A stretch of 64,000 nucleotides of DNA, from contig JBAMJV010007216.1 of the NCBI GenBank assembly GCA_037951105.1, forward strand, positions 1 to 64,000, given 5' to 3'. This document shows positions 1 through 64,000 of the stretch, one piece after another. Numbering within the stretch: the first letter of the stretch is position 1; every line of letters starts with the position of its first letter. Below the pieces are notes generated by a model. The model saw nothing but the letters and a program-made list of their open reading frames with translations, ran no database searches and was not told where the DNA came from. The translations under genes were made by a program, and so were the position numbers. Origin of the DNA: Echinarachnius parma. Taxonomy: Eukaryota; Echinodermata; Echinoidea; Clypeasteroida; Echinarachniidae.

Positions 1-1005
1 AGAGAGATAATTGAAACGTGGCAAAATTGCATTGCTATTGTGACTCACCACAACACTATTCATAACACAGCCATTCTCCTAACAAAAGAAGAAAATTCAC
101 CTTCAGTTGGCAATGGCTCCATATTTCAGGTCTACTGCACATTCTGAACAACTTAATCAAGGTAAAAACTGGTACAAATGTAAATGGGAATAAACAGGCT
201 TGTCAATTATAACAAATTCTGAGTAGGGACCATGCAATATCAAGATAGATATTGACAGCTCAAACTTGAAGAGTTGAAAACACAGTTTTCTACCTTAACG
301 ATGTGTGCCCAATTGCATATTCTTCATGAAAAACATAAATTAAAAAAAATGTTTGTGAGGGGTTTATATGCACAACCAGAAACATTGTAATTGTTTGTGT
401 TGTTTGTTTCATTTCTAACTATAATTTAACTTTTTGAACACCAAAACAAACACTACAAATGTAAACCAGACCAAACCAACGACTGTATCTATTTTGAACG
501 AAAACTTATATTGGCCAGTTGTTTTGTACACACATCACGAAATTGAGCGATTTTCGGGATTTCGTAACTAGATTTAGTAACGGTAGGTCCGAGCTTTACG
601 GTTTGGAGCAATAAAACAAATCTCGGGGGGAAGGGTGGGGGGGGTGGGGAGGGGGGGGAATAATGGCCCCCCAGCTTTTGTCGAGCCACATGTACAATAT
701 CATACAGAGGTGGTTAATTCCTGTGATTCTTGCAAAATTGTTACCCACTTTTCAGGCAGACCCACTTTTCAGGCAACTAATTAATTTTCGAAACCAGAAT
801 GTTGTTCTAAATAGGCCTAATTATACGCTCTAGCTCCCATGTTTTAAAAAAGCCTATGAATGACTGCTACTTTCAAAATACTTAGTTTACACCTTTTCAG
901 TTCGATGTTGAGAATGAGAAAGATCAGAATCTTGTTGTCATCAGTTTATATTTGAAACTCGTGATTCATGATGATTATTTCCCCCCCCCCCCCCCAACAC
1001 ACACT
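1..1005. other. No gene recognised; AT-rich DNA with G and C runs
   Basis: I see no exon with a recognisable domain here. A purine/G-rich low-complexity tract lies at about 624-658 and a C-run at 981-995; the short open frames crossing them are products of low complexity. Confidence 0.5.
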
Positions 1006-1127
1006 CCTCTAGACATGGGCGTCGATACTTACGTAATACCTATTCATCAGGGGGGGATGGATCAATAGATCATCCCCCCCCTGATGAATGGGTATCAATG
1101 ACAAATCGACGCCCATGCCTCTAGAGG
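1006..1127. repeat. Foldback palindrome with GGGCGTCGAT ends
   Basis: The left arm begins CCTCTAGACATGGGCGTCG and the right arm ends with its near complement, CGACGCCCATG then CTCTAGAGG. Towards the centre the two sides carry G-run and C-run blocks with the ATTCATCAGGGG sequence in opposite orientation. The GGGCGTCGAT core recurs at the ends of inserts at 15699-16817 and 60696-60830, so this is probably a small foldback member of the same family. Confidence 0.7.
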
Positions 1128-1248
1128 ACCCTGTACGTAATGTATACACTGACAATTGTTTGTACATCTTTGACATTTTATAAAAACTTGTAATTGAGTT
1201 CAAAGCTCTACGATATTTGTTTTTAATAACGGCCAAAAAAAAAAAAAA

Positions 1249-1350
1249 AGTTACCACATCGGGGACTCAAACCCACTTCTAACAATTAATGTATGACATG
1301 ATACACGTGCGACCAGCCTTACCCACTCCGCCACAGAATCCCTAATGATC
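1249..1350 (-). repeat. tRNA-like sequence, probably a SINE head or tRNA pseudogene
   Basis: On the minus strand GTGGCGGAGTGGGTAAGGC resembles an A-box of the Leu/Ser tRNA type, and GGGTTTGAGTCCC, about 50 bases downstream, resembles a B-box. A run of T (about 1233-1247 on the plus strand as A) follows and could terminate Pol III. I could not build a convincing acceptor stem, so a functional tRNA is unlikely. Confidence 0.45.
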
Positions 1351-2611
1351 ACGTGTCAGATTTAATTAAACTATATAACATGTCACGTACTATCGGTATT
1401 CACTCGGAACTTGTACCGTGCTGCCACTGCGAGTTATGCCTTCATCGTCGGCTATGCAAACCGCTAGCGCTAGCGATGTGTCTCTGCGCGCGGCGGGCAT
1501 TCAATTTTTTAAAGGAGAATTCCGGACGAGTTTTAAACAAATACAGTATATTGGAAATAAATCTAGGAATGAGCTTGAATATGTTCAGGATTTGACTCAG
1601 TTTGGTTGATTTCTAAGAGATTTTTCTAATGTCATTAACTCTGAGGAAATAATTAAATTTACCGCACACAATCATGAGACCCTATACGTAGCACCCTCAC
1701 TTTGCTCGATTTCTTGAGTAGGCTTGAATCCGGTGCCACTGCATTGTGATCACTGCATGTGTCATTCATAATAGCCGGTCATGCAGAGCAGCAAATTCAA
1801 TACCCACGTTTACAGAACTTTGTGTCTATTCAAATTCCAATGAAAGCCAAACGTGTTACAATATCGGGCAGGCAAGTATTTTCAAACGGTTCAACAATGC
1901 AGTAATGCTCAAAGGCAAAATCAGTGGCGCAGCGTGGACTAAACTATTCATGATCGAGCATTGTATTGGTCCGATCAAAAGAACTTATTCGCTGCAGTGT
2001 AAAAACATAGATAGGCGCATAGTGAGGGTCGCACGTCACAAATTGGTGCATTGTGGGATAGAACAAGCTCGCTCGCGAATTTGTGTCATTAGAATTTAAA
2101 AACCAATTATAAGAACCCACAATCATACTTTTTTCATACAAAATTGTGTTTATTGACCTAGAATATCTGTCTTTCAATCATTAGAAGCTTGAAATCGTAT
2201 GGAAGTCCACTTTAAAGAGAGTCACGCACATTTCTTGCGAGTTTAGTTACGAATTCCACGAAAAATAGGGAATATCCACTAACATCGTATCGATCAAGTG
2301 AATGGTTTGAATATTTTCTTCTAATTATGGTATTCAATGCATGCATGTGGTAAGTCTTTATTACGATTTGCTCTATAATTCGTAAACATATGAAAGTTTT
2401 CGTCACCATTTTAAAGGGGTTCTGGTGATATTTGTCTGGTGTTGACTAACACTATCGATCCTGATATCGATATTAGGGTTGGTAGCGATTTGGTATGATC
2501 GTTTTCGGAAAGTTCGTGACCTCCTCTTAATCTGGAAGCTGGTGTTTAGCTCAGATTAGAGGCAGTTTTTCATCCTCAACACTAACACTAACCCCAACAC
2601 CATACTTGAAA
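1351..2611. other. No gene recognised
   Basis: This is unique-looking AT-rich sequence. It contains a 117-codon open frame (1746-2099) and a few shorter ones with no domain, no compositional signature and no convincing splice context. I call nothing here. Confidence 0.4.
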
Positions 2612-3110
2612 TCACCCAATGTATATTGTTGTCATCTGATATGTCCACTGGGTATTGAGTACAAATTTCAAGTTAAATGGACATTATCGGTAGAGCGCGT
2701 GCTTTCTGATCGTGAGACCCCGAGTTCGAACCCTGCCCACTCCGTTTGTCCTTCAGCAAGGCATTTAATCCACATTGTTGCTCTCTACCCAGGTGTATAA
2801 ATGGGTACCTGGTCTGGTGAAAATTAGCTTGGTGCACCTATAGGGTTGCCCGCCGCTAGTATGCTCCCCGGGGAGTTGAGAATGTGTACAAGATAATTGT
2901 GCGGGTCTGAACTGTACCATATGACCAGGGGTAATAATGCGCTTAGAGGCTGTTCTGCATTAGGCGCTATATAAGTGCGATATATTATTATTATTATTAT
3001 ATGGGCGAGTAATGAGCACAAATGCTAAGTGATATTCACTAACTCAAATTGCACTTACTTTGTACACGGTTCCGGCGATTCAGTTGATAATTTAACATCA
3101 GTGTTTAGGG
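2612..3110. mobile_element. MITE copy split by a SINE
   Basis: The two flanks (about 2612-2682 and 3001-3110) match, in order, the right part of the MITE at 43537-43924 read on its complement, and the left part of the copy at 25361-26276. Shared landmarks are GTATA(C/T)TGTTGT, CTGGGTATTG, AATGGACA and AGTAATGAGC. The SINE at 2683-3000 interrupts it. Its outer ends are eroded and the boundaries are approximate. Confidence 0.6.
2683..3000 (+). mobile_element. tRNA-derived SINE with (ATT)n tail
   Basis: An A-box-like GGTAGAGCGCGTG near the 5' end and a B-box-like GAGTTCGAACCCT near 2730 show a tRNA-derived Pol III head. A 3' body follows, ending GGCGCTATATAAGTGCGATAT and then ATT repeats, as in echinoderm SINE2-type elements. 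It sits inside a MITE copy; ATTAT at both junctions could be part of the target duplication. It looks complete. Confidence 0.75.
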
Positions 3111-3239
3111 GTCAATAAAATAAATACGACAACAAATAAAGCAAAAGTAAGAATGTAAATCAATTTAAAACAACTTTCTCTAAAAGCACACAAAAAATCA
3201 GCACAAAAAATGGTTCCGTTTTCGTGTAGGGCGCCCTCG

Positions 3240-4491
3240 AAGTCCGAACATATCAGAAATCAGCAAAGTTGAAGGTCAAAGTTCACCTTTAGTCCAACCT
3301 AGTAGAAGCATGAAAATTGGTGGAATGATAGACATTCATCTATATTTTAGGGTACCACCAGCGAAAATTTGCTTCCGAAATGTTATCTAGCTTAAAAACG
3401 CACACGAAAATGAGGTTAAACACTGTTAAGTGGTTTTCAGGGGTTTTTGAAAGTTTCTGTGAAAAAAACTAATCATGCTGCTAGGCTCATTTTAGCATGT
3501 CTGGTAGTCCTTAATGAGTACTTCAAGAAAATGCATACAATGGGTAGGTTTTCTTACAGGATTGACCTAAAAAATGCATCTGAAAATGGTTAGAAAACAC
3601 GTTTTTTACAATTATTGTCAATTTTCTGGTAACGTGCCTGTATTTACAGGCACTTTCAAACTTCAATATTTGTAAGATGGAAAGTGACATAAAGCTCATA
3701 TCTTCTAATCTGGTAGACATTCATCTATATTTTAGGGAACTATCAGTGAAATTTTGCTCCCGAAATGTTATCTTGTAGAAAAATGCTCACAAAAATGGGG
3801 TCAAACACCATTACGCTACCACTACGCTACCATTTATTGCCCTGAAGTGGTTTTCAGAGGATTTTGAAAGCGTCTCTGAAAAAAAGTATTAATGCTGCTA
3901 AGCTCATTTTGGCATGTCTGGTAGTCCTTCATGGGTACTTCAAGAAAATGCATATGTTCGGTAGGTCTTTGTACAGCATTGACCTTGAAAATGCATTTGA
4001 AAATGGTTAAAAACACGTTTTTTTTTTACAATTGGTCTATTTTCTGGTAACATGCATGTTTTTACAGGCACTTTCAAACTTAAATATTTTTGAGATGGAA
4101 AATGGTTCATAGCTCATATCTTCAAATCTGTTAGACATCCATCTATATTTTAGTGAACAACTAGTAACATTTTGCTTCCGAAATGTTATCTAGCATAAAA
4201 ATGCACACGAAAATGAGGTTAAACACTGTTACGCAACCCTTTATTGCCCTGAAGTGGTTTTCAGGGGTTTTTGAAAGCTTCTGTCAAAAAAAATAGACAT
4301 GCTGCTAGGCTCATTTTAGCATGTCTGGTAGTCCTTCATGGGTACTTCAGGAAAATGCATACATTGGGTAGGTTTCATACAGCATTGACCAAAAAAATGC
4401 ATCTGAAAATGATTAAAAAACGTTTTTTACAAGAAAATAGACAAATAATTGTAAAAAACGTGTTTTTTAACCATTTTCAGATGCATTTTTA
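3240..4491. repeat. Three-copy tandem repeat (about 380-420 bp) ending in a foldback
   Basis: The block CTGGTAGTCCTT...GAAAATGCATA occurs at about 3500, 3918 and 4325. The block CATCTATATTTTAG occurs at about 3340, 3722 and 4141. These mark three diverged tandem units. The last unit runs into its own inverted copy: the segment ATGCATCTGAAAATG with a following ACGTTTTTTACA at about 4397-4430 is mirrored at about 4450-4485, making a hairpin about 100 bp long. Confidence 0.75.
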
Positions 4492-4526
4492 CAGTGCATT
4501 TGTGAGTCTGTGCTCGACTCGCAACC

Positions 4527-4559
4527 TGGATAAACCGCACTCAGTGCGGTATATCCAGG
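4527..4559. repeat. Short near-perfect hairpin
   Basis: CCTGGATAAACCGCACT is followed by AGTGCGGTATATCCAGG, giving two arms of about 16 bases with almost no loop. It lies just outside the 3' end of a LINE fragment. I know of no family that uses it. Confidence 0.6.
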
Positions 4560-4589
4560 GGATTTACCGTATATGTGACCGTGCATTAT

Positions 4590-5010
4590 CTTCTTCTTCT
4601 TCTTCTTCCGGTACTGTGCAGAACCTCCTAGGAGTATATTCGCACTAGTTGATGTTGAGCTCTCAGTCAGTGCAGACAGGAGTCTCAGGGCATAAAAAAT
4701 AAATAATTGTCCAGGATATTTACAAAATTAAAAACAATCACAGCAGATGCCAGGATGACATCTTTCAGCCTATCTCTGAAGATGTCTGGAGAGGTGGCAT
4801 TGATGGTTTCCTGGGAGAGGGAGTCCCACAGACGGATGGTGTCTGGGAAAAATGTCCCTCTCAGCAAGGATTTCCTTGTCTTGGGGATGGCAAACCGTTG
4901 GTTATGGCCTCTTGTTGGTGATTGAATGGGTATCAGCCGGTCGGAAGGGATGTCCATGAGTTTGTTGTGAATTATATACATCATGGTGACTTTGGCCATG
5001 GACCTTCTAT
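4590..5010 (-). mobile_element. LINE 3' fragment (CR1/L2-like ORF2 C-terminus), part 1
   Basis: The minus-strand frame (about 4685-5009) encodes the C-terminal tail typical of CR1/L2-type ORF2 proteins, with RGHNQRF, TFFPDTIRLWDSL and IFRDRLKD motifs. The 3' UTR and a (GAA)n tail follow at 4590-4608. The element is 5'-truncated, and its coding sequence continues on the other side of the DNA element inserted at 5011-6370. Confidence 0.8.
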
Positions 5011-6370
5011 GGGCTATTCCACGTCACTCACGTTACATTTGCTCCAAAATCACAACATGTTTCACACTCCAGTTCTTTTTAAAAAGAAGCTGTTACCTCA
5101 ATTTTGTTTTCATGACATACCACTAGGGCAAACACATATGCAAAGGGTAGTAAATGATTCAAGACTTTGTTCGATATTTTTTTAGAGGAGGTTTTAATGA
5201 GCGTCACTCACGTTACGCGTTTTGCCCCCTGTAAATTTTCAATGAACTTTGCATGAAACGCAAGCTAAAACTATAAGACTTCAGAGCAAATTATGTTGAT
5301 GCAACTTTCTATTACTTCCCAAGAACATATTAATACTGTTTAAAGTTAGCCTCTATCATGCATTTTTTAAAGAACGGACAGTAAACAAAAAATGGACCGT
5401 CACTCACGTTACGTCACTCACGTTACAAAATGAAAGTGCCATAGCTATAACATGGGGTTTTATGATATTACATGCAAATTTAATTCTTTTGCAAAGAATC
5501 GTGTTAAAAGCCTAAATTAATGATATTTAGGGGAATTCACAACCTTTAGCTATAATTATTTGGCCAAATTTGCATGTTTGTATAAATAGCCATATTAATG
5601 TACACAAGGCTATGTACCGTCACTCACGTTACAGTGTTATAGCATGGGTTTTCATGATATTACATTCAAATTTTAATTTTTTTGCAAATAATCGTGTTAA
5701 AAGCCTAAATTAAGGATCTTTAGAGGATTTCACTACTTTTGGGTGTGATTATTTATCAAAAAATTGTACTTTTCATAACGAGCAGTACTAATTTGCACTT
5801 GAAATATTGTCACTCACGTTACATCGTCACTCACGTTACAGTTTTCACGCTGATAATACGTGATGTTCCCAGTCAATACAAACCTTATAATTTTTGGAGG
5901 ATATCTAGGCCTGGTAGTAGGAGGAAAATTTAGTTTGGCCCCCTTCACTCTCATTTAACAAAAGAAATAGAGAGAAAATTGTACTTTTTTCGTCACTCAC
6001 CTTACATTCCACATGTCCTGTGTACTGGAAAATATTGTAGAAAAAAAAAATCATCTGATAAGCCCACAAATCACTATCATTCAGAAAGTTAGACACATAG
6101 TCAAACAAATAAAGTCAGAATTAATAAGTTTTTCTTGGAAATAAGTTGATAATATGCCCTTGATTATTTGGCAATAATATTTTTCAGAAATTTGATAAAC
6201 AACCAATTTGAGCAACAAAAGTGGCGCCATTTTTCCTTAAAATTATCAAAACACCACAATATTTTGGATTTTGACACTTCAGGTTATATATTTTGAAGTA
6301 ACAATAACAAAAATGTGCAAAGACACATTTGAAATTTCATCATTTTGGCCATACCTCCGTGGAATAGCCC
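5011..6370. mobile_element. Non-autonomous DNA element with eight GTCACTCACGTTAC iterons
   Basis: The terminal inverted repeats are GGGCTATTCCACG and CGTGGAATAGCCC, flanked by the 4-bp target duplication CTAT (5007-5010 and 6371-6374). The 14-mer GTCACTCACGTTAC starts at 5023, 5203, 5399, 5413, 5619, 5809 and 5826, with a one-base variant at 5992, all on the same strand. No transposase is visible. The insertion point is exact because the host LINE frame resumes beyond it. A 4-bp duplication suits Sola1- or Chapaev-like transposases, but that is only a suggestion. Confidence 0.85.
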
Positions 6371-6455
6371 CTATGCTGTAGTGTGTCCCATTTCAAGTCC
6401 TTCAGCATTGTGGTGACGCTGCTCTCCCACGAGAAATTGTTCTTCACATATCTGT
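6371..6455 (-). mobile_element. LINE 3' fragment, part 2
   Basis: On the minus strand this encodes YVKNNFSWESSVTTMLKDL followed by KWDTLQHR, the conserved stretch just before the ORF2 C-terminal tail of CR1/L2-type LINEs. It joins in frame with the segment at 4685-5009 once the inserted DNA element and one CTAT copy are set aside. Confidence 0.75.
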
Positions 6456-6720
6456 ATAATGATTAAAACGGAATTGATATGAGCTAACGTATTGCCAGAC
6501 AAGGACATATTTATTCCCTGGATATATTTCTTTGACATTCAATAATTAAAAAATATATCAATGATAAATGAAACAGTTTGGAAAAAGGAATTTTGGTGTC
6601 ATACTTCGATTAGTAAGACGAATGCAACCAGGCAAGAAAGAACCACGAGAGAAGCAAGTGAGTTTTGGTGAGTTCAGAAAAAGCTACTGTAGACGACTAC
6701 AGCATGTGTCAGTGTCTACT

Positions 6721-8242
6721 TAACCCCTCAAAACAAGTTCGGAAACTCAAGTTTGATCGATTATATCTATTTTCTTATGAAATAATAATGGTTATATTTG
6801 GTATGACTTGAACGAGCGTGTATACCTCTTAAAAATGATACCAAATTCGTAAGCATCGCGAGTACAGGGGATGCGCAGTATATTTGAGAACGTCTGAAGG
6901 TCATACGTAAAATGTCACAAAATTGCCAACAAACTTCAGTCGGAGGGTCTAACACTCATATCACGGTCTTTCTCAAGTTCAACTTCTTTCGACGATGAAT
7001 ATCTTGACAATGAAGAAATACTCTTGAATATTGTATCAGATGTTTAATCATCTTTCCAATGACACCTCACTTGGAATGATTGTGAAAGCCGGGTAGGTAC
7101 AATACAGGTGATTATATGGGAGGATCGACAGCGAAAGGTAAACCAAATGCATTTGATTGTGTGAAATTGAAGGCGTTGCATCCCAAAAATACTTTTTGTG
7201 AAATTTAACATCATGCTGAAGCGTGTTAATTTGTCAATAAAATAATGCCCCATTCATAATGAATAGGTGTGTAGTAGCTCTAAATGTATGGGGCTCAAAA
7301 TGACAAGTTGCAAGGTCGACGTTTTGCCACTTGATAACGTGCTTTATAGGGCATACCTACAAGGTCAAAGAGGGCGCTAATATGCCAGTTCTGGCAACTT
7401 TGCGTAGGTTAGGGAAATTTGATGCATTTTCAAAACATCACGTGTTAGAGTTTTCCTGTAATGCACACACACATGCAGCATAATCATCGAAAATAAGATA
7501 TCATATTAAAGGTAAATTAATGAGCTTTCTGATTGCAAAGCATTATGATAATAGAGTTATGAATAGTAAAACAATATCTTACCGGAATCTTGAAACACGA
7601 AGCCACGGTCTTAAATCCATCGCATTAATAAGCCCCCGTATCCCGCTTTACTGCACACACCCCAACAGGCGAGTCATAATTTTAAGGAGGACTAAACATG
7701 CTTTCACGTGATGCTAACTTTACTGATGATTATGCAATGTAAAACCCCACAACATCTCATCCAATAGTCGATTTTCGATGCAACGCCTTCAATTTTCAAA
7801 ATGAAATGCATTTTGCAACATTTCATATTCGACCCTCCCCCCTAATCAGCTGTACCATACTTAACCTGCTAATAAAATTGCTACGGACATAATCGTATTA
7901 AAAAGATAGCCAAGTGGGCTTTAAAATGATACCAAATTTTATATGTTTAAATAGTTTAAACACGCTACAATCTTCGATACAATTTGAGCACCAAAAATAC
8001 GACACAAGAGTAAAATTTCCCAACTGAATATATTTCGGCCCATTTTGCGACATTTGACTTCTGACCGTCCTCCATTCTGAAACGCAGTATGTATTCCCCG
8101 ATTTGAAACAAATTACAAATAATGTACTATTTTAAAGGGAAATCAACATGCAATGCAATGACACTAAAAAAAAAAAAAAAATTTACATTAAGAGTAATAT
8201 AATCGATCAAAGTCGAGTTTCTGAACTTTTTTTCAGGGGTTT
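6721..8242. mobile_element. Foldback element, CCCCTCAAAA...AAGTTC termini (copy 1)
   Basis: The left end reads AACCCCTCAAAACAAGTTC and continues GGAAACTCAAGTTTGATCGAT. The right end is its near complement (ATCGATCAAAGTCGAGTTTC, then GAACTTTTTTTCAGGGGTT). Further in, GAAGGCGTTGCAT (about 7170) pairs with ATGCAACGCCTTC (about 7779). TTA at both edges may be a target duplication. No protein is encoded. A second member lies in an NLR intron at 12393-13686. Confidence 0.75.
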
Positions 8243-8351
8243 ATAATACTAAACACCGTTCATGAAAAAAGTTAGCATTATCTATTTTGTCTCAACAGGT
8301 CGATGGTAGATCACAGGGAGCAGCAGCTGAATACGTGACCAGAACATAACC

Positions 8352-8999
8352 ATGCCTGTCTCCCTGTGTGAGTGGAGGGTCAGGATTGGGAGATTCGTCC
8401 AAAGACCTTCAGCCGAGATCGATACGTGTGGCTGCAACACAACGAATACGAGAAAGATATCCAGTGATGGTGAGAAGAAGAAAAAGCGGAAGAAATGGCA
8501 GGAAAGAGAGAAGAGAAAAAGAAAACGGACCTTGTCGAAACTTATCAAAAAGAAAAAGTTTAAAGTAATTAGGAAATGCAAGAGGAAAAGGCGAACAGGA
8601 ACTAGACCACCGATGAAAGAAGATACTCGCGATATGATATCATTAAAAGTTAAGGAAATCTTGTCAACATGGTTAACAGATCAAACACGAAGCCAACTTA
8701 CCCACGCAGGTGCTGAAGGCGACGGACACGTAGACGACACACACATGACCGGCAGGGACCAATCCGAAACATCGTCCAACTTGTCCACTCAGACCAGCAT
8801 ACATACACACATCATTAACACAGGACCAATGCAACGAAGAATCAGCATTGATGGTGGCGGAAACTCAACATCTGAGAATGATACCACAAAGACCGGCTAT
8901 TCACAAAGCGTAGTTCGACGATGTAGAGACCATCTCCGACGTCTTACATCACAAACTAGAAAGGTACGGCACTGGTCAAAGGCAACGTCAGGAAAATAA
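8352..8999 (+). CDS. Candidate 215-aa basic protein or exon, unknown
   Basis: This ORF lies in the only non-repetitive stretch between two foldback elements (8243-9032) and is noticeably less AT-rich than its surroundings. The predicted product has no domain I recognise. Residues about 35-87 are extremely Lys/Arg-rich (nuclear-localisation or nucleic-acid-binding character) and the C-terminal half is Ser/Thr-rich. A possible acceptor CTCAACAG precedes it at about 8299. A possible donor, AAG|GTACGG, at 8963/8964 would leave 204 codons in phase 0, compatible with the open frame that begins after CAG at 11042. It may therefore be an independent gene, an upstream exon of the NLR gene, or chance. 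Overlapping frame +3 is also open for 66 codons, which weakens the case. Confidence 0.3.
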   Translation: MPVSLCEWRVRIGRFVQRPSAEIDTCGCNTTNTRKISSDGEKKKKRKKWQEREKRKRKRTLSKLIKKKKFKVIRKCKRKRRTGTRPPMKEDTRDMISLKVKEILSTWLTDQTRSQLTHAGAEGDGHVDDTHMTGRDQSETSSNLSTQTSIHTHIINTGPMQRRISIDGGGNSTSENDTTKTGYSQSVVRRCRDHLRRLTSQTRKVRHWSKATSGK

Positions 9000-9032
9000 T
9001 AGTGGGATGCGGGTCATAGCATACAGAGCGTA

Positions 9033-10048
9033 TCAAAAAAAGCGTTACACTTTTGAATTTTTTTTCAAAATTACATTTTTATATATCTATAAGATTTGTT
9101 CATGTTGATGGATGCCCAATGGTCTCATCTATCAAGTGCCACTAGCAAAACAAATTTTCGTTCACGCTTGGGCGAACACTGACTGTTTTTGTACATGGTG
9201 TGAAAAACAGCTTGCGCCAATTTGAAAGAAGAGGGACAATTAAACCAGCAGACCAAATAAGTACTCTCTTTCAGACAAATTGCTCTTTGCCATTAATTTA
9301 AGATTATTTTATGATAGTGGAATCATTTTTTGGCAATTTTCTATCATAATTCAACTGATTTCATTGCTTTATGCATCTGTGAGAATACATAAGCCATAGA
9401 TTGATAGATAATGAAAGGATTTGCATCGTTAATGACAAAAATGTCCAGCCTGTCCTCATTAACGATTCAAATCCTTTCATTGAGTGTGACACATACAAAA
9501 GATGACCCAGAAGCATGAACGAAGATTGGTTGATGGATTTATTGATCGACTGATTGATGGATGGATGGGTGGATTGATTAAGTTATTTCTCATTGATTGA
9601 TTGATGAATCGGTTGAATGATTTGAAGAGTAATTGATTTCATACTTTTTGAATGAATGACTGGCATGTGGTATTGATGTGTCTGTGCTTTAAAAAAGATT
9701 TTGCATGCATAAAACAATGAAATCAGTTAAATTATGATAGAAGATTGCCACAAAATAATTACACAATCATAAAATATTCTTAAATTTATGGCAAAGAGCA
9801 GTTTGTTTGAATGGGAGTACTTATTCGGTCTGCTGGTTTAATTGTCCCTCTTCTTTCAATTTGGCGCAAGGCATTTTTGACACTCTGTACACAAACTGTC
9901 AGTGTTCGCCCAAGCGTGAACGAAAATTTGTTTTGTTAGTGGCACTTGATAGATGAGACCATTGGGCATCCATCGACATGAAAAAATCTTATAAATATAT
10001 AAAAATGTGATGTTGACAATTTTTTCAAAAGTGTAACGCTTTTTTTGA
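9033..10048. mobile_element. Long-TIR MITE flanked by TA
   Basis: The left end TCAAAAAAAGCGTTACACTT is matched by AAGTGTAACGCTTTTTTTGA at the right, with TA on both sides (9031-9032, 10049-10050). Complementarity continues for about 370 bp per arm. The centre holds a smaller palindrome (about 9412-9480, GAAAGGATTTGCATCGTTAA and its complement) and GATT/GATG simple repeats. This fits a Tc1/mariner-type non-autonomous element. Confidence 0.85.
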
Positions 10049-11042
10049 TACATTAGGCGCGGTCACACAGATGAAAATAACTGCGAGGCAAATTTCGAGG
10101 AAATAAATTACCATGTGGACATAACAAATTCGAAAATAATCGCGATGCAAATCGCGCTAATGTGTATTCAATTACTTCGTCAATTTAATTTTAAAATAAA
10201 TAATCGCGATTCTTACAAAAATAATAACGATTATTTGCCGCGCGCATGGCGTGTGTGAACGGTCAACACACAAATTATATGATCGAAAGTATATGTCCCA
10301 TCATGCAAAGCGCGTCGGTCATATATGTGCGCATGCGGCTCGCACGCGGTTCTGAATGCGGTCTGAGCTAGTGCGATTTGTTCTATGTGTGAACGAGCGC
10401 AATTAATTTCAAAATTGGAATCGCGATGCTAATATGTAAATTATTTCCCTTCATCTGAACGGGGCAAATTAATGTATTTCGATTTATTTATCCTAACAAA
10501 ATTGCAGTAAATAAGCCTTGTGTGAACAGGTGTATTTAGAAAATGTTGAAAATATATTGTAAATTACATGCACATCGCTTTTAACTCGAATTAACTGTTG
10601 TTATGAACAATAATGAAAGTTTAATGTTTGAATTGTACATAATGCAAATTTGCAAATAGTTGTTTACTTTACCTGATTTAAATAGCAGTTGTTAAAAAGG
10701 GGGTCAATGAATATTATAGTTTACGGTATAAAAACAAAATGACAAAAATAAAACATGTACAGCATATATCAGATTCAGCATATATCAGTTTTTCTATTCA
10801 AAACAGTCTGTCACACCGGTAGAAACAAAATGCATGGGTCAATTCCCAAATAAGGATTATTTCGTCAATTAAACCTCCATAGTTGTCAAAAAGCGTTATT
10901 AGGCTTCTCATATATGTAACTTCATGCCTCATATGTAGGAACTCCGCACAGGAGCAAATGTTGAAATAACACTGCGTATTTTTCTAAGACAGCATTGTGT
11001 CTATAATTCAAGACAATTCATTTCCTTATTTATTTGAACCAG
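10049..11042. other. Intergenic or 5' flank of the NLR gene
   Basis: At 10060-10520 several GTGTGAACG/GGTCACAC-like words and CATCTGAAC/CAGATGAAAA at the two ends hint at an old eroded inverted-repeat element, which I cannot delimit. I see no clear promoter. A pyrimidine-rich stretch ending ...TTGAACCAG at 11042 could be a 3' splice site for the exon that follows. Confidence 0.35.
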
Positions 11043-11084
11043 AAATCTACCAATCGAAAGTCGCATACTGAGAATCGCACATCT

Positions 11085-11194
11085 ATGAAGAATAGATGTA
11101 AGCGTTTGTGGAAACTGTTCATCTCCAAGCTTCACCTCACGAGGGCGGGAGACGTGGAAACCAACCCGGGACCAAAGGCAAAGTCAAAGAATGA
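11085..11194 (+). CDS. NLR gene exon 1: leader with 2A-like recoding peptide
   Basis: The ATG at 11085 opens 36 codons plus two bases (GA). The donor is GA|GTAAAT at 11195, and with the first base of exon 2 the split codon is GAC. The first 21 residues are basic then hydrophobic/amphipathic (KRLWKLFISKLHL), followed by RAGDVETNPGP, a full match to the 2A consensus D-x-E-x-N-P-G|P, then a short KAKSKND linker into the Death domain. 2A peptides make the ribosome skip the Gly-Pro bond, giving two products from one frame. N-terminal 2A sequences of this kind are established in purple sea urchin NLR proteins, where they double as targeting signals. The frame is open upstream to 11007, so an upstream exon joined at 11043 cannot be excluded. 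The leader is more cationic than a classical signal peptide. Confidence 0.85.
11148..11174 (+). other. 2A ribosome-skipping site GDVETNPG|P
   Basis: Nine codons match the 2A core exactly. Skipping between codons 29 (Gly) and 30 (Pro) would release a 29-residue leader and let the receptor begin with Pro-Lys-Ala-Lys. Unskipped product would keep the leader. The efficiency cannot be read from sequence, and the upstream LTRA context differs from the best-studied viral versions. Confidence 0.85.
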
Positions 11195-11919
11195 GTAAAT
11201 ATTGTATTTCTAGCCAACTGACAAACATTATACAGATTTTGACTGTCTACATGGGCAATATAACATTTGAGATCCTCGAGGGAAGTTATATTTTATTCGA
11301 AGGACATTATATTTTTCCGAAGCGCACATCAGTATCGACATGTTTATAGGTCATATAATATAATCATGTAAATACAACTACGAAGAACTTGGATGTGGTC
11401 AGTACATAGTACAATAATTTCAGTCAGTCAGACCAAGATCGTCATTTTATTCAAAGCGGGTAGATAAAAACGGATAAGGCGTTAAGACATTTCGTCAGAT
11501 TTGATCATTCGATGAATTATTGGTAAACTTCTAATTCTAGTTTGCTTTGCTTGGTAATTATTAAGCAGGCAGTTGTATTAACCAAAATAGGTTTCTAAAT
11601 TACCTGTTTCTATATTGATCTGTGTGGCATGACAATACACTTCATTTCCGCATTATATATTAGCATTGATATGTTTAACAAATAACATGGTTATAAATAA
11701 GTTAATAATAAAGTGTGTATACAATATGGAAACTATACAAATGGTCATTGAGTGGAATTAAATTCGTGAAATTGTTTCGTTGAATATCAGCAGATTTCAA
11801 ATGGTGTTCGATCAAAACTTGCAATTAATTGATACAATAATATCTTAAAGCAAGGTATTGTAAGTGGTCAAGTAAGTTGTAGCTAATATAGAATATTAAT
11901 TTGTTATATTTTGCTTCAG
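11195..11919 (+). other. NLR intron 1
   Basis: This is an AT-rich intron bounded by GTAAAT and TTTTGCTTCAG. I see no repeat element or other structure in it. Confidence 0.7.
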
Positions 11920-12188
11920 CTTTGCCGCTATCCTGCGTGCTGTTGCTCGAGACGTGGTTGAGAATGACAAGATTGAAATCTTAGGGGAACAATTAGGATT
12001 CCAGCAGGGGGAAATAGAAAACTACCTCAAAGCCAACATGCGGTTCCATCGCGTGACGAGTGAAGGGACGCTGCAGATGCTAAAACACTGGCACAACACT
12101 GTGGGGAAAGCTGAGGAGAGGTCTGTCTTCAGAGAAGCTCTGTTGAAGGCAAACCTACGTGGGATAGCAGATGAACATATTCCAGAAG
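11920..12188 (+). CDS. NLR gene exon 2: Death domain
   Basis: The acceptor TTTGCTTCAG ends at 11919. One base completes the split Asp codon, 89 codons follow, and the exon ends with one base before GTAAGT (phase 1). The product has the six-helix Death-fold pattern, with FAAILRAVARDVV, IEILGEQLGF, GEIENYL, the conserved LKHWHN (mL-x-x-W) and a final ALLKANLRGIADE helix. Death domains recruit other Death adaptors when NLRs oligomerise in the cytosol. Death-NACHT-LRR order is the common sea urchin NLR layout. Both boundary phases match the neighbouring exons, which ties it firmly to the 2A exon and the NACHT exon. Confidence 0.9.
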
Positions 12189-12392
12189 GTAAGTGATAAT
12201 AGGCTAATTATAATGATCATCTTTGTTCAGCTGATATTTTCTAAAGGGCGGTTCTGAATTACTTTATGCCACCATGCATTTTCCCATATCACCAGTTTCA
12301 TTTTCAACATACATGTATGTATTTGGTAAAATTCATAACGTAACCCGTAATTATGTTGGAAAAGCACTGCTTCTGGTGTAAAAATGTATATA

Positions 12393-13686
12393 AACCCCTC
12401 ACAAAAAGTTCAGAAACTCAAGTTTGATCGATCATATCTCTCGTGTTTTTTAATTAACATATTTGAAATTGGTGTAACAGTAAAGCCTCATATACCTTTC
12501 AAACGGGGCATTATGGGTTGTGATTATGGAATTGGGGCGATTGCAGTACCCCAGAGAAGGCAGGAAGTAAAATGTCGCAAAATGGCTCAATGCATTTAAT
12601 TTAAGAGTGCATGACTGTGCTGACCATCTTTTCCAAAGTTTTCTTTCTATTGAATATTGTCAACCTTTCCATTTATTAAAATCCATTAATGAAAATTAGC
12701 TCTTCATTACGATGGCATATTAATCGTAAGGATTATGCAAATAGGCTATGCGCAGCGAACCGGAATATGGAGACGGGTCGAGTGTGAAATCAGCAGAACA
12801 ACTATTCTGTATGAAAATGTGAAATTTATAATGATTTTAGCAAAGGGCGGCTGCAGGGAGATGAATGCGGGGGAGCCTCAAAAGAGACCCATTTCAAAAC
12901 GCTCTGATTTGTTGTCGGTGTCTTTTACAATTGTGTGGAGGATGTAATGCGACCTGAATGAGTTGGCCATGGGAAGAATTCAATTGAAAACGCATGAATA
13001 GTGACTCAGTTGTGCCTTGAAATCAGAGCGTTTCAAAATGAGTCACTTTTGAGGCTCCCCCACATTTATCTCCCTGCAGCCGCCCTGTGCTAAAATCATT
13101 ATAAATTTCACATTTTCATACAGAAAAATTGTTGGGCTTTCTGTTGATATCAATTTAAATCATGAATATTTTATTTGAAATGCTAAAAAAATCCTCCCAA
13201 AAGCTCGAAAAAAGATGCAACGCTCTGATTTTTTGTCAACCTCATATCGTTTTGTCTGATTTCACACTCGACCCATCTCCATATTCCGGTTCGCTGCACA
13301 CACCACATTTGCATAATCCTTACGATTAATATGCCATCGTAATGAAGAGATAATTTCCATTGAAATGGTATCAAATTCAACAATTTTGATGAATGGAAAG
13401 GGTGGCAGTATTCAATAGAATGTTAACGTTTAGAAAACTGGTCAACACAGTCATGCACTCGTAAATTAAATGCATTGGGGTAATTTTGCGACATTTCACT
13501 TCCTGCCTCCCCCTATTCTCTGGGCTACTGCAATCGCCCCAATTGCATAATCACTACACATATTGCGCCATTTGTAAGGTATATAATGAGGCTAAATTGT
13601 GTCACCGATTTCGAGTATTCTTATTAAAAAATACGAGAGATATGATCGATCACACTTGAGTTTCCGAACTTTTTTTGAGGAGTTTT
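12393..13686. mobile_element. Large foldback element in NLR intron 2 (copy 2)
   Basis: Two arms of roughly 600 bp face each other almost head to head. AACCCCTCAC...AAAAAGTTC at the left matches GAACTTTTTTTGAGGAGTT at the right. AGTGCATGACTGTG matches CACAGTCATGCACT, TTCGCTGC words pair at about 12757/13287, and GGGCGGCTGCAGGGAGAT pairs with ATCTCCCTGCAGCCGCCC. Its termini match the element at 6721-8242. It contributes no exon, but its transcript would form a very long hairpin in the NLR pre-mRNA. Confidence 0.85.
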
Positions 13687-13754
13687 GATAATCGTTAGCA
13701 CGTTAGCATGATAGTTTAAAGATGCATTTTTTTATACTACTCCTTTATCTGCAG

Positions 13755-15336
13755 ATAGTAAGTTTCAAACACGCTCAACTCTTTCCGAAAAGCAGCTTGA
13801 AGATTGTGCTACTGACCTACGGTCTTTCTATCGGAGGCATATATGCAAGATAAGAGATGACCCTCTCGACCCTACTTCACTCCGTCCACTGGAGGAGATC
13901 TACACCAACCTCAAGATGCTCACCGAAGATGGCAGATATTGGAAGGACCTAGAATACGGTGACCTTCTCAATATCGACAACAATGGGGAACCGGCCAAGC
14001 GGCTTATGGTGCAGGGAGAAGCTGGAGCAGGCAAGACCACCTTCTGTGCTAAGATAGTATGGGACTGGGTGCAAAAAACTCGCTTCACACAATTCAAAAT
14101 GGTTATTATCATCCCACTTAGAGAATCTGAACAGTATACCGTTGGAGAACTAGTAAAAGGCTATCTTAGTTCTAATAATCCGATTCCAGCCGGCAGCTTG
14201 ATAAATACATTTTGCTAAATCCAGACCAATTTCTCCTCATTCTTGATGGTCTTGATGAGTTCAAAAGAACTGTTGCCAAGTCAAATATCAAAATGTCACA
14301 TGAAAATCACATAGACATTGTAAAAACTCTGACATCAGATCAACTAGAAAACTGCCTCGTGTTGGTGACGACACGGCCTTGGAAAGCAGACGAGATCAGA
14401 TGGAAAGCGAAAATCAAGGCATTGTATTCCTTCATCCGTGTTGAAGGTTTCAATAGGAACAATATTTCAGATTACATAACTAAATATTTTAGGAATGATG
14501 AAACAAAAGCGCACACACTAATCCAATGTATAAATGATAATGACATAATATCCGAACACATGGCCCCATATCCTATTTACATAGCTATGCTATGTTTGAT
14601 GTGGAGGGAGCATGGGAATGAGAAAAGAACAGAATTACAAAAGCTACAGACATTTTCACAGATATTTAAGGAAATGTTTCTATTCTTGAGAGAGCATTTT
14701 GCCATTAAAGGTTTGGATCTAGATGATCCATCACTAGAGGTGCGTCTCAAAGAAATAGATGACCACTTGAACTCAGTTTCCCAGATCGCATTCAATGGCC
14801 TTTTGAAACGAAAGATGATTTTCAAAGAAAAGGATTTCAAAGACTGTCCCGATGCCATGAAAACGGCGTGTAAAATCGGAGTTCTTACGAAAGAAAGAAA
14901 GCTTATCCCCAATGTACATTTGCATGGTACTTCCCATTCCCGGTTACAACCTACAGTGTACTTCCCCCATAAGCTCTTTCAGGAGTTTGTGGCAGGAAAG
15001 TACCTTAATGTCCTATACCATTCAAACCCTACTGAATACAACAGAGTGATCAACGAGGTAATACTCCCTAAGAAGAGAGAGTTCATGTATCTGCTGTATT
15101 TCGGTACAGCACTGTCCAAGGAGGTTGGGATCGATATCATAACTAGGATGAGTAAAGACGTTGATAGCGGAGCACGTGAACAAGATTTCATCGTGGATGT
15201 AGCCTTTGAATGTCACGATCGAGATGCAGCTGATCTGGTGAAGACCAATGTCCTACGTAACATGACATCGTTAGAGATAGACAAGGAGAAGAGTGCACAC
15301 ACAATACTAGGATACATGTTTCTAGCAACGGATATG
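13755..15336 (+). CDS. NLR gene exon 3: NACHT NTPase and winged-helix region, one frameshift
   Basis: The acceptor TTTATCTGCAG ends at 13754; two bases complete an Asp codon with the G of exon 2. Walker A GEAGAGKTT is at 14015-14041, Walker B LLILDGLDEF at 14233-14262 and sensor-like VLVTTRPW near 14364. An APYPIYIAMLCLMWRE helix follows, then YFPHKLFQEFVAGKYL near 14958, the usual end of the NACHT-associated helical domains. The exon ends GATATG|GTAAGT in phase 0. The first frame runs to a stop at 14216-14218. The second frame, open from about 14185, carries Walker B onward (natural reading RQLDKYILLNPDQF). The total length is one base short of phase agreement, so a 1-base loss near 14185-14195 is the simplest account. 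That is either a true disabling change or a sequencing error. Confidence 0.9.
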
Positions 15337-15698
15337 GTAAGTCACTATCACATTATTACATTCCGGACTAGTCGAGGTGCACCTATATAGACTATACATT
15401 GAGGGAAAATAAAGTGTATTATAATTATTAGTTTGTCTGAATGACTGAAACTGGTATTGATATTTCAAAACACCAATTTACAACAATCGAGTCTATAATT
15501 ATCCGAAATACGTTGGCAATAATAAAAGAGAAGAATTAATAACAATAGTAAGAAGACTACACATTCAACGTATCATGTGAACAAATGAATTAATCAATTG
15601 CTCAATGGACCCAGGTGAAGCAAGTAAAAAATACATCATTATGAGAATCATAATATCAATAATGAAACACGTTTCAATTACTTTTTAAACACAATGTA
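15337..15698 (+). other. Start of NLR intron 3
   Basis: AT-rich intron sequence after the GTAAGT donor, with no recognised element before the target duplication at 15686-15698. Confidence 0.6.
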
Positions 15699-16817
15699 AA
15701 CGAGGGGCGTGATCCTGTGGGGCAGATGGGAGATCGGCCCCACCCCACAATAAAATATTGGTGTGGGGGGGGGGGGGGGGGGGGGGGGCAAACATATATT
15801 TTCGCCACCCCAATAATTCTGAAAATGAGAAGGACAAAATTGAGTGATATAATGCCAAAGAGGGGAAAGACACATTTATCAATAATTAGACTTCAAAATA
15901 GCATTTTTTAAATTTTTAAAGGACTGTAAATCTCTTTTTTTTGCCACGCGCTTTCGCGCGCATACAGTTTCTCATATTGCAAGTTTCATGTTGGTTGTGG
16001 GAACACACCTTTCAAAATGAGTTGGGCAGTGTAATTTCTCAAACGCACACCTCAAACGAAGTTTAATAAACCCTCATCTATAGATAGCACACCGTCACAG
16101 AAAATTGAATAATCTGAAATATATCTTTCAGTCAATTCGGTCTATATGCGCTGAACGCAAATCAAATTGGAATATCATGTCCCCCCACATTTGAAAGTGG
16201 AGGAGATCGTCCCCTCCCTTTGTTATTATGTATGTTTGGTTTCATAATAATGTACGTGAAATTTCTGTCTCAGGTGTGCACCAAATCGCACAATTTCACG
16301 CCCAAAAATACAAAAGCTCCCTACTGTGGGAGGGGGACACGGTCCCCCTCCCACGCCCTCCGCCGCTCGGTCGCTTCGCTTCCTCGCAATGTCTCCCCTC
16401 CACTTTTGAGAAGTTGTTGACGCCCTTGCTTAGTTTCATGGGAGCCCAATGCCCTAGACTATATCGATGGCTCTATAGTATACAGGATCACGTTGATCCA
16501 TCTCATGCAAGGATCAATCCTATCCCTTTAAAAATACGTTACGAGTAGGTTCACTATTTTAACACCCATGATAGGAGTTGCAAATGTCTGATATCTAAAA
16601 GCTTCCGGGGGCTCCGCCCCCCAGACCCCCATTATTGTCCCCAAATGTGGGTGCCCCCCAAAGTTAGGTCTTCGAGCCATCAGGACACTTTCAATGAGCG
16701 CATAATAAAACTTCCGGGCATGCCAATGTGGGGCTTTTAACTCTTGTCGGTGGTCACTCTGGAAAGTGTTTTCAAATTTCGCCCCCCAATCGCAAAAACG
16801 GATCGACGCCCCTGATG
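15699..16817. mobile_element. Retroposon-like insert with 13-bp target duplication
   Basis: TAAACACAATGTA flanks the insert on both sides (15686-15698 and 16818-16830). The ends carry a short inverted match, GGGGCGTGATCC and GGATCGACGCCCC. The interior includes a long G-run (about 15765-15788) and a segment at about 16265-16430 (GCACAATTTC, TCCCTACTGTGGGAGG, GGTCGCTTCGCTTCC, CGCAATGTCTC) that recurs twice at 47400-47930. A long duplication favours an endonuclease-primed or recombination-type insertion over a classical cut-and-paste one. No protein frame is evident. Confidence 0.7.
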
Positions 16818-17060
16818 TAAACACAATGTATGTATGAAGCTTATGTTTTTCTCTTCTTTTATGCAATTTTCATGCTTTCGTATATCAATTTCTATTGTTA
16901 TAACTATGTTGTTTTGTTATTAGTGATTGATACGTTGTGTTATATTCATGTTGCATGATGATTTTTCGTGCAACGCCTTTATTACAAGTAGGGCTTCTTC
17001 TTCAATAATTACTAGGTTGGGTATATATAACGCCTAAATATAAACAATATCACACATGTA

Positions 17061-17595
17061 AACTGGGTTCCAAAAGAAACTTATCACGTTTTCAGAGCGA
17101 CGCTCACTAAAATCTATAGCATCAAATTGAATTAAATTTAGACACAGATAAGCTATCACTCTCATAATGAAGCATATCTTAAAAATTAAAAGTTTCCTTT
17201 TGCCAAAAAGGAGAAAATGAGATTGAATAACTATAGGTCACTTTTAAAAAATCACAGAAACTGCTCGCTGCGAACCTCCACGAAAGGCGGTCTATTCAGA
17301 ACTTTCAATAGCTATTCATTCAACTTCAAAGCGGGTTATGTAACCACTAGACTGGCTATTGTCCGTACCGAGCTCTGTGCCCGAAAGGCAAGCAGTTTCT
17401 GTGATTTTTGAAAAATTACCTCTTGCGATTTCACCTTATTTTATTCTTTGTTAACTAAAGCAAACATTTTTTTTTTAGATGAGCTTGCTAAGGGATATTG
17501 TAGCTAGTCTATTCCCAATTATGAGTAATTGTTATGATTTGGATTTTAATGTGTGTCGCTCTGAAAAGTTGATAAGTTTCTTTTGGAACCCAGTT
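17061..17595. mobile_element. TA-flanked MITE with nested inverted repeat
   Basis: AACTGGGTTCCAAAAGAAAC at the left pairs with GTTTCTTTTGGAACCCAGTT at the right, flanked by TA on each side, and the arms continue through TTTTCAGAGCGAC. Inside, AAATCACAGAAACTGCT (about 17250) pairs with AGCAGTTTCTGTGATTT (about 17391), so there are two levels of foldback. Confidence 0.85.
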
Positions 17596-17670
17596 TAGTA
17601 AACTGTTTTTCTTTTCTTGTTTGATTACATATTCCAGGAACATTTCAATATTTAAATTTATGTTTCTATA

Positions 17671-18172
17671 CAGGATGGCCCAAACAATATGGAACGGGGT
17701 ACTTCCCAAAATAAAGTAAAACAATGAACATGTCCATCGGATAGAGTGTCCTTTCCAATGAACAGCGATACAAAGAAAAGTAATTTTGGACGTGTATTTT
17801 TTGTTATAGGGCGCTTTGAGTGAGACCATATTGACCAATTATGCCCGCAATTATGCCCGCAATTATACCCATTCACTCGGCACCGCTCGGCACACAGCTG
17901 GATGCACACTAACAATGGCGCGCGGAATACTCGCGTGTTCAATGGTATGTCGGGCAGTAAGTCTCATTTATCAGGCACTGACTTGGTAAAAATTTGCAAA
18001 ATAGGGAACCTGACATGGTGTTACTCACAGCGCCCTTAAACAAACACTACACGACCAAAATGACTGTTCTTGGTATCACTTTTCATTGGAAAAAACACTC
18101 TATCATATGGACATACTCATTTTGCTACTTTATTTTGGGAAGTGCCCCGTTCCGTTTTGGGGGGCCACTCTG
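17671..18172. mobile_element. TA-flanked MITE
   Basis: The arms CAGGATGGCCCAAAC... and ...GGGGGGCCACTCTG are complementary, and the match continues inward for about 90 bp (GGAACGGGG, CTTCCCAAAATAAAGT, GAGTGTCCTTTCCAATG and complements). TA borders both ends (17669-17670, 18173-18174). It lies about 75 bp from the preceding MITE. Confidence 0.85.
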
Positions 18173-18530
18173 TATTTTGTCTTAATTAACTCTATAACGT
18201 ACTTTCAAATAAATATATGAATTGCATTATGATAAATCGAAAAATGAATTCTGTCGACATGCCGAGTGGGTATTCTGACTACACATGCTCCTACACCAAC
18301 TATACGCTTGAGTTGTTGAAGAGAGATCTACTGGGCAAAACAATATCAGTGTTCTTTGTTCTACAGAAATGCATTTCCTTAACAAGCAGATCATGATTTG
18401 TTTTACATTTCATTCAAGTTTTAGACGGATCCTAGAATGACACAGACAATGGAAATCGTGTATACTTATGGACCTAATATTGGTACATGTATAACTTAAT
18501 AATATTTAATTACCTTATCCTTGATTACAG

Positions 18531-18692
18531 ACTAGTTTGAGAGTCTTGGAAAGGGACTATAAAGTATCACTCTCCAAGGGGCTAGCAGAGATTATCTGCA
18601 CATCGACCTCTCTCAAGGGTCTTTGGTTGTGTAGTTGTTCTCTGCATGATAGTTTCTATGAGATCCTTACTGTGAAAGGTGGACTCAGTAAG
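18531..18692 (+). CDS. NLR gene exon 4: first LRR pair
   Basis: The acceptor CTTGATTACAG precedes 18531 and the donor AAG|GTAAGT follows 18692. The 162 bp are open for 54 codons in phase 0, joining the phase-0 end of exon 3. The product contains LAEIICTSTSLKGLWLCSCS with LHDSFYEIL, aligning with the repeated exons of the array (which end ...LDDSFYVM). It encodes two ribonuclease-inhibitor-type LRRs. It is clearly diverged from the array copies, so it was not part of the recent amplification. Confidence 0.85.
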
Positions 18693-19245
18693 GTAAGTAC
18701 AGTATAGGATTGTTTGTCTAATAAGTAGTTCATGTAATGATGTTTATCTTGGACTTACATTTCAAGTCAGTAATAGTATCATGTTCACATGGCATAATTT
18801 AAACAATGTTAGTGAAAATGAATGCAAGAATTGTCATGAGGGCATATTCAGAATTTATAATGGCTTAAGTGCTTTATAGAACAAAAACAGTTGTTAACAG
18901 GTCAAAGCGCAAAGTTATTTCATGAGATACATAATATCGCATTGGGCAATCACCCTTTTCTATTGCAAATTAATTAGAATTTGAGAGTAAATAATTAGTT
19001 GTCATATAAATGCCGCATATTATAATAACTATTTTGATCATTGATTCATTCCTGCAATATTAAGATCGGCATGTGGGTGAAGAGATATGACAGAAAGATG
19101 TTTAACGGAAACAATCTTTAACAATGCTTTGCTGTTTATACGCGTCGTTATTATTAATATGCGTGGTGATTGGCATCAGGTAATTGTTGTCATAAAATAA
19201 TATAATAGAAACTGAAACCATTGTTTACACAATTGTTTTCCATCT
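18693..19245 (+). other. Start of NLR intron 4
   Basis: AT-rich intron after GTAAGT; I see no recognised element. Confidence 0.5.
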
Positions 19246-22200
19246 GGGGCCTGTTCCATACAAATGTTTGAATCGTCGTAAGTGTCCAATTTTTGCAACT
19301 ACCATGGCAACAGCTCCATGCTTTTGGCTGTTTTCCTATTAGATACAATAATTGGCAAATTACACCAATTGCAAAGGTTTATTGAAAGATTAAACGAGAA
19401 CTTGTTTGAGATTTAATCTCAATTATATGAGTAATATAAAATGAGGGATTACGTTAACTGAGAGCCCGTCAGTGCGCATGCGCTAATCCGCAATATTCGT
19501 AGATAGCCGAGGATGTGCCTGCTGAACCAAGGCAGAAAGATTACGAGAACTCGAATTAGTACCCAACATTAGGGAGGGTAAGGGAGGGACGTAATCCCTC
19601 ATTTTATATTACTTATATAATTGAGATTAAATCTCAAACAAGTTCTCGTTTAATCTTTCAATTATACGACGTAATACCAATTTCGGGATTACGTTAACTG
19701 AGATTTTGAAGCTCAGCAGGTACATCCGATCCTGACAACAATATAATGTACAAATACATTTATTGAATGTAGGTATGGCCGGCATACAACAAGACCGTTG
19801 TACTGACAAAACCTTTTAGCCCAACTGACATTAGTGGTGTCTTAAAATCACTCTTGGCCATGTCCATTTGAGTCCATTAAGGACTTCATGAGAGCACCCG
19901 TAAATGTTATGCTCATATTCTACACAGATTTCATGTATGAGTGCAACTATGAAGTTAATGTTCATGTTCTTCACTAATTTCATGTATAGCGTAGGAATAC
20001 TTTCCTAAGACCAGCCTGCCTAATGGGCCAGAAGTTCCAGAACTCAACAGGAACAGTATAAATATAAGATAATATATTTTCTACACAAATTATTCCAGCT
20101 CTTAGCCAAATTAACATGTGCTTGAGGTACCGGCACTGTCCGTTACCCCCATAGTCCTTGTTCTGCGTAAGTCGTAAAAGATATCGCAGGTAGCTAAATA
20201 CACATGAGCCTCCTACAGTGGGTGTGACTTCATAAGATAGTTGAAGTACATATACACACCCCGGATCCTTTTGTTAGAAGGTCCTTAATTTTAAGAGAGC
20301 CTCACTGCACTATTATAAGTCCAAAATACAAACAATTCAGTGGCTAGACCCCCTGGGTCGATATAGAAAAATGTGCAAAGTATCATAGTCTAAGTCGAGC
20401 GTGAGGCGAAGACCTATGATAACATCCTAAACCTCCTTTAACCTCAGGAGGGCGTAATTAAAGACATCCTCGTACGACATAAGAGGGTGTTTATATTACT
20501 GGGTCTAATACCAGATATGCTGATAATGTGCTGCACGCCAGTAATCAATGACTCTGAAAATGCAAGCTTTCGTTTGTTCCGAAAGTCTGCCTGCAGCTCA
20601 ACAACGTGTATACATCCACCTCTATAGATAGGCATTGTGACTCATATTCAATTGATTGAGCAGGTAAGTCTAGTCTCCTTAAAAAGAGCATGGGTTATTG
20701 GGTTAAACCAATATCCAGGGAAGAGCACTTCTTAATTAAGCCTGTTCGAACTATGAGCAGACCAGCTGCATCCCATCATTTTGAATTGTCCCAAAATGTT
20801 AAGGATAACAAAAATGGGAATTTGGAGAAACTCAAAACGTTGCAATCAACAGTGAATGCCTCAACTAGTAAATTCAGTTTGCATATCTAACCAAATAAGG
20901 CTAGTTCTGGGAACCAAGTTCCAAACAACGCCATTGAATATGTATTCCGCACCTGAAAGTGCCTATACATATGGCCTGCCTCTGAGTTATTTTCCCGTTA
21001 AAATGGGAATTTACTAATAACATATATATGTATATGTTTTACTCGTGCATAATCCACAAGTAATGATTTATGTTGCCTCGTTGCTATCCGAGGGCTTGCA
21101 TCTATTATATCATATTCAATACGGGTAGTACATGTACACTGTTCACATAGGCACACAATGATTGAATGTCACATTACCCAGCAGCTACCGTTACAAGGTA
21201 GTTCATGCCATAAGTTCTAGTTTGTAATTATAAGCCATTAGTATCAGCCACCTGTGCATAATTAGGCTGAGGTTGATATATAGCATCCCAGCCATTCCCA
21301 CTGGCATGGACGCAACTCAAGCTCCGATTTCGGGCTGATGGGGGCGAATAAAGATACCACATGGTCGGATCAACCCACCATAGAGATCATCCCCGCGACA
21401 GTGTCATTTTTTAATAAATAAAAGCTAACATTGAATGTTTGCTTTAAGTATTACAATTTTCTCTCTCTCAAATAGAGTATGATTGTAGAGAGGTTCACAC
21501 ATTGGCCTGCTGGAGAATCGAAAAAATCTTCCAGATAACCATGGCAACGTACGTGCCTCATTGAGGACTCCAAATTGTTAATACAAATCTTCAAAGCCAT
21601 TCTCTTTTGAGCGCTTTGCATTTAAATGTCTAAATATCATAACTCAATGTTCAAAATGAAGCCAATGAGTATAATTCTTTAGTGGGATGGGTACCGATTT
21701 CCCAGGGTGGATAAACCCGAGATGCACAAGGATGTCAAAGTAGCTTATAATAGCTTCCTTGAGTTGTAATCATCCCCAATAACAATAATCAGGATTGTGT
21801 CGTCCAGATTTCGAGACATGACACGACCAGCTTGAGAAAGCTGGTTTTGCAACTTGTACATAGACTTGGTGATGTACCAGAGCCATTGGATATGGCTAGA
21901 ATTGCCAGCATTAATCATAGAATTAACTTTGAGGTATAAATTATCCTCATGGGTAGCTCAACACTATTTTGTCAAAGAGGTTGAGGGATGCTAGACAATA
22001 TTCAGGGGATACAAGATCCCGCACCAAGTGCATGTAGGCCGTGTGGATGAAAATCCATGGCAGATGACCTAAAGTTAGTCGATTCTAAAAGGATCATCGA
22101 GGGCTAAATCGTACCCCATTCTGTTTAATCTAATACAACTATTAGATATGAATTCGCCCACTTCTATCTTGGCAGGGCTCAATAACATTCAATTATAGGC

Positions 22201-24365
22201 TATAAATAACCTCTTGCATGATTTCAGCATCGCAAGTGACGTTTTTCCCTATATTGTTTGAACGTTCATGAAGGATTAAATTTCCCACACCGGAAACTCA
22301 ATCTAGCATCCAATGACAGTTTTGAAGTCTGTAATTCTTGCCAGTTTTCTGACAACCTCAGTCAACCCAAACTTGGGGTTTATTGGCATTTGTCGAATTG
22401 AATTCATTGAAATAAATTCAGAATAATCCACTTGCCTTGTCTGAATTTGGAGTTCTATTATCTCCCCTGCATGCTGGCCTACGGGCCAACTCTTGGCACC
22501 CGGCACTAGCAATACATCTGAGACGGGCTTAACTTAGCCTGTGACTGAGTGTGTGGAGGTAGTCTGTTCCTCCTTCCTGTGTGTACCCTAAAAAGGGGCC
22601 CATTCTTCAATCACTCCTGACATTGGCCTGGTATAGGCCTACACGGCCGGCCGTGGGCTTGGCTCAGCGAGTCCAAGCAGATATATTCCAATGAATTTAT
22701 AGTCATGTAACGTCCCCGGTGGGGATGGAAGGCGAGGCGGATGATTGAAATTACCTCTCATGCTCATTGTAGCTCGTAATTTGTACGTCGCCAAAGTGCA
22801 TAAATCTTGCATTAAAGTCAGGTTGTATTATCTCTTTTCACAGACATATTCAATTTTCAGGAGTTCAAGTATGAATTGCCATTGACTTAGCGATTCAATG
22901 CTAAGGGCCATCTTATCGATGTGTATCAGTATACCGCGGCCCATATAAATGGAGCGACTATAACAGTATAATAAGCAGTGGCGCCACCAAGCTAGTACTG
23001 TGATACGTATTGAACTACATGTATACAAATTCAAGTCACGACATTCGTGGCTGTACATATCTGTAATTGCCTCAAATCTGACTGACAATATCAAGTTCTA
23101 TTTGTATAGCGCATAATAAAGTCATTCTCTGTTATGCGCTTGCTTGGATATGGATATAAAAATAAGCGGAGAATCTTCAAGAAACAAGTGTCACCGTGGT
23201 CACCTCTAGTACTAGTAGGTGTGACATAAAGTAAAGAGTAGACAAGCTACTTCTTATTCAACAAAATTAATAGATTCTCAAATATATCCGATGCTAATTG
23301 CCATATTGCAAATATGCGGCGATAGAGGGAATGACAACTTTTCCAGGTTTGCCTGAAATATACCAACTTATAAGCCCGGTGGGCGGTATGTCATTCATGA
23401 TTGCTTGAAATGGATATTTCTCATTGCCGTGTGCTAACCCCCGTGGGGCCGCGGACGGGCTTGAGCAACCGTAGCAACGGGAGAGGCCAAGGCCTCGCAA
23501 TTCACGCTTACAGTACAAGTAGCGCTTCCATATCCAGTCTATTACTGAACGAAAATATAGACTAGGGAATCAAGCTAGATTTCCCTTTATGATTGGAAAT
23601 AGAGTTGTTCTATTTCTCTGTCTCACTCATAGTCATATGCATAGCCTTATGCTTCGAATGTGAAGGGAATCATACTAGATTTCCCATTTGTTTACTATGT
23701 GAGCCTGACTCGCTCACACTCGGTCATAGCCTTTGGCTTCGAGTTCGAATACGATTAACTTTCCCCAACCCACTCTTGCCGACTGTGTCGACAGCGGCTG
23801 TGCCGCAAGAGAAGGCTAAATCCGCCCGTGAGAGCCCGTGGCTCCTGCGCTAGGCTGTGCCTAATATGCAGACGGGGGACGGACTCGCTCGATCATTGCC
23901 TGTGGCTTCGAGTCTGACTTCGATTACTTTCCCCGCCCAGTATTGCCGACTGTGTCAGCAGCGGCTGAGTCGCCCATAGGAGCCCGTGGCTCTGGCCTGC
24001 GATAGGCTGTGCCTAATATTAATACGCAGGGGGAACATGCAGCCGAGCTGCAATCCATAATATGAGACGATCAAATCCGACGTAAAATATCACTTTGGAT
24101 ATACTTGATTTGATGCAAAAACCGTCTCAAAAGTACGAGTATATATCAAATACCAATTTAGAACGATTTCTTACCTTCAAAAGGCGGGGATTGCGCGGAT
24201 AAAATTGCATATATTCTAGAGATCGAAAGGTGTCCTTTCGCTCAGAATGCACGCGAAACCAACGAATTGCGGATTAGCGCATGCGCACTGACGGGCTCTC
24301 AGTTAACGTAATCCCGAAATTGGTATTACGTCGTATAATGAAACCGGGGCCCAGATAAGGAATAC
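19246..24365. mobile_element. Inverted-repeat element that hosts a DIRS insertion
   Basis: ATCTGGGGCCTGTTCCAT (from about 19246) and ATGAAACCGGGGCCCAGAT (ending near 24357) are near complements on either side of the DIRS fossil. They suggest that the fossil landed in a small older element that now lies split. The inner match is short and the boundaries are approximate. Confidence 0.5.
19376..24339 (-). mobile_element. DIRS-type retroelement fossil
   Basis: The inverted terminal repeats share GGGATTACGTTAACTGAG plus the GCGCATGCGCTAATCCGCAA block (left about 19436-19495, right about 24262-24318). An internal complementary region at about 19588-19702 joins the complement of the left end directly to the complement of the right end, the hallmark of DIRS elements. 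On the minus strand about 21.6-21.9 kb keeps reverse-transcriptase-like traces. GC-richer repeats of about 190 bp at 23.7-24.0 kb lie in the part upstream of that. The copy is broken many times and looks old. Confidence 0.75.
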
Positions 24366-25360
24366 GAAGCACGTTGGGTTTCATATCTGAAAGAAAAATA
24401 ACTTGTCATGCATGAAGGGACCGAGAAGTTGTAAGTACCTGTGTTGTACTACATGTATTTTGTTTCAATAGGTATGTATGCATAAATCCATATGTTATTC
24501 ATTGTAATGCATGCATGGAATTTGTATTATTTCTTTACAATAATGAAGTCCAGCAACTTTATAAAAAAAAGAAGAAGAATCAACACGGCTAGTTACGACA
24601 TGCATGTCATTTAAATTTGTACAAATATTATATAAACGTGAAATAATACACGAAATGTACGGGGTGGCTAGAAAAAAAAACACGGACCGACATACACCCT
24701 AAAACATGAACAAAGACTGGTTTATCCAGATGAGAAATTATAATAGCTAAGATTATTGATATAAGTTTGCATTCAAAATTAGCCCAATATCACAGAATAT
24801 TGCTTGTTTAACTTTAATACGCTATACCATATATTAAAATATACACTCGGCAAATAAATCACACATTAATGTGTAGATAATTAATGTTAAAAGTTTATTA
24901 AACAATGCTTAACCATAAAAAGACCGGGCAATTCAAGTTATTTCTACGGACGGGGGGGGGGGGGGGGGGGGGGGTGGTGGTGGTGGTGGGCAGTATACAT
25001 TACGGCCGTGTAACATTCGTTCGCCATGAGAATGAGCACGCAAGTCGAGTATGGGCAATAGATTAATATCTATTAGGTTTAGTTTTAATTGTAATTTATG
25101 TCAACAAATAACAGTTTGCACACAAATCAACACTTAGTCAACTATATTCAACCTCAAAACGGACATCTCACATGAAAACAAGGCCAAAATAAAAGCTAAT
25201 AATGGTTTATTCTCATTCTAGACGAATTATATTTCCATTTGTGTGTACTGTACATAAGTAACGCAAATGAACAATGTTCGTGGCTGACAGGAAACCACAA
25301 AAGTTCACAAGAATTTAACACGATAAATCATGATAAGATCTGATTTTCGCAATTATAGTT
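24366..25360 (+). other. NLR intron 4, middle part
   Basis: AT-rich sequence with no gene seen. It contains a G-run followed by GGT repeats (about 24951-24990). Confidence 0.5.
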
Positions 25361-26276
25361 TAAAGGGATCTAGGCACTTTGTGAACATGTGCATAAAGTG
25401 ATGAATGGTTGGTACAATGAATATACCGGTAGTTGTTTTTGGATATTTCAACTGGGTATTGTGTAAAAATTCCCAACTAAATAAACGTTAAATGACCGAG
25501 AAATTAGCAAAAATCAAAAGTGATATTTACTCATTGCACTGACTTTGTTCCCCGTTACGACTATCCAGTGGATAGTTTAAAATATGAACACTTCAATCGT
25601 AAATATCTTTTTAACGAAAGGGAAACAACTGAAAACTGTCTCATGATTCTGTTGTTAAAGTCATACCTGTAAAGTGTCCAATCCACGAAAATTACTTGGA
25701 GCTTCCTCGTTTCTCTTCTACCGTGTTGTTTAGCTTATGGTAAGAGAAGAATAAAATATGGTTTGATTTTTTCAAATGTCCCTTTAGTATGAAGATAATT
25801 ATCATTGAAAATCATTATTTCTAAAGCGTTAATCAACGCAATTGAAAAAAAGTACAATTGTCTTAGCTGAGAACGTCCGCATGCAGCACCCGTGAGAACA
25901 TTCTGGAGATTGAACTTTGAGCCGAGCGAGTTCAAATTCCATGAATTATGTACTACGTGTGTAAAAATACACGGGTGCGAATATCTCAAACGGATCATTC
26001 ATTACTGCGACAATTCCATGACAAGCCATCAGTATTCGGTGATAAAATATGAACTCAATATTCGTTTTTTCACTAGGTAAACAGTGTTCGTTTTCTTTCA
26101 AACTTTCACAAATCTTTCAATTGTATTTTACAATGATATTGATGTAGGATTGAAGTCTCAAATGTCATTTTGTGCAATATCTGACACTTTACAGGCATCA
26201 CTTTAATACGAATACAATATGGTATAATGAAACCGCTAGAGTTTTAATTTGGACAATGTTACTATATTTCTGTAAT
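25361..26276. mobile_element. MITE, longer relative of the one at 43537
   Basis: The left end TTTAAAGGGATCTAG and the following block (GATGAATGGTTG, CTGGGTATTGTG, AAAAGTGATATT) match the complement of the right side of 43537-43924. The right end (AATACGAATACAA, AACCGCTAGA, GGACAATGTTACT) matches its left side. The middle is about 500 bp longer. Edges are worn and approximate. Confidence 0.7.
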
Positions 26277-26871
26277 GGTCATTATGGTCAGAAATTGTTT
26301 CTGTCCTCAATGCATCAAACCCCTCTGGGACTGTCGGTCTAAATTTTATAATCTACACACGTTGAAACTACAGGCATTTTACAAGATGAGGAGAGCTTAA
26401 AGGGGATGCAATATGGTTATGGTAGACGACAAGTTGGATAGTGACAATGTTTGTTAGTTTGATCATTCACGCCAATTCCAGAATGATGCATTCATGAAAT
26501 CCAAAGGTTGATTTATAGGATGTGATGGGCCAGAGAGTGTGATAAAGACAGTTATCGGAACGAATCAATTACTTAGGTTTGTTTATTAGGATTAATCGAT
26601 ATGTACAACATTATACAAGGGAAGGACATGTATTTGTACATTTCAAAAAACAAATGGCTAGCACCACAGAGGGAGCCAAGAGGCTGTAATAAGGATTGAG
26701 TTGATTTGCACGGACAACTGGTCAGATGTCACTGACAATAGAAATATGTGTGTTCACATGCACAAAACATGAAATTAGTCATGAAGTCATGCGGGTAAAA
26801 TGTTTACGCGTTGTCGAGCAATGCGTTTGTCCTGGACAAAAAGATAGTCTTTGTCTACAGACAAATGAACA
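26277..26871 (+). other. NLR intron 4, last part before the array
   Basis: No element or exon recognised. The frame 26726-26908 has no support. Confidence 0.45.
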
Positions 26872-27031
26872 CATGTCGTATATTAAAATATTTAACAATC
26901 AAAAGTAACACGTCATCAATATTACTTGTATTTCCATCAATAATCATTCCCATTACAAACATGTAGGGAATATTTCTCTTCATGCTAACCCGGGTTCTCA
27001 TTATTTTGTTTTAATGTTGAAATCCCATCAG

Positions 27032-27122
27032 GTTAAGCAGGTCAGACTGGAGTATACGACTCTAGGTGATGTATCATCGAAGCACCTTGCAGCATGGTTG
27101 TCAGGATTGCCCGACCTGACGG
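27032..27122 (+). pseudogene. LRR exon copy 1, 3' half deleted
   Basis: It opens normally after CATCAG (VKQVRLEYTTLGDVSSKHL...), but after LPDLT the sequence jumps into downstream intron (ACACACGGTCACATATGAC), losing about 75 bp and the donor site. The variable residues are R-L-E-Y. It cannot act as a normal phase-0 exon. Confidence 0.85.
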
Positions 27123-28523
27123 ACACACGGTCACATATGACTTTCTCAAATCTGTAAACTAATATCTGATGTATTCATGAACAATGTGATTTCCATTTTA
27201 TCATTAACTCTCTTTGAAAAGTTTTATTTAAAACAAGTTATACCAGAATCAATCAGTTCTGAACGGGTTAAGTTATCCTTTACAATGATTAAGTATCTAT
27301 GTTGACATGTGAACAATTGACAAACATTTAATATAAATTTGTATATTGTGATCAGAGAGTTCCAACAACTGTGGTGTAAAAATCCCATGATGAATGAATG
27401 TCATATGACCGAGCAATGGGCAAACGTACAAATCAGTATTCGATACCTCATCGCCATAACTTTTCACACAATTCGCCAAGTAAGACTTTCCAATACAGTA
27501 CAAATAGTTTAATCATATAGAGTACATGTATTCACGAAAGACTAATTTGGAATACCGTAAATTTGACCATGCCTCTACAGTTAATATGATTGCATTGAGG
27601 TATGTGCGAACGGCAGGAGTTCTTGTCAAGTGTGAAGTGAGATTGGTGGTTAGTTATGTATTAATAAAAACGAAGTTCCCATTTTGTAATATTGCCACTA
27701 TAAGCAACGCTTTCGATTTGTTCAACAAGCCAAATTCGAATGGGCGTAAGTTAACTTTGCGCTTGTAAGGGAAATGTATTGTTTCCGTGGCAGAATTAAA
27801 TATCATAGAATTACACATTCCATAGCAACCGTGGCCTTTTCTTGAAGCTCGCTTCCTTGAGTCTGTGGCTTTTATCACAGGAAAACTCGCACTTTTCTTT
27901 ATCCTTATCATCACGGTAACGAAACCTCGAAAAGAAATTGTTTCCAGAATTAGACGCGAAAATATCTGAACAAATCACTGATAGTATTAGCAACTAGATT
28001 GGATACCAGATATTTATTTTGTAAATCATTATTATCATAGTAATTTTTTCATCATTTTATCATTACGATTATTATTAGTATTCATACTAATATTACTATA
28101 ATTCAGAGTACGCTCATGATGAGAAATACCATATTGATCATAATTAACATTATTAATGTTATTATATATATATTTGCAGTGTAATCACAAATTTCGCGCA
28201 AGTTAACACTCATACATTTGTCTGTCCGATCTGGGGAAAATCTTATCATACTACTAATGATAGTAATCTTAATAATAATAAACATTTCGTCTAGTTATTT
28301 AGCGCATTATTTACAACAAGGTTTGGGTATCTATGCGCATATATAAATCATAATTTCATTCATCATGTCGTACATTAAAATATTTAACAATCAAAAGTAG
28401 CAAGTCACCAATATTACTTGTATTTCCGTCAATAATATTTCCCGTTACAAACATGTAAGCAATATTTCTCTTCATGCTAACCCGGGTTCTCATTATTTTG
28501 TTTTAATGTTGAAATCCCATCAG

Positions 28524-28688
28524 GTTAAGCAGGTCGAACTGGTGAATACGACTCTAGGTGATGCATCATCGAAGCACCTTGCAGCATGGTTGTCTGGCTT
28601 GCCAGACCTGACAGAACTGACGCTATATGATATGAAACTCGATGACAGCTTCTACGTCATGGCGTCAGAGAAGGCAGCCCAAACCAAG
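28524..28688 (+). CDS. LRR exon copy 2
   Basis: Acceptor CCCATCAG, donor AAG|GTATCA, 55 codons open, phase 0 at both ends. The first LRR runs from VKQV to GLP, the second from DLTELTLYDMKLDD to QTK. Variable strand positions 5-8 are E-L-V-N; positions 33/35/36/38 are T/Y/D/K. The LINE at 29.8-34.5 kb lies in its downstream intron. Confidence 0.88.
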
Positions 28689-29713
28689 GTATCACACACG
28701 GTCCCATATGACTTTATCATATCTGCAAACTAATATCTGATGTATACATGAAACATGTTATTTTCATTTCTCATTAATTCTCTTTGAAAAGTTGTATTTA
28801 AAACAATTATTACCAGAATCAATCAGATGATTTAGTATGTCCTGTTGACAAGTGAAAAAAGACAAACAATTAATATAAATTTGTACTCTGTGATCAGAGA
28901 GGTCTACAAACTGTTGTGTTAAAATTCCATGATAAATTAATGTCATATGACCGAGCAATGGGCAAACATACAAATCAGTATTTGATAACTCATTGCCATA
29001 ACTTTTTCACACAACTGTAATTCGCCTAGGAAGACTTTTAAATACAGTACAAATAGTTCAATCATAGAGAGTACATGTATGTATTAACGAAAGACTAATT
29101 CGGAATACCATAAATTTGACCATGCTTCTACAGTTAATATGAATGCAACGATGTATGTGAGAACGGCAGGAGTTCTTATCAAGTTTTAAGTGAGATTGGT
29201 GTTAGGTAACCATACCAAGTTATGTACTAATAAAAGCGAAGTTCCCATTTTATGATATCGCCACAGACTGTAAGCAACGCTTTCAACATGATTGTTCAAC
29301 AAGTCAAATGCGAATTGGCGGAGGTTAATTTCGGCGCTTGTAAGGGAAATGTGTTCTTTCCGTGGCATAATTGAATATTATAGAAGTACACATTCCATAG
29401 CAACCATGGCCTTTTCTTGAAGCTCGCTTCCTTGAGTCTGTGGCTTTTATCGCAGCCAAACTTACATTTGTCTTCATTCTTTTCACCACGGAAAGGAATC
29501 CTCGAAAAAGAATTGTTTCCAGAATTAGAGGCGAAAATACCTTTACAAATCATTGATAGTATTAGCAACTGGATTGGATAATCCACACTTTTATCAAATC
29601 ATTACCATCATTATAGTTATTATTATTGTATCATTATGACTATTATTAGTACCTACACTATTATTACTATAATTCAGAGTATGCTCATGATGAGTAATAT
29701 GCCTACCATATGC

Positions 29714-29771
29714 CTACAGTTAATATGAATGCAACGATGTATGTGAGAACGGCAGGAGTTCTTATCAAGTT
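29714..29771 (+). repeat. Displaced 58-bp piece of array intron at the LINE 5' junction
   Basis: CTACAGTTAATATGAATGCA... through ...TTCTTATCAAGTT repeats a segment of the same unit located at about 29128-29186. It sits between the interrupted target (ending CCATAT at 29711) and the first LINE base. Confidence 0.8.
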
Positions 29772-30462
29772 CCTGCCCCCATACAATGCAAACCAGCACG
29801 CAATGAGTGCACCACCATCTCCACTCCCTGTGGAGAATTCTTTCCAAGCGGCTCATGGGTATTGAGAACATCCTTCACATAAACTAAAGGCATCCACCTC
29901 CTACCGGTCCCCATTTTTTTGGAATCTATATTGCTGAGTGATATTGCAGGACGTGTTTTTGCCGAGCTCCCGATATTGTTGTCGAGGGATGCGTTTATAT
30001 GTTTGTCTATATGTTGTATTTGGCATCAGAGCGTCGGTTTAGACACCTAGAATACGGAAAAGAACTTCGCTTTTAAGTTTTATCTGCGGAAAGCTGGATT
30101 TTTGGAGATTTTAAGGAGAAAAAAGGAGGAAAAAATTGGATTTTAGTCACAAACTAGATACTTCGCGCATTACAAACTTGTCATCACAACACGGCGCATG
30201 TTACGCGCATAGAGTATCCAAGGAGTATCCAAGCAACCTGTAGCTTTACGCGACCGCGCCAGTGAACAGGTGGATGATGACGTCATCGGAGTGATCAAGT
30301 TTAAAGGGATTTGACGGGTTTTGACCATTTCATCTAAGCGGATCGAGCTAGGATTACGTGACCCGTGGCCTGGATTACTGCTCATCTGGACTTATATCCT
30401 TTATACTATATGATGATATAAATGCATATATGATACATATACGATAGAACATGTGAGTCAAA

Positions 30463-31263
30463 ATGCCTCCGAAAAAGAATAAAGACAACCAGAGTCATCA
30501 GTCGGACAATACATTTACTGATTTGTTTGTATTGAAAAACGAAATTACAAAACTGACCGAAAACATTACTACAAAATTCAGTACTGTCGAGACATCACTC
30601 ATTGAACTAAAGCAAGGGCAATCTGAACTCACAAAAGCCTTAGACTTTTTCAGTTCGAAATTCGATGAGCTGAATAAAACTGTCCATGATCTGAAATCAG
30701 AAAACAGAGAGCTGAAAAAAGACAATGGTGTTCTTAAAGATAGAGTTGGAGGATTGGAGACGAGATTGAATGAACTTGATCAATATCATCGAAGGGTGAA
30801 CCTTGAGATAGCAGGTGTCCCAGAGGTCCAGGGGGAGAACGTAAAGGAGATCGTTGCCAAAGTTATCCAGCATGTGGCACCCAACCATGCCAACGTCAGC
30901 CCGACTGACATCGATGTATGTCACAGGATGGGCAAGAAGTCTGAAGCAGCCGGGAATCCACCTCCGAGGGCCATCATCGTGAGGTTCACCACCCGTCGGG
31001 CCAGAGATGCTGTGTATGAGGGAAAAAAGAAGCTGAAGTCCATGACGAGCCGTGACCTAGGTTGCAGAGAGGAGAGGAAGGTGTACATCAATGAGAACTT
31101 GCTGCCAAGCACCAAAGTCTTGCTGTCGAGGGCGAACGCGATCAGAAAGAGGGAGGGCTACCGCTACTTGTGGACCTGGAATACCAAGATTCTTGTGAGG
31201 AAGACCGAGACCAGCCCGCCGCTTGTCATCGCCAGTGAAGAGGATCTGCTGAAAATCAAATAA
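30463..31263 (+). CDS. LINE ORF1, coiled-coil RNA-binding protein (266 aa)
   Basis: A Lys-rich start (MPPKKNKDN) is followed by a heptad-like coiled coil (about residues 20-107). An RRM-like segment follows (NLEIAGVPEV, then DIDVCHRMG and RAIIVRFTTRRARDAVYEGKK). The C-terminal domain contains VYINENLLPSTKVLLSRAN and YLWTWNTKILVRK. This matches L1-type ORF1 proteins, which trimerise and chaperone element RNA. The frame is complete. Codon use is less AT-rich in the RNA-binding half than in ORF2. Confidence 0.88.
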   Translation: MPPKKNKDNQSHQSDNTFTDLFVLKNEITKLTENITTKFSTVETSLIELKQGQSELTKALDFFSSKFDELNKTVHDLKSENRELKKDNGVLKDRVGGLETRLNELDQYHRRVNLEIAGVPEVQGENVKEIVAKVIQHVAPNHANVSPTDIDVCHRMGKKSEAAGNPPPRAIIVRFTTRRARDAVYEGKKKLKSMTSRDLGCREERKVYINENLLPSTKVLLSRANAIRKREGYRYLWTWNTKILVRKTETSPPLVIASEEDLLKIK

Positions 31264-31314
31264 ATCACGACTGGCCTGCTTTGTAAATAACATTGTTAAT
31301 GAATAGTGTGAATA

Positions 31315-34245
31315 ATGACGAACAACGAATTATTTCACATTACTAATCGAAATTTGAATGCTGATGAATTAAATACACATTTGTTTGCTTCTGCACTTGG
31401 AGTTGGACATTTAAATATTCGTTCTGTAAATGCGAATTTTGATGATTTTAAAGTTTTCTTTGATTTCAATGTATGTTCAAATTTTAAGCTCTTTGCATTA
31501 ACTGAAACGTGGAATATTCTAAACCCTAATTTGTTTCATATTGATGGTTATAAGCTTGAATACAACTGCAGAGAGAATGGGAGAGGAGGGGGTGTTGGAG
31601 CTTATATACACTCGTCTTTATTGTATACGCGTTTGAACATTACGATCTCAAGTACAGAGTCGCTTTGGTTGAAGATTAGTACAAACGATAATATAATTGT
31701 ATTTGGAGTAGTCTATAGGAAACCAGACAGTGATTATGATGAATTTATAAATGATATGAATAGTGTTCTTCATGATGTAAAATTAGACAAGTTTCAGTGT
31801 ATCATAGTTGGAGATTTTAATGTGAATTTGAATATAGTTAATGAAAGGTCAAATGAACTTCAGACGATGATGGAATGTTATGGACTCCAACAGCTAATTT
31901 CTTCGCCGACACGTATTACTTCTGATAGTCAAACTCTAATTGATCATATTTATACAAACATTAGTTTATGTGAAATAACTTCAGGAACTATATTTGTTGA
32001 TATTTCAGATCATTTGCCTTGTTATGCAATATTCCATAATTTTTTTGATAAACAAACGTTAACTAATGAAACTAGGAGAAAATGTCGAAGTTATAAACAA
32101 TATTCTATTCAAGCTTTACGTGATGATCTAGAAACGATCACATGGGATGAGGTATATGAGTCAAATGATGTTAATGATGCATACAATAAGTTTTTGATAA
32201 TATTTCGTAGGATTTGTGATAAACATGCACCTTTACAATTTCGTAGTCCTAATCCGAAAATTAAGAAACCATGGATTACTAAAGCTATTTTAAAGTCAAT
32301 TAAAACCAAGTATAAGTTATATAAGCAATCTGTATTGTCAAACCATAATGATGAAAAATTGAATAAATATAAAAAGTTTAGAAACACATTGACTAATGTA
32401 TTGCGATATGCGAAGAAAAATTATTATGAAGAATTATTTGTAAAAGATAAAGGAAATTAAAAAAAAGTATGGACGCATATAAAGAACATTTTGAATAAAA
32501 AGGGAGGAAAATCAAGCAGAGTAGAAAAGTTAGGAATGAATATTGATGGTGTATATGAAGAATCTAGTATCCCTGGAAAAATTTGTGAAATGTTTAATAA
32601 TTTCTTTGTACAGATTGGAGAAAATTTAGCTGATAAAATTGGTGATACAAATGGTACCTTTCATACATTTTTGGGTCAGAAAGTATCTAATACATTTTAT
32701 TTTTTACCCGTTACTCATACTGAAGTTCGAAATGTAATTTGTTCCCTGAAAAGAAACAAAGCTTGTGGTTTTGATGATATTCCGGTTGGTATATTGATGG
32801 ATGCTGTTAATTGCGTTTCTCACCCATTGGCTTATATAATAAACTTATCAATTTCAACTGGTATATTTCCTGATAAATTGAAAATTGCAAAGGTAATTCC
32901 TGTACATAAAAAGGGTAGTACAGACACACCTGGTAATTTTAGACCTATTTCTATTTTACCTGTTTTAAGTAAAGTATTTGAGAAAGTGGCAAATAATAGA
33001 TTGATTAAGTTTTTTAATGATAATACTGTTTTGTATGAGCACCAATATGGATTTCGTTCTGGTTATAGTACTAAATTATCATTAATAAATCTGTTAAAGC
33101 AAATTTGTCATGATATTGATCAGGGTAATACAACGGTTGGACTCTTTTTAGACTTTGCTAAAGCGTTCGACACCATAAATCACAATATATTATTATATAA
33201 ATTAGAGCATTATGGTGTGAGAGGAATGCCTCTAACTTGGATGAGGAACTATTTATTTAATAGATTTCAATTTGTTGATTATGATAATATTCATTCAGAC
33301 AAACTACCAATAACTTGTGGAGTTCCCCAGGGATCTGTGTTAGGTCCAACGTTATTCCTTATTTATATAAATGATCTTCCTAACTCATCCGATTATTTTA
33401 ATTTCCGTCTCTTTGCAGACGATTCTAGCTTATTTCATACTTTTCAGGGTGTAGGAGATGCTATTAATTTGATTGAGATGGAAAATGATATTGATTTGAT
33501 AATGACTTGGTGTAAAGAAAATAAACTTACTATTAATACTACGAAAACTAAGTACATCATATTTAAAAGTAGGTGCAGGAAAATTGATGTTCTTGGTAAT
33601 ATTGTAATGAATAATGAAACAATTGAAAAAGTTCCTTACACTTCATTTGTTGGAGTTAATATTGATGAAAATGTAACATGGAAGAAACAAGTTGATTCTG
33701 TTTGTGTCTCCTTGAGAAAGAACATAGGTGTATTATATAGAATACGAAATTTTGTGCCTAAAAGAATTTTAAAATTGTTGTACTTTACACTTGTTGAACC
33801 ACACATTACATATGGCCTAGAAGTCTGGGGTGGAACTTATCCGTCGTATTTAATGAATATATGTTTGCTTCAAAAGAGAGCCATGCGTGCAATATGTTTT
33901 AAGAGTCCAAGGGAGCACACAGCTCCATTATTTATGGAATTATCTGTCCTTAATATTTTTGATTTATATAGATATGTCATAGGAACAGTGATGTATGATT
34001 TGATAAACGATAAATTCTCACAAAGCTTAGTTACTTATTGTACTCGCATTGATCATTGTTATGATACTAGAAGTAAAAATGACGATAAATTTAAAATAGT
34101 TCCAGTAAAATTAGAATTAGCAAAGCAATCCATTTCATATATCGGACCAAAAATATGGAATGAACTTCCAAATAATTTAAAAAGTAAAATGTCAAGACAC
34201 ACGTTTCGTAAATTGCTTAAAGGTTATTTTTTAGATTCGAAATGA
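31315..34245 (+). CDS. LINE ORF2, APE endonuclease and reverse transcriptase, one internal stop
   Basis: Endonuclease motifs come first: HLNIRSVNANF, ALTETWN, GGGVGAYI, VVYRKPD, IIVGDFNVNL, SPTRITSDSQTLIDHIYTN and SDHLPCY. The reverse transcriptase follows, with NKACGFDDIP, KVIPVHKKGS, FRPISILPVLSKVFEK, YGFRSGYST, FLDFAKAFDTINH, GVPQGSVLGP, the catalytic FADD (33412) and TKYIIF. A C-terminal tail carries YDTRS and GPKIWNELPNN. The frame is continuous over 977 codons except for a TAA at 32458-32460, between endonuclease and RT in a lysine-rich A-run (context GGAAAT TAA AAAAAA). A single substitution from AAA would explain it. The tail and motif set fit the CR1/L2 group. Confidence 0.9.
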
Positions 34246-34891
34246 CCCTTTTCCATTTGTATATATATGTTCGGCATTCTTGATTTTTTCTGTATTTTGT
34301 ATATAATTCCAATATTTATTTAATGCATATTTTATAAGGGCTAGACCAACTAGCATTTTGTGCTATTACTAGTTCCTTTTTTACCAATAAGTTTTAATTT
34401 TGTGGAATCTTTGTATTATATTGTCAATGTTTTTTGTTGTTGTTTCAATTGGTAAAATAAATTTCATTTCATTTCATTTCATTTCATTTCATTTCATTTC
34501 ATATTGATCATAATTACCATAATTAATGTTATTATATATATTTGCAGTGTAATCACAAATTTCGCGCAAGTTAACACTCATACATTTGTCTGTCCGATCT
34601 GGGTAAAATCTTATCATACTACTAATGATAGTAATCTTAATAATAATAAACATTTCGTCTAGTTATTTAGCGCATTATTTACAACAAGGTTTGGGTATCT
34701 ATGCGCATATATAAATCATAATTTCATTCATCATGTCGTACATTAAAATATTTAACAATCAAAAGTAGCAAGTCACCAATATTACTTGTATTTCCGTCAA
34801 TAATATTTCCCATTACAAACATGTAGGCAATAATTCTCTTCAAGATAACCCGGTTTCTCATTACTTTGTTTTAATGTTGAAATCCCATCAG

Positions 34892-35056
34892 GTTAAGCAG
34901 GTCAAACTTTGGGAGTCGACTCTAGGTGATGTATCATCTAAGCACCTTGCAGCATGGTTGTCTGGCTTGCCAGACCTGACAGAACTGAAACTATATGATA
35001 TGAAACTCGATGACAGCTTCTACGTCATGGCGTCAGAGAAGGCAGCCCAAACCAAG
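34892..35056 (+). CDS. LRR exon copy 3
   Basis: Acceptor CATCAG, donor AAG|GTATCA, 55 open codons. Variable strand positions read K-L-W-E then S in place of T9; the second LRR has K33 (ELKLYDMKL). It starts the W-E subgroup (copies 3-5). Confidence 0.88.
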
Positions 35057-36480
35057 GTATCACACACGGTCCCATATGACTTTATCATATCTGCAAACTA
35101 ATATCTGATGTATACATGAAACATGTTATTTTCATTTCTCATTAATTCTCTTTGAAAAGTTGTATTTAAAACAATTATTACCAGAATCAATCAGATGATT
35201 TAGTATGTCCTGTTGACAAGTGAAAAAAGACAAACAATTAATATAAATTTGTACTCTGTGATCAGAGAGGTCTACAAACTGTTGTGTTAAAATTCCATGA
35301 TAAATTAATGTCATATGACCGAGCAGTGGGCAAACATACAAATCAGTATTTGATAACTCATTGCCATAACTTTTTCACACACCTTTAATTCGCCTAGGAA
35401 GACTTTTAAATACAGTACAAATAGTTCAATCATAGAGAGTACATGTATGTATTAACGAAAGACTAATTCGGAATACCATAAATTTGACCATGCTTCTACA
35501 GTTAATATGAATGCAACGATGTATGTGAGAACGGCAGGAGTTCTTATCAAGTTTTAAGTGAGATTGGTGTTAGGTAACCATACCAAGTTATGTACTAATA
35601 AAAGCGAAGTTCCCATTTTATGATATCGCCACAGACTGTAATTAACGCTTTCAACATGATTGTTCAACAAGTCAAATGCGAATTGGCGGAGGTTAATTTC
35701 GGCGCTTGTAAGGGAAATGTGTTGTTTCCGTGGCAGAATTGAATATTATAGAAGTACACATTCCATAGCAACCATGGCCTTTTCTTGAAGCTCGCTTCCT
35801 TGAGTCTGTGGCTTTTATCGCAGCCAAACTTACATTTGTCTTAATTCTTTTCACCACGGAAACGAATCCTCGAAAAAGAATTGTTTCCAGAATTAGAGGC
35901 GAAAATACCTTAAAAAATCATTGATAGTATTAGCAACTGGATTGGATACGACATATTTAATGTACCACACTTTTATCAAATCATTACCATCATTATAGTT
36001 ATTATTATTGTATCATTATGACTATTATTAGTACCTACACTATTATTACTATAATTCAGAGTATGCTCATGATGAGTAATATGCCTACCATATTGATCAT
36101 AATTACCATAATTAATGTTATTATATATATTTGCAGTGTAATCACAAATTTCGCGCAAGTTAACACTCATACATTTGTCTGTCCGATCTGGGTAAAATCT
36201 TATCATACTACTAATGATAGTAATCTTAATAATAATACACATTTCGTCTAGTTATTTAGCGCATTATTTACAACAAGGTTTGGTTATCTATGCGCATATA
36301 TAAATCATAATTTCATTCATCATGTCGTACATTAAAATATTTAACAATCAAAAGTAGCAAGTCACCAATATTACTTGTATTTCCGTCAATAATATTTCCC
36401 ATTACAAACATGTAGGCAATAATTCTCTTCAAGATAACCCGGTTTCTCATTACTTTGTTTTAATGTTGAAATCCCATCAG

Positions 36481-36645
36481 GTTAAGCAGGTCGAAATTTG
36501 GGAGTCGACTCTAGGTGATGTATCATCTAAGAACCTTGCAGCATGGTTGTCTGGCTTGCCAGACCTGACAGAACTGAAACTATATGATATGAAACTCGAT
36601 GACAGCTTCTACGTCATGGCGTCAGAGAAGGCAGCCCACACCAAG
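36481..36645 (+). CDS. LRR exon copy 4
   Basis: Open, with normal splice sites. Positions 5-8 are E-I-W-E. N replaces the conserved H18 (SSKNLAAW) and H replaces Q53 (KAAHTK). Its downstream intron is cut to about 276 bp. Confidence 0.87.
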
Positions 36646-36921
36646 GTATCACACACGGTCCCATATGACTTTATCATATCTGCAAACTAATATCTGATGT
36701 ATACATGAAACATATTATTTTCATTTCTCATTAATTCTCTTTGAAAAGTTGTATTTAAAACAATTATTACCAGAATCAATCAGATGATTTAGTATGTCCT
36801 GTTGACAAGTGAAAAAGACAAACAATTAATATATATTTCCCATTACAAACATGTAGGCAATAATTCTCTTCAAGATAACCCGGTTTCTCATTACTTTGTT
36901 TTAATGTTGAAATCCCATCAG

Positions 36922-37086
36922 GTTAAGCAGGTCGAATTTTGGGAGTCGACTCTAGGTGATATATCATCTAAGCACCTTGCAGCATGGTTGTCTGGCTTGC
37001 CAGACCTGACAGAACTGAAACTATATGATATGAAACTCGATGACAGCTTCTACGTCATGGCGTCAGAGAAGGCAGCCCAAACCAAG
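36922..37086 (+). CDS. LRR exon copy 5
   Basis: Only 441 bp separate its start from that of copy 4, because about 1.15 kb of intron is missing (junction near 36830). Positions 5-8 are E-F-W-E, and I14 replaces V. Splice sites and the 55-codon frame are intact. Confidence 0.87.
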
Positions 37087-38512
37087 GTATCACACACGGT
37101 CCCATATGACTTTATCATATCTGCAAACTAATATCTGATGTATACATGAAACATGTTATTTTCATTTCTCATTAATTCTCTTTGAAAAGTTGTATTTAAA
37201 ACAATTATTACCAGAATCAATCAGATGATTTAGTATGTCCTGTTGACAAGTGAAAAAAGACAAACAATTAATATAAATTTGTACTCTGTGATCAGAGAGG
37301 TCTACAAACTGTTGTGTTAAAATTCCATGATAAATTAATGTCATATGACCGAGCAAAGGGCAAACATACAAATCAGTATTTGATAACTCATTGCCATCAC
37401 TTTTTCACACACCTTTAATTCGCCTAGGAAGACTTTTAAATACAGTACAAATAGTTCAATCATAGAGAGTACATGTATGTATTAACGAAAGACTAATTCG
37501 GAATACCATAAATTTGACCATGCTTCTACAGTTAATATGAATGCAACGATATATGTGAGAACGACAGGAGTTCTTATCAAGTTTTAAGTGAGATTGGTGT
37601 TGGGTAACCATACCAAGTTATGTACTAATAAAAGCGAAGTTCCCATTTTGTGATATCGCCACAGACTGTAAGCAACGCTTTCAACATGATTGTTCAACAA
37701 GTCATATGCGAATTGGCGGAGGTTAATTTCGGCACTTGTAAGGGAAATGTGTTGTTTCCGTGGCAGAATTGAATATTATAGAAGTACACATTCCATAGCA
37801 ACCATGGCCTTTTCTTGAAGCTCGCTTCCTTGAGTCTGTGGCTTTTATCGCAGCCAAACTAACATTTGTCTTAATTCTTTTCACCACGGAAACGAATCCT
37901 CGAAAAAGAATTGTTTCCAGAATTAGAGGCGAAAATACCATTAAAAAAATCATTGATAGTATTAGCAACTGGATTGGATACGACATATTTAATGTACCAC
38001 ACTTTTATCAAATCATTACCACCATTATAGTTATTATTATTGTATCATTATGTCTATTATTAGTACATACACTATTATTACTATAATTCAGAATATGCTC
38101 ATGATGAGTAATATGCCTACCATATTGATCATAATTACCATAATTAATGTTATTATATATATTTGCAGTGTAATCACAAATTTCGCGCAAGTTAACACTC
38201 GTATATTTGTCTGTCCGATCTGGGTAAAATCTTATCATACTACTAATGATAGTAATCTTAATAATAATAAACATTTCGTCTAGTTATTTAGCGCATTATT
38301 TACAACAAGGTTTGGGTATCTATGCGCATATATAAATCATAATTTCATTCATCATGTCGTACATTAAAATATTTAACAATCAAAAGTAGCAAGTCACCAA
38401 TATTACTTGTATTTCCGTCAATAATATTTCCCATTACAAACATGTAAGCAATATTTCTCTTCATGCTAACCCGGGTTCTCATTACTTTGTTTTAATGTTG
38501 AAATCCCATCAG

Positions 38513-38674
38513 GTTAAGCAGGTCATACTGTTTAATACGACTCTAGGTGATGCATCATCGAAGCACCTTGCAGCATGGTTGTCTGGCTTGCCAGACCTGA
38601 CAGAACTGACACTACATGATATGAAACTCGCTGACAGCTTTGCAATGACGTCAGAGAAGGCAGCCCAAACCAAG
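38513..38674 (+). CDS. LRR exon copy 6 (one codon shorter)
   Basis: This copy has 162 bp, 54 codons, still phase 0. Variable residues are I-L-F-N; the second LRR has LHDMKLADSFAMTSEK where most copies have LYDMKLDDSFYVMASEK. The downstream intron begins with a distinct version (CATACGGTCACATGTGAC). It then contains a second exon-end-like piece at about 38875 (CCAAGGTATCACACAC), a scar of a lost exon. Confidence 0.87.
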
Positions 38675-40290
38675 GTATCACATACGGTCACATGTGACTT
38701 TCTGAAATCTGCAAAATAATATCTGATGTATACATGAAAAATGTGATTTCTTTTTTATCATTAATTCTCTTTCAAAAGTTGTTTTGTACGGGTTAAGTTA
38801 TACCTTAAAATAACTTAGTATCACTGTTGACATGTGTACAAATGACAAACAGTTAATCAGATCAGAGAGGTCTACCAAGGTATCACACACGGTCCCATAT
38901 TACTTTATCATATCTGCAAACTAATATCTGATGTATACATGAAACATGTAATTTTCATTTCTCATTAATTCTCTTTGAAAAGTTGTATTTAAAACAATTA
39001 TTACCAGAATCAATCAGATGATTTAGTATGTCCTGTTGAAAACAATTAATATTAATTTGTACTCTGATCAGAAAGGTCTACCAACTGTGGTGTTAACATT
39101 CCATGATAAATTAATGTCATATGACCGAGCAATGGGCAAACATACAAATCAGTATTTGATAACTCATTGCCATAACTTTTTCACACACCTGTAATTCGCC
39201 TAGGAAGACTTTTAAATACAGTACAAATAGTTCAATCATAGAGAGTACATGTATGTATTAACGAAAGACTAATTCGGAATACCATAAATTTGACCATGCT
39301 TCTACAGTTAATATGAATGCAACGATATATGTGAGAACGACAGGAGTTCTTATCAAGTTTTAAGTGAGATTGGTGTTAGGTAACCATACCAAGTTATGTA
39401 CTAATAAAAGCGAAGTTCCCATTTTGTGATATCTCCACAGACTGTAAGCAACGCTTTCAACATGATTGTTCAACAAGTCAAATGCGAATTGGCGGAGGTT
39501 AATTTCGGCGCTTGTAAGGGAAATGTGTTGTTTCCGTGGCAGAATTGAATATTATAGAAGTACACATTCCATAGCAACCATGGCCTTTTCTTGAAGCTCG
39601 CTTCCTTGAGTCTGTGGCTTTTATCGCAGCCAAACTTACATTTGTCTTAATTCTTTTCACCACGGAAACGAATCCTCGAAAAAGAATTGTTTCCAGAATT
39701 AGAGGCGAAAATACCTTGAAAAAAATCATTGATAGTATTAGCAACTGGATTGGATACGACATATTTAATGTACCACACTTTTATCAAATCATTACCATCA
39801 TTATAGTTATTATTATTGTATCATTATGACTATTATTAGTACATACAGTACACTATTATTACTATAATTCAGAGTATGCTCATGATGAGTAATATGCCTA
39901 CCATATTGATCATAATTACCATAATTAATGTTATTATATATATTTGAAGTGTAATCACAAATTTCGCGCAAGTTAACACTCGTATATTTGTCTGTCCGAT
40001 CTGGGTAAAATCTTATACTACTAATGATAGTAATCTTAATAATAATAAACATTTCGTCTAGTTATTTAGCGCATTATTTACAACAAGGTTTGGGTATCTA
40101 TGCGCATATATAAATCATAATTTCATTCATCATGTCGTACATTAAAATATTTAACAATCAAAAGTAGCAAGTCACCAATATTACTTGTATTTCCGTCAAT
40201 AATATTTCCCATTACAAACATGTAAGCAATATTTCTCTTCATGCTAACCCGGGTTCTCATTACTTTGTTTTAATGTTGAAATCCCATCAG

Positions 40291-40452
40291 GTTAAGCAGG
40301 TCATACTGTTTAATACGACTCTAGGTGATGCATCATCGAAGCACCTTGCAGCATGGTTGTCTGGCTTGCCAGACCTGACAGAACTGACACTAAATGATAT
40401 GAAACTCGCTGACAGCTTTGCAATGACGTCAGAGAAGGCAGCCCAAACCAAG
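40291..40452 (+). CDS. LRR exon copy 7 (one codon shorter)
   Basis: A near twin of copy 6 (I-L-F-N, 54 codons) that differs at position 35 (LNDMKL, with N for H). The same exon-loss scar follows at about 40654. Confidence 0.87.
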
Positions 40453-41939
40453 GTATCACATACGGTCACATGTGACTTTCTGAAATCTGCAAAATAATAT
40501 CTGATGTATACATGAAAAATGTGATTTCTTTTTTATCATTAATTCTCTTTCAAAAGTTGTTTTGTACGGGTTAAGTTATACCTTAAAATAATTTAGTATC
40601 ACTGTTGATATGTGTACAAATGACAAACAGTTAATCAGATCAGAGAGGTCTACCAAGGTATCACACACGGTCCCATATGACTTTATCATATCTGCAAACT
40701 AATATCTGATGTATACATGAAACATGTAATTTTCATTTCTCATTAATTCTCTTTGAAAAGTTGTATTTAAAACAATTATTACCAGAATCAATCAGATGAT
40801 TTAGTATGTCCTGTTGACAAGTGAAAAAAGACAAACAATAAATATAAATTTGTACTCTGTGATCAGAGAGGTCTACCAACTGTGGTGTTAAAATTCCATG
40901 ATAAATTAATGTCATATGACCGAGCAATGGGCAAACATACCAATCAGTATTTGATAACTCATTGCCATAACTTTTTCACACACCTGTAATTCGCCTAGGA
41001 AGACTTTTAAATACAGTACAAATAGTTCAATCATAGAGAGTACATGTATGTATTAACGAAAGACTAATTCGGAATACCATAAATTTGACCATGCTTCTAC
41101 AGTTAATATGAATGCAACGATGTATGTGAGAACGGCAGGAGTTCTTATCAAGTTTTAAGTGAGATTGGTGTTAGGTAACCATACCAAGTTATGTACTAAT
41201 ACAAGCGAAGTTCCCATTTTGTGATATCGCCACAGACTGTAAGCAACGCTTTCAACATGATTGTTCAACAAGTCAAATGCGAATTGGCGGAGGTTAATTT
41301 CGGCGCTTGTAAGGGAAATGTGTTGTTTCCGTGGCATAATTGAATATTATAGAAGTACACATTCCATAGCAACCATGGCCTTTTCTTGAAGCTCGCTTCT
41401 ATGAGTCTGTGGCTTTTATCGCAGCCAAACTTACATTTGTCTTCATTCTTTTCACCACGGAAACGAATCCTCGAAAAAGAATTGTTTCCAGAATTAGAGG
41501 CGAAAATACCTTTAAAAAATCATTGAAAGTATTTGCAACTGGATTGGATACGACATATTTAATGTACCACACTTTTATCAAATGATTACCGTCATTATAG
41601 TTATTATTATTTTATCATTATGACTATTATTAGTACCTACACTATTATTACTATAATTGAGAGTATGCTCATGATGAGTAATATGCCTACCATATTGATC
41701 ATAATTACCATAATTAATGTTATTATATATATTTGCAGTGTAATCACGAATTTCAAGCAAGTGAACACTCATACATTTGTTTGTCCGATCTGGGTAAGAG
41801 CTTATAATACTACTAATAATAGTAATGATAATAATAATACACATTTCGTCTAATTATATAGCGCATATTACAGCAATGTTAAGGTATCTTTGCGCATATA
41901 GAAAACCTATTTGTTTTATCATTTCATACATTTATAATA

Positions 41940-42370
41940 TGTGACTGCTTACCCCAAAACCCCCAAAAAGTCGCGGTATATGATTCTCCGCTACGAGCCA
42001 AAGTATGTAATTTTTGCTGAAAATCGAATTTTATAATTTTACTTTACCTGAAAGCATAATCTTTCCTCTACGACTGTTTCAAATTTGAGTCTTAAAACGA
42101 AGCCAAAGTTGAGTAATGAGCAGTTTTCTAGGCTCCTCCGCACTACGCGCCTGAGTGACCCTAATCTTTAGAGCCTCTTTTCTCCTCATTCTGTAAAACT
42201 AGACCTTCCCACTCTCCTACATTTAATCGCTTTGTTGATTATGTTCGGAGTGTCCAAATTTGATGAGTTATATATCATTTTAAAGCTTAGAGTCTACTCT
42301 TTCCAGCTAGATAAAAAGATCCAAATTCATGTTTGTCAACTTTTTGGGGGTTTTGGGGTAAGCGGTCACA
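41940..42370. mobile_element. MITE, TGTGACxGCTTACCCC family, copy 1
   Basis: TGTGACTGCTTACCCCAAAA and the complement TTTTGGGGTAAGCGGTCACA form the ends. The empty site is visible in sister units (TATAATATTTTAACC), showing a TA (or ATAT) target duplication. There is no coding capacity. Confidence 0.9.
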
Positions 42371-42514
42371 TATTTTAACCATCATAAGTAACAAGCCATC
42401 ATTATAACTTGTATTTCCGTCAATAATCCTTCCCGTCACAAACATGTAGGCAATAAGTACCTTCAAGCTAACCCGGGTTCTCATTATTTTGTTTTAATGT
42501 TGTAATCCCATTAG

Positions 42515-42679
42515 GTTAAGCAGGTCAGACTTCAGAGTACGACTCTAGGTGATGTATCATCTAAGCACCTTGCAGCATGGTTGTCTGGCTTGCCAGACCT
42601 GACAGAACTGACACTATATGATATGAAACTCGATGACAGCTTCTACGTCATGGCGTCAGAGAAGGCAGCCCAAACCAAG
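42515..42679 (+). CDS. LRR exon copy 8
   Basis: First copy with the TTAG acceptor (CCCATTAG) that all later full copies use. Positions 5-8 are R-L-Q-S, the second LRR is standard (T/Y/D/K). 55 codons open. Confidence 0.88.
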
Positions 42680-43536
42680 GTATCACACACGGTCCCATAT
42701 GACTTTATCATATCTGCAAACTAATATCTGATGTATACATGAAACATGTAATTTTAATTTCTCATTAATTCTCTTTGAAAAGTTGTATTTAAAACAATTA
42801 TTACCAGAATCAATCAGATGATTTAGTATGTCCTGTTGATAAGTGAAAAAGACAAACAATTAATATAAATTTGTACTCTGTGATCAGAGAGGTCTACCAA
42901 CTGTGGTGTTAAAATTCCATGATAAATTAATGTCATATGACCGAGCAATGGGCAAACATACCAATCAGTATTTGATAACTCATTGCCATAACTTTTTCAC
43001 ACACCTGTAATTCGCCTAGGAAGACTTTTCAATACAGTACAAATAGTTCAATCATAGAGAGTACATGTATGTATTAACGAAAGACTAATTCGGAATCCCA
43101 TAAATTTGACCATGCTTCTACACTTAATATGAATGCAACGATGTATGTGAGAACGGCAGGAGTTCTTATCAAGTTTTAAGTGAGATTGGTGTTAGGTAAC
43201 CATACCAAGTTATGTACTAATAAAAGCGAAGTTCACATTTTATGATATCGCCACAGACTGTAAGCAACGCTTTCAACATGATTGTTCAACAAGTCAAATG
43301 CGAATTGGCGGAGGTTAATTTCGGCGCTTGTAAGGGAAATGTGTTGTTTCCGTAGCAGAATTGAATATTATAGAAGTACACATTCCATAGCAACCATGGC
43401 CTTTTCTTGAAGCTCGCTTCCTTGAGTCTGTGGCTTTTATCGCAGCCAAACTTACATTTGTCTTAATTCTTTTCACCACGGAAACGAATCCTCGAAAAAT
43501 AATTGTTTCCAGAATTAGAGGCGAAAATACCTTTAA

Positions 43537-43924
43537 AGGGACTTAGTAACATTGTCCAAATCCTCAAAATAAAATTGTAATTCTAGCGGTTCCTTTATAC
43601 CTTGTTGTATTCGTATTAACAATAAAATCATGGGACAGCTTTCGGTTTTTCAAATTTCCCTTTCATTACAAAGATATGTATGATTGAAGTATTTAGATAA
43701 GAAAATCTCCGGGCGAGATTTTCATCCCTGTACAAAGTGAATGCAGTGAGTTGGTGAATATCACCCAATATCACTTTGCATTTTCGCTCATTACTTGGCC
43801 ATACATTGTCCATTTGACCTGAAATTTTCACACAATACCCTGAGGACATATGAGATAACAACAGTATACATTGCATCAACCATTCATCAGTTTTTGCACA
43901 TCTCAACAAAGTTACTAGATCCCT
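43537..43924. mobile_element. MITE flanked by TTAA
   Basis: AGGGACTTAGTAAC at the left and GTTACTAGATCCCT at the right are inverted repeats, with TTAA on both sides (43533-43536, 43925-43928). The empty site in sister units reads CCTTTAAAAAATC. A TTAA duplication is typical of piggyBac-like or Kolobok-like transposition. A longer relative lies at 25361-26276 and a partial one at 2612-3110. Confidence 0.88.
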
Positions 43925-44495
43925 TTAAAAATTCATTGATAGTATTAGCAACTGGATTGGATACGACATATTTAATGTACCACACTTTTATCAAATCATT
44001 ACCATCATTATAGTTATTATTATTGTATCATTATGACTATTATTAGTACCTACACTATTATTACTATAATTCAGAGTATGCTCATGATGAGTAATATGCC
44101 TACCATACTGATCATAATTACCATAATTAATGTTATTATATATATTTGCAGTGTAATCACAAATTTCGCGCAAGTTAACACTCATACATTTGTCTGTCCG
44201 ATCTGTGTAAAATCTTATCATACTACTAATGATAGTAATCTTAATAATAATAAACATTTCGTCTAGTTATTTAGCGCATTATTTACAACAAGGTTTGGGT
44301 ATCTATTCGCATATATAAATCATAATTTCATTCATCATGTCGTACATTAAAATATTTAACAATCAAAAGTAGCAAGTCACCATTATTACTTGTATTTCCG
44401 TCAATAATCCTTCCCGTCACAAACATGTAGGCAATAAGTACCTTCAAGCTAACCCGGGTTCTCATTATTTTGTTTTAATGTTATAATCCCATTAG

Positions 44496-44660
44496 GTTAA
44501 GCAGGTCAGCCTTCAGAGTACGACTCTAAGTGATGTATCATCTAAGCACCTTGCAGAATGGTTGTCTGGCTTGCCAGACCTGACAGAACTGACACTATAT
44601 GATATGAAACTCGATGACAGCTTCTACGTCATGGCGTCAGAGAAGGCAGCCCAAACCAAG
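44496..44660 (+). CDS. LRR exon copy 9
   Basis: Positions 5-8 are S-L-Q-S; S12 replaces G (TTLSD) and E21 replaces the second A of LAAWL. Normal splice sites and 55 codons. Its upstream intron is type A but joins type-B sequence close to the exon, so the unit is chimeric. Confidence 0.87.
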
Positions 44661-46385
44661 GTATCACACACGGTCCCATATGACTTTATCATATCTGCAA
44701 ACTAATATCTGATGTATACATGAAACATGTAATTTTCATTTCTCATTAATTCTCTTTGAAAAGTTGTATTTAAAACAATTATTACCAGAATCAATCAGAT
44801 GATTTCGTATGTCCTGTTGATAAGTGAAAAAAGACAAACAATTAATATAAATTTGTACTCTGTGATCAGAGAGGTCTACCAACTGTGGTGTTAAAATTCC
44901 ATGATAAATTAATGTCATATGACCGAGCAATGGGCAAACATACAAATCAGTATTTGATAACTCATTGCCATAACTTTTTCACACACCTGTAATTCGCCTA
45001 GGAAGACTTTTAAATACAAAATAAATAGTTCAATCATAGAGAGTACATGTATGTATTAACGAAAGACTAATTCGGAATACCATAAATTTGACCATGCTTC
45101 TACAGTTTATATGAATGCAACGATGTATGTGAGAACGGCAGGAGTTCTTATCAAGTTTTAAGTGAGATTGGTGTTAGGTAACCATACCAAGTTATGTACG
45201 AATAAAAGCGAAGTTCCCATTTTATGATATCGCCACAGACTGTAAGCAACGCTTTCAACATGATTGTTCGACAAGTCAAATGCGAATTGGCGGAGGTTAA
45301 TTTCGGCGCTTGTAAGGGAAATGTGTTGTTTCCGTGGCAGAATTGAATATTATAGAAGTACACATTCCATAGCAACCATGGCCTTTTCTTGAAGCTCGCT
45401 TCCTTGAGTCTGTGGCTTTTATCGCAGCCAAACTTACATTTGTCTTAATTCTTTTCACCACGGAAACGAATCCTCGAAAAAGAATTGTTTCCAGAATTAG
45501 AGGCGAAAATACCTTTAAAAAATCATTGATAGTATTAGCAACTGGATTGGATACGACATATTTAATGTACCACACTTTTATCAAATCATTACCATCATTA
45601 TAGTTATTATTATTGTATCATTATGACTATTATTAGTACCTACACTATTATTACTATAATTCAGAGTATGCTCATGATGAGTAATATGCCTACCATATTG
45701 ATCATAATTACCATAATTAATGTTATTATATATATTTGCAGTGTAATCACGAATTTCAAGCAAGTGAACACTCATACATTTGTTTGTCCGATCTGGGTAA
45801 GAGCTTATAATACTACTAATAATAGTTATGATAATAATAATACACATTTCGTCTACCCTGATAGCAGACACTGGTAAAAATTACGTCAAATTTACGTCAT
45901 TTTACGTCGTGTACGTCGTCTTAACGACGTCTTAAATTAACGTCAAAAAGTGAAGATTTTGCACCCGCGTTTACCGTGATATCGACGTCATATTTTGACG
46001 TGATATTGACGTATTTTTTTCCGAAAAGGCGTCTTTATGACGTCTTTAAGTCGTCAATTTGTACCATTAATTACGTTATTAAGACGACATAAAGACGTCG
46101 TATTGGTCAAAATAAGACGTGATTTTTACGTCTGGATTTGACGTGATTTTGACCTTGTGTACGTCGTCTTTAAGACGTCGTAAATTCACGTCAAAAAGTG
46201 AAGATTTTGCACCCGCGTTTACCGTGATATAGACGTCATATTTTGACGTGATAATGACGTATTTTTATCCGAAAAGGCGTCTTTATGACGTCTTTAAGTC
46301 GTCTTTAAGCCGTTTCACGACATATAGACGTCATATTCTGACGTGCTAACGTCGTATTGACGTCATATTTAGAAGCGATTTTTAC

Positions 46386-46425
46386 ATTATTAATTATTAA
46401 TTATTAATTATTAATTATTAATAAT
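46386..46425. repeat. (ATTAATT)n microsatellite
   Basis: Heptamer-like TTAATTA repeats with no interruption, inside the palindrome-rich element. Confidence 0.85.
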
Positions 46426-46794
46426 TTAAAAATTGAGATGGTTATGTCTTGTAGTATATTCCACAGTCAACACTTTTATAACATGTAACACATAGTCCTA
46501 TCCTATCCTATCCTATTCCTAAATCCTAAACCTATCCTATAACCTACGTCTAACACCTTACTGATCAGTTGTCGTATAGGTTCCGTATATATATCCCGCT
46601 TCTTAGTATGTGAGATTTAAATGGTTAGTATTGACTGTTTAGTATTTCAAAGAGTTGATGCCTAAATAATTAATTTGCAAATCATGTTGAAAATATTAAA
46701 AACAGGTTGGTATTTATATTAGTTTTAATATCTGCAAAAACAAGATCATAATAACAATGTTTTCAATGTAAATAGTTATAAAAATTGGAATTTT

Positions 46795-47290
46795 ACTTTG
46801 CACTCTAATGCGATTGTTTATAATCGATCATGAATGAATCCTGTATCCATTAGACCTGAAGAAGTTAATCATAAGTCCTATTGTATTTTCTTTTGTTATT
46901 CATGTTCTAAAAGGTTTCTTTAGAAAATTTAGCAATATTACCACCTTGGGATCATTGGGTTATTTCCACTTTGATACGATCGTTTATAATCGATCATGAA
47001 TTATTCTTGTAGGCGATCCTATTATGTTGTAGACGTTCATAAGTCCAATATTTGTTTGTTTGTTTTTACTCATGTTCTAAAGGGATTCTTTAGGAAATCT
47101 AGCAATATTACCACCCTGGCATCATTGGGTTATTTCCACTTTGATACTATCGTTTATAATCGATGATGAATTATTCCTGTAGGCGATAATAGGTTGTAGA
47201 CAGTCCAATATTTGTTTGTTTTTTCTCATGTGCTTAAAGGTTTCTTTAGATAATTTAGCAATGTTACCTTGGCAACATTGAACATTTGTT
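46795..47290. repeat. Three diverged repeats of about 165 bp
   Basis: The word GTTTATAATCGATCATGAAT (with one-base variants) recurs near 46813, 46981 and 47151. AAGG(T/A)TTCTTTAGAAAATTTAGCAA recurs between them. Confidence 0.7.
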
Positions 47291-47339
47291 GTATTAGCAT
47301 TATACAGATAATCAGCTAAATTGCATATTTGTTTTATTA

Positions 47340-48128
47340 GGTCAGAGGCAGGCGCGCCGGAAAGCAGTTTTGGATTGGGGGGGGGGGGGGGGCAAAACCC
47401 CAAGAGGGCTCACAATTTTTGTGTATAGGGGCTCATGCCCAACCACACTCTGGATTGCCAAGTTTTGAGCCAGAGGTGAGAGTGAGACATTGCGAGGGAG
47501 CGAAGCGACTGAGCGGGGGGAGGGTGTGGGAGGGGGGTGTCCCCCCTCCCACGGTAGGGAGTTTTTGCATTTTTGGACTTGAAATTGTGCAATCTGATGC
47601 ATACCTAGATAGGAAATTCGGCTGTATTTGGGAAAGCGTGATATGATTTGATCGACCAGAAAGTTTTAATATATTTTTCACGTAGAAAACAAATAATTGA
47701 CACACTAATAAATATGTACCCCAAAACACACACACACAACACAACATAAACCATAATTATGCAACATTATGTATGATCCAACAACACACTGCCAATAATG
47801 AGTCCCGATGGAGCGAAGCGCCTGAGGGCTGGGGCAGGGAGGGAGGGGGTATCCCCCTCCCACGGTAAGAAAGATTTTGCATTTATGAATTTGAAATTGT
47901 GCAATCTGGTGCATACCTAGATAGGAAATTCGGGCTTAAGATTAACTGCATCTGGGAAAGCGTGTTATGATTTGATATATTTTTCACGAAGAAAGCAAAT
48001 AATTGACGCACTAATAAATATGCACCACTCCCACATAAATATTGTATTTAGTGTCATACACAGTTCCAACATAAACCATATATGGCTTATGTATGATCCA
48101 ACAACATGGCCTACAGCCAATAATGAAT
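47340..48128. mobile_element. Insert related to 16.3-16.4 kb, internally duplicated
   Basis: Two segments (about 47400-47640 and 47800-47960) share GCGAAGCG, CCCCCTCCCACGGTA, TTGAAATTGTGCAATCTG and ATACCTAGATAGGAAATTCG. Each is followed by similar sequence containing AATAATTGAC(A/G)CACTAATAAATATG. The same block occurs inverted at about 16265-16430. A G-run lies at about 47379-47392. Confidence 0.6.
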
Positions 48129-50676
48129 CCCTGATAGCAAACACTGGTAAAAATGACGTCAAATTTACGTCGTTTTTCGTCGTGCACGTCGTCTTAAAGA
48201 CGTCTTAAATTCACGTCAAAAATTGAAGATTTTGCACCCGCGTTTACCGTCATATAGACGTCATATTTTGACGTGAAAATTACGTATTTTTTTTCCGAAA
48301 AGGCGTCTTTACGACGTCTTGAAGACATCAATTTGTACCATAAATTACGCCATTTAGACGACATAAAGACGTCTTATTGGTCAATATAAGACGTGATTTT
48401 TACGTCTGGATTTGACGTCATTTCCACCTTGTGTAGGTCGTCTTTAAGACGTCGTAAATTCACGTCAAAAAGTGAAGATTTTGCACCCGCGTTTACCGTG
48501 ATATAGACGTCATATTTTGACTTGATAATGACGTATTTTTTTCCGAAAAGGCGTCTTTACGACGTCTTGAAGACGTCAATTTGTACCATAAATTACGCCA
48601 TTTAGACGACATAAAGACGTCTTATTGGTCAATATAAGACGTGCTTTTTACGTCTGGATTTGACGTCATTTCCACCTTGTGTACGTCGTCTTTAAGACGT
48701 CGTAAATTCACGGCAAAAAGTGAAGATTTTGCACCCGCGTTTACCGTCATATAGACGTCATATTTTGACGTGATAATGACGTATTTTTTTCCGAAAAGGC
48801 GTCTTTACGACGTCTTGAAGACGTCAATTTGTACCATAAATTACGCCATTTAGACGACATAAAGACGTCTTATTGGTCAATATAAGACGTGCTTTTTACG
48901 TCTGGATTTGACGTCATTTCCACCTTGTGTACGTCGTCTTTAAGACGTCATAAATTCACGTCAAAAAGTGAAGATTTTGCACCCGCGTTTACCGTGATAT
49001 AGACGTCATATTTTGACGTGATAATGACGTATTTTTTCCGAAAAGGCGTCTTTACGACGTCTTGAAGACGTCAATTTGTACCATAAAATACGCCATTTAG
49101 ACGACATAAAGACGTCTTATTGACGTCATAAAAAGGTCGTCCATACGCCAAAAATAATTGTTTAAATGTCTTTGAAAGACGTCATAATCACGTTGTAATA
49201 ACGTCGTCTATACGACAAAAAATAATTGGAAAAAATGGTTTTTAAAAGACGTCACAATGACGTCGTAATGAGGTCGTTCATACGACAAAAAATAAATACG
49301 TCGTTATTTTGTCTTCTATACGACAAAAATAAATACTGAAAAAAATGATCTTTAAATGACGTAATATTAACGTCATTTTTACGTCCTTCCATACGCCAAA
49401 ATCAATTGGAAAACTGGTCTTTGAAAGACGTCACAATAACGTCGTAAAAAGGGCGTCCATACGACAAAAAATGATGGCCAAAAATAGTCTTAAAAAGACG
49501 TAAACATGACGTCTTAAAAACGTTGTCCACACGACACAAACCTTAATGGCACAAATGGTCCTTTCAAAGACATCTTAAAGACGTCATTATAACGTCTTTT
49601 ATACTACAAAATAAATACTTAAAAGTGATCTTTTAATGACGTGATAATGACGTTGTTTTTACATCCTTAATATGACGAAAAACCATTGGAAAAAATGGTC
49701 TGTGAAAGACGTCACAATGACGTTAAAAAAGGTCGTCCATTCGACATTAAATGATGGCAAAAACTAGTCTTGACAACACAACATAATGACGTCGTATTAA
49801 CGTCGTCGTACGACACAAACCATAATGGCAAAAATAGTCTTTAAAAGACATCATAAAGACGTAAATTTTAAGACGTTTTTATGACAAAATAAGAAGTGAA
49901 AAAAAGGTCTTTGAAAGACGTAACAAAGACGTCGTTATAACGTCTTTCATACGATACAAAACAATGGGAAAAACTGGTCTTTGAAAGACGTCTAAATGAC
50001 GTAGTTAAAAGGTCTTCCATACGTCTAAAAGTTATGAACAAAAACTAGTCTTGAAAAGACGTAAAAATTACGTCTTTATATTGTTGTCATACGACATAAA
50101 CCTGTATGTCAAAAATGGTCTTCAAACGACATCATAAAGACGTCGTTTTCATGTCTTCTATACGACAATAATACATTCTGAAAAATGGTCTTTAAACGAC
50201 GTTATAATGACATCGTTTTTACGTCTTGCATACGACAAAAATAAACAGTGGAAAAATGGTCGTTTAAAGATGTTATAATGACGTCATTCTTACGTCTTTT
50301 ATACGACATAAGTCATCATGTCAAAAATGGTCTTTAAAATACGTCATAATGACGTCGTATTCTTATCGTTTGTACGACATATGACGTGTTTACCAGTTTA
50401 CGACCAAATTAAGACGTCATAAAGACGTCAGTCTGCTATCAGGGAAATTATATAGCGCATATTACAGCAATGTTTAGGTATCTTTGCGCATATAGAAAAC
50501 ATATTTGTTTCATCATTTCATACATTTATAATATTTTAACCATCATAAGTAACAAGCCATCATGTTAACTTGTATTTCCGTCAATAATCCTTCCCGTCAC
50601 AAACATGTAGGCAATAAGTACCCTTCAAGCTAACCCGGGTTCTCATTATTTTGTTTTAATGTTATAATCCCATTAG

Positions 50677-50841
50677 GTTAAGCAGGTCAGCCTTCAGAAT
50701 ACGACTCTAAGTGATGTATCATCTAAGCACCTTGCAGCATGGTTGTCTGGCTTGCCAGACCTGACAGAACTGACACTATATGGTATGAAACTCGATGACA
50801 GCTTCTACGTCATGGCGTCAGAGAAGGCAGCCCAAACCAAG
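50677..50841 (+). CDS. LRR exon copy 10
   Basis: Positions 5-8 are S-L-Q-N, S12 for G, and G36 for D (LYGMKL). Splice sites normal, 55 codons. It lies directly downstream of the 4.6-kb element. Confidence 0.87.
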
Positions 50842-52269
50842 GTATCACACACGGTCCGATATGACTTTATCATATCTGCAAACTAATATCTGATGTATAC
50901 ATGAAACATGTAATTTTCATTTCTAATTAATTCTCTTTGAAAAGTTGTATTTAAAACAATTATTACCAGAATCAATCAGATGATTTAGTATGTCCTGTTG
51001 ATAAGTGAAAAAAGACAAACAATTAATATAAATTTGTACTCTGTGATCAGAGAGGTCTACCAACTGTGGTGTTAAAATTCCATGATAAATTAATGTCATA
51101 TGACCGAGCAATGGGCCAACATACAAATCAGTATTTGATAACTCATTGCCATAACTTTTTTACACACCTGTAATTCGCCTAGGAAGACTTTTAAATACAG
51201 TACAAATAGTTCAATCATAGAGAGTACATGTATGTATTAACGAAAGACTAATTCGGAATACCATACATTTGACCATGCTTCTACAGTTAATATGAATGCA
51301 ACGATGTCTGTGAGAACGGCAGGAGTTCTTATCAAGTTTTAAGTGAGATTGGTGTTAGGTAACCATTCCAAGTTATGTACGAATAAAAGCGAAGTTCCCA
51401 TTTTATGATATCGCCACAGACTGTAAGCAACGCTTTCAACATGATTGTTCAACAAGTCAAATGCGAATTGGCGGAGGTTAATTTCGGCGCTTGTAAGGGA
51501 AATGTGTTGTTTCCGTGGCAGAATTGAATATTATAGAAGTACACATTCCATAGCAACCATGGCCTTTTCTTGAAGCTCGCTTCCTTGAGTCTGTGGCTTT
51601 TATCGCAGCCAAACTTACATTTGTCTTAATTCTTTTCACCACGGAAACGAATCCTCGAAAAAGAATTGTTTCCAGAATTAGAGGCGAAAATACCTTTAAA
51701 AAATCATTGATAGTATTAGCAACTGGATTGGATACGACATATTTAATGTACCACACTTTTATCAAATCATTACCATCATTATAGTTATTATTATTGTATC
51801 ATTATGACTATTATTAGTACCTACACTATTATTACTATAATTCAGAGTATGCTCATGATGAGTAATATGCCTACCATATTGATCATAATTACCATAATTA
51901 ATGTTATTATATATATTTGCAGTGTAATCACGAATTTCAAGCAAGTGAACACTCATACATTTGTTTGTCCGATCTGGGTAAGAGCTTATAATACTACTAA
52001 TAATAGTAATGATAATAATAATACACATTTCGTCTAATTATATAGCGCATATTACAGCAATGTTTAGGTATCTTTGCGCATATAGAAAAAAAACATATTT
52101 GTTTCATCATTTCATACATTTATAATATTTTAACCATCATAAGTAACAAGCCATCATAATAACTTGTATTTCCGTCAATAATCCTTCCCGTCACAAACAT
52201 GTAGGCAATAAGTACCTTCAAGCTAACCCGGGTTCTCATTATTTTGTTTTAATGTTATAATCCCATTAG

Positions 52270-52434
52270 GTTAAGCAGGTCAGACTTAAGGGTACGACTC
52301 TAGGTGATGTATCATCTAAGCACCTTGCAGCATGGTTGTCTGGCTTGCCAGACCTGACAGAACTGACACTATATGCTATGAAACTCGATGACAGCTTCTA
52401 CGTCATGGCGTCAGAGAAGGCAGCCCAAACCAAG
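52270..52434 (+). CDS. LRR exon copy 11
   Basis: Positions 5-8 are R-L-K-G; A36 replaces D (LYAMKL). 55 open codons with TTAG acceptor and AAG|GTATCA donor. Confidence 0.88.
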
Positions 52435-53858
52435 GTATCACACACGGTCCCATATGACTTTATCATATCTGCAAACTAATATCTGATGTATACATGAAAC
52501 ATGTAATTTTCATTTCTAATTAATTCTCTTTGAAAAGTTGTATTTAAAACAATTATTACCAGAATCAATCAGATGATTTAGTATGTCCTGTTGACAATTG
52601 AAAAAAGACAAACAATTAATATAAATTTGTACTCTGTGATCAGAGAGGTCTACCAACTGTGGTGTTAAAATTCCATGATAAATTAATGTCATATGACCGA
52701 GCAATGGGCCAACATACAAATCAGTATTTGATAACTCATTGCCATAACTTTTTCACACACCTGTAATTCGCCTAGGAAGACTTTTAAATACAGTACAAAT
52801 AATTCAATCATAGAGAGTACATGTATGTATTAACGAAAGACTAATTCGGAATACCATAAATTTGACCATGCTTCTACAGTTAATATGAATGCAACGATGT
52901 ATGTGAGAACGGCAGGAGTTCTTATCAAGTTTTAAGTGAGATTGGTGTTAGGTAACCATACCAAGTTATGTACGAATAAAAGCGAAGTTCCCATTTTATG
53001 ATATCGCCACAGACTGTAAGCAACGCTTTCAACATGATTGTTCAACAAGTCAAATGCGAATTGGCGGAGGTTAATTTCGGCGCTTGTAAGGGAAATGTGT
53101 TGTTTCCGTGGCAGAATTGAATATTATAGAAGTACACATTCCATAGCAACCATGGCCTTTTCTTGAAGCTCGCTTCCTTGAGTCTGTGGCTTTTATCGCA
53201 GCCAAACTTACATTTGTCTTAATTCTTTTCACCACGGAAACGAATCCTCGAAAAAGAATTGTTTCCAGAATTAGAGGCGAAAATACCTTTAAAAAATCAT
53301 TGATAGTATTAGCAACTGGATTGGATACGACATATTTAATGTACCACACTTTTATCAAATCATTACCATCATTATAGTTATTATTATTGTATCATTATGA
53401 CTATTATTAGTACCAACACTATTATTACTATAATTCAGAGTATGCTCATGATGAGTAATATGCCTACCATATTGATCATAATTACCATAATTAATGTTAT
53501 TATATATATTTGCAGTGTAATCACGAATTTCAAGCAAGTGAACACTCATACATTTGTTTGTCCGATCTGGGTAAGAGCTTATAATACTCCTAATAATAGT
53601 AATGATAATAATAATACACATTTCGTCTAATTATATAGCGCATATTACAGCAATGTTTAGGTATCTTTGCGCATATAGAAAACATATTTGTTTCATCATT
53701 TCATACATTTATAATATTTTAACCATCATAAGTAACAAGCCATCATGTTAACTTGTATTTCCGTCAATAATCCTTCCCGTCACAAACATGTAGGCAATAA
53801 GTACCTTCAAGCTAACCCGGGTTCTCATTATTTTGTTTTAATGTTATAATCCCATTAG

Positions 53859-54023
53859 GTTAAGCAGGTCAGACTTAAGAGTACGACTCTAGGTGATGTA
53901 TCATCTAAGCACCTTGCAGCATGGTTGTCTGGCTTGCCAGACCTGACAGAACTGACACTATATGATATGACACTCGATGACAGCTTCTACGTCATGGCGT
54001 CAGAGAAGGCAGCCCAAACCAAG
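53859..54023 (+). CDS. LRR exon copy 12
   Basis: Positions 5-8 are R-L-K-S; T38 replaces K (YDMTLDD). The splice sites are conserved. The downstream intron has lost one G shortly after the donor (ACACGTCCC), with no effect on coding. Confidence 0.88.
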
Positions 54024-55446
54024 GTATCACACACGTCCCATATGACTTTATCATATCTGCAAACTAATATCTGATGTATACATGAAACATGTAATTTTCA
54101 TTTCTAATTAATTCTCTTTGAAAAGTTGTATTTAAAACAATTATTACCAGAATCAATCAGATGATTTAGTATGTCCTGTTGACAAGTGAAAAAAGACAAA
54201 CAATTAATTTAAATTTGTACTCTGTGATCAGAGAGGTCTACCAACTGTGGTGTTAAAATTCCATGATAAATTAATGTCATATGACCGAGCAATGGGCAAA
54301 CATACAAATCAGTATTTGATAACTCATCGCCATAACTTTTTCACACACCTGTAATTCGCCTAGGAAGACTTTTAAATACAGTACAAATAATTCAATCATA
54401 GAGAGTACATGTATGTATTAACGAAAGACTAATTCGGAATACCATAAATTTGACCATGCTTCTACAGTTAATATGAATGCAACGATGTATGTGAGAACGG
54501 CAAGAGTTCTTATCAAGTTTTAAGTGAGATTGGTGTTAGGTAACCATACCAAGTTATGTACGAATAAAAGCGAAGTTCCCATTTTATGATATCGCCACAG
54601 ACTGTAAGCAACGCTTTCAACATGATTGTTCAACAAGTCAAATGCGAATTGGCGGAGGTTAATTTCGGCGCTTGTAAAGGAAATGTGTTGTTTCCGTGGC
54701 AGAATTGAATATTATAGAAGTACACATTCCATAGCAACCATGGCCTTTTCTTGAAGCTCGCTTCCTTGAGTCTGTGGCTTTTATCGCAGCCAAACTTACA
54801 TTTGTCTTAATTCTTTTCACCACGGAAACGAATCCTCGCAAAAGAATTGTTTCCAGAATTAGAGGCGAAAATACCTTTAACAAATCATTGATAGTATTAG
54901 CAACTGGATTGGATACGACATATTTAATGTACCACACTTTTATCAAATCATTACCATCATTATAGTTATTATTATTCTATCATTATGACTATTATTAGTA
55001 CCTACACTATTATTACTATAATTCAGAGTATGCTCATGATGAGTAATATGCCTACCATATTGATCATAATTACCATAATTAATGTTATTATATATATTTG
55101 CAGTGTAATCACGAATTTCAAGCAAGTGAACACTCATACATTTGTTTGTCCGATCTGGGTAAGAGCTTATAATACTACTAATAATAGTAATGATAATAAT
55201 AATACACATTTCGTCTAATTATATTGCGCATATTACAGCAATGTTTAGGTATCTTTGCGCATATCGAAAACATATTTGTTTCATCATTTCATACATTTAT
55301 AATATTTTAACCATCATAAGTAACAAGCCATCATGTTAACTTGTATTTCCGTCAATAATCCTTCCCGTCACAAACATGTAGGCAATAAGTACCTTCAAGC
55401 TAACCCGGGTTTTCATTATTTTGTTTTAATGTTATAATCCCATTAG

Positions 55447-55611
55447 GTTAAGCAGGTCAGACTTCAGAGTACCACTCTAGGTGATGTATCACCTAAGCAC
55501 CTTGCAGCATGGTTGTCTGGCTTGCCAGACCTGACAGAACTGAAACTATATGATATGAAACTCGATGACAGCTTCTACGTCATGGCGTCAGAGAAGGCAG
55601 CCCAAACCAAG
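55447..55611 (+). CDS. LRR exon copy 13
   Basis: Positions 5-8 are R-L-Q-S; P16 replaces S (VSPKHL) and K33 replaces T (ELKLYDMKL). Frame and splice sites intact. Confidence 0.88.
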
Positions 55612-57036
55612 GTATCACACACGGTCCCATATGACTTTATCATATCTGCAAACTAATATCTGATGTATACATGAAACATGTAATTTTCATTTCTAATTAA
55701 TTCTCTTTGAAAAGTTGTATTTAAAACAATTATTACCAGAATCAATCAGATGATTTAGTATGTCCTGTTGACAAGTGAAAAAAGACAAACAATTAATATA
55801 AATTTGTACTCTATGATCAGAGAGGTCTACCAACTGTGGTGTTAAAATTCCATGATAAATTAATGTCATATAACCGAGCAATGGGCAAACATACCAATCA
55901 GTATTTGATAACTCATTGCCATAACTTTTTCACACACCTGTAATTCGCCTAGGAAGACTTTTAAATATAGTACAAATAGTTCAATCATAGAGAGTACATG
56001 TATGTATTAACGAAAGACTAATTCGGAATACCATAAATTTGACCATGCTTCTACAGTTAATATGAATGCAACGATGTATGTGAGAACGGCAGGAGTTCTT
56101 ATCAAGTTTTAAGTGAGATTGGTGTTAGGTAACCATACCAAGTTATGTACTAATAAAAGCGAAGTTCCCATTTTGTGATATCGCCACAGACTGTAAGCAA
56201 CGCTTTCAACATGATTGTTCAACAAGTCAAATGCGAATTGGCGGAGGTTAATTTCGGCGCTTGTAAGGGAAATGTGTTGTTTCCGTGGCAGAATTGAATA
56301 TTATAGAAGTACACATTCCATAGCAACCATGGCCTTTTCTTGAAGCTCGCTTCCTTGAGTCTGTGGCTTTTATCGCAGCCAAACTTACATTTGTCTTAAT
56401 TATTTTCACCACGGAAACGAATCCTCGAAAAATAATTGTTTCCAGAATTAGAGGCGAAAATACCTTTAAAAAATCATTGATAGTATTAGCAACTGGATTG
56501 GATACGACATATTTAATGTACCACACTTTTATCAAATCATTACCATCATTATAGTTATTATTATTGTATCATTATGACTATTATTAGTACCTACACTATT
56601 ATAACTATAATTCAGAGTATGCTCATGATGAGTAATATGCCTACCATATTGATCATAATTACCATAATTAATGTTATTATATATATTTGCAGTGTAATCA
56701 CAAATTTCGCGCAAGTTAACACTCATACATTTGTCTGTCCGATCTGGGTAAAATCTTATCATACTACTAATGATAGTAATCTTAATAATAATAAACATTT
56801 CGTCTAGTTATTTAGCGCATTATTTACAACAAGGTTTGGGTATCTATGCGCATATATAAATCATAATTTCATTCATCATGTCGTACATTAAAATATTTAA
56901 CAATCAAAAGTAGCAAGTCACCATTATTACTTGTATTTCCGTCAATAATCCTTCCCGTCACAAACATGTAGTTAATAAGTACCTTCAAGCTAACCCGGGT
57001 TCTCATTATTTTGTTTTAATGTTATAATCCCATTAG

Positions 57037-57201
57037 GTTAAGCAGGTCAGACTTCAGAGTACGACTCTAGGTGATGTATCATCTAAGCACCTTGCAGCAT
57101 GGTTGTCTGGCTTGCCAGACCTGACAGAACTGACACTATATGATATGAAACTCGATGACAGCTTCTACGTCATGGCGTCAGAGAAGGCAGCCCAAACTAA
57201 G
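57037..57201 (+). CDS. LRR exon copy 14
   Basis: The protein is identical to copy 8 (R-L-Q-S; T/Y/D/K). The downstream intron begins with the CATACGGTCACATGTGAC version otherwise seen after copies 6 and 7, a sign of exchange between units. Confidence 0.88.
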
Positions 57202-57445
57202 GTATCACATACGGTCACATGTGACTTTCTGAAATCTGCAAAATAATATCTGATGTATACATGAAAAATGTGATTTCCATTTTATCATTAATTCTCTTTG
57301 AAAAGTTGTTTTGTACGGGTTAAGTTATACCTTAAAATAACTTAGTATCTCTGTTGACATGTTTACAAATGACAAACAGTTAATCAGATCAGAGAGGTCT
57401 ACCAACTGTGGTGTGAAAATTCCATGATACAAAGTCATTAATGTC

Positions 57446-57879
57446 ATGACCGCTTACACCAAAACCCCAAACAAATTGACGAACATGATCTGGGATCTTT
57501 TTATCTAACTGGATAGAGTAGAATCTAAGCTTTAAAATGATATATAACTCATCCAATTTGGACACTCTGAACCTATCCAACAAAGCGATTAAATGTAGGA
57601 GAGTGGGAAAGTCTAGTTTTACAGAATGAGGAGAAAAGAGGCTCTAAAGATTAGGGTCACTCAGGCGCGTAGTGCGGAGGAGCTTTCCATTGAATCCATT
57701 AACTCAACTTTGGCTTCGTTTTAAGACTCAAAATTGTAAACAGTCGATAGAGGAAAGAGTATGCTTTCAGGTAAAGTAAATTTTTAAAATTTGATTTTTC
57801 AGCAAAAATTACATACTTTGGCTCGTAGCGGAGAATCATATACCGCGACTTTATGTGGGTTTTGGTGTAAGCGGTCACC
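57446..57879. mobile_element. MITE, TGTGACxGCTTACCCC family, copy 2 (inverted)
   Basis: GACCGCTTACACCAAAACCCC and GGTTTTGGTGTAAGCGGTCAC bound it. The interior is the complement of 41940-42370 in order (CTTTAAAATGATATATAACTC, GAGAATCATATACCGCGACT). It sits in a different place in the unit, so this is an independent insertion. Confidence 0.88.
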
Positions 57880-58168
57880 TATGGTCGAGCAATGGGCAAA
57901 CGTACAAATCAGTATTTCATAACCCATCACCATAGACTTCCAAACACTTGTAATTCATCAAAAAATTTCAAATACAGTAAAAAATAGTTCAATCATATAG
58001 AGTAGCCTACATGTAAATAGTATCAAAATACTAATTTCGGTATACCATAAATTTGACCATACCTCTACAGTTAATACGAATGCAACGAGGTATGTGAGAA
58101 CGGCAGGAATTCTTATCAGGTTTTAAGCGAGATTGGTGTTAGGTAACCTCACTAAGTTATGTATTAAT

Positions 58169-58700
58169 GGGTTAGTTTAGTTTTGGTAAAGAGGGCGCTG
58201 CACATCACAATTTTTTTGTGAGGTAATGAAAAACTGAGTGTCGAATTTGAGAGAACATGCAATTTTAATGTCAGAATAAACTTTATTTGGTCAAAATCGA
58301 CTCAGAAACGGCTGAAATATCAAGAAATATATCTGATCTTATAATTATTTGGGGCCCAAATAATTAAATGATTTTTAGAAAAAAACAAAAAAATGCTTGC
58401 ACTTTTTCAAAAATTTTCAAAAGCGTTTTTTAAATAGTTGTTGATGATCTCGCTATTTAATCATTATATCAATAAAACATGACATGCATAATTTTGCATG
58501 AAAAATGGTTGAAACCAATGCCTATTTAAAAAGCGCCCCTTTGTGTTTTAATGGCTGTTTTTGAATGATAACAGGCTATTTACTTAGTCATTTGTAATTT
58601 TGTATACCTTTCGAGCATGGTGGAGTTACTATTATTTTATAATGTTACTGTGCAGGTTTTGGCTACTAAAGTTCAGCCTTACCAACACTAAACTACCCCT
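58169..58700. mobile_element. MITE flanked by TTAAT
   Basis: GGGTTAGTTTAGTTTTGGTA and the complement TACCAACACTAAACTACCCC form the ends, with TTAAT on both sides (58164-58168, 58701-58705). The empty site in sister units is ACTAATAAAAG. Non-coding. Confidence 0.85.
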
Positions 58701-59445
58701 TTAATAAAAGCGAAGTTCCTATTTCAAAGTATTGCCACTTTAAGCAATTATTTCGATATGTTCAACAAGCCAAATTCGAATGGACGGGAGTTAACTTCGG
58801 CGCTTGTAAGGGAAATGTGTTGTTTTCGTGGCGGAATTGAATATAATAGAATTACACATTCCATGATAGCAACCATGGCCTTTTTTTGAAGCTCGCTTCC
58901 TTGAGTGTGTGGCTTTTAACATAGGAAAGATTTCAATTGTCTTCATTCTTATCATCACGGAAACGAAACCTCGATAAGGAATTATTTCCAGAATCAGACG
59001 CGGAAATATCTCAAAAACCACTGATAGTATTAGCAACTGGATTTGACACAACATATTTTATGTACCAGAATATTGTAAATCATTACCATCATAGTTATTA
59101 TCATTGTATCATTACGATTATTATACGTATTCATACTATAACTACAGTAATACAGTAATATTACAGTATATTATAACAGTAATTATAGTAACTATAATTC
59201 AGAGTATGCTCATGATAAGTAATACCATATAGATCATACCATTGCTTACCATTAGTAATGTTAGTATGTATATTTGCAGTGTAACTACGAATGTCGCGCA
59301 AGTTAACATTCATACATTTGTCTGTCCGAACTGGGTAAGAGCTAATATTACTACTAATAGTATAAATGATAATGATAATAAACACTTCGTCTAGTTATAT
59401 AGCGCATAATACAGCAAGGTTTGGTTATCTATGTGCAAATTATAG

Positions 59446-59611
59446 GTTAAGCAGGTCGAACTGTGCAGAACGCCTCTTGGTGATGTATCATCTAAGCACC
59501 TTGCAGCATGGTTGTCTGGCTTGCCAAACCTGACAGAACTGACACTTAGTGCGATGAAACTCGCTGAAAGCTTCTACGTCTTGGCGTCCAGAGAAGGCAG
59601 CCCAAACCAAG
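59446..59611 (+). pseudogene. LRR exon copy 15, 1-base insertion
   Basis: The frame starts normally (VKQVELCRTPLGDVSSKHL) and is the most diverged copy (E-L-C-R; LSAMKLAES). GCGTCCAGAG in place of GCGTCAGAG adds one base, making the exon 166 bp and shifting the frame at its end. The usual pyrimidine-rich upstream segment is also deleted, leaving AATTATAG as the only acceptor. Probably not spliced in. Confidence 0.85.
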
Positions 59612-59741
59612 GTATGACACACGGTCACATCTAATTTTCTAACATCTGCAAACTAATATCTGATGTATACATGAACAATTTCCATGTTATCATTAATATC
59701 TTTAAAAAGTTGATACCAACTGAATCAATCAGTTCTACCTA

Positions 59742-60540
59742 TTAGAGTGTAATGAAAACATTTTAACAACCATATTTTCGATCCAAAGTGTATCCATATC
59801 ATACGCACGTACGTACTGAGACGATCGATATAGCTTGTGCAAAATTTGACCTTTGTATTGTTGAAGCTATAGAATTATTCGTGGACATTGACAAAAAATT
59901 TGAATTTGATTGCTTGATAGAATTTCTAGAAAGATGACAAAGTCAAAAAACAAGCAAAACAGTGGTAAATATGAAAAAGGGAAGATAGCACGACATCTGA
60001 GCCCAGAAAAAGCGAACGCCTAAATTATCGGTACGCGGGACCAGTGGCCATATTCATACAACCCCGATAAGCTAGTTGGTTGATCAAATTACGATTTCGA
60101 TGTCCGCTAGGCTTAGCTGGTATTCACACAAGGCCGACAGGCTTAATTCCGCTATCGTAGTTAAGGCCTGGCCTAGCATGACAACCCATCTGTCTGGATT
60201 CCACAAGCATTTGGTATTCCACGACATTGTTAATCGAAATGCGAACAATACAACAATAGATCTGCGGTGCCGACTAAATGCATTGAAATCTATTCATGTG
60301 GGACCTGCTGTATAGAGCTTTGTTGGACTTACAACAAAGTCATGAAGTTGAATGACGACCTACCACCCAGCTAAATGTTTCTTATTCACCAAAGCCAGAT
60401 AGGACAAATTTTAGCGAAACTGGACCAAATATTTAGAGGTACGCGGTTGTACCTCTAAATTGCTAGCAGGTAACAATCTGCCCCGTTTTGTCAATGCGTG
60501 AAGGAGATCCGTGAACATGGCTCTTCGAGTAAGGGTGAAT
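59742..60540. other. No gene recognised; no NLR terminal exon found
   Basis: I looked for a last LRR or 3' UTR exon and a poly(A) context and found none I could support. A 79-codon frame at 60076-60315 has no recognisable content. Confidence 0.4.
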
Positions 60541-60727
60541 AGACGCTTCTGTAATGTATGCAAATATTATGCGTATGACGTCAGAATTCCCGTTGGCAAG
60601 CTTAACAATAGTAACTATGTCCGGCAAGCTCTGGCAAACTTAGCTTGCCGGACCTAGTTACTATTGTTAAGCTTGCCAACGGAGAGTCTTATGTCCAGGG
60701 GTGTCGATCTGTTCGGAAAACACAATG

Positions 60728-60761
<34 letters not shown>

Positions 60762-60874
60762 GAGCATTGTTTGTGAACAATAGCTCGCCCCTCCAATGTA
60801 TTGTGTTTTCCGAACAGATCGACACCCCTGCTTACGTCATACACATATTATTTGCATACATTACAGAAGCGTCT
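60541..60874. repeat. Nested palindromes (outer arms enclosing two foldbacks)
   Basis: Outer arms: AGACGCTTCTGTAATGTATG at 60541 and CATACATTACAGAAGCGTCT ending at 60874. The first inner foldback, 60591-60682, has CGTTGGCAAGCTTAACAATA and its complement around a short loop. The second inner foldback, 60696-60830, has CAGGGGTGTCGATCTGTTCG and its complement around a G-run and a further small hairpin (CGAGCATTGTTTG...AACAATAGCTCG). Confidence 0.88.
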
Positions 60875-61708
60875 ATTAAAGAGCAATGGAACTATGGCTT
60901 TCCGCTATCATTATCGTTTAGAGGGTGAACAGACATTTTATTTGATACATAACTTGGCAATTTTGGCCTGCTGGATGGGAGCGGCCATGTTCCTGTAATT
61001 GCCCGACATGCTTTGCAAACTATGACGTGTGTGCTACTGGCCAAACAAAAAGCTTTTCACTGATTTACAGACTCGTCAAAGCATCTACAGGTATTCAGAC
61101 AATGGTTTGAATAGGTGCTATTAAAATGCATTAGTGCATATCACTGACCGTAAGTCCGTACAAACATCATAATGGCGGCCTCCAGTGTTCGCATGAATAG
61201 TGGTAAACCCGATATAGTTTTCACATATTCTCCCAAAGCAGAAATCTGAGTCGGAGTTATGTTATATATATATAATAAAAAGGCATGTTACGATGTTTCA
61301 AGTAGAATAAACTCTATTCTTTAGTTGTATTGCCCTTTAAGGCCTGCCATGCGTAGGAGAAACCCACTAGGAGTTTTTGATGATAGCGAATTAAGGGGGC
61401 GATATAGGGTATAGGTTTTCGCGTGAAATTATTGAGGAGATCACAAATCGTATACCATGTCATGATATAAGTAAAGGTGTGGCGGAGCTTGGTCATAATG
61501 TAGTGATGGAGGGGGGGGGGGGGGGGGGGGTACGGTACTTATGAGGAGGGAGATGTATTTGTTTTGTTATATTGGGAATCGTAATGACAAAATGTGTTTC
61601 CGCGTGCGCGTGGTCCTGCACCGGAACCCCCCCCCCCCCCCCCCCCCCCCCCTCTCACCAATATTAAGACTCTTGACTCCCCCACCGGGTTTGCCCGATT
61701 CAGCTAAT
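60875..61708. other. No gene recognised; homopolymer runs
   Basis: A G-run of about 20 bases (about 61511-61530) and a C-run of about 25 bases (about 61627-61652) lie here. Open frames crossing them are composition artefacts. Confidence 0.5.
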
Positions 61709-62913
61709 GGGCCATTCTTGGTCACGTGTGTGACCCAAAACACGACAAATTTTGAAATGGGATGCTTATATTTCAGTAAGTATGAGACTATAATGATTTT
61801 TACTTCATATGTGACTTGAATATGGTGTAGTCTTTCAAACTTAACACAAAAGATTTTATAAGGATTACGTAACTCAATGTCAGAGGTCAAATGGCATGGG
61901 TCACGTGTGTGACTTCGCACGGAGCGCTTTTTTCATAACTAAATTTCATTTGGAAAATTCTTTAAAATATGAATAGCTATAATGTTCATCTTATTACCAG
62001 AGAAGTACTATACATTTGTAAGTACAACAATAGCAATGAATGAGAATTATATCAAACCGTTGTTTTTTATAGTACTTAATTATGTGGCAACGTCTGGTCA
62101 CGTGTGTGACATTTTGGGGTGGTCACGTGTGTGACATGTACAATATGAATGGAAAAATGGGAATTTTATAATATCGGGTTTAGAAAAGAATGAAAGGTTG
62201 AATTTTTACAAAGTTGGTATCAACCTGTACAGGCAAGTGAGAAGAATGAGCTTGCTAATTGTGACCTCACACCACAAAACGACCAATAAGTCGGGAAAAA
62301 TGATTGTGCTTATTTTCACATGACAGTAAAGTAGAAGTCGATACCTTTAAAATGGTATATAATTTGTCATATTTGGACTAAGCGAACCCTCTCAAAATGA
62401 GCAGCCAAGATTTGGAACATGCCTGAATCAGTTTGAAAGTTAGGGAGAAAACGGGCCATTTCAAAGATCGGCGTCCATTCAAGCACTGTAATCTGATCAT
62501 ATTTATTTGATTCAAAATGATAATTGAACATGATTTCTGACGCTCAAAATTTCACAAAAGGTAGATTATGATACCCTCATTCAGGAAATACCAAAATCCT
62601 GAATTTCATATTTTAAACAAAATTTGGCTATATCAGCTAATAACAGACAAACTACCACAGCGACATAACGGTCGTTTTGTGGTGTAAGGTCACAATTATC
62701 CTTTTGATATCTTGATTATTTTCTGAATTATGATTATTAGAGAAATATTGAAATATGTAAATTTATGCAAATGAGTAAAAAAGTTTCATTTTAAACTTCA
62801 AATCATGTATTTCATGAAACTTTACACATGGATCATTCCAAAAATGGAACAAAACTACAGAAAAATAAAACTTCAATTTTTCCGAAAAAGTTTCACTTTT
62901 CAAAGAATGGCCC
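61709..62913. mobile_element. Non-autonomous DNA element with four GGTCACGTGTGTGAC iterons
   Basis: GGGCCATTCTT and AAGAATGGCCC form the ends, flanked by TAAT (61705-61708, 62914-62917). The 15-mer GGTCACGTGTGTGAC lies at 61720, 61899, 62096 and 62121, all on one strand. The terminal sequence and the iteron resemble those of the element at 5011-6370 (GGGCYATTC ends; the iteron differs from the complement of GTCACTCACGTTAC at two of 14 positions). A MITE is nested inside at 62258-62695. Confidence 0.85.
62258..62695. mobile_element. MITE nested in the iteron element, relative of 41940
   Basis: TTGTGACCTCACACCACAAA and the complement TTTGTGGTGTAAGGTCACAA form the ends; TA flanks are possible. 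The interior words CTTTAAAATGGTATATAA and ATTTGGACTAAGCGAAC echo the TGTGACxGCTTACCCC MITEs at 41940 and 57446, so this is a diverged third member. Confidence 0.75.
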
Positions 62914-63394
62914 TAATGTAAACCATATTTTGATAATCTTGTATTTAAAAATAGCACACAACAAACTCAATAAAACGCATCATGAGGGGCCTTCTACGCA
63001 ACATTACTTGTCCGAAATTAAACCCTCTCCCCCTTTACGCACTATTTGTACTTGTTTGCATGTGGTTCAATATAGCGTACGCACCACCGTGAATCCCCCC
63101 CCCCCACCCCACCCCCTCTTGTGCGTACGTATACTATGTATATATGGCCCCTAAAATGAAGAAAGGGGATATTATTTCTTTAACAAGTTTGAATTAACTG
63201 CGCATTTATGCTTTGTTGCAATGTCAAACAAACTCGCGACCGATGGAACTGTTATCATTACAGCCACGATGAATAAATTAGGTCATCCGAGTTGTTAGCT
63301 TGTTATCGGTATGGTTAGCAGTACTTCTTGAATTACGATTTAGCAATCCGCTACGAAGATTTCAAATGGCTATTGAACATCTATTTCCTTTTCT

Positions 63395-63648
63395 TGATAT
63401 CAAGAGTTACCAACAGCAAATCATTTATTGATATCAACAATTCAAGAAAAATATCAAGAAAAGAATGATTGAATTTGATATCAAGAAATCGAACTCAGGA
63501 TATCAAGAAATCGAACTCTGGATATCATTAATTTATTTCCTGATATCAAGAATTTAATTATTGATATTTGAAAACAGAATTCCTGATATAAAGGATTGAA
63601 TTCCTGATATCAAGGATTGAATTCCTGATATCAGGAAATATGAAAAAT
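63395..63648. repeat. TGATATCA-rich minisatellite
   Basis: Degenerate units of roughly 20-24 bp, best preserved as TTGAATTCCTGATATCAAGG near the 3' end, each holding the palindrome TGATATCA or a one-base variant, often with GAATTC. Confidence 0.75.
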
Positions 63649-64000
63649 TGCCCAAATGGCTTTTTTTGTGCGATCCCGCCCGACATGCGATCGAGAACGA
63701 AATTTGTTAACATGTCCAAAACCTTGCGACCGCGAGTTACAGCGATCTGGTGCGGCCATTGGTGCCCACTTTGCGACTGAACAACATATCTCAGGGGATC
63801 GCTCCTATTTGGGCAAGATCGCTAGGCGCAGATCGAAAGGTGGGCACTGGGTTTATTAAAAAAACTCGCAAAGTGTATTCTGATGTCAAGACAAGCAAGA
63901 GCGAACAATACCTGGCTCTAATGTTCAACGATGCGCGCATGCGTGGAAATGGGGACAATAGGAAGTCGCCATGAGATCGCATAGTGGGCACCGAAATGAT
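63649..64000. other. No gene recognised at the window end
   Basis: Three overlapping short frames on both strands (63656-63991) have no recognisable motif. GCGATC/GATCGC words are frequent, which suggests another repeat cut by the window edge. Confidence 0.35.

Follow-up and report, generated by a model that had tools for sequence, protein, structure and literature searches.

Tandem exons for leucine-rich repeat pairs in a putative NLR gene of Echinarachnius parma, with variation concentrated at probable concave-face residues

The window analysed here is a stretch of 64,000 nucleotides from the echinoid Echinarachnius parma (assembly GCA_037951105.1, contig JBAMJV010007216.1, positions 1 to 64,000, forward strand). 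It contains a modelled chain of upstream exons followed by a tandem array of leucine-rich repeat (LRR) exons, as follows.

11085..11194, + strand: first coding exon (model), with ATG, 2A-like motif DVETNPGP and donor GTAAAT, phase 2 out
11920..12188, + strand: DEATH-like exon, donor GTAAGT, phase 2 in, phase 1 out
13755..15336, + strand: NACHT exon (model; Pfam NACHT), phase 1 in, phase 0 out
18531..18692, + strand: diverged upstream LRR exon, 54 amino acids, phase 0-0, donor GTAAGT
27032-59611, + strand: array of the two-LRR exon, n = 15 copies
27032..27124, + strand: LRR exon copy 1, LRR2 and donor deleted
28524..28688, + strand: copy 2, ELVN at residues 5-8
34892..35056, + strand: copy 3, KLWE at residues 5-8
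36481..36645, + strand: copy 4, EIWE, 5' member of a 441-bp tandem pair
36922..37086, + strand: copy 5, EFWE, 3' member of the 441-bp tandem pair
38513..38674, + strand: copy 6, ILFN, 162 bp, minus one codon
40291..40452, + strand: copy 7, ILFN, 162 bp; 5' side of the unit A-type, 3' side B-type
42515..42679, + strand: copy 8, RLQS
44496..44660, + strand: copy 9, SLQS
50677..50841, + strand: copy 10, SLQN
52270..52434, + strand: copy 11, RLKG
53859..54023, + strand: copy 12, RLKS; its unit is the alignment reference
55447..55611, + strand: copy 13, RLQS
57037..57201, + strand: copy 14, RLQS, intron strongly diverged
59446..59611, + strand: copy 15, ELCR, 166 bp, +1 frameshift, upstream intron end differs

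The 2A-like motif of the first coding exon is in frame with the DEATH-like exon and fits the D(V/I)ExNPGP motif of sea urchin NLRs. The DEATH-like exon itself falls under the cut-off of Pfam Death (E 0.0074, 16.8 bits against 22.6) and gives weak matches to the Fas death domain (E 0.02-0.04). Pfam NACHT is matched above its cut-off by each of two reading-frame pieces searched separately (E 8.3e-9 and 2.7e-11). In the NACHT exon, whose modelled acceptor is the best-looking among several AG sites in the right phase, the reading frame is broken once, between 14179 and 14215; the gene copy could be a pseudogene or the break an assembly error. The diverged LRR exon at 18531..18692 weakly matches the profile of the array module (E 0.083) and has no match in a Pfam scan; an Rfam scan gave 0 matches at the gathering threshold. 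Splice phases agree along the whole modelled chain of 2A, DEATH, NACHT, LRR and array exons, and this agreement makes it plausible that the array and the upstream exons form one receptor gene.

The initial annotation had placed 15 exon copies in this interval and read off their residues at positions 5-8 and at 33, 35, 36 and 38, and both the copies and the strings proved exact. The exon is usually 165 bp long (162 bp in two copies), is in phase 0 and encodes two LRRs. Thirteen of the 15 copies are intact, with AG/GT splice sites and phase 0-0; the first and last copies (27032 and 59446) are broken and were left out of the rate and selection counts, which refer to the other 13. All copies come from one haplotype. 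The match of the module profile to ribonuclease inhibitor (4per) has E 1.7e-6 when summed over the repeats, the best single stretch reaching E 2.4; those to NLRP1 (E 0.02) and NLRP3 (E 0.25) are weaker. Predicted elements of the module are a strand at 2-7, a helix at 13-24, a strand at 29-35 and a helix at 41-53. A structural model of the 55-residue module has a pLDDT of 67; none of its 140 Foldseek matches reached E <= 0.001, the weak matches including, among the 50 listed, ribonuclease inhibitor and NLR chains. None of three single modules scanned reached a Pfam cut-off, and a search of IMG/VR with the module confirmed 1 of 21 pattern matches, at 41% identity over 29 residues. The register of the ribonuclease inhibitor and NLRP matches puts residues 5, 7 and 8 at strand x positions, and x5, x7 and x8 would by this register lie on the concave, interaction face.

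Among the 13 copies, mean pairwise difference is 0.42 over codons 5-8 (codon 6 included), against 0.049 in the intron and 0.028 for exon sequence other than the variable codons; these values, like the sub-array and transition:transversion counts below, come from pairwise comparisons, which are not independent events. The initial annotation had staked its reading on the variable codons diverging more than the introns, and they do. Of the 1555 12-nt windows of the 1.59-kb unit that are complete in at least 8 of the 13 copies (insertions relative to the reference unit ignored, and unit 36481 spanning just 439 of 1588 alignment columns), codons 5-8 form the most variable, tied with a window shifted by one base, and all 11 top-variability windows overlap this spot. 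At the protein level, the x5, x7 and x8 positions of the two LRRs, which make up 6 of 55 codons, account for 18 of 32 inferred amino-acid replacements where 3.5 are expected, a concentration matched in 0 of 50,000 permutations; codons 5, 7 and 8 alone hold 12 replacements, and the excess at the corresponding LRR2 positions, 28 codons downstream, is weaker than in LRR1. The claim that changes fall on strand x positions is borne out by these 18 replacements, but position 6 belongs to the framework and 13 of the 32 replacements fall at none of the 12 strand x positions (they are at codons 6, 9, 12, 14, 16, 18, 21, 40, 45, 47 and 53). The initial annotation leaves these out, together with a one-codon deletion in two copies. 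The eight strand framework positions received 2 replacements against 4.7 expected, neither an excess, which had been named as counter-evidence, nor a significant depletion (P(<=) 0.25). They are invariant in the 13 intact copies apart from codon 6.

The companion claim that introns hardly change describes about the first kilobase downstream of the exon, where sub-arrays A and B differ by ~2%, but not the DNA just upstream (14% at -130..-1 and 8% at -368..-131) nor the last units, which have diverged: unit 57037 aligns to the reference unit piecewise at 86%, 83% and 77%. With that unit set aside, and with codon 6 counted among the remaining exon positions as in all sub-array and pair comparisons here, the A-B difference is 0.67 at x5x7x8 against 0.037 elsewhere in the exon; it is 0.143 over the 130 upstream bases and 0.016-0.021 on the downstream side. 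Under the same counting, the remainder of the exon compares with the downstream intron as 0.047 vs 0.016 for copies within A, 0.011 vs 0.015 for those within B and 0.037 vs 0.021 when A is set against B. Because divergence in the remainder of the exon exceeds that of the downstream intron both inside A and across the two sub-arrays, no constraint is evident outside the framework leucines. Unit 40291 is chimeric, a mosaic of A-type and B-type sequence: its first 400 bases are 99-100% like 38513, and its last 288 bases are 96-100% like 52270 and merely 80-95% like 38513.

Codon models M1a and M2a were compared in a purpose-written implementation in which branch lengths kept their M0 values apart from a scale factor. 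On three topologies the comparison gave 2dlnL values of 21.7, 43.4 and 23.8, with an M2a omega of 10.8-12.5 and with codons 5, 7 and 8 named on each; in a parametric bootstrap, 0 of 60 simulations reached 21.7. These models ignore recombination, although recombination is present in the array. Whole-exon omega is 1.78, not significantly above 1 (2dlnL 2.0). Within sub-array A the same comparison yielded a 2dlnL of 6.7, with 13 sites named, and within sub-array B a non-significant 1.7; since the signals within A and within B are small, the strength of the test comes largely from the comparison between A and B. The codons that M2a names and the bootstrap support the initial proposal that the concave-face residues of the amplified exons are under diversifying selection.

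The reading we favour, with a probability of roughly 75%, is that the array is the LRR sensor region of a DEATH-NACHT-LRR (NLR) gene in which tandem units are homogenised while their concave face is subject to diversifying selection. Each 165-bp phase-0 exon would encode one pair of ribonuclease-inhibitor-type LRRs, and exon and 1.4-kb intron would have been multiplied together in tandem. Unequal exchange or conversion would keep the units alike, and diversifying selection would repeatedly alter the x5, x7 and x8 residues in the first strand and, to a lesser degree, their second-strand equivalents, residues predicted to point to the concave ligand-facing side. Splicing would presumably join the array exons to the upstream NACHT exon in a single transcript, the concave face would bind ligand, and pathogens may drive the selection.

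A possible but clearly less likely alternative is that the variable codons are mainly short conversion blocks whose source was diverged LRR exons in other NLR genes; selection would have retained such variants, and point mutation on the spot would not have created them. Import of this kind is suggested by the near saturation of the A-B difference at x5x7x8 (0.67) where adjacent DNA differs by just 2-14%, by the one-codon deletion that 38513 and 40291 share beside a cluster of changes at codons 40-47, which resembles an imported tract, by the mosaic structure of unit 40291 and by the large size of sea urchin NLR families in the sections of the literature available. Against it, the variation has abrupt limits: codons 1-4 are the same in 15 of 15 copies and codons 10-11 in 14 of 15, which is tighter than usual conversion tracts. 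Between the neighbouring copies 50677 and 52270, moreover, 4 of 9 x5x7x8 bases differ, compared with 1 of 144 elsewhere in the exon.

It is improbable that the locus is a decaying pseudogene or an assembly artefact, with drift producing the pattern in a tandem repeat under relaxed constraint. The frame break in the NACHT exon and the broken edge copies would fit such decay, as would the youngest pair, 36481/36922, whose exon differences lie at codons 6, 14, 18 and 53 with no x position among them (a point that also counts against the favoured reading), and the divergence of the rest of the exon, which is not clearly under that of the downstream intron. However, frame and splice sites are kept in 13 of 15 exons, the strand framework is invariant in 13 copies bar codon 6, and drift does not put 18 of 32 replacements into 6 of 55 codons.

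Less probable still is a local mutation hotspot or targeted mutator at codons 5-8 acting without selection on the protein. Local divergence is indeed very high, and the synonymous argument against a hotspot is modest: codons 5, 7 and 8 include no synonymous codon pair, where random change would give 18-23%, but 12 replacements with none synonymous have a chance of ~7%, and codon 6 has one synonymous difference (CTG/CTT). A hotspot would nevertheless have to respect boundaries that are sharp at the codon level, restrict framework codon 6 to L, I and F, recur as a weaker excess at the LRR2 equivalents and leave a transition:transversion balance at x5x7x8 (184:156 pairwise differences) similar to that of the upstream flank (445:422). 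Targeted mutation, which had been offered initially beside selection, is not supported, given this balanced spectrum, the involvement of more than one base at most variable sites and the halt of variation at codons 1-4; adenine- or cytosine-targeted mutation in particular is rejected on the x5x7x8 spectrum.

The array might further serve as a splice-selectable cassette library, in which one NLR gene would include differing subsets of LRR pairs and so present many concave faces, germline exchange and selection refreshing the library, but we regard this as doubtful. The 13 intact exons are all frame-neutral and have a common donor, AAG|GTATCA, probably a weak one judged by the donor consensus; of the four exons modelled upstream, three have GTAAGT as donor, and the 2A exon has GTAAAT. 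A search for Dscam-like docking pairing between one reference unit and the segments at 18.7-26.9 kb and 59.7-64 kb gave it no support, the minus-strand matches being no longer than 12-13 nt (E 0.24-0.96). Incomplete cassettes of the VLR type are ruled out by AG and GT splice sites in 13 of 13 intact copies.

Several known systems share parts of this arrangement, as far as the available sections of the sources describe them. Lamprey VLRs have variable concave positions. Brown-algal ROCO LRR exons are reportedly treated in Zambounis et al. 2012, as cited by Teng et al. 2024. VLR cassettes are incomplete in the germline and assembled somatically (PMC13428168); like the array they consist of LRR modules, but every intact copy here is a splice-ready exon. 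Sea urchin NLR genes have the order 2A, DEATH, NACHT, LRR and the N-terminal motif D(V/I)ExNPGP (PMC4981915, 2016), and the gene modelled here shares this domain order and the 2A-like motif; its exon-cassette array and hypervariable LRR positions set it apart from that account, in the part available. Brown-algal ROCO genes carry tandem, shuffling LRR exons with positively selected sites on the concave side, a proposed recognition repertoire for which alternative splicing is reported (Teng et al. 2024, PMC11378527). Tandem LRR exons and selected sites on the probable concave side are common to both cases, whereas the ROCO exon has 72 bp, phase 2 and one 23-residue LRR in a ROC-COR GTPase, against 165/162 bp, phase 0 and two LRRs here. 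Fungal NLRs contain near-identical repeats, whose likeness is attributed to exchange, and in these a few hypervariable, positively selected codons lie on the interaction surface (PMC4986451, 2014; PMC12222747, 2025). The highly similar units here, with few positively selected codons on an interaction face assigned by register, resemble them; the fungal repeats, however, are WD, ANK or TPR, with no LRR found in the available sections, and in the present array every repeat occupies its own exon beside a long intron. Among vertebrate NLRs, human NLRP3 has one frame-preserving exon of 171 bp per LRR pair (PMC6642158), and in zebrafish one LRR type occurs >20 times in two groups, the LRRs of NLR-B30.2 genes being not particularly variable and positive selection lying in B30.2 (PMC4852459). 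A frame-preserving exon per LRR pair is thus shared with vertebrate NLRs, and the near-identical exon-plus-intron units here differ from the available accounts of them (PMC6642158, PMC4852459). What appears to be new relative to these systems is the exon array in an animal NLR, with precedents in brown-algal ROCO genes and fungal NLRs; among the matches listed in a literature search, none was recognised by title or start of abstract as having described a comparable array for an NLR of animals.

To our knowledge, invertebrate NLR families are large, and the gain of a new specificity by a single receptor is poorly documented. In a genome-wide selection study of sea urchins, in the part available, 29 of 217 innate-immunity genes were testable after alignments with paralogs had been dropped (PMC5521101). 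With copies lying side by side and introns as the yardstick, selection on the predicted recognition face becomes measurable within a single gene, and long-read RNA sequencing would be a direct test of whether cassettes are included alternatively. The pattern found in E. parma is of a kind expected if recognition surfaces diversify inside one gene.

A local search of the window with one module, an exon encoding two LRRs, recovered 15 copies on the forward strand, bearing out the array described in the initial annotation. Thirteen copies, named by start coordinate, are intact (165 bp in 11, 162 bp in two; phase 0-0), with acceptor CATCAG in six, CATTAG in seven, and donor AAG|GTATCA common to all 13. 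A deletion has removed LRR2 and the donor from copy 27032, and copy 59446 (166 bp) is frameshifted. Copy starts give a unit (exon plus intron) of ~1.59 kb where uninterrupted; one pair, 36481/36922, forms a 441-bp tandem. Sub-array A comprises six copies (28524-40291) and sub-array B seven (42515-57037). A second exon-end-like ACCAAG|GTATCACACACGG lies in the intron at 38874-38991 (after copy 38513) and 40652-40769 (after copy 40291), apparently a recombination remnant with an additional donor-like site. The intron of unit 28524 is interrupted by a LINE-like insertion (29712-34499), and unit 44496 carries an insertion (45856-50445) with tandem repeats of periods 24 to 281 bp, GACGTC-rich by eye and showing no match with the LRR unit.

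Features of the array and the upstream gene model
11085-11194, +, exon with ATG and 2A-like DVETNPGP, out phase 2
11920-12188, +, DEATH-like exon, out phase 1 (Pfam match under cut-off)
13755-15336, +, NACHT exon, in phase 1, out phase 0
18531-18692, +, diverged LRR exon, phase 0-0, 54 aa
27032, 28524, 34892, 36481, 36922, 38513, 40291, 42515, 44496, 50677, 52270, 53859, 55447, 57037, 59446, +, copy starts
30457-31263, LINE-like element ORF, Pfam Baculo_FP_2nd (E 6.4e-13), L1 Transposase_22 just under cut-off
31312-32460 and 32461-34245, LINE-like element ORFs separated by a stop, endonuclease- and reverse-transcriptase-like by eye
34461-34502, LINE-like element tail, ATTTC

The four upstream exons and the array share a strand and are phase-compatible as one chain, an arrangement that, judged from sequence, would fit a single gene. 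Several AG sites would give the correct phase at the NACHT acceptor, and the best-looking of them was taken. Pfam detected NACHT in both reading-frame pieces of this exon; the single break in frame, located within 14179-14215, may be a sequencing error, an allele or a pseudogene mutation.

A profile of the 13 intact modules matched 23 distinct sequences at E <= 10. Among them were ribonuclease inhibitor 4per (E 1.7e-6, summed across repeats) and further ribonuclease inhibitors (E 0.0006-0.56), with weaker matches to the LRRs of NLRP1 (E 0.02) and NLRP3 (E 0.25). The profile's register places residues 5, 7, 8 and 33, 35, 36 at x5, x7 and x8, an assignment that in both LRRs follows the LxxLxLxxNxL register. 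LRR x positions point to the concave side, and in ribonuclease inhibitor tryptophans at such positions touch ribonuclease. An AlphaFold module model (mean pLDDT 67) has strands at 2-7 and 29-35 and helices at 13-24 and 41-53; a Foldseek search with it gave no significant match. A 29-residue stretch encoded at positions 5001-5087 of an IMG/VR contig shows 41% identity to the module.

When the 13 intact units were aligned to the reference unit, they differed pairwise by a mean of 0.42 at codons 5-8. The mean was 0.028 for the exon minus these codons and the x codons of LRR2, 0.091 for the 130 bases preceding the exon and 0.049 across all intron. Codons 5-8 ranked top of 1555 scored 12-nt windows, tied with the window one base away, and each of the 11 highest-scoring windows overlaps their region. 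Between A and B (copy 57037 left out here and within sub-arrays), divergence was 0.67 at x5x7x8, 0.037 in the rest of the exon, 0.016-0.021 in the first kilobase 3' of it, 0.143 in the 130 bases upstream and 0.080 in the stretch preceding those. The claim that introns hardly change thus holds for most of the intron but fails for the stretch before the exon; the variable codons exceed even that sequence. The contrast of ~14% upstream with ~2% downstream indicates that homogenisation has been uneven along the unit. Divergence of the rest of the exon relative to the downstream intron counts against a simple story: it is higher both within A (0.047 against 0.016) and in the A-B comparison (0.037 against 0.021), and only slightly lower within B (0.011 against 0.015).

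Parsimony reconstruction on the exon tree placed 18 of 32 replacements at x5, x7 or x8 of the two LRRs (six of 55 codons; expected 3.5; none of 50,000 permutations as high) and 19 at the 12 strand x codons taken together (P 0.0005). Framework residues of the strands, eight in all, account for two (expected 4.7), a depletion that is not significant and leaves no excess at framework sites. Of 36 replacements on the flank tree, the corresponding counts were 20, 21 and 2. Comparison of the site-class codon models M1a and M2a, which ignore recombination, gave 2dlnL of 21.7 (exon topology), 43.4 (intron topology) and 23.8 (flank topology), the maximum among 60 simulations without positive selection being 10.8; M2a named exactly codons 5, 7 and 8 on all three (omega 10.8-12.5), and again after removal of one member of each of two close pairs (2dlnL 38.3). 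Weighing against selection are the whole-exon omega (1.78, not significantly above 1), the tests within A (2dlnL 6.7, 13 sites named) and within B (1.7), and the youngest pair, 36481/36922, whose exons differ only at residues 6, 14, 18 and 53, none an x position; set against these four replacements, the remainder of the 441-bp unit shows a single substitution and a single indel. The array observation is real, and functional diversification is probable.

Unit 40291, chimeric between a 5' part like 38513 and a B-type 3' end, is direct evidence of exchange between units. Variable blocks could also have been imported from other NLR exons. Targeted mutation, as initially proposed, is not upheld, and a deaminase or adenine-targeted process is disfavoured, since transitions:transversions at x5x7x8 (184:156 pairwise) resemble those of the upstream flank (445:422) and codons 1-4 are identical in all 15 copies. 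Transversions exceed transitions in the downstream intron (1473:2225) and at LRR2 x positions (34:72).

NLR genes normally devote a single frame-preserving exon to each LRR pair: NLRP3 has 171-bp exons of two LRRs each (PMC6642158). Sea urchin NLRs show the same 2A, DEATH, NACHT, LRR order as the gene model here (PMC4981915), which makes an echinoderm source likely. Published work describes near-identical repeats with few selected binding-side codons in fungal NLRs (PMC4986451, PMC12222747), and tandem LRR exons with positively selected concave-side sites and alternative splicing in brown-algal ROCO genes (PMC11378527). Among the matches listed, no earlier report of such an array in an animal NLR was recognised by title or abstract opening. 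The element that seems new is that, in an animal NLR, a homogenised array of LRR-pair exons and introns occurs together with a selection signal centred on strand x positions.
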